A stretch of DNA of 64,000 nucleotides from Chaetoderma sp. LZ-2023a. Taxonomy: Eukaryota; Mollusca; Caudofoveata; Chaetodermatida; Chaetodermatidae. The number at the start of each line of letters is the position of its first letter. The stretch's first letter is position 1. Made by a program: the position numbers and the translations under genes. The notes beneath the pieces are model-generated. The model saw nothing but the letters and a program-made list of their open reading frames with translations, made no database searches and had not been told where the DNA came from. This document shows positions 1 to 64,000 of this stretch, piece after piece. The DNA is taken from assembly GCA_034401795.1 (NCBI GenBank), contig CM067363.1, positions 25,052,714-25,116,713 on the forward strand. The letters are read 5' to 3'.

Positions 1-220
1 CCCATCTCTAGCTAAGTCAAATTAGTTTCAAAATATTCAACCGCATTAAATAGTAGAGACATACAATTCTTGCAACGTGTCGGACTATTAAGAGTTAAAG
101 ACGGGCCTAATAGATTCAATTATGACGTAATGATTATGACGTCATCCTATACACTGATTAGCTGATTATGACGTCATATTGATAGATAAATACTCCGGAA
201 AGGTGAATTGGCCCCATATA
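1..220. repeat. Truncated copy of a 0.4-kb interspersed repeat with TGACGTCA motifs
   Basis: This starts inside the right arm of a foldback (TCAAATTAGTTTCAAAATATTC), continues through an AT-rich stretch ending in ACGTGTCGGACT, contains two TGACGTCAT palindromes, and ends with CTCCGGAAAGGTGAATT. The same order of blocks recurs at about 30905-31385, 40800-41205 and 51655-52025. The full copies end in CACCTTTCCAG and CTGGAAAGGTCC, so this looks like a non-autonomous inverted-repeat element cut by the window edge. No coding capacity is seen. Confidence 0.6.
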
Positions 221-536
221 CATGGCATAGCTATATACAGCCCGTGTTGATATGTGCATACCACCTATCTGAGATCGGAGCAACCCCCATAGGAGATCAT
301 GTGGCGACAGGCGGAGCAGTATGGATATTCCCAGGCGGGTGTACGTGTCACTACATGGACCCTATAGGCAGGCCCTGTGTGTGTACAACAATGATTTCCC
401 GGATGGATCCCGGATAGGCCCCAATGCATATATATTGTAATGCTTTGCGGTGGATGTTCACGTGTATTCTGATATTGTGGAACGATTTAGCAACAATTCT
501 GATCACATATAATAGTTTGATACTCGTATTATGCAG

Positions 537-645
537 GTACCAGCAGTTTTCACCGTACGATGCGAAGTTGTTGGTTGACCTATTCTACATAGGGGAGGGA
601 CTCCCAACAAACCTTTCCGAACAAGAAGAGGAAATACTTGCGTAA
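537..645 (+). CDS. Possible terminal exon of an unidentified gene
   Basis: An open stretch follows a possible acceptor (TATTATGCAG) and ends at a TAA at 643-645. It encodes about 36 residues with an acidic C-terminus ending LSEQEEEILA. The reading is compact and not low-complexity, unlike the surrounding AT-rich DNA. No family is recognised, the polypyrimidine tract is weak, and no clear AATAAA follows within about 100 bases. It could also be a chance ORF. Confidence 0.3.
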
Positions 646-1387
646 TGTTGCCTTTCAGTCAAATACAAACTTATTCAGCGTCGCACTGTTACGGGAATGC
701 ATTGATGGAAAGAAACATGTATATTTGACATACCCATTCACTTAAAAGCCCTGAAAATAATGCTTGAGCAAGGAAAGAGCCGATTTTAAAACACGAAATG
801 CGTATAGTAAACCACACCCATGACGTCATTTATCGGGGTCGACCATTTAAGATGTCAAAATGACATGCTAGAGGGGAACACGGCACACCTTTTGTATTTA
901 TCATAGCTCATTTCAGGCCATATGAGAATAAGAATGGTATATTCTGATGCCGAAAAATAGTATCTATGTGATGTAAATACACAAAAAATTCAAGAGAACT
1001 GCTGTAACCCGCCGCTTGACATTAGACATAATTCAACCGTGGGAATTTTGTTGAGCCCTCTTGACTAGCCACGCCCCAGGTTGAGAGGTCACGGCCTATC
1101 ATCTTGTTCAAGAATTATTATATTTCTTGAGGTGTTCACAACTTTATCCAGCAATGAAAACTTAATTCTGAACGAATTTATAACACAGCCAGTCGTCCAA
1201 ACAAATATTCGTAGCCATATATATTGATGGAATCAGCAATTAGGTTATACATGTGATTTATAGACACGTCAAATTAGAGAGTTTTCCCAAATAATACTAC
1301 GTCATTACGCTTCTGGCCAATCAAATGTTGATGTAAAAACAGCAGATATGCTCTCTGGAGAGTATAAAAGGCAGCCGAATAGGGGTA
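646..1387. other. AT-rich non-coding DNA
   Basis: No ORF worth calling. One CATGACGTCATT palindrome lies near 820. The end of this stretch runs into the LINE remnant. Confidence 0.5.
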
Positions 1388-1636
1388 AACCAAATCCTAC
1401 ATAAATATAAAATAAAGATAAGTCCAAACGGTGATCAATGCAAAATCCCAGAAACTTTGCAACATCTGATGCTAGAATGTCCAAAATATAAATATGCAAG
1501 AAACAATTTGGAAGAAATCTTGACCCAAAAAAATATAAAGGACACTCCACTGTGGCTACTCCTGAAAGATCCTAAAGAAGACATAAAACAAGAATTATTA
1601 TTTATCCTTAAAGAAACTGGAAAAAGGCCAATATAA
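1388..1636 (+). pseudogene. LINE reverse transcriptase C-terminus (remnant)
   Basis: Read from AAC at 1388 to TAA at 1634-1636, the plus strand encodes the end of a non-LTR retrotransposon ORF2. It includes the typical cysteine-histidine tail pattern: a Cys, then ETLQHLMLECPKY and a basic-leucine helix. In LINEs of the Jockey/I/Tad group this zinc-knuckle-like tail follows the reverse transcriptase or RNase H domain. The upstream part of ORF2 is missing, so the copy is 5'-truncated or rearranged. An A-rich stretch (to about 1810) with further LINE-like codon bias follows. Confidence 0.6.
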
Positions 1637-2306
1637 TGTAGCTAAACTCACCTGGAAAACAAAAATTCAACCCGGAGGCGGAATCATCTCTTCTCACAAA
1701 TGCAATAATGGAAAAAGACAAACTACAAGAAACCGAGCAAAGAAAAGTAAGAATAGAAAATGAGAACAGATTTGGAAAAGAATTAAGGAAAGAATTATCA
1801 ATATAACACACAGATATAAAGAGGATACACCTAGATCAGGGTTGAGAGGTTAAGGTACACTCCCTCATGCATACACGCACGCTCACACGAGCACGCGCGC
1901 ACACATGCACACAACAAACAAACAAAAATAACCCCACACAAATCTAAGTCAACAAATGATAATAATAGCACGCATAGAAATAAATTCGACCAACTTTGAA
2001 GGAAGGAATCTATTGGCCAAGAAGGTATTAGCTTCTGCTAGAACAAGTACAGATTCACCACCCCAGAGGGTATTATTATTATAATAACAACAACAGAACA
2101 GATAACAGCACTGATAGGTATATACTAAAACAACATAAAACTATACATCAAATATCGAGGAAACATAAACCAAAAAAAAAAAAAAAAGAAGAAAAAACCC
2201 CAAACAAACACAAACAAACCACAAAACCCCAAATAATATGGAAAGACGTAAATAAGAACAGGCAGATAATAAGCCGTAGAAAAGAGGAACGATAGATAGG
2301 CAAGGA

Positions 2307-2496
<190 letters not shown>

Positions 2497-2703
2497 AACA
2501 ATAACTACAGCATCAGAACAGATAGTGGTCCTGACAGACATACTCTAAAATAGTATTAAACTATACATCAATATATCGAACTAAAGATAGATACAGATAG
2601 GTTAACAAACAATAACCCAAACAATCTGTAAAGATTAAAACAAGTACGTACAGATTAAAAAAATAAATAAATCAAATAAATAAATAAATTTAAAAAAAAA
2701 AAG

Positions 2704-2705
<2 letters not shown>

Positions 2706-2762
<57 letters not shown>
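2706..2762. repeat. (TA)n microsatellite, about 28 units
   Basis: A pure dinucleotide run in the second copy of the duplicated A-rich segment, at the equivalent place to the longer run upstream. Confidence 0.95.
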
Positions 2763-2767
<5 letters not shown>

Positions 2768-2944
2768 GAAAAAGATGAACGATGGATAGCTAAGAAGGAA
2801 ATTACAGAAGCCAAGCAAACAAGATCAGAGCGCTCCCGCTTGCACTCAGCCCCTAATGAATAAATAAAATACAATTAAAAATAGAGACCTAAATGGCAGA
2901 AAACAAAGAAGAAACAAGTTTGCTAAATCCCCAGATACACAACT

Positions 2945-3640
2945 TTGAGGGAGAATAGCAAAGAAGAGGAAGGGAAGACGACCAAAATAGTGAGGGTCAA
3001 GGGTAAAGATTTCAAACCATCAACAATCCCAATGATTAAACTATATACACGACTTAAAAAAATAATAGGAGATCCAATAAGAATGGAACCCAGTGGAGAA
3101 GATCTAATAATAGAATGTCAAACATATGAACAATCAGAAAAATTAAAAACCATAGAAGTTATAGACAAATGGAATGTCCGAATAGTAACAGAAATAGCAT
3201 GTACAAAAGAAATAGTAGGTGTAATAACTAATGTACCTCTCTACTACACAGAGAAAATACGAAGGAAAAGGCTTAAAAGCCAACATGTATCTGGAGTCCG
3301 AAGAATTATGAAAGAAGGAATCCCTACTAAAACAGTAAAGATAAGCCTTCACTTAAAATCCTTGCCAAGCAGAGTAATAATAAACAGAATATCCCACAAA
3401 ATATTTAAACAGATTCAATCAAAGCCACATAGATGCTTTAAATGTCAAAGGTATAACCATACAACAAAAAAATGTAGAAGTAAAGAGAGGTGCATAAACT
3501 GTGATGAGAAAAACTGCCACGAAAAAAAACTGCTTGGCCCAACCAAAATGCTACAACTGTAAAGGCCCTCACCGGACATCCGCAAAACAATGGCCCCCCC
3601 CCCCCCCCCCCCCCGTAAAAAGACCACTGTTAAAAACATA
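2945..3640 (+). pseudogene. LINE ORF1 (gag-like, CCHC zinc knuckles), frameshifted
   Basis: The 205-residue frame to 3562 is lysine-rich and ends in gag-type zinc knuckles. The first is CFKCQRYNHTTKKC, a perfect CX2CX4HX4C. The second (CINCDEKNC) is broken by a shift, and the pattern continues in the next frame (CPTKCYNCKGPHRTS) up to the C-tract at 3592. This order, a basic nucleic-acid-binding region followed by CCHC knuckles, is the ORF1 of Jockey/I-type LINEs, which coats the RNA for retrotransposition. No endonuclease or reverse transcriptase follows: the sequence passes into homopolymers and satellite, so the copy is truncated at its 3' side. Confidence 0.7.
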
Positions 3641-3671
3641 AAAATTGAAAAGAACTAGGGGGGGGGGGGGG
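3592..3671. repeat. Poly-C and poly-G tracts
   Basis: A C run of about 23 at 3592-3614 and a G run of about 13 at 3659-3671 lie 45 bases apart on the same strand. They mark the edge between the LINE ORF1 and the satellite block and may form a hairpin. Such runs are also prone to sequencing length error. Confidence 0.85.
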
Positions 3672-3689
3672 AAGAAGGGAAAAAACCCC

Positions 3690-4750
3690 TAAAAAACCTG
3701 ATTGACTAACCGAACAGATAAATGGAACATGTGGACTGACTGACTATATAGACTGTCCAACTGACTGCCAAATATCTACAAGAACTGACAGACAATGTAG
3801 ACTGACCAAACTACAGACTGTTTAGACTGACTATATAGAACGTCTGACTGTTCAGACTGACTCACTGACTGTACAGACGGACTAGGAAGAATGACTGACT
3901 GTCTACGTAGAAGAACAGAATGACTGACTAACTGTCAAAATGTACAGACTTACTGACAGTTCGCCCGACTGCTTGCCTGATAATGTAGACTAACTAAAAG
4001 ACTATGAAGATGGACTATATAGACTGACCAACTAAAATACTATGCAGACTGACAAACAGATTATATAAAGTGACTAACAATGTAGAATGTGTAGACTGAC
4101 CAACTAACGGAATGAATGGGCTGACGGTATGACTGTAGATAGAACAAATGACAGACTGGGTAGATGGACAGACTGGCTATGTAGACTGACTAACAGTGGA
4201 GGTTGGCAGAATATATGGAATGACAGACTATGAAGACTGACTCACTGACCGTGAAGACGGCGTATCTGACTAAGTAGACTGACTAATAACAACCGGAAGA
4301 ATCCGACCGAATGACTATAAACGGGAGAACTGACTGACTGCATAGACTGATTAAATGCCTGACTATACCATTATACATAATGGACTGGGTAGACTTACTG
4401 ACTGATCGAATGACTATTTGCCGGACAGACTGATTAACTGACAGGGACGACTGATTGACTATATAGACTGACTGACTGTAAACTAATTGAATGACTGACT
4501 ATGAAGATTAACTGATTGTATAGACTATATGACTATGTAGAATGACTGACTGACCGAAGGGTGGACGGACAGGTCGGCTGACTGACTATGCAGTATGCCC
4601 AACTGACTGACTGACATACTATGTAAATTGACTACCCGACTGACTAACTAATTAGACTGACAGTGGGGACTGACTGGAGAGTAACCAACTAACAGACTGT
4701 ATAGACTGACTGACTGACTGTATAGAATGACCGACTGACTATAAACTAGA
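3690..4750. repeat. Degenerate GACTGACT-type satellite
   Basis: About 1 kb made of variants of GACTGACTGACTATATAGACTGAC, with units of 4 and about 8-24 bases heavily diverged and no long ORF. The same style resumes at 5623-6366 and 11577-11910, so one original array was opened by a G-rich minisatellite and by a DNA transposon. Confidence 0.85.
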
Positions 4751-4756
4751 ACAATA

Positions 4757-4920
4757 TATCACTAACCTTTATTACTAACCGTCCTTCGGAAGGGACGTTA
4801 AGAGTTGGCCCCGTCTGCCCAATGGACACGATAAGCAGACGTAAAAGAACTCATGGACTGAGGTTGGAATCCCTCAAAAAGCGAAACCATTGATAGGATC
4901 TTGGACATTAGGCATTAACT
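4757..4920. repeat. Structured module with TCCTTCGGAAGG core, copy 1
   Basis: Contains CTAACCGTCCTTCGGAAGGGACG, then CCCGTCTGCCC ... GCAGACGTAAAAGAACTC, then ATGGACTGAGGTTGGAATCC. Related copies lie at 5703-5775 (partial), 11583-11770 and 13783-13990. CGTCTGC and GCAGACG are exactly complementary across a 16-base loop, and CCTTCGGAAGG is itself a near-palindrome, so an RNA or single strand could fold into two hairpins. It may be a SINE-like core or a satellite subunit. No Pol III boxes were identified. Confidence 0.6.
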
Positions 4921-4934
4921 GACAGACTGACTGA

Positions 4935-5622
4935 ATAATGGATGGGGCGGGGGTGGGGTGGACGATGGGGGGGGAGGAAGATAAAAGGGAGGGGTGGACG
5001 ATGGGTGACGGGCGGGGGTAAGGGCAAAGGAAAGTGGATGGATGGGGCGGGGCGGGGCGGGGCGGGGCGGCGGTGTGGTGGATGATGGGTGACGGGAGGA
5101 GGAAGATAAAAGAAAGTGGCCAGACGTGGTGGGGTGAGGGCAAAGGAAAGTGGATGGATGGGGAGGGGGGTGGGGTGGACGATGGGTGATGGGGGGAGGA
5201 AGATAAAAGGAAGGGGCCGGATGGGGAGGGGTGGACGATGGGTGACGGGCGGGGTGAGGACAAAGGAAAGTGGATGGATGGGGCGGGGTGGGGTGGACGA
5301 TGGGTTATGGGAGGAGGAAGATAAAAGAAAGTGGCCGGATGGGGTGGGGTGGCATGAGGACAAAGGAAAGTGGATGGATGGGGCGGGGGTGGGTGGACGA
5401 TGGGTGACGGGAGGAGGAAGATAAAAGAAAGTGGCCGGATGAGGTGGGTGGGATGAGGGCAAAGGAAAGTGGATGGATGGGGCGGGGGTGGGGTGGATGA
5501 TGGGTGACGGGGGGGGGGGGGGGGGGAATTGGGGGGAAGATAAAAGGAAGGGGCCGGATGGGGAGGGGTGGACAATGGGTGACGGGCGGGTGAGGGCAAA
5601 GGAAAGTGGATGGATGGACTGA
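4935..5622. repeat. G-rich minisatellite, about 100-138-bp units
   Basis: AAAGGAAAGTGGATGG recurs at about 5028, 5143, 5263, 5363, 5463 and 5601. Each unit also has GGACGATGGGTGACGGG and GGAGGAAGATAAAAG. The plus strand is strongly purine-rich with many runs of four or more G, including five consecutive GGGGCGG units at 5046-5072 and an 18-base G run at 5509-5526. The Pro/His-rich ORFs on the minus strand are products of the repeat, not genes. Confidence 0.9.
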
Positions 5623-6366
5623 CTAACTTACTGTGCAGAAAGACTAACTTACTGGATAGAGTAACCAACTGACAAACCATATAAACTGACTGACTATATA
5701 GAACAAATAAATAACTGAAAACCAGAACATTACAATGCTAACCTTTACTACTAACCGTCCTTCGGAAGGACAACTACAACTGACTGACTGGGTAAAATAG
5801 CGGACTGACTGACTGTATAGACTGACTATATGCCCACCTGCCCACTTAACGAACTATGTAGAATGACTAACTATATAGGAGAACTGATTGGCTATACAAA
5901 CTGGCTGACTGTGCAGACTGACAAAATGACTGGGTAGCTAGACCACCTGACGGACCGGACAGAATGACAGACTAACTGTGCAGAATAACTGACTGTGGGG
6001 GATGATGAACTATATAGACGGAACAACTGTAAAGAAGAATTAACCGACTGCGTTGACTGGGTAGCTGATTTCCTAACTTACTGAATAGAATGACTGCCTG
6101 ACTGAATGTAAGTAAATTAACTAGCTGACTGTTCATGTAGGCTAACTGACTGTAAAGACTATATGACTGTGTAGAATGACCGACCAACTGACTGGCCTAC
6201 CGGCAGATCGGCCGGCTGGCAAACCCAACGAATGACTATGTAGAATGACCAGCCGACTAGCTTAATCGCTGTATAGATTGACCACGTAACTAGTTAGACT
6301 TACTGTATAGACTGACTAACTTACTGGGTAGAGTAACCAACTGACAGACCGTATAAACTGACTGAC
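5623..6366. repeat. GACTGACT-type satellite with partial TCCTTCGGA module
   Basis: The degenerate array continues. At 5703-5775 it carries the first half of the module (GAACATTACAATGCTAACC, CCGTCCTTCGGAAGGAC) without the second hairpin and the ATGGACTGAGG tail. The array ends abruptly at the transposon target site TACA (6367-6370). Confidence 0.8.
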
Positions 6367-7617
6367 TACAGGGTTATTCCGTATAAGATGGACCAATGCC
6401 CGTCAACTCATAGTCACGGATTTCCTTCAAACTTTCTCAGTGTGAGCATATGTATGTTTTAGTTGAGCATGACAATTTTTTAACTGATATGTGAAATACT
6501 TTTTGAAAAATGCCCTCTCAAAGACCCCTATGCTAAAATTGACAAAAGTTTCAAGTACAAATCCAATGTTTGAGACATCATATCTCATCCAATATACTGT
6601 TTACGATACTAGATCTTTTCATTCTAATGCTCTGGTCAGCATACTTGAGGAAAATAACAAGCAATATGTGTTGACTTGTTTTGGGTGTGTTTTAGGCGTC
6701 ACCAAAAACGTTAAAAACAGCTAATTTTCCTGTTTCAACAAAATTTGGTGATACAGTAAAATGTATATTATAGTTGCTGTAACTAAATGATTTCTACCCA
6801 GTTCACTAGAGCTAATATTAGCTTAGTAATATTTACTGACTAACAGCAAGGTTTGCTCATCAAAAAATTTGGGGGGCCCAATGCACCACCCCTGTTCACA
6901 AAAGAGGGCCAACTTCATCGCCTATTAAGTCAAAATAACCCCTTTCAATTTTTATTTTATTTTGGTGAATGGTAGATATATGGTCAATAGTTACATGGTT
7001 AAAAGTTGCACTCTTACATTTGTTCCCTTTTCGAGCTATGGCATATTAGAAATGTGATATTTTTGTAAAACTTGTACGATATTCCATTTTTGGGGGTTAA
7101 TAATTTTAAAATTATAGGGCCTAGAGGCATGAAACAAGCGATACAACCAGTTCTCCTGCTATATTAGAAGAACCAATCAGCATTCCCTGGTTATATAATA
7201 CATAAACATCGATTTTCTAGACCCAAAGACCTGACTCTGTTAAAATTTGACATTTTTCGCGACAATCTAATTTGTTTTAAAAAGTTTAAAATATCTCCAC
7301 TTTAGCATTTTAGATACTTTTTCATCATAGGTGGACATTGAATGGTATATTATGGTCATATTAGTACAGCTACATGGACTTCTATGGCCATTTATAGACA
7401 ATTTTGACACACTGCGACCAGGCCAATATGTGTAATCTCTCATACTAAAGTATGCCTAAATGTCACCCATTTCATGGAATTATTTAATAAACTGAGACAG
7501 GCATTGGTTAATACACATGATATAATATAAAAGTGTTAAGAGATAGTACATAATACTACATACCTCAGCAATAATTGATGATACGGTACATGATCCAGCA
7601 TATACCGCTCCTCCAAA

Positions 7618-10142
7618 TTATTTAAATACTCCATTTATAAAGTCGATATCAGTTTGTGGAAAAGTGTACTGCCGGCCAGTTGCTGTCAATGGTGTTGACA
7701 CCTTACTTAGAATGTCACAAAAAGGAACCCAGCACTGGTCTGTGCGCCTTGGCCAACTAAAGGATCGAGCTGGTCCATGCGGCTTCATAAACGAAATGAG
7801 ACAGTCCTCATTTTCTAGACTAATTTCTAACACTATGCCAAACCACCAATTTTTGTCATACAATGCACCAACATAGTCACTCAAAGACAGTTCCATAGGG
7901 ATATTTAAATTCTGAATCTCTGATGACATACCAGGTTGTGTGTTAGAAAATGACCGAGTGTATGAAACATCATCAGTTGAAATTCGCTTTACTGTGATAG
8001 AGTTAGTGTCATTTGGAACAAACGAATGGAATGACCTGGTTCCTTGCACTGTTTTGGCAAGGAGATACCGCTCTTCCAACATTGTATGATGGCTCTGGAT
8101 CTCATCTTTACTAACTAAGAAGAACTTGATCTTGCTTATGTTCTGTTGGCTGAATTCATACAATTCACTAGCATTTCGTATAAGCGCTGTTTGCAGACTA
8201 GCCCTTGCGGCTAAGCGCTTCACTGTGCCACCGATACCGTCGCAAACACCTTTACCATGGCTGGTAGCAAAGAAATGCCATTCTGCCTTAATATCAAAAT
8301 CTGAATAATGATGGCAGACATTAATAAAGTTTTTGAAGTTCTTGTATTGTCCTGCACACCCATCACTAAAGTATTTAATTATATGAATATTGGGATACTT
8401 TTCCTTCAAATATCTTGTAAAAATTTCCTGAAAACAGTACACAGTATTTGTTTCGTGTTTCAGACACTCAGAGATGAAGCATACATTTTCTTCATTCAAC
8501 TTTCCATAAGCCTTAACATAAAATGCCAAAGGATGTATCGTGACTTGAGAATTGTTCCAATAAAATCCCTGTACACAATCTTGCACAATAATGCTGTAAT
8601 TTTCAGCAAAGTCGAGAACAACAATGGCAGTAGTGTCATCTAAATCATGTTTGCACGCTTTCAAGAATTCACTTTGAGATTTCGCTATGAAGGAATGTGG
8701 TGTTAATTCTTGGATCCGTTGACATAATATAGAAATAAAATCTTCAACTGATACTTCTCGGCGCATGATTTCAATTCGGTCTGTGGATACCCATTCATTG
8801 AATTTAATAATGTCATCCTCATCCATGTGCTCGTAAAGGTCTTGCTCTAAGTAAGTTTTGAGAAATGCAGTTCCTGGACACTTTTCACATCGTTGCAGCA
8901 TGCAATTTCTAGAACTACTGTCACATACAGATTTGTCAATTAGGTTATGATAGTCTTCAGAGATAACATCCACCATAAACTTTACATTTTGGTGCTTTTC
9001 GCATACACAAACATTGTGGCTGCCGCTAGAAGAAACAGTTACACACCATTTGGGTCTTAACTCAACAAATTTAGAGAAACCAATTTTAAGTCCAGTTTCT
9101 GTTTTGAAATTAGCATGTACTGCCTTCAAATTTGTCAGGATTAGCCGTTTTTGCTTATGTTCTTTGGTACCACAAATTCTTATAGTAACAAAATCATTTT
9201 CCCCGGGTAATAGTCTAGATACAGTATCATCTTGGTAGTAGTTAATAACACTATCTAGTGTATGCTGATCAAGCTTATTTCTTTTAAAGGTTTCACGATC
9301 AGCGAGTATTCCATCATTCTGCGCAAGTTGTCTGGCTTGTTTCACCATATAACGCGTAACACCACATGCCTGAAAAACCTGAACAGTTTTATCTATCGAC
9401 CATGATTTAGGTGTAATAGTCAATACTTGTATCTTTTGATTTCGTGATGACACAGACAGTTTTTCATTCATGTTCGATACCAAGTAGTCCACATCTAACT
9501 TAGAATCACATGTACATTCAGTTTGTAAAGTGTCAGCAACTAATTTATTAGGTGGAAAACCTAGGTGGGATGCCACGTGACTTGTTGTTGCTTCTGCCAT
9601 TTGTTTGATTTTTCGTTTACCATATGATACTTTCCTTTCTGAATGGACACTCTTTAGGGGAGAAACTCCAACTGCTGAGAAACTAGAGTTGAGGCATTCA
9701 GCATTACTGTACAAAGTATCTGCTATGGCCATTGATTCCGGTTCACTGTCACTACAATCTGTCAGGTTATTAATTTTCTGCAAACAATGATGGCAAATCT
9801 TTTGGCCAGGTTGTTTTCTCTCTCTAGTTTTCGACTGTATTAATGCCACAATTTCTTGATCTATATTAATCCCTTTTTAATAAGCTTTTTGTGAACTTTT
9901 AGGGGATCACAACATGAAGTGTTCTGCTTCATCATCGGGAATATATGCAGATAGTGTTTCTTGTGGCAACAGCACACTGTTTCTAAACTATCCTCACTCT
10001 GGCCGCTTCTCATTGCAACAAGTGTTTTATCTGTAGCCGTCAATTGTACAACATCATTTACAGAGCATTTATCCGTAAACTTATGACATTTATCATTAGT
10101 GAGATGTCCAACTGAACAAAATGTCTCTGGTAATTCAGCCAT
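7618..10142 (-). pseudogene. Putative DDE-type transposase, about 840 residues, one frameshift
   Basis: The gene begins at ATG 10142 (MAELPETFCSVGHL), with a Cys/His-rich N-terminus. The frame stops at 9861-9863, but one extra base in the AAAAAGGG run near 9870 would join it to the 743-residue frame ending at 7618; the first residues of that frame have no ATG of their own. Zinc-binding clusters include CHHCLQKI and CMLQRCEKCPG. Candidate catalytic segments in order are VVLDFAENYSIIVQD, IIKYFSDGCAGQYKNF and WHFFATSHGKGVCDGIGG, with acidic residues spaced as in DDE/D transposases. Similar ORFs are, to my recollection, common unnamed proteins in invertebrate genomes. A single shift is the only obvious damage, so the copy is young or the shift is a sequencing error. 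Confidence 0.7.
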
Positions 10143-10594
10143 TGCGCAACGTGTCCTAGTCAAAGTTTACACTTTTCAAATTAAAAGGCCTAATTTATCA
10201 TTAAAATGTATAGTGAATTATTAAATTTCTAAAGTAAATATCTAAACATTTGTGTATCAGCAACAATGTCAATGTTTCAAAGCAGTAATTATTAAACACT
10301 TTCACTGGTCATGCTGCCTAATCTTGATCACTTAAAATGCTTGACTGAACTCTTGTTGATAGCAATACTTGCATGCAGATCTCTGAGAAAAACTGAGACC
10401 ATGTGACTAGTCAATATCACCTCACTACCTATGTCTATTACAGCAATTGACCTAATTATATAAAAAGCTCTGAAGGTTGAGTTATTTTCTCTAGATATGA
10501 AATCTCTCAGTCTTTATTAACACTGGATAACTCAAGACTGAGTGATGAGCTGTTGCAGCTCGACCAGCTTACAGTACAAACTCTGTACCTGGTG

Positions 10595-10690
10595 TATATT
10601 TTGAAAATGATTTGACTGAAAATTATTGATGGCTAAGTCAGCAACCACTTATAGTCAAATTGTTTTTTAAATATTCTCCAGGCAATATGT
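10595..10690. repeat. Foldback repeat copy nested in the transposon
   Basis: TATTTTGAAAATGATTTGACTG on the left and AGTCAAATTGTTTTTTAAATATTC on the right flank a GATGGCTAAGTCAGCAACC loop. It is a diverged member of the TTGAATATTTTGAAA foldback family found throughout the window, lying between the transposase start and the right inverted repeat. Confidence 0.65.
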
Positions 10691-11576
10691 TATTCCCATT
10701 GAAAATGTTGTTGAATAATGACTTGTAGTTTACCCACAAAAATGTCAAATTTTAACAAAGTAAGGTTTTGACATCTCTAATAAGGCAGGGAAACGCGCTA
10801 CATCTCTTGTTTCATACTTCTAGTGTATACTTTTAAAATTATTAACTCCCCCAAAATCGAATATCATACAAGTTTTTGAAAAAATATCAGATTTTGTATT
10901 TGCCATAGCTCTAAAAGGAAACAAATGCAAGAGTGAACCTTTTGGCCCTGTAACCATTGACCATATATATAACATTCACCAAAATATTAAAAAAAATTGA
11001 AAGGGGTTATTTTGAAAAAAGATGTTATGAAGTCACCCCATTTTGGCGAACAGGGGTGGGGGTATGTCTCCCACAAAATTTTTGCGGAGCATATCTTGCC
11101 ATTAGGTAATAAATATCACTAAAGTAGCAGTAGCTCTAGTTAACAGGATAGAAATCATTTGTGTAAACCAAATACAAATACATTTTACGGCATCACCAAA
11201 TTTGGATTAAAATATGAAAAATCACATTTTTTGGCATTTTTGACGACCCCTAAAACAGGTCAGCACAAAATGCTTGTGATTTTCTCGAACTATGGTGACC
11301 AGACTGTTAAAATAAAAAGACCTAGTATTGTGAGCACTGTAGTCGGTGAGATATGAAGCCTCAAACATAGAAATTTTGTTACAAATTTTTGTCAATTTTA
11401 GGCAGGGGGTATTGGATAGGCCAGTTTTCAAAAATTATTTGACCTTTCACTATAATACTTGGAATTTCCTGTTAATACATACATATGCTTACTCTGACAA
11501 AGTATGAATAAAATCTGAAACTATGACTTGACGGATTTCAAAAATTTTGGTCCTTCTTATATGGAATGACCCTACA

Positions 11577-11910
11577 TAGAACAACTGACTAACTGAAAAC
11601 CAGAACATTACAATGCTAACCGTTACTACTAACCGTCCTTCGGAAGGGATGTAAAGAAGTTGGCCCCATCTGTGCAGTGGTTATGCTGAGTGGACGTGAA
11701 AGAACACATGGACTGAGGTTGGAATCCCTCGGAAAATGATAACATTGAAATGCTCTAAGACATCCAGAATTGAATGACTGAGTAGCCTTACTAACTAATT
11801 AGACTAACTAAATAACTATGGACACTGATGCACTGACTATCTAAAATGACTGACGGTAGATCGACCAACTGAGAGACTATGTAGACTGACTAATTGTATA
11901 GATATCGACC
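11577..11910. repeat. GACTGACT satellite remainder with TCCTTCGGA module copy
   Basis: Directly right of the transposon, AACTGACTAACTGAAAACC leads into the module (11600-11770) with CCGTCCTTCGGAAGGGATG and ATGGACTGAGGTTGGAATCC. Degenerate GACTGACT sequence follows. Here the second hairpin is weaker than in the other copies. Confidence 0.75.
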
Positions 11911-12160
11911 GACCGTAGACGACAAAATATGTAAATATATATAAACATCAACATTAAAACGAAAAAGGTAAGTACCTACGACAGGACGTATGCAGATATA
12001 AACATATGTAAGTAAGTATTGTAAGAGGATTACAGACCTTAAGAAGTAAGGAAAGGCAGAGTAGGTAAATTGATGTCCTAGAAAGAATGGAGGTAAGTTA
12101 CATTACATTAACTGACTGGTTGACAGACCAAAACATAATAAAGCCAGTCTAAAGCGCCCA
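11911..12160. other. No feature seen
   Basis: AT-rich sequence between the satellite families. No ORF or repeat structure was identified apart from a short resemblance to the flanking satellite. Confidence 0.5.
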
Positions 12161-12164
12161 AAGG

Positions 12165-13660
12165 TTGAAGCCCAGAGAACATACACTGAAGACAAAAGAA
12201 AGAAATGGAACTCACTGCCTCCTGACCCACGGAAATAAAGGGGTTGTGACAGCGATTTTACTGCTGTTCACAAAGAGGTCAGGCATTCAATTGCCAATGG
12301 TAATACTATGCGCTCTGTGTAAAAAAGCCAGACCCCCTTGCGATGCAACAAACGAAAGGGAAAACACTACGACCTACTAACAGAAAAAGGGGTTGTGACA
12401 ACGACTTTACTGTTGTACACAAAGAGGTCAGGCATTCAGTTGCCAATGGTAATACTATGCGCTCTGCGTAAAAAAGCCAGACCCCCCCATGCGACAAAAA
12501 AACGAAATGGAAAGCACTACCAGCTGGTTCACGAAAAACGGGGTTGTGACAGCGACTTTACTGTTGTACACAATGAGGTCAGGCATTCAGTTGCCAATGG
12601 TAATACTATGCGCTCTGCGTAAAAAAGCCAGACCCCCTTGCGATGCAACAAACGAAAGGGAAAACACTACGACCTACTAACAGAAAAAGGGGTTGTGACA
12701 ACGACTTTACTGTTGTACACAAAGAGGTCAGGCATTCAGTTGCCAATGGTAATACTATGCGCTCTGCGTAAAAAAGCCAGACCCCCCCATGCGACAAAAA
12801 AACGAAATGGAAAGCACTACCAGCTGGTTCACGAAAAAAGGGGTTGTGACAGCGACTTTACTGTTGTACACAATGAGGTCAGGCATTCAGTTGCCAATGG
12901 TAATACTATGCGCTCTGCGTAAAAAAGCCAGACCACCTTGCGATGCAACAAACGAAAGGGAAAACACTACGACCTACTAACAGAAAAAGGGGTTGTGACA
13001 ACGACTTTACTGTTGTACACAAAGAGGTCAGGCATTCAGTTGCCAATGGTAATACTATGCGCTCTGCGTAAAAAAGCCAGAACCCCCCCCCCATGCGACA
13101 AAAAAACGAAATGGAAAGCACTACCAGCTGGTTCACGAAAAAAGGGGTTGTGACAGCGACTTTACTGTTGTACACAATGAGGTCAGGCATTCAGTTGCCA
13201 ATGGTAATACTATGCGCTCTGCGTACAAAAGCCAGACCCCCTACGCGGCACGGAAAGCACTACAACCCAGCCAACAGATAAGGGGTTGTGACAGCGATTT
13301 TACTGCTGTTCACAAAGAGGTCAGGCATTCAGTTGCCAATGGTAATACTATGCGCTCTGCGTACAAAAGCTAGACCCCCTACACGACTAAAAAAGCAGCA
13401 CGGAAAGCACTACGACCCAGCTAACAGATAAGGGATTGTGACAACGATTTTACTGCTGTTTACAAAGAGGTCAGGCATTCAATTGCCAATGGTAATACTA
13501 TGCGCTCTGCGTACAAAAGCCAGACCCCCCTACACCAAGCACGAAAGAAGAAAACTGAAAAGGGACGTGATAACGATTATACTGTTGTGCACGTAGAGGT
13601 CGGGCATTCAATTGCTAGTGGTAATACTATGCACCCTGTGTACAAAAGCCACGTGACCCC
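12165..13660. repeat. Higher-order satellite: about ten 150-bp monomers in alternating A/B types
   Basis: GGGGTTGTGACA(A/G)CG starts monomers at 12240, 12389, 12540, 12689, 12840, 12989, 13144, 13282, 13432 and a diverged one at 13562. The spacing is about 149-151, then 155, 138, 150 and 130. Monomers alternate: one type carries GATGCAACAAACGAAAGGG, the other CGACAAAAAAACGAAATGG, so the repeating unit in the middle is a near-identical 300-bp dimer. The last three monomers are shorter and more diverged, as expected at an array edge. Every monomer contains AGGTCAGGCATTCA(G/A)TTGCCAATGG. Repeated ORFs of 63 and 94 residues are by-products. Confidence 0.93.
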
Positions 13661-13782
13661 CTATTCATAACAGCAAATTACATGCGGAAGGGACTGCACG
13701 ACTTCGCTACACCTGCCATTCCAATAGGACAGAAAACATCTATCATATACCGAAGATACAGTGTAAAAAGGTAAGTCTGACT

Positions 13783-13990
13783 GCATTAAGTACAAACTGA
13801 AAAACATAAGGACAGACAGTAAAAACAATACTAAAATAACTACTAATCGTCCTTCGGAAGGGACGTAAGAAGTTGGTCCCGTCTGATTAGCATTGAAGCA
13901 AATCGGACGTTAAAGAACTCATGGACTGAGGTTGGAATCCCTCAGGAAATGATACTTTTGATAGGCTTTCGGACAGGTTTGGCACATGTA
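13783..13990. repeat. Structured module with TCCTTCGGAAGG core, last copy
   Basis: AATCGTCCTTCGGAAGGGACG is followed by GTCCCGTCTGATT ... AATCGGACGTTAAAGAACTC and ATGGACTGAGGTTGGAATCC. Here the second stem is CGTCTGATT/AATCGGACG, a different sequence from copy 1 (CGTCTGC/GCAGACG) but still complementary allowing one G-U pair. Confidence 0.6.
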
Positions 13991-15199
13991 AAGGCGCAGG
14001 GGCAGTATAAAAATGGAAGTCTTTGGCCAATGGGCCAAAGCCCATTGACCCTGCCCATGATCCGTCAAAACAACTTTTGTCTGTATGTGGGTATACACAC
14101 ACCTACCTAAAAGGAGGAACTTTTGTGTGTAGCCACATACAGACAAGGGTAATATAAAAAATTTGACAGATTTGCCAAAACTGCCCTAATGGGATGCTGT
14201 TGGTCGAGTATAGATGATGAGTGGTCGGTCAGCCTGCTGATAGATATGGTGTCTGACCTGGGGAAGACTCGGCGAACGAACTGAGTTGGAGACGAGATGT
14301 GTAACCATGATGATCGGAGACTGGGGGAAAACCGCCTTCCACGCCTGATGAAAACAATGAAATACATGTACAACAGATCTACACCTTCATGATCGACATG
14401 GCCTTGCTTGAGTGATCACCATCCCTGTCGGCGTAAATGCTGAAGCTCTCCTTCACAACCAATCTGCCTGAATATGACAGAACAGCCTTCTTCGCAGCCT
14501 GCGCCTTGACTGATGACGGACAATGACTAGGCCCATCAATACCTAAAGAGCAACACTCAATCAACATATCATTTCAAACGGCAACAGGTTATAATTCTAA
14601 GTTAGTAACTCAGGTCCTCATTTCTGCACACACTAGATCTTTAGTTTCTTCTTCCCGTTTCTTATTCAGTTAATCACATGCCATTATGCTAATTTATTTC
14701 TTCTCAGTTGATAGTATTATCATTCAGTTTCATCATAATATTTTTTATTTGAAATTGTCCTGATTTCTGTTTTTGAGATTTTATTTTACAGACTGCCCTC
14801 CAGCCCCATCCCAACACCTTGAGAAATAAAGTAATTCCCCCTCCCACCCACTCCTCAACACTGCATACAACATAGACACTAGTCAACTACAATACATTAG
14901 GTAACATCAGGCAACACACTCCCAGCAAAAATTTAATTTTTCGAATTTTTTCAGTTTTAACGATTGTTTTAGCAACCCTTTGGGGAAGCATCGCAACCCT
15001 TCGGGGAAGCACCTCTCAGATTGAGTCATGGCTCAAATACATCTCGGTGTAAGCGGCCAATAAACCCACTAACTGATCTCGCCTTCTGCTTCTAACAGTG
15101 AGCCATAACACCTCTCTCTCTCTCTAACTAAACTAACCAATGCTGATTGGGCCGACTGTGTCTAATAGACATTAGCACCCAGGCATAATAACTTTTCAG
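13991..15199. other. Unassigned region with a short (CT)n run
   Basis: Minus-strand ORFs of 60-88 residues occur here (for example 14379-14567 and 14107-14373), but none has a recognisable domain or clear splice sites. Two tandem GCAACCCTT(T/C)GGGGAAGCA copies lie at about 14970-15010 and a (CT)n run at 15109-15124. I cannot support a gene. Confidence 0.4.
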
Positions 15200-15202
15200 A
15201 GT

Positions 15203-15584
15203 GCAATACCCTGGCATTCCTCGTGCGCACTCTACCTATGGCTCTCTTTTTTTAGGAGAATGGTACGCCGAAATTTGTTGTAGATGAACGCAAAATTCTG
15301 CTCTAACGTTGCTGCTAAAATTAACAGCTCAGCCGATACATAGCATCTCAGACAGACAGACAGACATTGATGTAGAAAGATCTGGTGAGGTGTTGGCAAA
15401 TTCTCTCTGTGTTTGTAGCTTGACCGTAGAGTTGAAAGACTCGTAGTGATAGCCTCCACAGGGGAATGTTACAGGCAAGCATCCGAAAGCTTCTGCAAGT
15501 AGTGTCTGTAACAGCTAACACTGATCTAACTCAAAGTTGTGGCAATTCAGGTCTGGTCCGCAATACTCTGGCATTCCTCGTGCG
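15203..15584. repeat. 25-bp direct repeat pair, 357 bp apart
   Basis: GCAATACCCTGGCATTCCTC at 15203 recurs with one change at 15560; both continue GTGCG and are followed by CTACCT. They may be parts of a diverged tandem unit. No coding meaning is seen. Confidence 0.6.
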
Positions 15585-16426
15585 TGGGCCTACCTCGAAT
15601 GTGTTCAACAGGCAGACCATGTGGACATCGGTACGGTGTACATGATCTGGTGTGTGAATACAGTCACGAGAAGAGAGTAGTTCTTTCGTAAGACTGACGT
15701 GGATATGGTAGGAATCGCACCGCTATTGTAGACTGTTTGCAAAGCAACAGTGTGCAATATTGTGTCTGTTTACAGACCGCTAGATTCCACAATATCCTAC
15801 ATAGTACAATACCAACGAACTAACGTTTGCTGTTCTGTTTCCTTTTAGCTGTTAAAACACCATGTTAATATTTTTGACGATGGAACATCATCTACACAAA
15901 TTCGGTTTGTTTTATACATTGGTTTAGCTATCATAGCTCACGCTCCTCAAGACAACATTATACTCATGATCATAGTAGTAGAAGAGAGAAACCGTACACA
16001 GTAGGACATGATCACACATACACATTACACACACAAACATACGAACAAACATTCAATTAATCTAGCATACAAAACACACCATCTACAACTCAAAAAGCTA
16101 GCTGATCACATTAAATAACGCACATAGTCCTATGCTCATACACACAGATTAGCACAAATATTTCTCTCTAAAAAATACATGGCCATGCATATTTTTGCTT
16201 AGACCAGACGAAACGGATTATCGTTCGTCCTGGGGTGATTTCAACAAAATTACAGCGTCACTAGGACTTGAAATCACCAACAGACCCCATTGACAGCATA
16301 CAAAAGTTAACCAGTTGTTGTCAAGATACACACAAGTATATTTGTATGTGTGTGAATTTTGCAAGAACATTAGCACCACCGTAACATTGCTAATAACGTA
16401 GTCTTGCTCACAGGAACACTGTATCT

Positions 16427-17170
16427 GTGTATGGAATAACACCTCAGCCAAAGGCTGCAAAGCAGCATGAGGTGGGAAGCATTTGCGACACCAATGAGAC
16501 GTGTATTGGTCCGACGATAAATAATTTTGAGGCACCACCGACAGCCATGGAGCAGACAAATATTCTGGCATATCCACAGCCAAGCATGAGCGTCAATGAA
16601 TCATTTTCAATAAATCATGAACGCTTTATGGGCAGTAGTAATGATGGTTTGGTTCTGAACACCCCTAGATACAGCACCCACGAACAGAGCTCTTCTCTGC
16701 CAAGCCTGAGACGATTTGGCCTATGTAACCATGAGCAAAACACACTACCAGTTAATGCACATGGCAGGCCTTGCAGACCACCTATGGCCGACTCACAGGA
16801 ACAGGCAAGAGAAGGCCTAGAAGCCATTATCACTGTCTTAGGGGTTGAGGCAGCAATGGCCGCAATGGCGCAGTTGCTAGCTGGATATACAGATGCAGCA
16901 GCATCACAAAACCAAGCTAGCACTGATAGATTAAATATTGCAAATGCTAGTTGGATGGATGTTAAAATAAAGCCAGAGCCTGTCAGTAATAATGCCACAC
17001 TACTACCAGAGCTTGAAACTAGCCATGCTTTGAAGCCACTTACAGAATATTACCTGTCAGTGGGAACACCAACTCCGGCTGGTGTCAGACATGGTTGCGT
17101 TCCAGCGCATGTGGCAAACACTGGTGTGGATGAAATTAGTGCTCCAATCGGTGGCAGCCGGGCCGGAAAA
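16427..17170 (+). CDS. Unrecognised ORF, about 248 residues before repeat sequence
   Basis: A long open frame with mixed, non-repetitive composition (Ser/Thr/Asn/Pro-rich, then an Ala-rich helix around residues 130-165: LGVEAAMAAMAQLL). A VKIKPEP segment at about residue 183 resembles a SUMO consensus. The frame stays open beyond 17170 only because it runs into a CATATGGG-rich repeat, so the true end is unknown. LINE sequence follows at about 17.35 kb, so it may be the ORF1 of that element or a captured host exon. No acceptor or promoter was identified and no family is recognised. Confidence 0.4.
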
Positions 17171-17177
17171 GCTTCAA

Positions 17178-17345
17178 TATATATCTATGTAGCCCATATG
17201 GCATTTCCCACATGGGGCCCATATGGGCCGTGGGTGCAGAAGCGGCATGAGCCCACATGGGCTAGCCCAGATGGGCCCCATATGGGAACACATATGGGTC
17301 CCATATGTAAATGTTATCTGGGACCGGCCCATGTTGCGTATGTAC
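17178..17345. repeat. CATATGGGCC-rich palindromic block
   Basis: About 165 bases built from variants of CCATATGGG and CCCATATGG (at least six), with GGGCCCATATGGGCC forming a perfect palindrome near 17213. The block interrupts the upstream ORF and abuts the LINE fragment. It may be a foldback element or a slipped minisatellite. Confidence 0.6.
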
Positions 17346-18015
17346 TATATGGTTGCTTGGATGCCTAACAAGAAATCTAAGATCATGCCCAATATCCGTC
17401 AAAGAACGTGCCTACCAATCGCTGGTCAGATCAAAAATTGAATATGCTTCAACAATCTGGGATCCACCAACATGTGACCTGAAAAACCAACTTGAAGCCA
17501 TTCAAAGGAAGGCTGCAAGGTTTGTACTGGGTCGCCCAGTGTACCTCTATCCGAGGGAGATGTGTCTCAGCAATGATGAACCACAGGCCTTTGAACTTTC
17601 GTCTATCCGTCCCTCTACCACACATCCCCCCTACTATACATAATATTATATATAGTAGGGGGGGGAGATATGTGGTAGAGGGGTGGATGGACGAAAATTC
17701 AAAGGCCTGTGGATGAACCGACTGGGATGGGAAAGCCTTGCACAACGGCGAATGAACGCCAATGCCATCTTCATGTACAAGATCCTGCATGGGCAAGTAG
17801 CTATACCAACGGAATACCATCATAAGTGGGCCAACGTAAACACCACCAGACACAGTCACCCACTGAAGCTACAGCCATATCAGACAACAGTTAGCCAGTA
17901 CCATAGCTCATTTCTACCGAGAACTGTACCAATATGGAACAACCTGGCTGAAGAAACAATCGCCGCCACGGATGTAGAGATATTTAAAAACTACATCCTT
18001 GAGACGACATTCTAA
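17346..18015 (+). pseudogene. CR1/Jockey-type LINE reverse transcriptase C-terminus, interrupted by a MITE
   Basis: Reading segments SVKERAYQSLVRSKIEYAST, EAIQRKAARFVLG and, after the insertion, MNRLGWESLAQRRM then VPIWNNLAEETIAA match the end of CR1-like ORF2 proteins (thumb region and tail), stopping at TAA 18013-18015. A frameshift lies near 17535. A 130-bp MITE splits the protein at 17582-17711; dropping the MITE and one target copy gives an uninterrupted SAMMNRLGW. The catalytic reverse transcriptase core is absent, so the copy is 5'-truncated. Confidence 0.75.
17582..17711. mobile_element. 130-bp foldback MITE with 7-bp target duplication
   Basis: The ends are CACAGGCCTTTGAA and TTCAAAGGCCTGTG, and nearly the whole element is one inverted repeat (CTCTACCACACATCCCCCCTA against the GGGGGGGAGATATGTGGTAGAG side) around a TATATA centre. 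It is flanked by GATGAAC at 17575-17581 and 17712-17718. A half copy with the same arm lies at 40043-40117. Confidence 0.9.
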
Positions 18016-18171
18016 GACCGAACGAGATGATGTAAATGGTGTACATACAGTTTTTAAATGGATCAATGGATAATTTTAATCTTGCGGACGGTGAAACTCA
18101 GCCATGTTTACGAGGCCCGCACCTAGGCGCGGTTAATTGGGATTTTGCTTAGTATTCTTACAGATACAGTG

Positions 18172-18361
18172 AGTCTTTGGATACTTATACTTATCATATA
18201 CTACCTTGATAGGCCACTTAGCCTGTAGGTAGATAATACAGTAAATGCATTGCACCGTATAAGTTTAGTCTTTGGATACTTATACTTATCATATACTACC
18301 TTGATAGGCCACTTAGCCTGTAGGTAGATAATACAGTAAATGCATTGCACCTTATAAGTTT
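18172..18361. repeat. 95-bp tandem duplication
   Basis: AGTCTTTGGATACTTATACT starts at 18172 and again at 18267. The two copies differ at about one base (CACCGTATAAG against CACCTTATAAG), so the duplication is recent. It lies directly after the LINE fragment. Confidence 0.95.
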
Positions 18362-18432
18362 CTAAGATAGGCAATGTTTACTGCAGAGCACCTGTTGTGC
18401 ATAGGTTCTTGTATATACCAAAAGGTAGTCCA

Positions 18433-18990
18433 CTATATATCTAATTGGTTTTTAAAGCTATTTAAGCTTGGGGAATTTACGACAGTTTCAGGTAACCCAT
18501 TCCAGTTGTTGGTGATACGAATTGAAAAGAAATGCTGTCTTATGGTTTTATTTGCCCGCTTTTTGGATAATTTCAGGCTATGACCACGGGTTTTGGCTTT
18601 GTTATCTAATTCAAGATACTGGCTTTGAATATTATAAATATTATGTAGATGTTTGTATGATTCAATCATATCCCCCCTTGCACGTCGATAGTATAATGAT
18701 TGGAGCTTCAAATGTTTAAGTCTATCAGGATAGCTGCGAGATCTTAAATAAGGCTCCATTTGTGTTGCTCTTCTTTGTACAGATTCGAGGGTTTCACAAT
18801 CTTTAATGAACATGGGGCACCATGCGCCATTGCCATATTCCAGGATTGGCCTTACAAGCGAAGTGTCCAATTTTACTAATGTTGGTGCATCCAAATAGGT
18901 ATAAGATCGTCTGATTAATCCTAAAATTTTGTTAGCCTTATTTGCCTGTGTCTTACGTCCCACATATGTTTCCGTGAAAAGTAATGTCAT
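18433..18990 (-). pseudogene. LINE reverse transcriptase C-terminus (CR1/Rex1-like), minus strand
   Basis: The 185-residue frame begins inside the domain: KANKILGLIRRSYTYLD, LVKLDTSLVRPILEYGN, LESVQRRATQM and, near the end, FFSIRITNNWNGLPETVV. This is the classic tail of CR1-group ORF2 proteins after the FADD catalytic core. No endonuclease or catalytic motif is present, so it is a 5'-truncated insertion. It ends with a stop at 18433. Confidence 0.8.
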
Positions 18991-19079
18991 ATGCCTGTAT
19001 GTTGAACAGCGTTTGTCAATGTGTTTGTATCATTATGTACTCTGTATTAGTGTTGGGAATTGTTACTATTTTTGTGATC

Positions 19080-19370
19080 GATGATTGGTTTCATATACTA
19101 ACCAATGATCTATTAATGATTGATGATAACAGGTTCTCATTTTCACCCATTTTGAACGCAATAATTATAGCATGTTCAAGGATAATTACCCCCTACAAAT
19201 CAAGTCGCACGCAAGACAGATTCTTAATAATTCAAGAAATAATCTGCTGGGTATTTTTAAATTGGTTTGACTGGAGGCTGTTGCTGCAAAAATACTCAAC
19301 ATGTTATTGGTTTTTATATACTAACCAATGATCAATTAATGATTGATGATAACAGGTTCTCAATTTTACT
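19080..19370. repeat. Direct repeat of about 65 bp, offset 221 bp
   Basis: GATTGGTTTCATATACTAACC at 19083 and TATTGGTTTTTATATACTAACC at 19304 both continue with ATTAATGATTGATGATAACA and GGTTCTCA. A foldback-like fragment (GGTTTGACTGGAGGCTGTTG) lies between, so the pair may bracket an inserted element or be two units of a tandem repeat. Confidence 0.6.
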
Positions 19371-19601
19371 TTTAGTAACTCACCCACAATTCTTATTTAT
19401 TGCAATTTGACACTTGACCCATCTCATCCAGTGTATGCACTGGTTAGATGGTGTTATATACAATTAAATCACGATAATAACCAATATTACAGCCAAATAG
19501 AGAAATCTATTCAGTCCTCCAAATGACCCCAATAACCTCCATCTCTACAGTAGTTCCCTTGCCTTATTTCCTCCCTGTCCATATTCCCACTAACCTGACC
19601 C

Positions 19602-19985
19602 ATGCCCACTAAATTCCCTTGCTCATCCTGTAGGAAACCTGTTAAGAATAATCAGAACGCACTATTATGTGACTTATGTAGCACATGGATTCATCTAAGT
19701 TGCTCCAAATTAACAACATCTGACTATCGCAACCTCGAAGCTGACGACACCTGCTGGTGGTGTACCAACTGCAATAAGTCACTTTTCCCGTACAATCATT
19801 ACAATGACAATACAGACTTCACACTGGCTGTTCTAAATCCATACTATAACCCTACTACCACTGAGTCTACTGACGACAAAAACCCCACTCTAAACCCATT
19901 CGAATTATTCCTATCCCAATTTAACCATGCTGATACTAGAAATGATCTAAATATATCTGCACCAACCTGTGAATACATTCAATGA
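19602..19985 (+). pseudogene. LINE ORF1-like PHD zinc finger
   Basis: Starts MPTKFPCSSCRKPV and contains a C4HC3 PHD-type pattern: CSSC, then CDLC, WIHLSC with His, then CWWCTNC near residue 50. PHD domains of this kind occur at the start of CR1/L2-type LINE proteins. An Asn/Thr-rich linker follows. The frame shifts near 19970 and continues as the endonuclease (LFINMQSLMGNIVKLHHLLD). This is the 5' coding part of the LINE extending to 22736. Confidence 0.75.
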
Positions 19986-22736
19986 CAATCTACTAGGAAA
20001 CAAAGAACACATAGCCTTCTCACTTCTATTTATCAACATGCAATCTCTCATGGGGAACATCGTCAAGTTACACCATCTCCTAGATATGAGTGCACATGAA
20101 TTTGGAATTATGAGACATTTATACATGCAAATTCACCTACTAACCTTATCAATATAAAGAGCTACACATTTGTTGAAAAGCACAAAACCACGGCCAGGGG
20201 AGGTGGTGTAGGCATGTATGTTAAAGAAAATGTCCAATTCATTGAGCGAGATGACGTTTCTAATATTGAAGAACATATTCAAACAATGTTTATTGAAATT
20301 CAAACACCGAAAGGAAAAAACAAAATTGTAGGTACAATTTATAAATCACCTAAAGGCGATAAGGAAAGTCTTATTAAACTATTAGGAAAAACTTTGGCAA
20401 CTATTCAAAAGGAAAACAAAACTGTCTACCTCATGGGTGACTACAATATTGACCTGATGAGACAAACTAGCTTTCATACACAAAACTTTATAAACTTAGT
20501 AAATGCTCATTCATTCTACCCAACCATTACAAAACCGACTAGAATAGGTGATGTTTCGGCCACAATTATTGAAAATATATTCAGCAATAACATTAACTTC
20601 AGTAATAAATCGGAGGTAGGAATTCTCATTACTGACACGTCAGACCACCTACCAATTTTTATTCTCCAAAGACAGCTGACCTGCACAAAGACATTCAAAT
20701 ATGAAAAAATTCAATGCAGAGAAATAAATCAGGTCAATATTGAACAATTTAAAAAATACATGTCTGAGGTGGATTGGCATGCAGTAACAGACATACAGTG
20801 CTGCGAAAGTGCCTACACCAAGTTCCATGAAATTTGCACGCACGTCTTCGAAAACAGCTTTCCCGTGAAAGAAAAGAAGAAATTTAAACACAACCCGACT
20901 AAACCATGGATAACAACTGGACTGACAACTGCCTGTCATAAAAAACAATCTTTATTTGACGTTTATCAAATGTCAAACAAAGCATAATGAACAGAAATTC
21001 AAGAAATACAGAAACAAGTTGGACCAAATAATCAAAACAGCAAAAAAAAATTACTACCATAACAAATTTGAACTATGCAAGAATGACATAAATGAAACAT
21101 GGAAAATAATTAAATCACTTTTGAATAAAAATAACCGCAAAGCGCAACAAACACAATTTCTTTATAATAACAAGATAATAACTGATAATTTAGAAATTGC
21201 AACAGGATTCAATGACTATTTTGTTAATATAGGTCCAACACTTTCAGATAAAATCAAATCAACATCCTCTAATAAATATAGTGATTATCTCACAGGCGAC
21301 TATGAATCCTCTTTTTTCGCTAACCCAGTCACAAATGAAGAAATTTTTATCATTCTTAACAAACTAAATCCTGCAAAAAGTGCTGGCTTGGATGGTTTCA
21401 AGTGGAGTATTTTCAAACACTGCACGTTAGCGCTACTAATACCCCTTAACCACATCTGTAACTTATCTTTCACTCAAGGCATATTTCCATCAAAATTAAA
21501 AGCAGCACGAGTAACACCTATATACAAAGCAAAGGATTCATCTAATTTCACAAACTATAGACCTGTCTCAATACTTCCACTTTTCTCCAAATTAATGGAA
21601 CGACTTATGTACAATCGGCTTATCAGCTACTTGGATAAAAAGTCAATCCTCTATATCCCACAATACGGATTCCGTGAAAAACATTCAACAATGCTCCCAC
21701 TAATTGAAATGACAGAAAAAATAATAGAATCAATTGAAAAGAAAAAGCACATAATAGCAATTTTTTGGATCTTTCAAAAGCTTTCGACACTATCAATCAT
21801 AAAATCCTACTAGAAAAACTTGCCCATTATGGAATCCGAGGAAGTGCACTCATCTGGTTTGAAAGTTATCTAAGTGACAGAACGCAATGTGTGCAATTCA
21901 ATGCAACTTGCTCTGAAAATAGGAGACTAACTTGCGGTCTCCCTCAGCGGTCCATCCTTGGCCCTCTGCTGTTCCTCTTGTATATGAACGATCTGCCTAA
22001 CATATGCAAACATATGTCACTAATACTATTTGCTGATGACACCAATGCCTTTTGCTCTGACGAAGACATAGCTACATTATATAAAAATGTAAATACGGAA
22101 ATGGAAGAAATTACTAACTGGTTTTCAGTAAATAAATTATCACTAAATGTGGATAAAACAAACTATATGTTATTTTCAAAATCTAGAGAATTAATAAATA
22201 AAGAGGTTCCAAAATTGTACATTAGCAACAAGGAAATTGAAGAGGCCCCTTATGCAAAGTTCCTAGGAGTATATTTAGATAAAAACTTGACCTGGGCCAA
22301 ACAAATCGAAACAGTTACTGCAAAAGTAGCAAGAGGAATAGGTGTCATCCATAGACTAAAACCATATATGACACAGGCCATGGTTAAAACACTGTACAGC
22401 ACCTTGATCCTCCCGCACCTCACTTATTGCAACGCTGTTTGGACTAACACCTACAAAAACAGAATATCCAAAATTCAGTCTCCAAAAAAAAAAAGCATCA
22501 AACTATTTTCTAGGCCAGCAGAGGGCCAAGACATGTTCAAAGCAGAAAAATTTCTTAAGCTCACCGACATAGGAAAATCTCAAATGCTAACTATTGTCAA
22601 AGACTTCCACCACGACACTTTACCCAAATCTATAGCCCCCTTCTTTATAAACAATATTAACATCCACCAACATAACACTAGAAGCAGACATAAACTACAT
22701 GAGCAATACACACGGACAGACATAGGAAAACACTGA
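19969..22736 (+). pseudogene. CR1/L2-type LINE ORF2: endonuclease and reverse transcriptase, frameshifted
   Basis: Domains in order: APE-type endonuclease (LFINMQSLMGN; GGGVGMYVKE; YLMGDYNIDL; ITKPTRI; DTSDHLPIFI) from about 20020 to 20670, linker, then reverse transcriptase ([65 protein letters not shown]) to about 22100, and a typical C-terminal thumb ([21 protein letters not shown]). The enzyme nicks DNA and copies its RNA at the nick. Breaks: frame changes near 20150 (endonuclease), 20980 and 21770 (a T run). The usual GxPQGS(V/I)LGP motif reads [10 protein letters not shown], a likely damaging change. Nearly full length but dead. Confidence 0.9.
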
Positions 22737-22934
22737 ATATCATTTGCAGCCACTAAACTATGGAACAAAACAAAACAGGAAACACGTGAAAAAATTCTAT
22801 CAACAAAATTCTGCAAGAAAACAATAAAAAAAACCACTTGATTAACACATACTAGTATTATCTAACTCATGCAGTACAGCTCAAAAATGGCCCGACTCGT
22901 CTACAAAACAAGGTAAAGAATGCTGCTACTACTG

Positions 22935-22970
<36 letters not shown>

Positions 22971-23313
22971 GTACTACTGCTACTACTACTACTACTACTA
23001 CTAGAATTATGACTAGATGACTCCACTTGCTATTATATCCAATAATAATTTCAATTACCATAGTATCAAACTACAGGACGAGCAGGAGAATGAGCACCCA
23101 TCCCCTCCATCCCCCTACCCTTGTCCAAGGATGCTCCCCATTAGCCAGCATTCTGTAAACAGTATATCATCATTATAAGTAAAAGTACCCTCCCCCAAAA
23201 ATATATAAATGTCTAATCATAGACATCCATGTATATTATTGAACTTGACTATGTTCTGGGCTTGTCTGTTACGTAACTGTCTTGTCCTTATTTACTACCC
23301 ATATGTATCACTA

Positions 23314-23358
<45 letters not shown>

Positions 23359-23360
23359 CC
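22737..23360 (+). repeat. LINE 3' region with (CTA)n and terminal (AAT)n
   Basis: After ORF2 stops, the sequence holds a (CTA)n microsatellite at 22921-23004 and ends in about 14 AAT units at 23313-23356. Short simple-repeat tails at the 3' end are usual for CR1/L2-group LINEs, so 23356 is the probable element end. Confidence 0.65.
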
Positions 23361-23620
23361 AAGTGACTAACTCTTACACACACCCTGTTACAGTATTATA
23401 TGTTGGTTCGCGGACTGAGAGAGGCCCACTCCAGGAGTTTTTCTTTCCACTGTAATGACTGACAAGATAATTGAACCAGTGGTGAACTCGGGTGTGGGTG
23501 GGGTTGGAGTGGGTTGGGAGGGTGCTTGGGGTGTGTGGAGGGGTGGTCTCCTCTTGACCCGCGAATTGACATATTTCCTTTTTGAAATTTAAACTGTTTA
23601 TGTGGATCAAGGGCCAAAGG
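23361..23620. other. Short region between LINE and hAT element
   Basis: Minus-strand frames of 78 and 108 residues overlap each other and show no domain. I see no supported gene. The 8-base target site of the hAT element follows at 23621. Confidence 0.5.
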
Positions 23621-23916
23621 GTTAATAACAGGGTTGGGTTTTGGACAGTCCAAAACTAACTTTGAGCAGACATTGTCCAAAACCTGTCTAAAACATGTCT
23701 TAAATGGTTTAAACCAGTCCAAAACTGTCCAAAATTGTCCAAAACTATGTTGGACATATCACCATACTCTTATGCATCATAATCCTATTAAAAAATAACA
23801 AGAAATCAGAGATTGCATCAAAAGCACTATATTAAACAAATCCATTTATTATGAGTTATTATTACATTTTTATCAAATACATACAATTAAAACTTAAAAG
23901 GCTTAATTAGGTTTAA

Positions 23917-25512
23917 TTAGTAGTCCAAATCAGACAGCCCTCTCAGCATCCTGTAGGAAAACACTAGCTTTGACGCTTTCTCTACTCCAAGCCTATTACG
24001 GATTTTAGTGTGGATATAGCTAAAATTGCTAAAAATTCTCTCAATCGATGCTGATGATGCTGGTGCTTCAAGCAGCTGAATAGCCATATCAATAAAATCA
24101 CCTGGCACACCTAGTGTTTTCAAGGCCTTACACCATGTCACTGAAGGCACTTGAACTGCAGCATCACAGAAATATGATGCAGGAAATGGGCTGCCTTTAG
24201 CCTGGTATGCAATAAATGTTGCTATAAAGCTAGGGTTCTGAGCTATTATCCAATTGTTCACTTCTTCAAACCGTTTTGCTACCAGCATCTCGCCCTGAAA
24301 CTTTGGATGTAATGTGTATGCGACAAGATGCTCTGGCAGGATTGCCTTGCTGAAACGTTCTAGCAGAGTTTTCTTGTGTGGTTCTAGCAGAGTGTTGTTT
24401 AGTAATTCAAGCCAAACATGGCATGCATCGGCTAGTGTTGATGTGTCACTCTGACATGTGTCAATTGCTATTGAAATTGGCCGAAGTTGTTCGTCTAAGT
24501 CTCTTGCATTTCTACACAGGTTAAAGTCCATTATCTTCTTGACAATAGAATTATCTATAGATTTCATCTTGAGAACGGCTCTCCAAGTGTGATACCAGCG
24601 ATCGAAAAGAAGAAGAAGAATTATCTATTTCTCCTTCATGGTCTTGTACAATTTTCATGAAATGTGGACAGTTGTGAATGAAGGAGTCAATACACACGAG
24701 TTGACTCTTCCATCTAGTGTCACAAGGAAGCTGTGGCTTAACACTACCAATACATTCCGAGAGCCAGGATAGTGGCTTGTGGTGATTCCTGAAATATTTT
24801 TGAATCTCAACTACATGCTTAATTAGCGTATCCGGTGTTATGTCTTGCCTAGTAAGTTTAGCCAGTGTGCAGAACAGCCATAGACAATAAGATCATTGTC
24901 ATCAGCCTTCAAACCATCACGCATTTTTTCCATGTTCTTTGCATTATCTGTGACAATGCTCTTAACTGTACAGTTGTATTTTGTCTTAGCAAATTGTATT
25001 GTCTCTTGACACTTCACCTTACAGTTTTCAGCACTTTTAGTCATAGAACCAGTGTCAAAGCTGTTTAGGAAGAAGCTCTTTCCTTCCACTTGCAAGCAGG
25101 ATGCTATGATAGGTTCATTTTGAATGTTACTCCACCCATCCTCCACTAATGTTGCTGTCTTGCCATCAAGAATCACCTTCATATCCTCTGTCACCTGATC
25201 ATGCACAGCATCTAGAAGCTTTCCTCCAATCAGTTTACGTGAAGGGGGTTTATATCCTGGGCGTAGCATACTAACAACTTTTATGAACTGCGGATGTTCA
25301 GCAATTGAAAATGGAAGGTTACAAGCATAAAACAACCTTGCGACTTCTATATCTATTGCTGACTTCATCGCTGAGGTGGTAGTGATACAATGTCGGCTCA
25401 GATCGGGTTGAATTGAGAATTGAACTGGACAGGTTGGTGAGGGTGGTGCTGATTGTGATGGCAATTCTTCTCTTAGTCGCTTTGTGCATGGTGCAGCTGA
25501 TGGTTTGTCCAG
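23917..25512 (-). pseudogene. hAT transposase, exon 2 (DUF659 and C-terminal dimerisation domain)
   Basis: The exon begins after CTTTGTTTCAG at codon LDKPSAAP. It contains a DUF659-like part (GKTATLVEDGWSNIQNEPII; VTDNAKNMEKM; YGCSAHWLNLLGK), then after a one-base shift near 24852 the frame QDITPDTLIKHVVEIQKYF ... PCDTRWKSQLV. It closes with the hAT dimerisation region near the end (EAPASSASIERIFSNFSYI; KASKLVFSYRML). Transposase acts in the nucleus on the element ends. Frame is also broken by the 58-bp insertion at 24559-24616; without it the reading GEIDNSIVKKIMDF is continuous. Two small lesions suggest fairly recent inactivation. Confidence 0.88.
24559..24616 (+). mobile_element. 58-bp extremely truncated LINE 3' end with 12-bp target duplication
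   Basis: The insert runs from AGATTTCATCTTGAGAACGG through GATACCAGCGATCGAAAAG to a (GAA)n-type tail and is flanked by AGAATTATCTAT at 24547-24558 and 24617-24628. The same sequence, inverted, is the 3' end of the LINE at 33555-34142, so both are products of one family. Such short pieces fit premature stop of target-primed reverse transcription. Confidence 0.92.
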
Positions 25513-26603
25513 CTGAAACAAAGAAAAGGGATATTACATGTGCTATATAAGCCAAATGTAGATATACACCATACCTGGTCCAAGCCATTTGGGGAAAAGA
25601 TATGATAATCTTTTTAAAAATTTACATTGAAATGACTGGCATTGCAACAAAATCAGTCATTCCTATGTTGAATTTTCAAAAGTAATTAATTTTATGTTAT
25701 AATTCAATACATTTAAAATTTGGAATGGATAGAGTTAAAGATAGACCACCCTTCTGTCAAATAAATGCATGTTTTTATTTTTTTCCAAAACTTTGGGACT
25801 TGCTGAATATTAGTTTGACTGTTTGCATCAGTCTATCTGAAGGGTGTTAGTGTGCTATGCCAAATTGTTTTCATAATATTACTGTAGTAAAGGTATTCAG
25901 GCAAGAGTATTTCTGAAAACCCTGGGTTGCAGAAAGTATAGGGTTAAGCAGATCATTGTGTGTTATTTCTAATCTTAAGCCAGCGCCCTCACAGGCCAAT
26001 TATCACACCTATACCATTGAATTGTAGAGGCTCAGCATGTGATTGTGGTTATCAGAGATTATCAGACCTGGCTCTATTACTAGCATGGCAAAGAGAATAA
26101 TTAACTCAGGTATCTAAACTAAAGGTGAGACATCCTGTTGATAACCCCCAAGACAATTACAGTGAATAGTAACCGTACCTTACATTGTACATTATGACTT
26201 TTAAACACAACTTAGCACAAATTTTTGAATTTTTTTCACTGAAATGACTGGTTTAGTAAAAGCGGCAGTCATTTCACGAGTAAATTTGTTTTCCAGTCAA
26301 ATTAGTTTCAAAATATTCTGCAGTTTTCCCACATAGTGTCCTTGAAAATGATAGCTGAGGAATTCATCGGTGAAAGGGTTAAGGCATGTATTAGATATAT
26401 TGGACTCCTAGCACTCCAATGTCAACAAAAAACATTTTTCAAATAAAATTAAGAAACTTTTTTTTTATTTTCAACAAATTTGTCATCGCCCAACAAAATT
26501 GTTGAAAAATGAAAACCAGTTTCCTTGGTATAGTCACAATAAAATATAGAATTTTTAATTATTGACATTAGAGGGCAAGGGGTTAAGCATTAATTTTATT
26601 TAC
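25513..26603 (-). repeat. hAT intron containing foldback repeats
   Basis: Inside the intron lie a GAAATGACTGG ... CAGTCATT(T/C)C palindromic segment (near 25635 and 26237), the right arm of a TTGAATATTTTGAAA-type foldback (26283-26325) next to TTCATCGGTGAAAGGGTTAA, and a TTAA-bounded copy of a third foldback family at about 26390-26590 that reaches the donor side. Confidence 0.65.
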
Positions 26604-26837
26604 CTTCAAAATCTTGATGTCTTTGCTGATATGTGTGTCTGCACTGTCTGTATCAGCCTGTTCAACAGGACTTTCAGTAGACTGCTCATGCTTCTCATAG
26701 TGTATTTTCATCCTTGCTACCTTGTTGACAACTGTGTACTCACACTCTCTACACTTAGCCATTTGTTTGCCATTAATCTTAATTTCCAAAAAGTGCTTCC
26801 AAATTGGATCCTTAGGCCTACCACCTTTGAAATACAT
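26604..26837 (-). CDS. hAT transposase, exon 1 (BED zinc finger)
   Basis: ATG at 26837 opens MYFKGGRPKDPIWKHFLEI, and the BED pattern follows as CRECEYTVVNKVARMKIHYEKH (Cys-X2-Cys, then His-X4-His). BED fingers bind DNA at transposon ends. The exon closes DIKILK followed by GTAAATAAA; the donor and the acceptor at 25513-25515 are both at phase 0, giving an intron of about 1.09 kb (25513-26603). No lesion is seen in this exon. A start further upstream (26894) is possible but lacks the family pattern. Confidence 0.85.
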
Positions 26838-27422
26838 ATTAACTATTTCAAATACCATCAACACATAAATATTCAGGACAACAGAAGAATTCAAAGATTA
26901 AATGTAGCACAAGGATATCTTTTTACTAATTGTCTAATTGATATCTAGCATTAACTGAGGATAGATGAAAACATGAAGAATCTAATTTATATTCTATCAG
27001 CTTAATGCCTTAATCCCAAATTTGCATAGGATCTTATGTAAACATAGCTAATGTGTGTACTGAGTAGTGCATTCTAAAATAGCCTTAGAGAGCAAGGGTC
27101 ATCAGTTAATTGTTGAAACAACATCTTAGCAGACTATATTTTCTCTATGAGTTTAAGATTCTTCCATAGGCCATGAACATTTTGCAAGAAATAGATTTAG
27201 ACACAGAGACAGTTCTCAATAATATAAACATCTAGCTGTACATAGGTAGTCTAATATGTTTACATTATTGATTAAATAGGGTTTCTGTGGGTTTAACACA
27301 ACTGGTCGAAATATACAGTTAAAACATTTAAGACAAACAAAAGTTGAAAAAAATTAACCCATGGATTATAGAAAGAAGCAAATAAGACTCCTAATTTATT
27401 GAAATCATATGTGTCCTTTTAG

Positions 27423-27423
<1 letters not shown>

Positions 27424-27467
<44 letters not shown>
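27424..27467. repeat. (TTA)n microsatellite
   Basis: About 14 uninterrupted TTA units, inside the hAT element near its right end. Confidence 0.95.
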
Positions 27468-27469
<2 letters not shown>

Positions 27470-27939
27470 GCAATAAAGTATCAAAAATACATGTAGATAA
27501 CCATCCATCAATATGTACATGTACCTGTATGTGTCTAAATGCTATATAGTTGTTTTAAGAAAATTACATTTCAGAAAAATATTTTTTATACCAATATTTT
27601 AGGTTTTGGACAGTTTTGGACAATTTAAGGTGTCCAAAAACTATTTTGGGCGGACGGTTTAAACCACTAGTGTCCAAAACTTGCCAACCCTGGTTAATAA
27701 GGAAGTAGTAAATGTAATGTCTGAATTTATAATTGTTTGTGTAAGTACTGTCTTGTCTAATTTATATATACCTGTATATATGTGTGTGTAAGGTGTCCGC
27801 CATAACAATAGGCACTGCCTTAGGCGGACAACCTGGTATGATTTGTGAATTCGTTTATCTTGGAATCATTGAATAAATAATCTTGAATCTTGAATCTTAC
27901 AATGTTAACTAAATTTCAGCTGAGCTCAGACATTTGAGC

Positions 27940-30140
27940 TCGCGGAAGTGTTTCTTTGATTTGATTTTTTTTGATTTGATTTGATTTATTCTCTTGGTAA
28001 ATATTACAAATTACAATATGATAACAGGGAGTCCACTGGAGGCTGTGCCTATTAGCTTGTGGACCCCTGACATAGAATAACATACAAGTTACACATGATT
28101 TGACAAAAGTAGACATAAGGCATTATGACAATATATTATACATAACTACAGATAAATAATATAGGATTTGACATAGAAAACAAGAGAGAAAAAGACAAGA
28201 CATTTGACAAACATGGTTCACTTGTTTTTGATTGTTCTTCATACTGCCTATATTCCAGCAGCGCATTGCATTTCAGTAGCATATGCGAGGAATCTTCGTT
28301 ATCGCTTTGACGCAACGGACGAGTGGGTTTGCTTGGCTCTGATTAAATCGCGCAAGTTTAGTTGATTAGCTCCCTTGCTCCAAAATTAACAGGTGCTCAG
28401 ACCGAGTGGCTTGTTACTTGTTCTGTAAATCCCTCCTCTCTGTTCTAGGTGAACCACCAGCCGGCACTAAGTTCCTAGCTGATGTAAAATATTGATTTTG
28501 TCGCGTTGTGTTATCATGCCTTCTTGGACGAAATATAGTATACTGAGACTTTCCAGTTAGTATGCAAGATCTCTTGTGGTGCAGCTTAAAACAGAGGTCA
28601 CGGGTGGCCTCCTCTAGCATGATCGCGAGCGGATTGCATTTAGTGAATGTATGGGAGGTGTCGAGAATTATTCTAACGATGTTGTCCTGCTGACATTCTT
28701 TCAAGGTATGGAGGTTACCGGCTAACATGGTGTGTTCAATCTTGTTGATGAGTTGTTTGCGGGTTTCTTCCAGACATGGACAATTAAGAAGGAAATGTTC
28801 AGTGGTCTCTGGTTCAGAGTCGCAGAGTGGACAATCAGTGTTAGAGGCACGGTTTCGAGTAGAGCCGGCATACAAGTTGTAGCGCTGAGTGAGAAACTTT
28901 GCTTTGACTGTTGCTTTGATGACCGTAAGGGTATCAGTGTTTGCCATATTCCAGATTGAGTGGCAACTTCCTATTTTGCAGGACGATAAGTTGATGTATC
29001 CCAATGTTACATTCGCTGCAGCTTCCTCGAGTAGGATTTCTAGCCAGTAGTTATTCACATTAGCATGCAACAGCTTCTTCCAGGAACATTTTGTAGGTTG
29101 GGATTTTACAAGGTTGAACGCTGATGGAAGCTTGTACTGAATCAGGAGCTTTCTAACAACAATCACCCAACTATGGGAGTTGTAGCTTTTGACTGCCAAC
29201 TGTCATCTAATAACTAATGCTTCAATTGAGTCAGGTCGTCGCAGCATATTGAGAAACAGTGTCAGTATTCTCTTATGGATTTGACCTTCAATTGGGATAA
29301 CGCCAAGGAGCAGGTAAACAGCAACATTAGCGGTTGAGGCAGGTAGATGCTGCAGTCTTTTTAAAGTCGCTCTGTAGTAGTCCTCCAGCATTTGGACTTC
29401 GCTGTTTGAGAGCACAACTGCTTCTAAGCCATATAAAAGGATTGGTGTGATATAGATCTCCCATAGCTTGATGGATGTTATTGGGTTGATACAATTAAGA
29501 CCGTGCATTCCGGCGCCCATCAGCGAGTATGCTGCTCGGCGTGCTGAGTCAATACGTGCAACGATTGTTGACTTGTTTTTTACATTATTTGATCTATGAA
29601 TTCCCAAATGTGTTTCCTCTAGGGAAAGTTCCAATTCAGCTCCATTAAGATGAAGAAATGCATCTGAAGATTTACCAGGTGCTGTTCTTGGGACCATAGC
29701 TTTGGTCTTTGCTGTGCTAAACAGGTATCGCTCGTTTGATGCATCGAGCTCTGCAATATTCAATAGTTGCTGCATTTGAAAGGCACTCCTGGAGATAATG
29801 GCCAGGTCGTCTGCACACATGATGGCGCCAGTAGGAATAGTACCAATGCGAAATGCACCTGGATGAGCTGTCAGTTTATTCAGTAATGGGTTGCTACGTT
29901 GTTTGAAGAGATCAGGAGATGTGTATGCGCCCTGTCTGATGCCGAGTTCTAGATACATTCCCCTGCCACTTGATTACTGATGTGATGCCGGTATACATGC
30001 TGTTAAATAGCTCCCATAGTCTGCCATCTAGTCCTTGAGAATAGGCTGCATTCAGCATGCTTTTGTGACAGACTATATCAAACGCTTTTGAAGCATCCAT
30101 GAATGTAATAAGCAGTGGCAACACACTATCTTTTGCCTCA
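27940..30140 (-). pseudogene. Minus-strand LINE: reverse transcriptase with C-terminal zinc motif
   Basis: Coding blocks read leftwards: FMDASKAFDIVCHKSML (30.1 kb), then after a frame change near 29960 GIRQGAYTSPDLFKQ, CADDLAIISRS (the FADD-type catalytic motif, with Cys replacing Phe), a long thumb region, and the C-terminal zinc pattern CPLCDSEPETTEHFLLNCP near 28.85 kb. A single in-frame TGA at 29203-29205 interrupts otherwise continuous coding (28414-29958). The 3' end carries an (AAATC)n-like tail at about 27955-27995. The endonuclease is missing, so the copy is 5'-truncated at about 30130. Confidence 0.82.
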
Positions 30141-30279
30141 GCTTCCCTTTACTCGTTTTCACCTGGCCGAATCGCGGAAGCGATCGATGACCTCATCAGT
30201 GTCAGCCATAGCTTTTTGAAAACAAACGATTGCTGACGGTGTATGAGGATGGGTTTAAGTAATGTATCTTTGTTTTTAG

Positions 30280-30383
30280 CGGCAATGTTCGCGTTGTTGC
30301 CAGAACATAAGGCCCAGATTTCTAGTGACGTTTCAGGGCAAACGATTTGGAAGGAAATTCAGACGCGAAACGAGTTGACGCGA
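30280..30383 (+). CDS. FAS1 (fasciclin) domain gene, exon a
   Basis: The exon lies between acceptor TTTGTTTTTAG and donor GTAAGT and encodes AMFALLPEHKAQISSD followed by TIWKEIQTRNELTR. This is the start of a FAS1 domain (helix with Ile-Trp-x-x-Ile ... Leu). It ends at phase 0, and exon b begins at phase 0 with YTAWVKRAGLQ, giving a natural FAS1 continuation. FAS1 domains are extracellular or membrane-tethered adhesion modules (fasciclin, periostin, TGFBI). No signal peptide exon was found upstream in the window. Confidence 0.8.
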
Positions 30384-30594
30384 GTAAGTACTAAGTTGTT
30401 GGCCTAATTTTGGACATGTCAGGTATTTTATTATTAATGTGAATTCACTTGTACAGTATCTAATAATTAAGATGTGAAGTATTTGATGGTATTATTTATT
30501 GTGTCAAGATTTTAAATAGTGCAACAATGTTCACGATAATGACTTCAACCTGTCATTAATTACAGGTAACAAAAGGTAAGGTAGGGTAATCTTT

Positions 30595-30800
30595 ATAGAC
30601 TGGTGGAACTCCCTGACGCCTGAAGTTGTTGAAGCTCCATCTCAAAATAGTTTTAAAACCAGACTAGATAAACTATTTATTCAACATCCTGTATACTATA
30701 ATTATAGAGCTCTAGATAAACCATGTAATCCAAAAATGACTATTAGATAATGTAGCTCATCACCAAATGTATTGAATTAGCTCATAATAGGATACAATGT
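30595..30800 (+). pseudogene. LINE 3' end fragment (CR1-like tail)
   Basis: The plus strand encodes WWNSLTPEVVEAPSQNSFK followed by TRLDKLFIQHPVYYNYRAL and a stop. This is the usual last 40-50 residues of CR1-group ORF2. The insertion is severely 5'-truncated and lies in the intron after FAS1 exon a. Confidence 0.65.
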
Positions 30801-30904
30801 CCTAAAAAGCTGTACATGTTGTGATTATGATTATGATTTATATCAATGACAGACGTTTTAAACTATACAGGGGAGATAACTCACAATTCAAAAGCTTAAC
30901 CATT

Positions 30905-31385
30905 TCAATGGACCTTAACGGTTTTAGCTATGCCCCGCCCATCTGTAGCTAAAGTCCATCCACCCCTCGCTCCTGTTGTGATCGATCGATCTCTGAACTA
31001 TCAATTTCCAAAAAACTACACAGGTACGCTGTTGAATAGTTTGAAACTAATTTGACTGGGTGCTGGTGCTTATACTGGCTATAGCATGTTTATTAAATAG
31101 CAAATAATTACAAAGACATACAATTTATACAACATGTCAGACTCTGAGATTTGATGACTATCTATATGGAACCCCTTTGTGACATAATGATTGTGATGTC
31201 ATCATACACAAGCTGCCCAGCTGGCACATGACGTCGTTTCAACGTTGAATCCATGTTGAAATCACGTCATGACATGATTTCAACATGGATTCAACGTTAA
31301 AACAACATCATGTGACTGCTGGGTGAGTTAATTATGATGTCATACGAGGCGATATGATGGATGGATACTCTGGAAAGGTGAATTT
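30905..31385. repeat. Copy of the CTTTCCAG-ended repeat with a nested MITE
   Basis: Starts near CAATGGACCTT, passes GATCGATCGATC, the left arm of a foldback (GAATAGTTTGAAACTAATTTG), AACATGTCAGACTC, and ends TACTCTGGAAAGGTGAATT. The MITE at 31215-31324 sits inside it, at the place where copy 1-220 reads CACTGATTAGCTG without interruption. Confidence 0.65.
31215..31324. mobile_element. CCCAGC-ended MITE, copy 1
   Basis: An inverted repeat from CCCAGCTGGCACATGACGTC to CATGTGACTGCTGGGT with arms TTCAACGTTGAATCCATG and CATGGATTCAACGTTAA. A second, shorter member is at 37331-37406. No ORF. Confidence 0.8.
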
Positions 31386-31600
31386 TCAAGTCCCATTATG
31401 TTAATTTCAGATAAGCCTTTCTGGAAATAATATTGTGACGTACATGTGTCATATATATATGTTAATGTACAAATGTTTTGTAATATGTGTAAGGAGTCTA
31501 TCGCTCCATACGGATCGCACTGCCTGTTTAGAGATTTATATATGTATAGAAAAAACAGGAAATAAAGCAACTTTGAATCTTGAAGAAAGTGTGTGAATGC
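31380..31600 (+). repeat. LINE 3'-end-like sequence
   Basis: Ends AGGAAATAAAGCAACTTTGAATCTTGAAG, similar to the TTGAATAAATAATCTTGAATC end near 27870-27898. This suggests two solo 3' ends of one LINE family ending in a TTGAATCT-type tail. No coding remnant is evident. Confidence 0.4.
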
Positions 31601-31830
31601 GTAACGAATTAATTATTTCGAGTAGAATTTGCTCCGAGTAGAATTTGCTCCATCTTACCTTACCCTTGACCATGGGTAGAAATAAAAATTTTGTTCTACA
31701 TGCATAAAGTGCATCTAACATTTGGATTTTGCCTGCACAGCAAAATATCTACATGCACATAAATTAATCCTTTCACCCGACACCTATGAATTCTCTAGAT
31801 CTCAGTTTCAACACAACCATAGGAAAACTG

Positions 31831-31932
31831 TTGAACATTTTGAAGTTAATTTAGACTGGAAGCCGTTGCTGCCTTAGGCAGCAACGCCAAGGCGGCAACG
31901 TCTTCCGGTCAAATTAATTTCAAAATATTTAA
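31831..31932. repeat. Foldback family 1 copy
   Basis: The left arm GAACATTTTGAAGTTAATTT and the right arm AAATTAATTTCAAAATATTT surround GGAAGCCGTTGCTGCC / GGCAGCAACG. Outer flanks CCTTTCACCCGACACC and TCGGTGAGAGGGTTAAC are also inverted, so the whole element spans about 31770-31995 and is bounded by TTAA-like sites. Confidence 0.8.
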
Positions 31933-32334
31933 CCTAAAGGTTTTATGTCGTAAAGAATTTCCTTTTTTCAGGGATTTGTCGGTGAGAGGGTTAACATTAT
32001 AGCTTATCAGCCAGAAATAATCATGCACCCTGTGCACCCAGTATTACAGATTTACCTGCACCAGACATTTTTACCTGCATTGTGCATGTAAAAGGGCCGT
32101 ATTTCGACGTCTGCCATGACAGAATATGTCCTTTGAGCATTTGCAGGTCAAAAGATAGTCCGAACACGGCATGAGAAGTTGCTACATGTATGCAGAAAGT
32201 CCCCACTTCTCAGGCCGTTTTTGGACTAGTCAGAACAATGCTATTCTTGAAAATGTAAAATTTAAAAAACTGGATTGACAGGTTTGGGTTATTCAATTAC
32301 CATAGTCATTTACCCTTTAACCCTCGAATTGTTC

Positions 32335-32500
32335 AAGAATATTTCAATTTTTACTTAGAAAATGCCCATTTGCAGACCAAAAGAAAACTTATTGACGGTT
32401 TACCACTGGAATGAATGGCTCGGTTATCGAGCCAGTCATTCCAGTGGTAAATTTTCAAAAATAGTCTTCTGTTGACCAGTCTGCAAATGGATATTCATCG
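32335..32500. repeat. Foldback family 2 copy
   Basis: The left arm GCCCATTTGCAGACCAAAAG and the right arm CTGTTGACCAGTCTGCAAATGG enclose TTTACCACTGGAATGA and TCATTCCAGTGGTAAA, with GGCTCGGTTATCGAGCC at the tip. It is preceded by TTTAACCCTCGAATTG. Confidence 0.85.
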
Positions 32501-32574
32501 AGACCAATTGCAGAGTTTGGTTTTGGTCGGCTTGACTATTAACCCTTTAGCCCTCAAATTTATTATTTTTAATT

Positions 32575-32725
32575 TCAGTCTTTTCATTGAAAATGTCCAT
32601 TTGCAGACCAACAGAAAACAATATTTCAAAATTTACCACTGGAATATACTGGCTTGGTTATCGAGCCAGTCATTCCTATGGTAAATTTTCAAAAATAGTC
32701 TTCTGTTGGTCTGCAAATGGACATT
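32575..32725. repeat. Foldback family 2 copy
   Basis: The same layout 240 bp further on: AATGTCCATTTGCAGACC and GGTCTGCAAATGGACATT are perfectly complementary, and the tip is GGCTTGGTTATCGAGCC. It is preceded by TTAACCCTTTAGCCCTC. Two adjacent copies suggest local duplication or nested insertion. Confidence 0.88.
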
Positions 32726-33021
32726 TCGCAAGATGACTGCAGAAGCTGTGTTTGGATAATATTAGTGTTAAATGGTCAATGTTTAACCACCTTGTTCCCA
32801 TAATAACCAAAGCTGGTCAGCCGACTAAACTCAGGGTATAATTTAGAATTTTACATTTTGCATAGCTGCAATTATTTCTATGCAAATTGTAAATTGTAGG
32901 GATGTAGTTGCCAGCAAAAATGTATAGGCCTACCAATTTACGCTAAAATAAAGAAAGTTAATGATTAAGCCTTTCACCGATCAATCGCTCATATCTAATT
33001 TTCAAGGAAACCATACAAGAA

Positions 33022-33123
33022 AGCTGTTGAATATTTTGAAATTAATTTACCTGGCAGCACTGGAAGCCGTTTCTGCCTAAGCAGCAACAGCTTCTAGTCA
33101 AATTAATTTTAAAATATTCAACA
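33022..33123. repeat. Foldback family 1 copy
   Basis: GAATATTTTGAAATTAATTT and AAATTAATTTTAAAATATTC arms, with GCAGCAACAGCTTC in the centre. The upstream flank TTAAGCCTTTCACCGATC and the downstream flank GATTTGTCAGTGTAAACG give the outer inverted repeat. Confidence 0.8.
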
Positions 33124-33554
33124 ATAATTTTTTAATTCTAAAGAATATACTTTTTCAGAGATTTGTCAGTGTAAACGATAATTGCAATCGCATAGAAATT
33201 CTGCATAGCAGATGCATGTTGATGATTGCCGGCTATAGCAACTGCCAACATGTGTAGCATATTGAAACGCGATACCAGTGACGCGATAAATGTTTTCCGT
33301 TACGTAACAGTGTTCAATAATGTGTTGTATACTCACTATATACTTCAGTTTAGTAATTTCAACGACATTTTACTGAACTCTGTCCCACGAAGAACGCGAA
33401 CATTCGCCAAACATTCATCTTCCTGAACTCACTCCAGATACATTATGCCATGAAACTATCCAGTTTTTAGTTCACCTGGCCAGAATGGCGAAGTGAGCTT
33501 ATGCCATTGTTATGGTGCTTATAGACCAGATATAGAAAATTATGTGGATTACAT

Positions 33555-34142
33555 CTTCTTCTTCTTCTTTTCGATCGCTGGTATCACACTTGGAGAGCCG
33601 TTCTCAAGATGAAATCTGTGATTTTCTGCAGTTCTTCCAGAGGCCCATACAGCTTTTCAAGAAAAGAGGTTGACAAAGGCCAGATCTCTTCTCTCAGCAG
33701 CTGATACGTACTGCAACATTGAAGTATGTGCTCTGTGGTCTGTTCTGCCTCTCCACAAGGACAAGCGGGCGATGTCGTAAGGTGGAACCGCCTGTACATG
33801 TGTTGGTTTAGTCTGTTATGTCCAGTTCTGAGACGAAAAATGGTCACTTGCTCTGGCCTCGAGAGATGATGGTAGGCATCTTCTGATTGAGGTGTTCTGT
33901 AGAGTGACTTGATGATAGTCTTCATCTCTGTATGTGTAACCATGTTTTCTGTCTGATTCTCTTCTGCACCCACCTTTGCCATCTTGTCTGCTTCCTCATT
34001 TCCTTGGACTCCACAGTGTGAGGGGATCCACTTCAATGCTATCCGAAAGCATTTGATGGTTTGTAGTGCTTCTTCAAGTTGTGGCAGCTTACCTTTGGTG
34101 ATAGCCTCAAGGACTGAGCGGGCATCAGATAAAAAGACAATC
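33555..34142 (-). pseudogene. 5'-truncated LINE with RNase H, inserted in the 5' LTR
   Basis: The minus-strand ORF 33584-34036 encodes an RNase H end (MKWIPSHCGVQGNEEADKMA) and the zinc tail CPCGEAEQTTEHILQC. The 3' end carries a (GAA)n tail read as CTTCTTCTTC at 33555. It is flanked by TGTGGATTACAT at 33543-33554 and 34143-34154. The 3' LTR at about 36360 has the uninterrupted site TATGTGGATTACATTATATC, an intact reference for the insertion. Confidence 0.95.
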
Positions 34143-34439
34143 TGTGGATTACATTATATCAGTGATTTTACATATAATGCTGTTAATTATGACCACCAGA
34201 ACCATGTGAAATCAAGCATGACGATTCCTGTAGACTATAGCCCAGAGAACAATAGCCCTATTAACAACACTTAAGCTGCCCACACTGGTCTTGAGGACAA
34301 CATATTTCAACCATGCTTATACCTGAACATTTATTTATAAAGCTTCCATTCTGTGTTTACAAAATTGTGTGTTTATAATCTGATAACCCCTTTCCCTCTG
34401 AATACCCATAAATATAGTTTCAACACATTTCTATAAGAA

Positions 34440-34530
34440 ACCTACTAAGTATTTTGGAAATAATTTGACTGAAAGTTGTTGCTGCCTATGGCAGAAACAA
34501 CTTTCGCTTTGATTGTTTTCAAAATAGTCA
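34440..34530. repeat. Foldback family 1 copy inside the 5' LTR
   Basis: TATTTTGGAAATAATTTGACTG and TTGATTGTTTTCAAAATAG arms, with GAAAGTTGTTGCTGCC / GGCAGAAACAACTTTC in the centre. Together with AT-rich flanking sequence it accounts for much of the extra length of the 5' LTR compared with the 3' LTR. Confidence 0.75.
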
Positions 34531-35110
34531 TCAGGAATTATTTAACTTAGTAGATCAACATACTCTTAACATGTATATGGAATGGAAGCGGTTAAATTGA
34601 TTTGTTTCATTGAATTGCATAATCCTGTGTTCATAAAAGTGTTATTATTAACAATTTGATATTTTCTGACAAATTAGAAATGTTTTTAGACATGTTCTGA
34701 ATTTATGTGTAACATGTTTCTTAACTACATATCTGTTTACTATAGATTCATCTAGGTATAAAATGTGAATGATTTTGTATATTAGAGATATAGAATTAGA
34801 GAGATATATGTGTAGTGACTAGAGTGACAGACACATAGATTTAGAGATACATATAAAGATTTAATGACAGATTGTTAGAGAAAATTAGAGATAAATAATT
34901 ATTGTTTGTAAAGTTTTATATCATCAGTATATCTTTTGAAGCAAAGTTTGGAATCATTAAAAGTTCAGTATCAGTAATATTTGAAGAAGCGCCTTGCTTA
35001 TTGTCTATTAGAGAGTCTTCACCTGTCGTCTCATCCTGAAGTGTAGCAGAGCTATTTACACCCAGCTAATCACCCGTATTCAGAAATATGTGGAAAATAG
35101 CCCGTAACAA

Positions 35111-36129
35111 GTGGTGGAGGATCCGGGTATAGTTGTACGACTACTAAAAGATCCTGTACCTCATAACCTCAGTGCTAGAACAAAAGGATGTACCTGGATG
35201 AGTCAACCACAGTTACCATCGCGAAGGCCTTTTATTAGAAGACGACAATATTATCATCCACATCAACATCAACCACGGCAGTCATCATATCAGCACCAGC
35301 AGCGATCATGGAGACAATGCCATCATCAACGATACAGACAGTGCTACCGGTGTGGTGAGCCATTCACTCATAACCACCTATCTAATTGCAGAGCAAGATT
35401 TCTACACTGCTTTGCTTGTCATTGTTTCGGACATTTCTGGTTTATGTGTGCTAATAGAGACAGGCACACATATGTTTCATTTGGCAGGACAAGCAAAAGT
35501 AGGAGACAAAATCATTGCAGTATTCAAACTCAGACACAAACAGACAATGATAATAATGATTGGCATCATAGCGATAGGTATGCAGATGAAAGACAGTGTT
35601 TAGCGCAGGAACTGCCATTTTCCACCATCAGTCAGGCATCGTTGGAGCCTGAAATCAGTGCTAGTAGGAGACAATTTAAATTGGAAAATGAACTTTGTGC
35701 TGTAATGAACAGAATGGAGGAGGACAAGATAATGTACAGCATGGAAGTCTTATCTGCATTGGATAGAGCAATTGGTGTTCGTGCTCAATTAAATGTGAAA
35801 ATGAAAATGAAACTCTGTCAGGAATATAAGAAGATGAAATCAGACTTTGAAAAGACAAGTGTAGAGAGTCAAGGTTTGAAGGATGCATGTAATGAACTTT
35901 CTAAACAAATTCAAGAGCTGAAGGAAACGACTGTCCATGTTAATGTTGTGTGTAAAATGGAGAAGTAGATAGACAGTCTGGATGCAGAGGTGAAGAGATT
36001 GAAGCCTGAGCGTGACTATTTGGAGGAAGAGAACACTATATTGAAGCAAGACAAACAGAGATTATCACAGCACCGGGTCGAGGCGGAAGCAGAAATGAAG
36101 CGATTAAAGCGACAAACAAACCAGTTCTA
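35111..36129 (+). pseudogene. LTR-element gag-like protein: zinc knuckles then coiled coil, one internal stop
   Basis: The frame runs from GTG/ATG-less codons after the primer site; the first ATG is at 35198 (MSQPQLPSRRPFIRR). A His/Gln/Arg-rich basic region precedes two Cys-His clusters: CYRCGEPFTHNHLSNC (irregular) and CFACHCFGHFWFMC (canonical CX2CX4HX4C), around residues 78-112. From residue 185 a heptad-like Lys/Glu/Leu coiled coil follows. A TAG at 35966-35968 interrupts it, but the same frame goes on as SLDAEVKRLKPERDYLEEEN to a TAA at 36127-36129, clearly part of the same coiled coil. Zinc knuckles before a coiled coil is the reverse of ordinary gag order. Confidence 0.7.
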
Positions 36130-36743
36130 AAGAAGGAATTAAGTGAGGAATATATATTCAACTGTGTTTTTAGCCATGGTAGGTTTCACCCATGAGCTAC
36201 ATAAGATTTTCATGTGCTTACCGGAGGAATACTCTACCACACCATCTACTTGTGTTTAATATTTCATCATTTATTAATTTCATCTTGGCCCTAAGGGCAG
36301 GTCCATTTCTTAAGTTGGAAGAATATTGTTATGGTGCTTTTAGACCAGATATAGAAAATTATGTGGATTACATTATATCAGTGATTTTACATATAATGCT
36401 GTTAATTATGACCACCCGAACCATGTTAAATCAAGCGTGACGATTCCTGTAGACTATAGCCCAGAGAACAATAGCCCTATTAACAACACTTAAGCTGCCC
36501 ACACTGGTCTTGAGGACAACATATTTCAACCATGCTTATACCTGAGCATTTATTTATAAAGCTTCCATTCTGTGTTTACTAAATTGTGTGTTTATAATCA
36601 GTATCAGTAATATTAGAAGAAACGCCTTGCTTATTGTCTATTGGAGTGTCTTCACCTGTCGTCTCATCCTGAAGTGTAGCACAGCTATTTCCACCCAGCT
36701 AATCCCCCGTATTCAGAAATAGGTGGGAAATAACCCAGTAACA

Positions 36744-36860
36744 CCCTGATGACTGTCCATCGGTTATCCATCTGTCCATCCGTCAACTTTTCTTTAAACA
36801 ACTCAGATTTGTTGACTGCTGAGTTTTTGCAGCCAACATTGCAAGGCTTATATCTCTGGA
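36744..36860. repeat. Right part of an interrupted interspersed repeat
   Basis: TGTCCATCGGTTATCCATCTG and TCCATCCGTCAACTTTTC resemble the CCATCCGTCGCCCCTCCGTC / CCATCCACTTTTCATTT block at 63564-63615. GTTCACCTGGCCAGAATGGC just before the LTR (33471) resembles the start of that block, so the LTR element probably inserted within one copy. Confidence 0.6.
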
Positions 36861-36952
36861 TCTGCTAAATATTTTGAAAACAATTTGACTGAAAGTTGTT
36901 GGTGGCTAAGCCACCAACAACTTTCAGTCAATTTTTCCCCAAAATATTCAGT
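36860..36952. repeat. Foldback family 1 (Gly-type centre) copy
   Basis: AATATTTTGAAAACAATTTG with ACTGAAAGTTGTTGGTGGCT, then AGCCACCAACAACTTTCAGT: the centre is perfectly complementary over 20 bases. This is the second sub-family (GTTGTTGGTGGCT centre), also at 52690 and 60073. Confidence 0.88.
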
Positions 36953-37330
36953 AAGTAAACCGTTTGAGCACAAACAATTATACATGATAAACAGACAGGT
37001 AACAGCAAGTCATTCCAGTGGTAAATTTTCAAAAATACTCTTCTTGGTCACAAATGGACATTTTCTATGAAAGAATTGAAATTTTCTTGAACAAAATTAA
37101 TTGTTAATGCGTTAAATGACTGACAGATGGTCCCCACATGTATATACATGTATATAGATACAACTTGCTACTGAATATGTGTGCTGGATACTAATGATGC
37201 TGGTTCTTTAAGATACATGTAGGTGGTCTTATAACCATCTTAAAGTATAATTGAAGATTCCAGCTTATCTATCAATCGTATGATGTCATAATCAACTACG
37301 TGACATGTAGGATGATATCATGATCAACTA

Positions 37331-37406
37331 CCCAGCAGGCACAGGACGTTGTTTCAACTTTGATACATTGAAATGACAATGAAACAACGTCATATATCCG
37401 CTGGGT
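37331..37406. mobile_element. CCCAGC-ended MITE, copy 2
   Basis: CCCAGCAGGCACAGGACGTTG to ATATCCGCTGGGT, with inverted GTTTCAAC(T)TTGA / GAAACAACGTC arms. It is shorter than copy 1 and again inserted in the TGATGTCATAATCAACTA region of a CTTTCCAG-type repeat. Confidence 0.8.
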
Positions 37407-37435
37407 AGTCTCAATTGTAAAACAATTTTACATGT

Positions 37436-37530
37436 AGACTAAGCTATTGAATATTTTCAAACTAATTTGACTGGCAGCTGTTGCTGCAGCAACTGCTCCT
37501 AGTCAAATTGCTTTCAAGATACTTTAGGGT
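37436..37530. repeat. Foldback family 1 copy
   Basis: GAATATTTTCAAACTAATTTG ... TCAAATTGCTTTCAAGATAC with GGCAGCTGTTGCTGCAGCAACTGC in the centre, which is a short perfect palindrome. Confidence 0.75.
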
Positions 37531-37629
37531 GCATATTCACACCAAATGCTTGAAATTAATATTGTTAAAATTGTATACTTTTAGAGGCTTAAATTATGTA
37601 CCTCAATATACTGAAACAAAATAACTCTT

Positions 37630-37790
37630 AACATATGATGATTTAATAACGTATAAATTAATATAAATTATTTAGTCGTGAATTTGAATTAGTGACTCGC
37701 GCGTGGCTCAAATTCAATTCCACAACTTAAAAAAAATTATATTAATTTATGCGAAATGAAAACATCACATGTTAAAATTTATTTCGTTTC
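37630..37790. other. Near-palindromic AT-rich segment
   Basis: ATTAATATAAATTATTTAGT and AAAAAATTATATTAATTTAT with GTGAATTTGAATTAGTGACT / CAAATTCAATTCC inside a larger inverted repeat that reaches from TTGAAATTAATATTG (37550) to CAATTTTATTTCCAAG (37840). It could be a further foldback element of about 310 bp. Confidence 0.6.
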
Positions 37791-37959
37791 AGTATACATC
37801 TAGGCACACATTTCAAACCTCTGAAAGCATACAATTTGAACAATTTTATTTCCAAGCATATTAGTGTGAATATGCACCTTTAATTGAATATTTGTCACAT
37901 CAAAAAGAATTTAATGCTTCTGATCACCTTGTGTAATATTTAACCCTCAAATATGTTCA

Positions 37960-38120
37960 AGAAATTTTTCAATTTTCTCATAGAAAAAGACTCGATTTTC
38001 AGGGCAAGAGAAGACTATTTTTACAAAATTTACTGTTGGTCATGCTGGAATGACTGGTTCGGTTATCATTCATTCCACTTGTAAAATTAAAAAATAATCT
38101 TTTGACCTGTAAGTGGACAT
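37960..38120. repeat. Foldback family 2 copy (diverged)
   Basis: TAACCCTCAAATATGTTC, then TTTTACAAAATTTACTG and CATGCTGGAATGACTGG, then TTCATTCCACTTGTAAAATT. Arms are shorter and the tip reads GGTTCGGTTATC. Confidence 0.65.
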
Positions 38121-38519
38121 AAATTTGTCTTAAGCATTGTCAGGACACCTGCAGACGCCATCTTTGGATGACATGAGAGTTAAACGGCTAAGGACCTATC
38201 ATTCCGTGTTACTTGAGACAGAACCTTGGTCTCTCGAAGAGGCAGGGACCGACCTACACATTCGCCAATTAGCCAAATGCTAGTAGTAAAATTGAGATCT
38301 GGCTGATAGAAAGCAGGATTGGTTAAATATTTGGCTAATAATCATATTATTATGCATAATTTCTAAGTAGTGAAGCAGTGAAATTAATTTGAAGACCCAC
38401 TTTTATAAAGATATATTTAGGTACAGTAACTAGTAAATGTATTACTTATAGTATTCTTACTGTCGCGGAATAAACCCTGAAATCTTAATATCTCTGATCA
38501 CACACCAATATAGGCCAGC

Positions 38520-38617
38520 TGTTGACTATTCAATATTTTGAAACTGATTTGCCTGGAAGCTGTTGCTGCCTAGGGCAGCAACTGCTTCCAGGAAAATTAG
38601 TTTTAAAATATTCAACA
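38520..38617. repeat. Foldback family 1 copy
   Basis: CAATATTTTGAAACTGATTTG and AAAATTAGTTTTAAAATATTC arms; the inner arms are CCTGGAAGCTGTTGCTGCC and GGCAGCAACTGCTTCCAGG. The change GACTGG to GCCTGG is matched by CCAGGA on the other arm. Confidence 0.85.
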
Positions 38618-38787
38618 TAATCTTGTATCTGGTATTTAGCATTCAGTTGAAAAGGGTTACCTGGTGGTAATGGTTCATAGACATGGGAAATCATTGGCTA
38701 AAATACATGTAGTTCAGATTTGGCTAAGAAAAAGTAGTTGGCTAATCTATTGGCTAATAATTTGTGAAAGCCAGACCTGTCCCTCAG

Positions 38788-38953
38788 AGATCTTAACCCT
38801 TACCACACTGATGCCAAAATTTTAAATTTTCTAATTAAATTGAAAGACTAAAACTGGTGTTCATTTTTATAACAAATTGTCGAAAAATGTACACCAGTTT
38901 CTTTGCTATTGACAGAGTAAAAGATAAAATATTGACATCAGATTGTTAACAGT
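38788..38953. repeat. Foldback family 3 copy ending beside a FAS1 acceptor
   Basis: CTTAACCCTTACCACACTGATGCC and TTGACATCAGATTGTTAACAG are the inverted ends; ACTAAAACTGGTGTTCATTTTT and AAAAATGTACACCAGTTTC the inner arms. It ends 25-30 bases before the acceptor of FAS1 exon b. A related copy is in the hAT intron (26390-26590). Confidence 0.7.
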
Positions 38954-38979
38954 TAATGTGTATATTGTTTCTCTTACAG

Positions 38980-39132
38980 TATACAGCCTGGGTGAAGAGG
39001 GCGGGACTACAGAGTCAATTCAATGGACCTACTCACTTTACCGTGTTTGCGCCCAATGATACCGCGTTTGAAATGACGCCACGCGACCGACTCAACATTA
39101 TCGAGCGAACGCCGGAATCCATTCGCAGATGG
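38980..39132 (+). CDS. FAS1 (fasciclin) domain gene, exon b
   Basis: Acceptor GTTTCTCTTACAG, donor GTGAAC at 39133, 153 bases, phase 0 at both ends. It encodes YTAWVKRAGLQSQFNGPTHF and TVFAPNDTAFEMTPRDRLN to ESIRRW. HFTVFAPNDTAF is the conserved H1 box of FAS1 domains and identifies the family. Exon a supplies the preceding helix. The segment equivalent to the usual tyrosine-histidine turn (YHVV-like) should come next but no exon for it was found. Confidence 0.92.
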
Positions 39133-40042
39133 GTGAACACTTTTACATGTACGCTAACTTGGCTCAGTAAAAGTTATTGAAATCATGTATTTTTTTCATA
39201 TGCAAATTTCTTACAATTGTGAATTGTACAGATTTAAGTAGAATGAAGCGAGGGAGGTGAGTTAGCAAATATTTGGAAACGGGTTAACTAAATTTTTTGC
39301 TAATTTGGTACTAATATGGCAGAAATAACAATTTAGTTAAATTTATTTTAAGGGGTACTAACAATGTATTGACAGTGCGGCCTGTGGTTGGTCATGTGTT
39401 AGAGAAGTGGGGGGGGGGGGTGGCCCTTTCTAGGCGGACTGGTTACTGCCTATGTTCTTTTCTTGACCGCACATTTTAAATGGGTTATGTGTTCCTTCTA
39501 TGTACTGTCTGTGGCATTTGCTGCATGTGAGGAGATCGACAGGGTTTCTTGTTTGGTAGTTGCCGATGGTTTTGGCGGTGCAGGCTCTTGTGCACACGCC
39601 CGCACATCCACGCAAGATACACTAGGGTATGCTTATGGTTACTGCGTAGATGTGCGTGCATGTGCACGTCCACACATCCCTACACCATAATGGTGGGCAC
39701 TTTCAGAGCCTGCTTTGGTTTAGGCCGGTGCTATGGTTAGAGGTTGCCAGTGCTACTGGTTCGTCGGTGTGGCACCATCTAGTGGCCTGCTCTCCTCTGT
39801 GGTATAGGATCCACTGCTGATGAACTGGCAGTGTTATGAACATTTGCTTGGTTGCCCCCTTGTTGGGTAACCTTGGTGGTGCTAGTGTCCATGTTGGACG
39901 GTGCAAGGAGTAGCTCTGAACCTACAGAGTCACGGTTTAGTGCTGGTAATATCGTAGTCAGAACCGTGATGTCAGCGGATATTGACAACAAACCAACCAA
40001 TCAGCTTTCTGACATTGGTGTCCATAGATGAAGGTTTCATAC
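39133..40042. other. Intron DNA; weak ORF-like remnants
   Basis: A G run lies at about 39410-39420. Minus-strand frames at 39485-39673 and 39703-40000 contain Cys/His pairs and a TE-like look but no recognisable domain. I do not call a gene. Confidence 0.35.
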
Positions 40043-40117
40043 TTTGCGTATATTATATATAGTAGGGGTCATATGTGGTAGAGGGATGGATGGACGAAAA
40101 TTCAAAGGCGTGTGGAC
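40043..40117. mobile_element. Half copy of the CACAGGCC MITE
   Basis: TATATAGTAGGGG, ATATGTGGTAGAGGGATGG and GACGAAAATTCAAAGGCGTGTGG match the right half of the 130-bp MITE at 17582-17711. The left half is absent. Confidence 0.8.
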
Positions 40118-40395
40118 ATACATATAATCCAATAGAACAGTCATGAAGGTTTAGCCTTCTAATCAGGGCCCATAAAAGCAAACTTATGAGGCCAAGACAA
40201 TTTTTCAAACCTGTCAAGGGCCCTATTTTATCATTATGAGTCATCGGCGCACAATTGGGTCAACATGTGGAAATGCAGGATATAATAATTTAGGATAATT
40301 TAAAAAGTATTAAAAACATTGTTTTCAATCTTAACCATTTCAATAATATACATGTATCCCTAAAAAAGTAAATTAATTACTTTTTATAGGTTACT

Positions 40396-40497
40396 CTTTT
40401 GAATATTTTGAAATTAATATAACTGGAAGAGGAAACTATTTTTGGTTTTAGCAACAATGGCTTCGAGTCATACTAAATTCAAAATATTCAACAGCGT
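40396..40497. repeat. Foldback family 1 copy (diverged centre)
   Basis: GAATATTTTGAAATTAATATAACTGG and ACTAAATTCAAAATATTCAAC arms around a degenerated centre. The downstream flank TTCATCGGTTAAAGAG matches the outer arm. Confidence 0.7.
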
Positions 40498-40799
40498 TCG
40501 TGTTTATTTGCCATGTGATTGAAATACAGAGAGTTCATCGGTTAAAGAGCTAATAATATTAGCTCAACCTGCAATTTAGACTCGTCACCTACATGTAGAT
40601 ATAAAATGATTTTCCCTTCGCAATCTTAAAATATGGATCAAAAAATTTAGGCCGCCACCGGGGCTAGTGAGTTTGAAATTTTGGTAGCCCCACCTAAAAT
40701 CTAGGAGTCATGAGCTACCAGGCCCGGGCTAGAATCTTCAACACTCTTAGAAGGATCTAATTTGTCACTCAAGTACATATACATGTATGATGTCATAAT

Positions 40800-41205
40800 C
40801 AATTCACCTTTCCAGTCCATCCGTCTATCATATGATGTCATATGTCATCTTAATCAACTAAGTGACATGTCCGGGGGCGTCAAAATCTTGACATCATGAA
40901 TGATTCGATATAGCCCGTCTTAAATGCTTAATAGTCTGACACGTTGTACGAATTGGTATGTATTTGCTATTTAATAAACATGCTGTTGAATATTTTGAAA
41001 CTAATTTAACTGGATGCTGTTGCTACACCAGCTCACAGTCAAATTCGTTTCAAGATATTCATTAGCTTACCTGTATAGTTTTCTGGAAATTGAAAGTCGG
41101 GGAGTTTAGGGGTTGATCGATCCCAACACGAGTGAAGTGTGGGTGGGGCTTAGCTAGAGATGGGCGGAGCATAGTAGCTAAAACTGGAAAGGTCCATTAA
41201 CACCA
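40800..41205. repeat. CTTTCCAG-ended repeat, nearly complete copy
   Basis: From AATTCACCTTTCCAG to CTGGAAAGGTCC, about 400 bp, in the opposite orientation to copy 1-220. It contains TATGATGTCAT, ACACGTTGTACGAATTGG, a family 1 foldback (40983-41072), GATCGATCCCAACACG and GTGTGGGTGGGGCTTAGC. The same order is found at 51655-52025. Confidence 0.8.
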
Positions 41206-41404
41206 CCTGTACAATACAGATCAGAAGTAAATTAACATGTTTCTAAAACATCTAACAAAATGTACTGTTGAATATTTTGAACATAATTGAGGAATCCAGT
41301 TTCTCAGTCAATCATATGACGTCATGATGAACTATTTTGAAACTAGAGATGAGCTAGATTGGTCAGTCGATGACGCGTCATCGCAAATCCCCACATTCAC
41401 CGCT

Positions 41405-42480
41405 TTGAACTTTTGACACATCTTACAACCCACCCCGGGGTGGAGCCAAATGTAAACGTCCTTTTGCATTCGGCAATCATATGGGTAACTCATATACCAA
41501 ATTTGGTTGAATTTCGTGCAATAGTGTCAGAGGAGTTGCATTACAATCAATTTCATGACCTTTTGACAGCATCCCCCACCACTGGGTGTGGGGCCAAATG
41601 TAAATGTTCTCATCCACTCCACATTGATGTGGGTAATTCACATACCACATTTGGTTGAATTCCGTCCAATGGTTCCGGAGATGTGTTAAATCAATTTACG
41701 CAGGTTTAAATTTGACCTTCTAACCACTCTCCCGAGCCAAATCTAAATGGCCTCTTGCACTCCGCAATCCTATGGGTATTGAGTAACTTAGATATCAAAT
41801 TTGGTTGAGTTCTATCTAACAATTTCAGAGGAGTTACATTACAATCAATTTCATGACCATTTGACCTGATCCCCTGGGGGCAGGGCCAAATGTAAATGTG
41901 CTGATCCACTCCACATTGAGATGGGTAACTGACATACTAAATTTGGTTGAATTCCGTCGAACAGTGTCAGAGGAGTTGTATTGTAATCAATTTTTTTACC
42001 TTTTGACCCCCACCCCACCCATGCCTGGGAGCAGGGTCAAATTTAAATGTGCTCATGTACTCCACATTGATATGGGTAGCCCACAGAGCACATTTGGTTG
42101 AATTCTGTCTAACGGTTTCAGAGGAAATGCATTACAATCAATTTTTGCATGTAAAAAATTTGACCCTTTGACCACTCCCCCACCCCCTGGAGGCGGAGCC
42201 AAATCTAAATGGCCTTTTGCACTCCGCAATCATATGGGTAACTCAGATATCCAATTTGGTACAGTTCCATCTAGAACGATTTCAGAGGAGTTGCGTTACA
42301 ACTGTTTTGACCCCTGCCACGCCCCCTGTTGCGGAGCCAAATCTAAATATCGTCTTGCAAAGCGGAATCATATGAGTAACCCACATACCCAAATTGATTT
42401 AATTCCACCCAATGGTTTGGGAGGAGATAGTGTGACGGACGGATGGAGGCGATTACAATATCCCCGACGCTTTTTTAAAA
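41405..42480. repeat. Tandem repeat, about seven units of 140-160 bp
   Basis: GCCAAATGTAAA or GCCAAATCTAAATGG marks units near 41445, 41592, 41733, 41884, 42037, 42197 and 42336. Each continues with a CATATGGGTAACTCA-type block, CAAATTTGGTTGAATTC and TCAGAGGAGTTGCATTAC. It ends with GACGGACGGATGG and ATTACAATATCCCCGACGC. I associate this type with mollusc genomes (recollection, not searched). Confidence 0.9.
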
Positions 42481-43220
42481 CGGGATAATAAGGCATGGGG
42501 TGGTATGAGAGGGGATGTGGCCTCGTGATGGGCTCCCTATCCAATACTGTTAATGCCTTTGTTTCCATGGTATGGTGTTGGCGTATCCAAAAAGCTTCCT
42601 TCTTTCTCCTTATTGGAGTACTTCTTCAGCAACTGGGTCTCCTCTCAGGACCTGGATGATGCGATATGCCACTTTCCCCTCACCACAATTGGGTAAGTTG
42701 TCATGGCGGCCACGGGTGAGTCCCGTTTGTGGAAGATGGGTCTATAGATAGTGCTCTTGAATTCTGAATTTGAAAATTCTCTTACATTTGTGCAATTGAT
42801 AAGGTACACTACATTAATTGGGTGTTCTGCAATTTCCAATGATATTTGCTCTAAAAGCTGCTCCAGTGTGGGTGCTGTAAAAGATTCTAGTTTTGATCAT
42901 TTTGTGACAAATGCCACAGTTGTGTGTTGGGCATGGCATGAATGGGTTCACATGGGTGGGCTGGTGTTGGGGGAGGGGTGTGGTTGGTGTGAGTTTGGCT
43001 ACGAGTTTTTATTTATCCAAATAACCATGATTTGCGTGAAATGTCCCTTCCTTTACTATGGCTGATGAAGATGATTGGCCAGTACTGGGGAATAATGTTT
43101 TAAGTGTGGCTAATGGTGGGTTGAACTCAGAGGTAAAGACGCATTGGTCTGGAATCCGGATAGCCATTCTTGGCTTTGGAGTTGGAGAGAAGGGTTGTTC
43201 TGTGCTGTGAGGCTGCAGTG
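42481..43220. other. Older sequence split by DIRS element 1 (left flank)
   Basis: Minus-strand frames (42368-42568, 42645-42839, 43009-43245) include INVVYLINCTNV, which loosely resembles the start of a GIY-YIG-like or Penelope C-terminus, but the match is weak. The right part of the interrupted sequence would lie at 50325-50760. No gene is supported. Confidence 0.35.
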
Positions 43221-43239
43221 TTCTCCTTCGATCAATACT

Positions 43240-43395
43240 CACCATTCTGTTACTTCTGATATACAGCTGGCCTTGACAGCGGCTCTAGGATTATAGACTT
43301 AGAAAGCTTTACCGACTCCTGGGAACCGGGTACTCGGCTCCCCACTGCCGAGTACCCGTTTACCATAGAGCTCATTCTTGTTTGCATAGCGACAA
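43240..43395. repeat. Left inverted terminal repeat of DIRS element 1
   Basis: CACCATTCTGTTACTTCTGAT ... GAGTACCCGTTTACCATAGAGCTC. It pairs with 50125-50285, where CCCGAGTACCC motifs form the same hairpin (GGGTACTCGGCTCC / GGAGCCGAGTACCC). Confidence 0.9.
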
Positions 43396-43497
43396 GAGCA
43401 ATACATGCTTTTTGCATTAAGGATTTTAGTGTTTTAAAATAATCTAAGTCTTTAATCAGTGATAGTTTGTGTGTTCTGAAAGGATTAACTAAGGACT

Positions 43498-43524
43498 ATG
43501 GAGAATACCGCCCAAGACAACCAG
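43498..43524 (+). CDS. DIRS 1 gag, first exon
   Basis: ATG GAG AAT ... CAG encodes MENTAQDNQ and is followed by GTTGTA. The matching acceptor is TTTTATAG at 44293, phase 0 on both sides. The second DIRS copy has the same design (MSDTAKSPEDAPGPSHQ followed by GTGTAC), which makes this short exon credible. The inferred intron is 43525-44293. Confidence 0.55.
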
Positions 43525-44293
43525 GTTGTATTGTTCTTTATTATCCATAGTTAAAAGACTTAGGTCTCTAAATTTCGTTGTGTCGCATGTTCCAATTTCT
43601 GTCCCCATAGAATCTGGGACGTGTGCTAACAACGATATATGCCAGACGATCGCCTTCTTTAAACCCCAACAGGCGATCGGCAGATATGAAAATAGGTGTT
43701 TGCTACGGTATTTCTAACATGAATATCGGCTGACGTCGTTCTCCGTAGAATCCGAGCGGGTGACGTCACACCCGGTCGCTCGGATGTTTATGTGAAGAAA
43801 AATTTTTCATTAATTCGCGCATCTTATTCTGGGTGCTGCGTACTAAAAATGGTACCGGAAACTTTAGAATGATCAAGTTTACGTGTGATCACGATCGGTT
43901 TGCAATGATCGGTGGTTTCAAAATTCTTGAGTAGATGTGTGGTCTGCGGTTTTACCGTGTGAGACAGCAGTTTTGTTATACATTTTGTTGTTTTCTTCAC
44001 ATATCGTGCTGCGTTCGTTAGGAGTATAATTTATATTGATTAGTAAATATACCCTAAATGCTATGCGATATGATTCCTGGAGCCGTTACACATCCTGGAG
44101 GATCTATTATGGGTGTGTTGTGCCCGCCGCGTACTTGTCGTCATAATCAATGCGATCGTTGTTGTAACGTGGCGGGGTGGGGTGCGGGGAGGTTACGGTT
44201 AATTTATGAGTCAAATTATTTGAAAATTAATTGTCTGCCTTCCATCCGGGTCTCGTTCCGCTTGTTTATTGTAGGTTTGTGCTTATTTTATAG

Positions 44294-44611
44294 GCCAAGC
44301 CAGCCCCGCCATCATGTGACGACTGCCATAAGTTTGTCCGTGTAATGTTCAAGGACCATGTCTGTTTTATGTGTGCCCTGTGTAATATAGATCATAGGTG
44401 TAATGTTTGTGCAGTGTGGTCCGTCGAAACGATGGTTAAGTTCCTTGCCCAGAAGGACTTGGCTGGGTCTGACGCGGGGTCAGGCGGTCCGAGAGTAAAT
44501 CGTGGAGCGCCCGGTTCGGCCGGTGCGGGTGCTCCACATCCCCAGCTGGAGGTGGCGGAGATGGCACCGCCGGCGTGGTTTGGTCCGGCTCTGCAGGGTT
44601 TTTCTGCATAG
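44294..44611 (+). pseudogene. DIRS 1 gag, Cys-rich N-terminal part
   Basis: Begins AKPAPPSCDDCHKFV after the acceptor. It carries the cluster Cys-X2-Cys-His ... HVCFMCALC ... CNVCAVW, shared in order and spacing with DIRS element 2. It is a likely zinc-binding nucleic-acid module. The frame stops at 44609-44611; gag-type sequence continues in other frames. Confidence 0.7.
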
Positions 44612-44649
44612 CGTTCTGACCACGCTGGTGTCGTCCCTACTACCAACGG

Positions 44650-46425
44650 TTGGGGGGCAGTTTCTCCCCATGCCTGGTACGGATCCTGTCCTCGGACAGG
44701 ATTCTGGACTGGTTACCGAGGGGGCCGTCTCGTACGGCCCCCTGGCAGTCCCGTCTGGCTTCGGCCAGACGGGTTTCTGTTTCTCTGCGGCCACCTCCGG
44801 GTGGTCCAGTAGCGGTGGCCGGTCCGTCAGGTGTGGGAGCCGTCCGCCAGGACGGTTCCACGGTTGACTCGTCTAGTGACGACTCTTCGGAGTCTGAAGA
44901 CGAGGAGGCCGAGGAGGAGAGGATGCTGCGGCCCGTGAAGCCGCAGGTGGAGAATATGGAGGTTGATTCCGTCCTAGACGGAACCGGCCTCCATTTGTCT
45001 GGTTTGGCGCAAGCCAGGTCAGCGGCTCCGCCTGTGGCTGAGGCAAATCCGTTACCGTGCACCGGTTCCATGCGGCTTGGTTTGGCACCAGCCGTCACGG
45101 GAATGGGTGTGCCGGGCCGGGCGTGGTACTCACCTATCTCACCTGGTCCGGCAGTCGGACGTGGGGTGCCATGGGCGCCCGTGTCCGGCTATGGTTCCGC
45201 GACTGCTACGGGTCCGTACGGTTTTCCGTGCGGACCTACCCCATGGACCGGAGTGTTTCATGGGGTGGCGGCGGAACCGTGTGGTACCGGAGTGCCTGGC
45301 GTGTCAGCCGTGGCTCCTTGCTGGGAGGCCGTGGCTGGCAGACCCGTGAGCACGTCAACGGGTGACGTGTTTGCGAGGGTGTCTTCATCGGAGGTAGATT
45401 GGTCAGATGCTCTGGTGTGGCTAGCCAGGGTTGACCCGTCTGTGGTTTCGGCCACGGCCGATGAAGATGCGCCCCGTCCGTCGGTTGCGTCGATCAGGAC
45501 GGGGATTTTGCCCGCGGCCCGGATCCAGTCAGTGGGACTGGATCCACGGTTCATAGAATGGTTGGATGCTATTTATAGCAAACAACTGATGACCAAGGGT
45601 CAGCTCCCTGTGGCCTCCAGGGAGGTGCGGGCAAGATGTCGTATTCCGCGGGGGGAATACGACAGGTATGGTGTAGTCCCGTCGGTCACGGAGTGACCGA
45701 TGGGTACTGGGCGTCCAGAGTGCCGTGCCGGGTCACCCCGGTCCGGCACTTGTGGACAAGTCTCAGGTACACCAGGAAGAAGTCCTGTCCCTATGCGATG
45801 AGGGTGTGAGGGCAGCGATGAGCGCTGTCAACCACTCTTATCGTCTCCTTCAGTCGGTGTGGGCTGAAGCGGGGCAGGCCACCCTGTGCCACCTGTGGCG
45901 CTTTCATGTGTCAATCACGGCCTGGTGCTGTCGATGGACGCATTGGCAAGGGTGCAAGCGCGTGTGACGAAATCCAGGAGGCAAATGGTCATTGACCATA
46001 TGCGTCCGGCTACGGCAGTCAGGGAGCGTCTCCTTGGGACACCCCTGACAGGGCCTAGCATCTTCGGTGGCCAAGCGTGGGCCATCTTAGAGGATACCGC
46101 CAGTATCGCGCAGAATCGGTTAGCGGTAAACCTACAGCTAGAGCTAGTGCGACAAGCGCATGCACTAGGGCCTGTGGGGAAACCGCTAACGGGACAACCT
46201 TCAAAGGAGCAGAAGAAGCATAAGGGCAAGGCGAAAGCTAGGCCTGTTGCGACTTCTGCTTCAGCTGGGGTTTCAGAGCCGCCGCCGGCGAAGAAGCCCA
46301 GGAAGGTTGTAGAGGCGCCTACCCTCCCCAATGTTGCTCCTGACCGCCCTAGAGGTGGGAAGGGCAAGGGGAAGGGTAAGGGTAAGGCCTCAAAGGGCGG
46401 ACAGAAGGGGCCGAAGCGTACCTGA
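44650..46425 (+). pseudogene. DIRS 1 gag, main body
   Basis: Pro/Gly/Ser-rich, with an acidic stretch (SSDDSSESEDEEAEEE) and the end RCRIPRGEYDRYGVV, which corresponds to RCRISSDLYQKYGVV in DIRS element 2. After a stop at 45696 the rest lies in shifted frames (45886-46425: LNRLAVNLQLELV-type helix, then a basic KGKGKGKGK tail). It functions as the capsid-like protein of the element. Confidence 0.65.
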
Positions 46426-46594
46426 GGGTACGAAAGCTCCCTTCATATCCGCCTGGACCGCGCCTGTGTGACAGGAACAGCGGTGCCAGTTATACCCGTC
46501 GTGCCTAGAACGAAATGGTTCTCTCTCTCTCATTAAGAAAGAGTGGGGGGGGCGGACTGCGAGCCGGACAACCCCGTTAGACATCGAGGCGTCT

Positions 46595-48400
46595 ATGGTG
46601 GGTGGAAGGCTCATGCGTTTCGTCGAGGCCTGGCAAGGTGTGACGTCAGACAGTCTGGTCCTGGGATGGTTATCCCAGGGTTACATGCCGGAGTGGTGGG
46701 ACTTTCCACCACAAAATCTGTCTTTGGCACCTGTCTGGACACCCGTACCAAGGGAGCCAGACAAGTTAGAAGCCGTTCAAAAGGAAGTGTCGGGTTTGCT
46801 TCCGAAGGGAGAAATAAAACCAGCAAAGCAAAACACTCCAGGCTTCTATTCAAACATGTTCCTTGTCCCCAAGAGCACAGGGGGATGGAGACCCATACTC
46901 AATCTCAGGCCATTAAATTGGTTTATCCATACGCCTCGGTTCCAGATGGAAACGCCGAGGTCGGTAATGCGGGATTGAGGAAAGGAATGTGGTGTGTATC
47001 GATCGATCTGATAAATGCATATTTCCACATTCCTATGAATCGGAGTTGGCACAGGTTTCTGAGATTTGCATTTCAGAATCAAGTATGGGAGTTTACAGTC
47101 TCCCGTTTGGCCTGTCGACAGCTCCGAGGGTTTTCACAAGAGTGGTCCTTGCGGTGACAGCGTTTCTCAGAAAAGAGAACGTGGCGCTACACACCTACAT
47201 AGACGACTGGCTGCTTAAGGCAGACTCGGCAGCCAGGTTGAACGTGGATACTGCTCTGACTCTGAAGTTACTTTCAGATCTATGCTGCATAGTCAACGAG
47301 GAGAAATCCGAGTTGACGCCCACTCAACGTTTCGTTTATTTGGGGATGCGATTCGACCTCGAGGAGGGCAGGGTTTACCCGTCAGAGCCCAGAGTGGTGT
47401 CTCTGTTAGCCATCCTCAAGAGTTTTCGAGTGGGAAACCACATTCAAGGCGAGGCGGTTCCTTCAGATACTGGGCATGATGGTCTCCATGGAGCAGGTTA
47501 TCCCGTACGATGCTCTAATGCGAAGGCCTATCCAGTTGTATCTGATGTCTCTGTGGAAACAGAGAACAGAACCCCTGTCAAAACTGTTGCCAGTTTTGGA
47601 GCCGATAATATCGCATCTTCTATGGTGGAAACAGCGTCAGAATCTCCTATTAGGGGTTTTGCTGCACCTACCCCGCCCCCAGCTGTCTGTCTACACGGAT
47701 GCATCGCTGGAAGGGTGGGGTGCCTGCCTGGGAGAACCAGGTCTCGGGCACATGGACTCTCCCGGAGAGTCAGCTGCATATCAATCTGTTGGAAATGATG
47801 GCAGTGGAACTGGCGTTGGAAGAGTTCCTTCCGATGATCAGGGGCAGGGTGATATTGATACGGTCGGTCAATTCGACAGTAGTATCATATATAAATCGCC
47901 AAGGCGGGACCAGGTCGCCCACTCTGTGTATCAGGGTGTGGCACTTGATTCAATGGTGCAGGAATTACTCGGTTGTTTTGAAAGCAGCTCGTATTCCTGG
48001 CTGATTGAACATTCTGGCGGATGCTTTGTCTCGCAGACAGAGAATCCTGCCAACAGAATGGTCCCTCAACCCTCCAGTTCTGCGACGGATCTTCGAGCAT
48101 TGGGGCAAACCCAACGTGGACTTGTTCGCCACAAAGGAAAATGCTCAAATCATGACATATGTCTCGCCGATTACAGATCCAAATGCCGTCGATACAGACG
48201 CTCTGGCGATAAGCTGGAGAGGGATGCACGCTTACGCGTACCCATCCACCATTCTTCTACCGAAGGTATTGGTGAAGGTCAGGGAGGAACCGTGTCTGGT
48301 CCTGCTAATAGCGCCGTATTGGCCGAGCAGGGCGTGGTTCACGGATCTTCTAGATCTGCTGGTGGAAAATCCTGTGCAGTTGCCCGAGATTCCGAACATA
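46595..48400 (+). pseudogene. DIRS 1 reverse transcriptase and RNase H, frameshifted
   Basis: Motifs in order, each in its own frame: FLVPKSTGGWRPILNLRPLN (46.87 kb), SIDLINAYFHIP (47.0 kb), FGLSTAPRVFT and the catalytic YIDDWLLKAD (47.19 kb), FVYLGMRFDLE, then RNase H (VYTDASLEGWGACLG at 47.69 kb; HINLLEMMAVELAL), then HWGKPNVDLFATKENAQ and the DALAISW region at 48.1-48.2 kb. These copy RNA to DNA and remove RNA. The catalytic DD of the transcriptase is kept, but at least four frame changes and a TGA at 48002 (before LNILADALSR) inactivate it. Confidence 0.9.
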
Positions 48401-49476
48401 ATCTCCCAGGCCAAGGGACGCTTCCTACACGAGCGTCCCGAAATGTTCAATGACTGCGTGGATGTTATCAAACAACGTTCCACGTCGGAAGGCTTTTCTC
48501 GACAGGCTGCTGATTTCATCGCGGCTGCGAGAAGGAGGTCAACCTTCAAGTCATATAACAACAAGGTTAACAGATTTGCAGATTGGTGTGAAGAAAAGGG
48601 TATTGATACCTTTCAATCCACTATCAGCAAATAGCAGACTTTCTCTGTGAGCTGTTCTTTTGAGGACTAGCTCCCGTCACAGTTGCTGGATACAAGTCAG
48701 CTTTGGCATCAGTTATCCCTTGTCTAGCCAACAGGGATAGTCCAGAGGTGGCCCAGTTAAATGTGATGTTGAAGGGAATGAGCAATCTCCGACCGAGACA
48801 ACCGGTAGTCATTCCAGCCTGGAGTCTATCTTTAGTGCTTAATGTACTGGCCAAGCACCCTTTCGAACCGTTGCGTTCGGCTAGTCTAAAGCATTTGACT
48901 CTAAAGGCGGTCTTTCTATTGGCAGCTTCCTCAGCTAGAAGGCGCAGTGAGATCCATGCGCTTTCGGCAGAGAGGAACCGATTTATTGTTTCTGGAGAAG
49001 GTCTGCGTCTTCTGCCAAGAGCAGAGGTTATGTCAAAGAACCAATCTTTGAGATATCCCGGCAAACCGATCATTATACCGAAGTTAACTAGGTTTGATCG
49101 TGATGCCAGTGTTTGGTGCCCAGTCCGTGCTTTGACTAAGTACAAGAAATGGACTGACTCGTTACGGTCGAACGATAGACATCTGTGGATCTGCCATAAT
49201 AAGTCTTATGGCGCCGCATCCATGGATACTATCTCTCGTTTGGTGGTCGAATGCATTCAGACTACTCACGAGATGGCGACTGGGCACCAGGTGCAAGGCG
49301 TAAGGGCAGACAATGTCAGAGGAATAGCCGCCTCGACCGCCCTTTACAATGGTGTTCCGTTATAGGACATCATGGCCGTTGCACAATGGCACTGTGAGTC
49401 CTCATTCACGGATTACTATATGAGGGATGTGTCAGACTCAGCCAATCCACTCGCTTTAGCTGTTTTGAAACGATAG
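48401..49476 (+). pseudogene. DIRS 1 tyrosine recombinase
   Basis: An N-terminal SAM-like part (FSRQAADFIAAARRRSTFKS) is followed by two stops (48632, 48662) and the frame from 48703: VIPAWSLSLVLNVLAKHPFE, SARRRSEIHAL (catalytic Arg), then RADNVRGIAAS where the family has His-X-X-Arg, and, after a TAG at 49363, AQWHCESSFTDYYMRD with the nucleophile Tyr. His of the H-X-X-R box is replaced by Asn. The enzyme would join the DNA circle to the target. Confidence 0.88.
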
Positions 49477-50085
49477 TTAGTGACCACACTGCTTTTCCCC
49501 TTTTCTCACTTCGGTAAGAAAAGAACCTAAAGCAGGCATGGTCAGGCGAGAGGATGTCAACCAGATTGTGTCACTGATGGCCGAACCGGTGATTGGTTGG
49601 AGGCGGTACATCTGAAGTCCTGTTATCATAAGGTAATTCAACAAGTGAGAGTTTTTTGTATTATGTATATGTATCATGTTCATTCATCTTATATATTCAT
49701 GCTCATTCCCAGGCTAATACAAGCGATATGCAGGGAGTAGTTAACCCTCTTGGCATATTGGTGTTTCAGGCGAGATACATGTTCGTTAGTTCTCTCCCTT
49801 TTCTTAGGAGGAAAAAGGGGAGGGGGCTGTGACGCGAATGTGATTCGGTTCCGTGAACTTGACGGTCCTTTTAGGTCTCCGTTAGTCAAGTTTGAAGTCT
49901 AAAATCTTTCTCCAAGGGGCAAAATTAGCATGTATGGCTTGCCCCTTCCCACCAGGTTACTGATCAAATCTGGTGTATATCAGAAGTAACAGAATGGTGA
50001 GTATTGATCGAAGGAGAATGCAGGAAATGTCAATTTCCCTTTCTCCGAGATCTAACAATACTCACCATTCTGTTACGGACCCAGC
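49477..50085. repeat. DIRS 1 3' untranslated region and internal complementary region
   Basis: AT-mixed sequence, then at 49990-50085 GGTGAGTATTGATCGAAGG next to GCAGGAAATGTCAATTTCC and ACAATACTCACCATTCTG. This contains complements of both element ends side by side. Confidence 0.88.
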
Positions 50086-50124
50086 CTCCCAGCCCCACGG
50101 AGGCAAGCCATAGTTTTCTCTTGT

Positions 50125-50324
50125 TTGGTGGCTATGCAAACAATATGAGCTCTATGGTAAACGGGTACTCGGCAGTGGGGAGCCGAGTACCCGGTTCCCA
50201 GGAGTCGGTAAAGCTTTCTAAGTCTATAATCCTAGAGCCGCTGTCAAGGCCAGCTGTATATCAGAAGTAACAGAATGGTGAGTATTGTTAGATCTCGGAG
50301 AAAGGGAAATTGACATTTCCTGCA
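50125..50324. repeat. Right inverted terminal repeat of DIRS element 1
   Basis: GAGCTCTATGGTAAACGGGT ... CAGAAGTAACAGAATGGTG then the right-only extension GTTAGATCTCGGAGAAAGG to TTTCCTGCA. Confidence 0.88.
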
Positions 50325-50870
50325 TTTTGTGCCTGATTTAAGATATTGCATCGGTAGCCACAGCTTGGATATATAGTGGTCTATTAGAGTATTGCCCAGA
50401 AGGAGGAAGTCTATTTTGGTGGAACATATTCTTCTAAACCTTAGCATTTGTCTCAGTGGGCTTGCTTTTTTGCAGGCCCTGGGGTGGGCTGTGTTGTACT
50501 ACAGGTAACCGTGGGTGTCGGTTGGCTTGGTGTATAGGCTGAACGAGATTGGTTCATTATCTGAATGTATCACTTTGGTGTCCGAGAAAGATAGGACTAT
50601 ATATGAGATGTCTGCTTTGAATTTAATGGAGTTGTTTTCTCCATTCATATATTCTAGGAAAATGTCACGTTTCTCTCTTGATCCCAGGTCATATGTCGTC
50701 TATCACAATATATCTGAGGTAGAGGCTTGGTTGGAAGGGAGCCTTCTTGAGTAAGGGGTCTTCTAGGTTGCCCGTGAAGATACAGGCATAGGTACACAGC
50801 GCTCGATTTTAACACAAACCAGTTAACCCAACCATAGTAGAATTTCATATGGGTTAGTAAAACTACACCT
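50325..50870. other. Older sequence split by DIRS element 1 (right flank)
   Basis: Continues the flank broken at 43220. It holds weak minus-strand frames (50654-50848) and a plus frame 50515-50754. A Y-V-V-Y-H-N reading near 50695-50712 was tested as the missing FAS1 exon and rejected on phase. Confidence 0.4.
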
Positions 50871-51005
50871 ACACTAACCCATCAGGGTTAGTAATGCTCT
50901 CAAAAGAGGAAATACGAAAAACACTTATAATGTCATTACATGTACATTGTATGTTCAGTACCCATGAAAAATTGACAAAAGAACAGATTTTTTGCTACCT
51001 TCAAT

Positions 51006-51104
51006 GCTTTGTTGAATATTTTGATATTAATTTGTCTGGAAAGCTGTTGCTAAGGCAGCAACAGCTTTCCAGACAAATTAATTTCAAAATATTCAACAGC
51101 TTCT
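51006..51104. repeat. Foldback family 1 copy, nearly perfect palindrome
   Basis: GTTGAATATTTTGATATTAATTTG with TCTGGAAAGCTGTTGCTAAG, then GGCAGCAACAGCTTTCCAGA and CAAATTAATTTCAAAATATTC. The GTCTGG / CCAGAC pair differs from the GACTGG / CCAGTC pair of other copies on both arms at once. Confidence 0.92.
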
Positions 51105-51491
51105 CCATATGGTTGCCTTGAAAATGGGTTTTATAGGGATCCATCTGTGAATGGATTAAAGAAGTGATCAGCTTTGAACTTACAAACATTGGGTTAGTGA
51201 AATTTGCTGCGGGATAGTAAAATCAACGATGCACTATCCTGCCTGGGTTAGTGGAAAAAATCCTTAAAATCTGCCCCTGGGTACATGCAGATTTACTGTC
51301 CAGTGCCTGTACATGTACATTGTATCTTCACAGCCAACCTAGAAGAAAATCTACTCAAGAAGGCTGAGGGTCTGCAATCACTGATTGTTCTTCTTTTAAT
51401 ATGGAAGGAAACATGTTTTCAGTCTGAGCGGTGTTATCCTGTCATGCATGTGCACTGATTTCTCATTATTTTCAGTGCTCTCTTCCTACAG

Positions 51492-51579
51492 TACAAGCAG
51501 ATTCCAGGATAACTCAGAATTTGGGAGTTTTGAGAATCAACATAATGTGAAACTATGGATCGCTAAGAAGAAACGGAAT
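51492..51579 (+). CDS. FAS1 (fasciclin) domain gene, exon c
   Basis: Acceptor CTCTTCCTACAG (or TTATTTTCAG at 51475) and donor GTAAGC at 51580. It encodes SRFQDNSEFGSFENQ then HNVKLWIAKKKRN, the middle strand region of a FAS1 domain. It ends at phase 0 and exon d starts at phase 0 with DRYGMSQYYVNGAMIV, so the junction reads KKKRN-DRYGM, a fitting sequence. The 5' side (phase 2 for 51492, phase 1 for 51476) does not match the phase 0 end of exon b, so at least one exon of 3n+2 (or 3n+1) bases is missing between them. Confidence 0.72.
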
Positions 51580-51654
51580 GTAAGCTTTAAAAACATTTTA
51601 TCCCCATACAACATGGCATATGCATATATATAATTCATGTACAGTTCCCATATA

Positions 51655-52025
51655 ATTCACCTTTCCAGAGGACCCACCCATCATATGACGTCATAATGAA
51701 CTGCATGATATGTACAATGACATCATAATGAATGACGTCGATAAGTATGTCACGAACGCATATTTGAAGACGGTCTATACGTTGTTGTACAAATTGTTTG
51801 CTTTTACTATTTAATAAATATTCTGTTGAATATTTCGAAACTAATTTGACTGGGCACCCAGTCAAATTAGTTACAAAATATCCATAAGCTTCCCTGTATA
51901 ATTTTCAGGAAATTGACAGTTAGGTCATTTGGGAATCAATCAATCCCAACACGGTGAGGTGTGGGTGGAGCTTAGCTAGTGATGGGCGGGGCATAGCAAA
52001 AAATGGAAAGGTCCGTTATTCAACT
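51655..52025. repeat. CTTTCCAG-ended repeat, nearly complete copy
   Basis: AATTCACCTTTCCAGAGGA to AAATGGAAAGGTCCG, containing ATATGACGTCATAATG, TGACGTCGATAAG, a short foldback (51825-51890: CTAATTTGACTGGG / CCCAGTCAAATTAG) and GGGTGGAGCTTAGC. It parallels 40800-41205 throughout. Confidence 0.8.
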
Positions 52026-52073
52026 TTGTGTTAAGTTTTGCGTTTTCTCAACGTGGCAAGTTCGGACACGTAA

Positions 52074-52499
52074 CAGGGTTAGTACAAACTTGAAAAGCCC
52101 TTGAATTTTGGCATCTGCCTTGAAAACGCTTGCATTTGAAATTTGTCTTGAAAAGTACTGGAATTTCACCCATCCGCCTTGAAAAGCCCTTGAAAATCAA
52201 CATTTCCTCCCATGCGATTTTTACTGTCTACAAAATGTTCATGTACATCGGTAAATAAAGATTTAAGAAAAATTTGATTGGCAATTTGACTAGCAAAATC
52301 TGACAGGAACCGAGTAAGTTCCAAAATTCAAACTAATTTGAAAGGTTCTAAAGGTAAGCTGCATGAAATTTTGCGCCAGTGTCATATCCTCACTTTGTCC
52401 GGGATGCTGGTTCTCAGCCCTTGAGAATTCAACTTTTTTAGTCTTGCAAGTCCTTGAAAAGTCCTTGAATAAGAAAACCTGCCAACTGTATGAACCCTG
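52074..52499. mobile_element. Possible non-autonomous hAT-like element
   Basis: Ends CAGGGTTAGTACAAACTTG and CCAACTGTATGAACCCTG, with many CTTGAAAA-type internal repeats in both orientations (CCTTGAAAAGTCCTTGAA). No matching 8-base target duplication is visible (ACACGTAA against TGTACATG), so this is tentative. Confidence 0.5.
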
Positions 52500-52689
52500 T
52501 GTACATGTAAGTTGGTTAATTTGAGCGTTTAAAAAAATATAAATTTAACTCTTTAACGGCCAACCGAAGAAAAATTTGATGCTGCAGTTTCTGGTCCGCT
52601 TGATTACTCAGCGGTTATTATACTTGACTTAACTCATTATCTGACTACTACAAGCCACCAGAGAATAATTTCAATGGGATATAACTCTG

Positions 52690-52800
52690 AACCAGCTGAA
52701 GGTTTTGAAAACAATTTGACTGATAGTTGTTGGTGGCTTAGCACCAATAAGCCACTTACAACTTTCAGTCAAATTGTTTTCAAACTATTCAGCAATTCCA
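52690..52800. repeat. Foldback family 1 copy (GTTGTTGGTGGCT centre)
   Basis: TTTTGAAAACAATTTGACTG and CAGTCAAATTGTTTTCAAAC arms; centre ATAGTTGTTGGTGGCTTAG / CACTTACAACTTTC partly rearranged. Confidence 0.78.
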
Positions 52801-53268
52801 GCGGTAAACCCCATGATGTAGTCTGGCGAAATTCAGCAGACCGGCAGTTAAACCTAGAGATCAGACATGCATTTGAATTAGTGCAAACATTTTCTATTTC
52901 ATTTTAAATATTTTGATTAAGTTATTGAACCAAAATTGGTCATGTGACAGAATTAACCTTTTCGACAGATAGAAAAGGATTATTTCACATCAAGAGTATA
53001 CTTACCACCCTGATACTTCATGATATTTCCTAAATATCGACCTAGCTTCAATAATACTCAGAATTAAAAAGAAACCGCACCCAGTGGGCAGGTTACACAA
53101 CTGACAGTCCAGCGGATGTGCAGCCCAAACTCGCACATGCGCGGGGCTGACTCATTTTCTTCTTAATATATTGACCTGCCATTGCAACACGCTTTCTAGC
53201 CTTGCTTTTGCTTTGTATCTTTTTGAAGCTTTGAGTTGTTTTGCAACTTGTTTTGACTGAATATTAGT

Positions 53269-53319
53269 ATGTCTGACACTGCCAAGTCGCCGGAGGATGC
53301 TCCAGGTCCAAGCCATCAG
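53269..53319 (+). CDS. DIRS 2 gag, first exon
   Basis: Encodes MSDTAKSPEDAPGPSHQ and is followed by GTGTAC at 53320. The acceptor TGTGTCTTTTCAG lies at 54103, and both sides are at phase 0 (SHQ then RVIENKCPSC). The intron is about 784 bp. It is the counterpart of the short exon in element 1. Confidence 0.65.
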
Positions 53320-54103
53320 GTGTACTTTAGTATATTTATGGATACAAAATTTGCGTGTTGACTCGGATGGTATTTCCGGGATTCGCACTATCTCGTGGAT
53401 ACGTCTTTATTAGGCTAGCTCTTCAATGGGGGAGGCCTATATATTAGCTAATGCATGTTGTGCTTTATTTTTCAGACACGAGCTGATATTTGAAGGGTAT
53501 GCTTTTATTTTAAACAATATTTATACTTGGTTTCTGGATCCTTCTAATTTATTATGAGTTTGCTGAGGTAAATATTACCATAAGAAGTAATTTTTCCGCA
53601 TTCTCCCCCCACCACAGGGGTTTGGACTCAGGATCAGGTATTCCTGTGTTGTTATCAGACTTCACTCGTCCTCAGAAGTCATCTTATGAGGATATTTAGG
53701 AGAGAGAAAAAATTTCAATCATTCTATTTCTAAATATTTTTAGAAGTTTTTTGACTGAGTGTTGAGTTATTTATCTCTCTTGATGGTTTGCATAGGTTCA
53801 TTGTGTTTATAAAGTTAAATTACTTATGAATCTTTGTTTTGAGCTGTGAAGTTCAAAGAAGTTCGCCTCTCAAGTATTCAAGTTCAATTCTTATGTGAAA
53901 AAATCCCTTGTCTTCTTAAAGAAGTATAACATGGTTTTAGGATTTGTTTACTTTTTGTCAGGCCTATATCTTTTTCTATGGGCCTGGCTTATCTGTCATT
54001 TGATGGTCAAAAGATTTTCCTTATGGATCTTATTAGCCTTCTGCAATTGGTTTTTTGGTTCGTCATAACTAAAAACTAATTGTTTCCGTTTGTGTCTTTT
54101 CAG

Positions 54104-55070
54104 AGGGTTATTGAGAACAAATGCCCTTCCTGCCACCGTTTTGTGAAGGCCCTCTTTTTCCCTCATGACTGCACTAGGTGCAGTATGTGCGCGCCTCTTC
54201 TAAATTGCCATGTGTGAGTTGTGGCCGGTGGAGGTGTTGACTGGTTTCTTAAATCAGCAGGTAAAAGACTGGGCGGCAGACAAGAAGAGGCGTCTGGAAA
54301 AGGAATGTGGTAAGAAGAGCAAGGCATCCATGCCAGACATGGAGGCCTTCCGTCTTGAAATGATGGGAGAAATGAAGAGGACGATCACGGATCTTGTCCC
54401 GGAGTTGCTTCGCAGCTTGCTTCCCGGGTCAGGTTCGTCATCATCTTCTTCATTTTCTCCGGGACAGAGTGTTCCCGTCTCTGGGTCTGGTTCTCTTAGC
54501 AAACCAGTTTTCGTTATAGACCCAGAGATGGCTTCCGTTGGTCCGGCGCTGAGGCTTGCCTCGCCCGTGGACCCGGGAGCGAAAGCCATGGCCTCGGGCG
54601 CTCGCTTTTCAAGTGCTCTAGAGCAGCCTAAGGCTAAGGGTATCAGCACCTCACGCGAGGCCCCTCCTGCCCAGGCCGAGCTTGATCCCTTTTCAAGCTT
54701 GGTGTCTAATCTTTCTGGGCAGGAAGAAGAGGACACTCTGTTATGGCCTACCGATGAGTCGATGGCCATGGAAATGGATTCCCAGTGGGGGCCCATGGGT
54801 GACCTTTTCCATGGAACCACTTCTTCGAGAGTGGGTTTCACGGCTCAACGGCTAGGAGCCTATGGCCGTCCATACCGTATCCCTCGGCTTGCCGAGAGTT
54901 ACCGTGAGGAAGGCCCGGACTGTGACGTCATGTTTTTAGACCCCCATGACACTGTAGATCCGGCTCCTGGAATAGCCACGGCGCAAGCCATGCCGGCCCT
55001 TGCAGGTCTGTATGGCTTCCCTGGCTATCCAGGAGTATCTTCAGCTCCGGCCATACCCCACCAGTGAATG
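54104..55070 (+). pseudogene. DIRS 2 gag, Cys-rich part and following region
   Basis: RVIENKCPSCHRFVKALF, then CTRCSMC and NCH in the first frame, then one missing base near 54213 and CELWPVEVLTGFLNQQVKDW in the next. The Cys-X2-Cys-His-X-Phe-Val ... Cys-X2-Cys ... Cys-X2-Cys-X2-Trp order equals element 1. The 54210-55067 frame goes on with an LEXXXX coiled region, a Ser-rich linker and a Pro/Ala-rich tail. Confidence 0.7.
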
Positions 55071-55964
55071 TGGTTGAGGACGACGAAGGCCCTAGGCTCG
55101 TCGAACATTCACAGGTGGCCACCGAGGAAGACTGGTTAGATGCTTGCCAATGGCTGGTGAACATCAAGCCGGAACTCCAGGTGGATCCACCGGCTTCCCA
55201 GCGACCAGCACCCGTGGTTGGGAGGGAAACCAGTGATGAGCACCATGCCATCTCTGCCGTATGCAGAGCATATCGTTGATATGTTCGCTGCGGCAGAGAC
55301 GGCCATTATGCCGAAAGGACGCCTTGCGAAGGCCCCTCGTTGGGTGGCACGGCGCTGCCGTATAAGTTCTGATCTATATCAGAAGTATGGCGTCGTTCCA
55401 AAGCCTTGCACGGATGACCGTGCAGCTTTGGGCGAAGACACACGGCCTGGGTCCCAGTCTGACATGGGACCCTTGTGCTCTAGCACCCTGCACAACGCTA
55501 ATTCCGCGCTGCGGGACATGGAGGAAAGTACGAAACGAGCCATCTCGGCTCTCTCGCACATTTCCCAGCTGCTACAGGGGGTAGTAGCAGCATCCGTGGC
55601 CCGCCAAACTTCTCCTCTTGCAGTCCAGAGAGCCATCCAGGATGGCATTAACCTGGCTCTGGACTGCATGATGAGATCCGTAACAAGGAGTTTACGGGCG
55701 AGGTACACTTTTTCCCGTGACAATTTGTGCCCCTCGCAGGACCTGTACAATCAGCTTCTTTGGACGCCGATGGCAGGTCCAGGGTTGTTTGGAGGTGAAG
55801 GATACCTGCACCTCCAACAAACCGTAAACCTGGTGAACAACCAGAGGGCGCTGCGAGAGCCGTTTGAAGTGCTCTGCAGGGAGCGTGTTCGAGCAGCGCC
55901 CCCTGCCTTCCATCCTCAGCAGGCTAGAGGTGGTGGTGGCCTTGTCAGAGGCCAACCACCTTAG
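55064..55964 (+). pseudogene. DIRS 2 gag, C-terminal body
   Basis: Two overlapping frames (55064-55279 and 55218-55964) hold EDWLDACQWLVNIKPEL, RCRISSDLYQKYGVVPK and a helical region (ALSHISQLLQGVVAASVARQ ... YLHLQQTVNLVNNQ). It ends in a Gly/Arg-rich tail. Matches the 45.6-46.4 kb part of element 1. Confidence 0.65.
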
Positions 55965-56109
55965 CAGCATTGGCCATGGCAACGATAGCCTAAGCCAGCT
56001 AGGGGGGAGCGCAGGCTCCTCCAGCGCAACCTGCCAGACAGCCTGTGTACCGAGGTGCGCGTGGCGCTGGTAGAGGAGCACAGGGTTCTGGTCGTGGGAG
56101 CCGAACCTG

Positions 56110-57950
56110 ATGGGTCGCCTCTCAGAAAGACCACACCAGCTGCTAGGACAGCCACCAGAGACTGGGCTTCTCTTGCACTTCTCGGGTCCACCTCAATCCT
56201 TAGGTGTGCCCGTGGGAGGCCGTCTGGCCTTCCAGATGCAAGAGTGGGAGCGGGTTACTCAGGACCGCTCAGTCTTGCAATGGCTTTCAGTCGGTTACCA
56301 TCCCGACTGGATTTCAAATCAGCCATCACGCCTGTCTCTGGTTACGATCTTGACTGAAAATCCAAGCGATCCAGATCAACGGTTGTGTATAGAGGAAGAA
56401 ATTCAATCCCTCATACTAAAACACACTATTCAACCGGCACAAAAATGTCCGGGTTATTATTCGACCGTGTTCCTAGTGACAAAATGCACTGGAGGGTGGA
56501 GACCAATTCTCAACCTTAAACCTCTCAACAGGTTTATCCTCACACCAAGTTTCAAAATGGAAACTGAGAACGGTGTTAGCAGGATTGAGGAAGGGAATGT
56601 GGACAGAATCAATAGATCTAAAAGATGCCTATTTTCACATTCCCATTGCGAAGCGCTTTCGTCGGTTCCTGAGATTTGCATTTCAGGGCCGCCAATGGGA
56701 ATTCAGGGTTCTCCCATTTGGTATATCGACGGCTCCTCGGGTCTTCACTTGAGTGGTCCAAGCTATGACGTTATACCTCTGCAGGAGACACATAGCAATC
56801 CATACGTACATAGACGGCTGGCTGTTAAAAGCACACACTCAAAAAAGTCTATCAGCAAATCTGGAGATAGTTTTGAAAACTCTTACAGATCTAGGCTGGA
56901 TAATCAACTTTCAAAAGTCAGAGCTGACTCCATCCCAGAAGTTTGTTTACCTGGGCATGTTCTTCGATCTAGAGATAGGATATGTTTATCCATCTCAAGA
57001 GAGAGTAGAAATACTCATCTCAGTCATACAGTCAGTGTGGTCATGTCCTGGCACGGGTCTATGCGGCCGATCCAGTTATTTCTCATGACACAGTGGACCA
57101 AGAGTACGGGTTTCCTGGACTCAAATGTGTCAGTGTTGGAACCTCTTATTCACCACCTTCAATGATGGATGAAGAGAGACTATCTCCTGGCGGGGGTGAC
57201 GTTGTCACCTCCCCACCCTCAGTTAACGATGTACACAGATGCATCAATAGAGGGATGGGGAGCTTGCCTGGAAGAAAACAAAGTATCAGGGCTTTGGACT
57301 CTGGATCAGTCAAGAGAACATATCAATCTGCTGGAAATGTGAGCAGTAGTCTTAGCCATGGAACACTTCCTAGAGAAGGTCAAGGGCAAGAGTGTACTGG
57401 TTCGATCAGACAATACAACAGTAGTGACTTACATAAAGCGCCATGGCGGAACGAAGTCACCAAGTCTCTGTATGATAACATGGAAACTGCTTTGCTGGTG
57501 CCTAGATCATGGGATTTCCCTGAAAGCAGTTCATAATCCGGGAAGGTAAATCTATTAGCAGACTCATTGAGCCGAAGAATGAGCATTCTTCCCACGGAAT
57601 GGCAACTAAATCAATGTGTGGCGGATCGCCTGTTCAACCACTGGGGCAAGCCCAACATAGATTTATTTGCAACGAACAGGAATGCGAAGATGACGACGTA
57701 CATCTCTCCGATTCCAGATCCAAGCGCTATCGCAATAGATGCGTTAGCTATCAGCTGGGAGGGAATGTATGCATACGTATTCCCGCCAGCAATATTGATT
57801 CCAAAGGTTCTTCAGAAAATCAGGCAGCAGGAATGCCAAGTGCTTCTGATCGCCCCAAATTGGCCAAGCCGATCATGGTATACGGATCTGCTGGACCTTC
57901 TAGTCTGCAATCCTGTTCCTCTGCCTCTGATGGACGACATAATCTTCCAG
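56110..57950 (+). pseudogene. DIRS 2 reverse transcriptase and RNase H, frameshifted
   Basis: Motifs in order: FLVTKCTGGWRPILNLKPLN, a shifted RT core at 56.6-56.75 kb, YIDGWLLKAH at 56.81 kb (the YIDD box has lost its second Asp), FVYLGMFFDLEIGYVYPSQ, then RNase H (MYTDASIEGWGACLEE at 57.24 kb, LVRSDNTTVVTYIKRHGG) and DLFATNRNAKMTTYISP near 57.7 kb. Frame changes occur at about 56.57, 57.09, 57.34 and 57.55 kb. Confidence 0.88.
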
Positions 57951-59000
57951 GGCAAGGCCTTGCACAACAACCCGTCAATGTTCCAATTGACTGCGTGGAT
58001 GTTGTCAAGGAATCAGCAGTTAAGGAGGATTTTTCTGAGCAAACAGCCATGTTTATGGCAAAAGCCAGAAGGGGGTCAACCTCCAGAGCATATAATTTTA
58101 AAATCAACAGATTTGCTGAATGGTACTCAAAAAGATGTATTAATCCAATGGAAGCATCTATTCAGGTAGTAGCCGATTTCCTCTGTCACCTTTTTGATGC
58201 CTATAGCCTCAAGCCTAACTCTATTGCTGGCTACAAGTCAGCTTTAATGTCAGTTATCCCTTGCTTGGCTAATAGGGGAAGTGATGAAGTATGTAATCTA
58301 AATACTTTAATCAAAGGCATGGGTAATCTAAGACCAAGGAATCCTCCAGTGATTCCGTCTTGGAGTTTATCGTTAGTACTTCAAGTATTAGTAGATAAAC
58401 CCTTTGAACCACTAAGCTCCATTTCCATGGAAATGTTGACGCTTAAAACAGTTTTTCTGATTGCTGCAGCTTCAGCCAGACGAAGAAGTGAAATACATGC
58501 TTTGTCAGCAGAGCCAGACCATTTTGTGGTGACAGGGGAAGGCCTTAGGCTTCTACCTAGAGTTAACTTTATGGCGAAGAACCAGTCTTTAAAATATCCT
58601 GGTCAGCCTATAGTTTTACCCGCTTTGTCTAGGTTTGATCCTAATTCAAAGGTTTGGTGTCCAGTCCGTGCATTAACATGTTATAAACAACGTACACAGG
58701 AATGGCAGACAGACCCTAGTGCTTTATGGCTATCTTACATTGAACCCCATGGGAGAGCTTCTAAAGATACCATTTCTAGGTGGATTGTGGAATGCATCCA
58801 GCATTGCCACAAAGGCGCCACGGGTAAACAAGTTGACATGGCCAATGCTCACGGTGTCCATGGCGTAGTGACATCCACGGCTCTGTTTAACGAAGTGCCG
58901 GTTGATGACATTATGCACAATGGCACTGTGAGTCTAGTTTTACAGATCATTACCTATGTGACACGTCAAATCCACTTGCCTTTTCGATTTTATATAAACG
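57950..59000 (+). pseudogene. DIRS 2 tyrosine recombinase
   Basis: One long frame (57599-59194) contains the recombinase: FSEQTAMFMAKARRGSTSRA, VIPSWSLSLVLQVLVDKPFE, SARRRSEIHALSAE (catalytic Arg), then NAHGVHGVVTSTALF, where His is kept but the second Arg of H-X-X-R is His. A 7-base deletion near 58916 relative to element 1 moves the nucleophile block (AQWHCESSFTDHYLCD) out of frame. Complementary defects to element 1. Confidence 0.9.
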
Positions 59001-59534
59001 TTAAATCTTTATATAAATTTGTAAATGTTGTACATACGGCCGTTGAGTCACACACAGTGCAGGAATCCCCGCTTTTCCGTACTGTACCTATCATCGCCAG
59101 CGGTGATCAAAGGGAATCTCGTCAAAATAGGTTAGTCCTATATTTGGTGATGGTTATTTTTTGTCACGTTTTATATTACTTACTAAAATGGTGATGGTTT
59201 TCTGTTCTTTGTGGTTCCATCTGAGGGTATACGAAATGAAGCTTTCGTCCGATGTCTTATAGTACTTTAGCACGAGTACATAGAGAGCGTATAGGACATT
59301 GACGTCATCGCTCCCTCTTTAAAAGATGGGGGGGGGGGGGGTGGGGGAGCGGATGTGAAACGGTCATTACTCTCAACATCGGTCGTGTTATCCGATGTCC
59401 AAATCATTTCCTGATTGTGTTTTCAGATGTTTGTTGTGCTCCAAAAGCAAAAGCTTGCTATTCCAGGGTTGAGCTGGTCTTCTGACCTTCGCCTCCCTCG
59501 CGCCGAATTCTCTTACGAATTCTGGCTATATCAT

Positions 59535-59849
59535 GAAGTATCAGGGTGGTACATGTAAGTATACGCTTGATGTGAGAGTTGATACTTACCACCCTGATAC
59601 GATCCCGGCCTCTCCGCCCCACAGAGGCTCAGTCTATCGGCGTTTTATGTTGCAATTAGGTCAGCCAATATTTTGGAATAGAATGAGTCAGCCCCGCGCA
59701 TGTGCGAGTTTGGGCTGCACATCCGCTGGACTGTCAGTTGTGTAACCTGCCCAGTGGGGGCGGTTTCTTTTTAATTCTAAGTATTATTGGAGCTAGGTCG
59801 ATATTTAGGAAATATCATGAAGTATCAGGGTGGTAAGTATCAACTCTCT
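59535..59849. repeat. DIRS 2 internal complementary region and right inverted repeat
   Basis: 59535-59605 holds GTATCAGGGTGGTACATG and GTTGATACTTACCACCCTG around the end-to-end junction. 59685-59835 is the right inverted terminal repeat. Confidence 0.88.
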
Positions 59850-60072
59850 CGTGAAAAAAGAAATCCATGATTTCGTTTACGCTACTTCAGGAAAGTAAGA
59901 CTAGACTATACAAGAAGCATCTAGAAATCTAATAATATTACAGTACGTCTAAGGTCGTATTTACATTAACGAGTTACTCTGGTCTCAGTCATAACACGGG
60001 TACATCTAGACTACATTAATTACATCTGCCTGCTGAATTTCTGTAGACTATAGTTTCCAAGTCATTTAACTC

Positions 60073-60167
60073 TGAATATGCTGAATATTTTTAAAAACCA
60101 TTGACTGAAAGTTGTTGGTGGATAAGCCACCAACTACTTTCAGTCAAATTGTTTTCAAAATATTCAG
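60073..60167. repeat. Foldback family 1 copy (GTTGTTGGTGG centre)
   Basis: GCTGAATATTTTTAAAAACC ... ACTGAAAGTTGTTGGTGGAT / AAGCCACCAACTACTTTCAGT ... CAAATTGTTTTCAAAATATTC. Confidence 0.88.
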
Positions 60168-60359
60168 CTGGTCCACATTTATTGGCCATTGAAATTATTG
60201 TCTGCTGGCTTGCAGCAGTCAGACAGATAATTAATAGTAAGTCTGAAGACACGATTTCGATTAGTTGGATTAACTGATTTGACATGTTCGAAATGGATGT
60301 ACATGTTCCGACATAAATCAGTGAATGGAATGCATTGCGTATTACACCACACTTAGTCG

Positions 60360-60520
60360 CGTTCTTTAACCCTTTCACCGATAAATCCCTTAAAAAAATT
60401 AATTCTTTACATTATTTAACTTCTGTTGAGTATTTTTAAATTAATTCTTATTCAGATTAATTTCAAAATATTCAAAAGATTATGGTTGAGGGAATTATCA
60501 TTTAAAGGGCTAACACGATC
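60360..60520. repeat. Foldback family 1 short copy
   Basis: AACCCTTTCACCGATAAATC at 60369 and GGGAATTATCATTTAAAGGG at 60490 are the outer arms; GTTGAGTATTTTTAAATTAATTC and AGATTAATTTCAAAATATTC the inner arms, with almost no centre. A C run follows at 60531-60543. Confidence 0.8.
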
Positions 60521-60554
60521 GACCATGGCGCCCCCCCCCCCCCCATAACTGGCT

Positions 60555-60715
60555 TGCCAGTAGTGAGCCAGTCATTCCAGTGGCAAATTTTCAAAAATAT
60601 TTTTGGTGGCCTGCGTATGGCTTAATGCTTTCCCCCTCAAATTTGTTGAAGAAAATTCCAATTTTTTCATAGAAAATGTCCATTTGCAGACCAAGCGATT
60701 ATTTTTGAAAATTTA
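60555..60715. repeat. Foldback family 2 copy
   Basis: GAGCCAGTCATTCCAGTGG ... TTTTCAAAAATATTTTTGG and AATGTCCATTTGCAGACC ... GAAAATTTACCAGCTGAA. Arms in mixed order, a rearranged copy. Confidence 0.6.
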
Positions 60716-61529
60716 CCAGCTGAATAACTTGACTGGCTAAATTATCTCTTAAAGTGATGCTAATCTCATCTCAAATGTTGTATTTCGTCGATAGAATATG
60801 GTTTATAGATTCCATATCATTCATATCCTGTCACATTCCCTGATCTGTATGGCAATTATTTGTTTTGTAATATCGAGTAAACGTTGAACAGTGATCGACA
60901 CCATTTTGTGTCCTCAATCTAGAGTGTGTGATGTCATTTCAGCTCCAAAGCATCACATTCTTTATATGTAATGCTCATCCCATTGAATATTTTGAAAAAC
61001 TTCCAATCAAATTGTTTTCAAATTATTCAACAGCTTACCTGTAGGATTGCTTTTATACCACATTGCCAAACTGCATATAGCTATGACTGAGCGTATATAC
61101 CGAGGCAGACACACTAGGATTTTTCTGATTGGTTGAAAAGTAAATGATGACAGCCATCATAGGGTGTAGGAATATACCAACATTTAACTACTAAAATCCT
61201 GAATATCTTTCCTTAGCGGCGTGATAAAAAGCTTAAAATTACCTGGATAGTTTATGACCGGCGTGTTAGATCACCTGAATAGCTATCAAGAGATGGGATT
61301 AGCTATCCTTTAATCTGCAAATGGACATCTCTTAAGCCCAGCCAGAGGCTGTTTTTGACCAGCTTGAGTTTTAGATGGTTAACGAAGCCAGTCATTCCAA
61401 TTGTACATTTCCAAAAGTACTCTTAACTCTTCTGTTTCCCTGTAATTTTACAGCCATTCATTAAGAAAGTATTGTGTTTTTCTTAACCAGTCATTAACTG
61501 CTTAAATCTGTTTATTTGTTGCCTTTCAG

Positions 61530-61705
61530 GACAGGTATGGAATGAGTCAGTACTATGTAAACGGGGCAATGATCGTGTCGCCGGATGTTCGCTGTGTGAA
61601 TGGTATATTGCATATCGTAGATCGCGTTCCAGATCAGCCGAGCCTGAAGAGTGTTGAAGCATACATAATGAATCCTGATTTACCATCAACAATGTTCGGG
61701 ACAGG
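61530..61705 (+). CDS. FAS1 (fasciclin) domain gene, exon d
   Basis: Acceptor TTGCCTTTCAG, donor GTATGA at 61706. It encodes DRYGMSQYYVNGAMIVSPDV, RCVNGILHIVDRVPDQPS and then AYIMNPDLPSTMFGT. NGILHIVDRVP is the conserved H2 box that closes FAS1 domains. Phase 0 at the start matches exon c; the exon ends with two bases of a codon, so further exons follow beyond this point. Confidence 0.92.
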
Positions 61706-61879
61706 GTATGATGTTATATTAGCATGGCGGCATGGGTGTCATCGTCCAATTTGCATTTAGCTCAACTTGTCTGTTTATATCTCATGTTTGTTTAATCATA
61801 CTGGACCCAAACTCGGACACATGCCTCCTTATAATAGCACGGCATCACACAATGATGTGTCAAAAGGTCAAGGTCACCG

Positions 61880-62935
61880 CTACACATGGCGACTGTCATC
61901 GATTCGTCAGCCTTTCAAAATGTTACTCCTCATTAACTGCTTGGCAGATTTGAATCTAATTTGGGTGGAAGGACATTATGGGAGTAGGCTTCAGTAAGTG
62001 AATTTTGATTGGTCAATTTTTTGGGTGTAAACGTTAGAATTTATGACAAATTTACTGGAAATTGTCACAAGGCTACTCCTCATTAACCGCTTAGCGGATT
62101 TCAACGTAATCTGGAATTATCCTAATGCTTTCATCTTCAGAACTTGTATACAGAATTTTGATTGGTCAATTTCTGTGTGAAAATCTTAAATTTTATGAAA
62201 AATTTACTGGAAATTGTCAAAATGCTACTCTTCATTAAACGCTTGGCACATTTCAGCTTTGGCTGGATGGATGCAATGGAACTTGGCTTCACTAGTACTT
62301 GTATACAGAATTTTGATTGGTAAAGTTTTTTGGTGAAAAGCTTAGATTTTATGAAAAATTTATGGGAGCTTACTCCTCTTAAGCCGTTTGGTGGATTTGA
62401 ACTTACTTAGGCTGGAAGGACCCTTTTTGGGTGAAAACCGTAGATTTTATGAAAGATTCACCAGAAATTGTCAAAATGCTAATCATTAACCGCTAGGCTG
62501 TTTTCAACTTACTTTGGCTGGAGTGACCCTATGGGGGCTAGGCTTCAGAATTTTAATGGGTCGATTTTTTTGGTGAAACTCATAAATATTGTGGAAAATT
62601 ACTGGAAATTATCAAAATGCATCTCCTCCATAACCGCTTAGTGGATTTTATCCAAATTTGGCTGGAAGGATTCTATAGTGGTAGGCTCTAGAACTTCTAT
62701 ACAGAATTTTTGTTGGTAAAATTTTTGGTGACAGCTGGGATATGTTTTAATTTTCCAGAACCATTTAAAACTTGACTCCATAGTTAGTTAGTGGCCTGAT
62801 TTCAGCCAAACTTGATTGGAAAGATCCTGTGGCGGTAGGCTTCAACATATTAAATGAGAATTTTGATTGCTCAATTTCTTTGGTAGCAATCTTGGATTTT
62901 TTGAAAATTATCCATCATGTCTACCGGTATTTGAA
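61880..62935. repeat. Tandem repeat, about eight units of 110-135 bp
   Basis: Units begin TACTCCTCATTAAC(T/C)GCTT(A/G)G, followed by ATTTGAATCTAATTTGG-type and AGAATTTTGATTGGTCAATTT then GAAAAATTTACTGGAAATTGTC. Examples at 61924, 62073, 62224, 62371, 62478, 62610 (diverged). It continues the 3' intron of the FAS1 gene. Related in style to the 63.5-64.0 kb repeat. Confidence 0.88.
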
Positions 62936-63314
62936 TGCAAATGGTTCAAATGTTAATGGTCCAGGCAGAGCTCTAGATAAGCAGGATTTTTGCGTTTTCA
63001 CCCAATAAAAATGGCCAATCACCCAATTAATTTTTAACGTGATGAGTACCAAAATAGCCAATCACCCAATTAATTTCAGTTCTATTGCTAATAATGTATA
63101 CTAACTTAATTTAAAAAACCCAATTAATTTAAAAAAAACCCAATTTACAAAATTTCTAAGAGTGAATCACTCAATTATTGAAAAGCTTATCTAGAGCACT
63201 GGGTCCAGGTGAGCGTTACAGGCCCTTGGCCTCTTGTTGATAAGGGTATCCTCTGTTTATTTTATGTTTTAAGTCATGCAAGCTTCATATGTCATTGAAA
63301 AGTCAATTTCTGGT

Positions 63315-63425
63315 TTGAAAATATATCAGTGAAATGACTGGTTCGAGCATCGAGCCAGGTATTCCGGTGGTGCATTTTCAAACTTTAAGATAGTTTTCTC
63401 TTTGGCCTTTAAATGGACACTTCTA
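63315..63425. repeat. Foldback family 2 copy
   Basis: GTGAAATGACTGGTTCGAGCATCGAGCCAGGTATTCC palindromic tip with GTGCATTTTCAAACTTTAAG and GGCCTTTAAATGGACACT on one side. Confidence 0.7.
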
Positions 63426-63527
63426 AACACCATTGCAGCTTTTGTCATTGATCATATGGTATTGTTGCTACATGTATGTCTTGCTAATTTGCATGTAGAG
63501 GATGATTAATCCAGTAATCACGATTAT

Positions 63528-64000
63528 TAGCTCACCTGGCCTGAAAGGCCTAGAGAGCTTATGTCGTGGCGACCATCCGTCGCCCCTCCGTCGTCCATCC
63601 ACTTTTCATTTAAAACGACTTCTTCTCAACAACCGCAGGGACGATTTCAATTATAGTTGGCAGGAAGCATCCTTAGCGCATAGGGATCAAAGTTTGTTCA
63701 AACGAAGCCGATCGGCCAATTTGGCCGGTGGCCATCTTGGATTTTGGCCGATTTTTAGAAATGTCTAAAAACCTTCTCCAAGACCGCTTGAGGGATTGAA
63801 GGAAACCTCATGAAATATTATCCAGGGCAAGAGGTCAACCAAGTTTATTTAGGGGAACTTGATTGGTCAAATGGTTCGGCGGCCATCTTGGTTGACTTAG
63901 TTTTAGCGAAAATGACTTCTTCTCAAGAACCGCTGAAGGGATCAGGCCGAAATTTGGCAGATATGATTAGGCACTAAGGGCCAGTAAAGTTTATTCAAGA
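63528..64000. repeat. CACCTGGCC / CCGTC-type repeat with tandem units, runs off the window
   Basis: AGCTCACCTGGCCTGAAAGGCC, CTTATGTCGTGGCGACCATC, CCGTCGCCCCTCCGTCGTCC, then AACGACTTCTTCTCAACAACC with a further ACTTCTTCTCAAGAACCGCTG at 63912. Such CTTCTCAAGAACCGC repeats are, to my recollection, common in mollusc genomes. It continues past the window end. Confidence 0.75.

Follow-up and report, generated by a model that had tools for sequence, protein, structure and literature searches.

One class of element dominated by inverted repeats is the Foldback (FB-type) transposon, in which long terminal inverted repeats make up most of the element. Another example is the Angel elements of fish, said to have been described by Izsvak and others in 1999. 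These are reportedly short inverted-repeat elements that form hairpins, for which fold-back amplification was proposed. Unlike there, fold-back amplification is unsupported as the usual route for the repeats described here, the hairpin families F1 to F4 of Chaetoderma sp. LZ-2023a.

The human MITE Made1 (hsa-mir-548) is a near-perfect palindrome that would form a stable hairpin as RNA, like the hairpin core seen here. As outlined in passages of PMC1784062, it is palindromic from end to end and of the mariner type, with 37-bp TIRs, whereas the palindrome of F1 and F2 is internal and F1 lies at TTAA. The CMITEs of Acropora corals are piggyBac/TTAA MITEs: according to parts of PMC2872659, they too are small TTAA elements with CCCTTT-type ends (CCCTTTCACTGCCA in their family VI), and several of their families share an internal region better conserved than the ends, as F1 and F2 do. 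CMITEs are about 100 bp long and the available passages of that paper mention no hairpin or palindrome, whereas F1 is 211 bp long and has a hairpin. Copy number is also far larger here, and the likeness is one of insertion site, ends and pattern of conservation.

Two further systems concern the way in which arms may change together. Homogenisation of short inverted repeats by template switching, in the portion of PMC8604942 drawn on here, predicts that a minority of changes are copied from arm onto arm and that the repeat evolves more slowly than its surroundings. It is a mutation process rather than a mobile element, and the evidence for it here comes from one arm column. In the palindromes of nematomorph mitochondria, inverted-repeat arms evolve in concert; the long repeats there are nearly all perfect, as far as sections of PMC6649704 describe them, whereas the present hairpins mismatch in 18% of arm columns.

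In the 2.44 Gb Chaetoderma genome, the foldbacks are the internal hairpin core, with arms of about 44 bp, of several non-coding MITE families. A 25-nt arm word with up to three mismatches has 543,157 matches genome-wide (271,686 + 271,471), against 0 + 1 for the reversed word. The window, which is the whole 64-kb stretch analysed, holds 13 paired hairpins and seven unpaired arm matches. It contains 29 palindromes scoring at least 14, a count that takes in AT runs, C/G runs and other repeats, and first-order Markov shuffles (n = 2) contain none. F1- and F2-like sequence makes up 6.9% of 264 kb examined. A preliminary description of this DNA had named seven foldbacks with more than one kind of centre; all seven places hold imperfect palindromes, and centres of more than one kind do occur among the copies. 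The copies in the window are as follows.

31764..31994, plus strand: F1 MITE copy from TTAA to TTAA, hairpin 31829-31933 (sequence, F1 profile match 31778-31990, arm pair)
32965..33173, plus strand: F1 MITE copy with decayed right end, hairpin 33025-33123 (F1 match 32970-33173, sequence, arm pair)
34388..34537, plus strand: F1-like copy, weakly assigned, hairpin 34448-34532 (arm pair, family comparison)
36842..36976, unstranded: F4-type hairpin 36863-36951 with flanks (inverted repeat, arm pair)
37256..37524, minus strand: partial F2 copy by F2 match, hairpin 37447-37521; the flank test gave no family
38461..38640, unstranded: hairpin 38532-38617, to which no family was assigned, the GCCTGG example of the preliminary description (arm pair)
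40356..40547, minus strand: F1 copy, hairpin 40399-40493 (arm pair, profile search)
40804..41197, minus strand: near-complete F2 MITE, hairpin 40984-41061 (F2 match, model 2-400 of 403)
51003..51159, minus strand: F1 half-copy with A side and TTAA at 51156-51159, hairpin 51010-51098, the earlier GTCTGG/CCAGAC example (arm pair); no F1 sequence can be recognised in its other outer half
51657..52016, minus strand: near-complete F2 MITE, shortened hairpin 51824-51883 (F2 match)
52674..52814, unstranded: F4-type hairpin, core 52695-52794 (inverted repeat, arm pair)
60025..60223, unstranded: F4-type near whole-element palindrome, core 60079-60168 (inverted repeat, 97-nt arms, 72%)
60366..60513, plus strand: short F1-type element with TTAA, a CCCTTTCACCGA end, arm remnants 60422-60479 and decayed right end (right arm match only); most of the hairpin centre is missing
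30908..31249, plus strand: F2 copy beyond the range first named, unpaired arm match 31030-31070 (F2 match, arm search)
10583..10692, unstranded: F4-type hairpin 10593-10676, also beyond that range (arm pair)

A second palindrome is nested at 31216-31323, in or by the F2 copy at 30908..31249. Pfam searches find reverse transcriptase in two of 10 long window ORFs; in a second set of 10 (E <=1), RVT_1 is above the cut-off in one and the other matches are weak. The hairpin family was not recognised among papers listed on palindromic or hairpin MITEs, on mollusc or bivalve MITEs and on arm homogenisation, which is no proof of its being unpublished. The F1-F4 hairpin repeats form a large hairpin-MITE group.

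The F1 consensus is 211 bp long, with 12-bp terminal inverted repeats CCCTTTCACCGA adjoining TTAA. The outer flanks had been described as a second inverted repeat beside TTAA, and such ends, CCCTTTCACCGA / TCGGTGAAAGGG, are indeed present. Exact 13-nt ends on both sides (TTAA + 9 nt) occur in 230 copies genome-wide and in none of the reversed control; TTAA formed part of this search pattern. It is also seen where it was not required, at 31764 and 31991 and in sampled F1 copies. Exactly 211 bp is the length of 18 of the 40 fetched elements, with a range of 211-232 in a fetch that allowed 211-241. MITEs of the piggyBac/TTAA type are recognised, in the part of PMC2872659 used, by terminal inverted repeats that are 12-19 bp long and have CC[C/T]T at the end. 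F1 has both through CCCTTTCACCGA, together with the short, even size and high copy number of such MITEs; judged by its ends, it is of the piggyBac/TTAA type. PF13843, the piggyBac transposase family, is matched 119 times in the genome. Around the transposase, no F1 end pair was found in the 12 of these loci examined (1.5 kb each side); loci L072, L079 and L080 have single near-matches to an F1 end (2-3 mismatches), and L077 has a TTAACCCTTA pair. F1 was probably mobilised in trans by a piggyBac-type transposase. For F2, no target duplications were seen by eye in 13 full-length copies.

The FB-type class was considered and set aside for F1 and F2, in which the palindrome lies inside the element between non-palindromic flanks. 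Only in F4 does the palindrome take up almost the whole element, nearly to its ends.

Compared by family, the arms are symmetric. Left and right arm consensus agree at 45/45 positions in F1, 44/45 in F2, 41/45 in F3 and 43/43 in F4, the last two built from 3 and 7 copies. Across families, mirrored states number 28 against 9.3 expected (51 sampled hairpins). Symmetric arm differences for the most part separate one family from another, the pattern expected from founder palindromes. One might instead suppose selection on the stem: source elements would need it as a hairpin of RNA or DNA, whether to transpose, to replicate or to make a small RNA, and compensatory changes would be fixed pair by pair. 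Consistent with this, F1 and F2 match at 41/45 and 41/45 positions in the arms and only 30/45 and 28/49 in the flanks, so that the core is better conserved than the outer parts, and the single asymmetry of the F2 consensus is a G-T wobble. However, an Rfam scan of the window gave no match at the gathering score, and repeated template switching would likewise slow arm change (PMC8604942, in part). Selection on the stem is regarded as unlikely.

Within copies the picture is different. The preliminary description held that each change in one arm has its complement in the other, but 93 of 523 comparable arm columns (18%) are mismatched in the 13 window hairpins, with 1 to 13 mismatches per hairpin. 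Its symmetric examples fare unequally. The GTCTGG copy at 51010 is the most symmetric of the 13, with a single mismatch over 41 columns and a pair of symmetric departures, whereas GCCTGG at 38532 faces TCCTGG and GACTGG at 31829 faces GACCGG. Across 40 full-length F1 copies, the two arms of a copy are 84.6% identical, and left and right arms taken from different copies are 83.9% identical; within F1 this is the very outcome that the preliminary description had named as contradicting it. Among 229 changes counted there, 5 positions are mirrored against 3.7 expected. Nor do native hairpins fold better than chimeras with arms from different copies (-45.5 vs -44.8 +/- 0.5 kcal/mol). Against fully independent arms speaks some excess left within families: native and re-paired identities are 81.3% and 80.1% for F2 (92/3000 permutations), 85.5% and 79.8% for nine sampled F1 hairpins (0/3000), and 81.9% and 79.7% for 46 family-assigned hairpins permuted within family (0/3000). 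The forty and nine F1 copies together show more shared change than re-paired ones (9/3000), aided by two weakly assigned copies. After insertion, the arms of F1 mutate almost independently; the result is weaker for F2.

Asymmetry can also be followed from copy to copy. One lopsided hairpin was found at 9 places, always 98 nt long (matches were counted irrespective of separate insertion sites), and in five of 25 F2 hairpins one arm reads GTAACT and its partner GAAACT. As these recurrences are read, lopsided hairpins are inherited and new copies retain the parental asymmetry.

A finer comparison is possible at arm column 26, where the variants GTCTGG and GCCTGG were counted genome-wide in about 34,000 near-identical stems. 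Of 2,351 carriers, 2,259 are single-armed. Doubles mirrored with the same base number 36 (T/T, among them the copy at 51003..51159) and 36 (C/C), against 10.1 and 10.5 expected, or 72 against 20.6, a 3.5-fold excess. Unmirrored doubles at the same site number 20, with 20.6 expected. Since mirrored doubles are in excess while unmirrored ones are as expected, about 2% of carriers (around one change in fifty) may reflect arm-to-arm copying, as by template switching, or small mirrored subfamilies. Differences in copy age do not explain the excess: simulation yields 1.1-1.5 fold, and the unmirrored control shows none. The 15 different lengths of the T/T copies and the 13 of the C/C copies speak against a single mirrored subfamily, though several subfamilies would be compatible with them.

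Such subfamilies, with founders already mirrored, are quite possible as the source of the column 26 excess, though somewhat doubtful. Two C/C copies 22 kb apart share their length, and mirrored copies were compared by length and position, with letters read for 2/36 T/T and 0/36 C/C copies. Against this stand the many lengths, the same excess for both derived bases, and the two readable T/T copies, one with an F1-like and one with an F2-like centre. A much stronger claim is that continuing correction, by hairpin extrusion and repair or by gene conversion, keeps the arms of most copies identical. It would account for the symmetry between families, the mirrored doubles and the copy at 51010, but F1 arms resemble each other no more than arms of different copies do, nearly all variant carriers are single-armed and lopsided hairpins are inherited. 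Correction as a rule is thus very unlikely, and of that earlier suggestion perhaps the 2% at column 26 survives.

The other earlier suggestion, which attributes each copy to single-arm synthesis (fold-back replication) and has its arms match by construction, is the least credible of all. Two observations favour it: F4 is palindromic nearly to its ends, and one looser copy among the 40 fetched F1 elements, L034, has two B halves that deviate from the usual B flank in the same way. Yet the outer halves of F1 differ. With exact 15-nt anchors, 82 copies are A/B-ended and none B/B-ended, and 39 of the 40 fetched elements have A/B halves (L053 among them with a weak B half). Because F1 keeps two different outer halves and the lopsided hairpin recurs at 9 places, routine single-arm synthesis is unsupported. 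By these counts it is largely refuted as the main route, although rare events may have occurred.

The probable explanation is a hairpin core shared by several families of non-autonomous DNA transposons (MITEs), with founder palindromes, inherited asymmetry, near-independent arm decay and rare symmetry-setting events. Each family would start from a founder with two nearly identical arms, as the symmetry of the family consensus suggests, and for this reason families differ symmetrically. New copies would carry over the asymmetry of the parent, after which their arms would mutate almost independently. Rare events in source lineages probably gave the founders their symmetry. Either a half-element was duplicated in inverted orientation, and L034 and F4 resemble products of such an event, or template switching took place between the arms, with which the 2% mirrored excess is consistent.

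Most of the hairpin symmetry is ordinary, and a single residue can be measured. What looks like compensatory change in a hairpin repeat can be largely a founder effect, not repair, and an inner control, mirrored against unmirrored doubles at one site, separates the two. With slightly less than an even chance of being right, the genome can be viewed as a natural experiment on hairpin correction with this control built in, in which the same rare process, acting in source lineages, would maintain a palindromic, slowly changing core from family to family. Should the 2% residue prove to be true arm copying, the family could yield a germline correction rate for short inverted repeats in an animal.

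The foldbacks are new and very abundant hairpin MITEs, of a kind that is itself already known, and the striking covariation of their arms is mostly family ancestry. A palindrome scan finds 29 palindromes with a score of at least 14 in the window and 0 in two Markov shuffles. In a sample of 264 kb (the window, C5:25052714-25116713, together with twenty 10-kb stretches from contig C1), an arm profile gives 148 arm matches, which make up 51 hairpins and 46 unpaired arms; 13 hairpins and 7 unpaired arm matches lie in the window. Across the assembly (2.44 Gb, 2,753 contigs), an arm word of 25 nt is matched 543,157 times when up to 3 mismatches are allowed.

The hairpin core, with arms of about 44 nt (TGTTGAATATTTTGAA...TTGCTGCC) and a 4-nt loop, forms the centre of longer elements. 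These were grouped by their flanks in the present analysis into families F1-F5, and the sampled hairpins divide into F2 (25), F1 (9), F4 (7), F3 (3), F5 (2) and no family (5). F1- and F2-like matches cover 6.9% of the 264 kb (C1 stretches 7.4%, window 5.3%). F1 is 211 bp long and consists of TTAA, CCCTTTCACCGA, an A flank of ~44 nt, the hairpin, a B flank of ~44 nt, TCGGTGAAAGGG and TTAA; judged by its ends, it appears to be of the piggyBac/TTAA type. Genome-wide, 230 copies have its exact 13-nt ends, TTAA counted in (reversed control 0), and the sequence neighbouring the 40 copies fetched varies between copies. In one F1 subgroup (contigs C1-C17) the A flank is shorter, CCCATATCTAATTTTAGGAAAACC, and the arm contains GACTAG. 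F2 measures ~400 bp, and its ends read AATGGACCTTTCCAG; at 13 full-length copies no target duplication was seen. F2 copies are found repeatedly behind TTTTGAACAT/C, which is F5 arm sequence (L010, L022, L023), a hint that F2 may prefer another hairpin family as its target. In F4, the palindrome reaches nearly to the element ends.

The window also holds exon-like pieces and other repeats:

31216-31323, 37327-37409: palindromic repeat CCCAGC...GACGT.GTTTCAAC...GCTGGG, one copy nested in an F2 MITE
32308-32738, 36990-37115, 60552-60740: second palindromic repeat group, CATTTGCAGACC...ACTGGAATGACTGGCTCGGTTA, adjoining TTAACCCTTT-type ends
38950-39180, + strand: fasciclin-domain (PF02469) exon-like piece 1, E 4.9e-9
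41430-42400: head-to-tail array of ~7 units, 140-160 bp each, GAGCCAAATGTAAA..., similarity to the reference 61-83%
43221-50326: ~7-kb element, inverted ends of 148 nt (99%), more inverted pieces near the right end, RVT_1 match
52998-59840: ~6.8-kb element, inverted ends of 165 nt (96%)
61506-61760, + strand: fasciclin-domain (PF02469) exon-like piece 2, E 7.4e-5

Because of these two + strand pieces of a fasciclin-domain gene, part of the foldback stretch is probably intronic. The layout of the ~7-kb element is presumably DIRS-like; the 531-aa ORF of the ~6.8-kb element has only a weak phage-integrase N-terminal match, below the cut-off (E 0.007). Among the F1-end matches, element C2:25401650 combines F1-type CCCTTTCAC ends with an interior of the second palindromic kind; two hairpin families thus have ends of this one type.

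The preliminary description held that the two arms change together. Between families this stands. Arm-arm identity in the 51 hairpins is 82.0%, compared with 76.0% when right arms are permuted (0/3000); derived states mirrored on both arms number 28 versus 9.3 expected (0/5000), and native hairpins fold at -37.7 versus -30.3 kcal/mol when re-paired with arms of other copies. Left and right consensus arms match at 45/45 (F1), 44/45 (F2), 41/45 (F3) and 43/43 (F4) positions. Families thus differ from one another by symmetric changes.

Within a family the claim hardly holds, and F1 arms decay nearly separately. In the 40 F1 copies, arm-arm identity is close to that of re-paired arms (84.6% vs 83.9%, sd 0.4; 239/5000 permutations reach the native value), as is folding (-45.5 vs -44.8 +/- 0.5 kcal/mol). 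With three polymorphic columns left out, their left arms carry 124 changes and their right arms 105, among which 5 positions are mirrored versus 3.7 expected (1547/5000). F2 gives 81.3% versus 80.1% permuted (92/3000), with 5 mirrored changes versus 3.0 expected (962/5000), and F4 (7 copies) 81.1% versus 79.6% (638/3000). Other comparisons point the opposite way: the 46 family-assigned hairpins permuted inside families (81.9% vs 79.7%, 0/3000), the nine sampled F1 hairpins alone (85.5% vs 79.8%, 0/3000) and the five without family (83.2% vs 78.0%, 68/3000). When the 40 and nine F1 copies are pooled, common change is 33 versus 17.5 re-paired (9/3000), two weakly assigned copies contributing most. 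Finer subfamilies, age differences or some arm-to-arm copying could explain this excess.

One arm column was followed genome-wide. The variants GTCTGG and GCCTGG, with T or C for A at arm column 26, had been described as always complemented in the other arm. A search for AATTTGxCTGG...CCAGyCAAATT (all other letters exact, gap 15-45) finds 33,870 copies with A on both arms, 1,117 with A and T (560 + 557) and 1,142 with A and C (588 + 554); reversed controls for all combinations are 0, except 1 + 1 for A/A, and genome-wide counts for large families are lower bounds. The change is on one arm only in 2,259/2,351 variant carriers (96%), contrary to that description. Mirrored doubles are nevertheless 3.5-fold above chance, with 36 T/T versus 10.1 and 36 C/C versus 10.5 predicted by independence (Poisson P 2e-10 and 6e-10), an excess of 51/2,351 carriers (2.2%). 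Differences in copy age or mutability should also raise unmirrored doubles, but these are not raised (T and C, 20 (10 + 10) versus 20.6). Mirrored copies vary in length (15 lengths among T/T, 13 among C/C), and of two readable T/T copies the window's own is F1-like, the other F2-like.

The enzyme that mobilised F1 would be of the piggyBac type. For PF13843 there are 119 matches in the genome; no F1 end pair surrounds the match in the 12 loci read. Source lineages may occasionally have been made symmetric, either by template switching between arms, a known process described in PMC8604942, or because one half was duplicated. Few elements have two like halves (L034 alone among the 40 F1 copies), and an exact-anchor count of F1 ends gives B/B 0 versus A/B 82. 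Lopsided hairpins recur without change: one is found at 9 places, all 98 nt, which may not be separate insertions, and in 5/25 F2 hairpins one arm has GTAACT where the other has GAAACT. Between the F1 and F2 consensus, arms are better kept (41/45) than flanks (30/45 and 28/49). This fits repeated copying, which PMC8604942 suggests for bacterial inverted repeats, or a function of the core in transposition, which the authors of PMC2872659 propose for the conserved CMITE core in corals. The small mirrored residue could make short inverted-repeat correction measurable in an animal genome.
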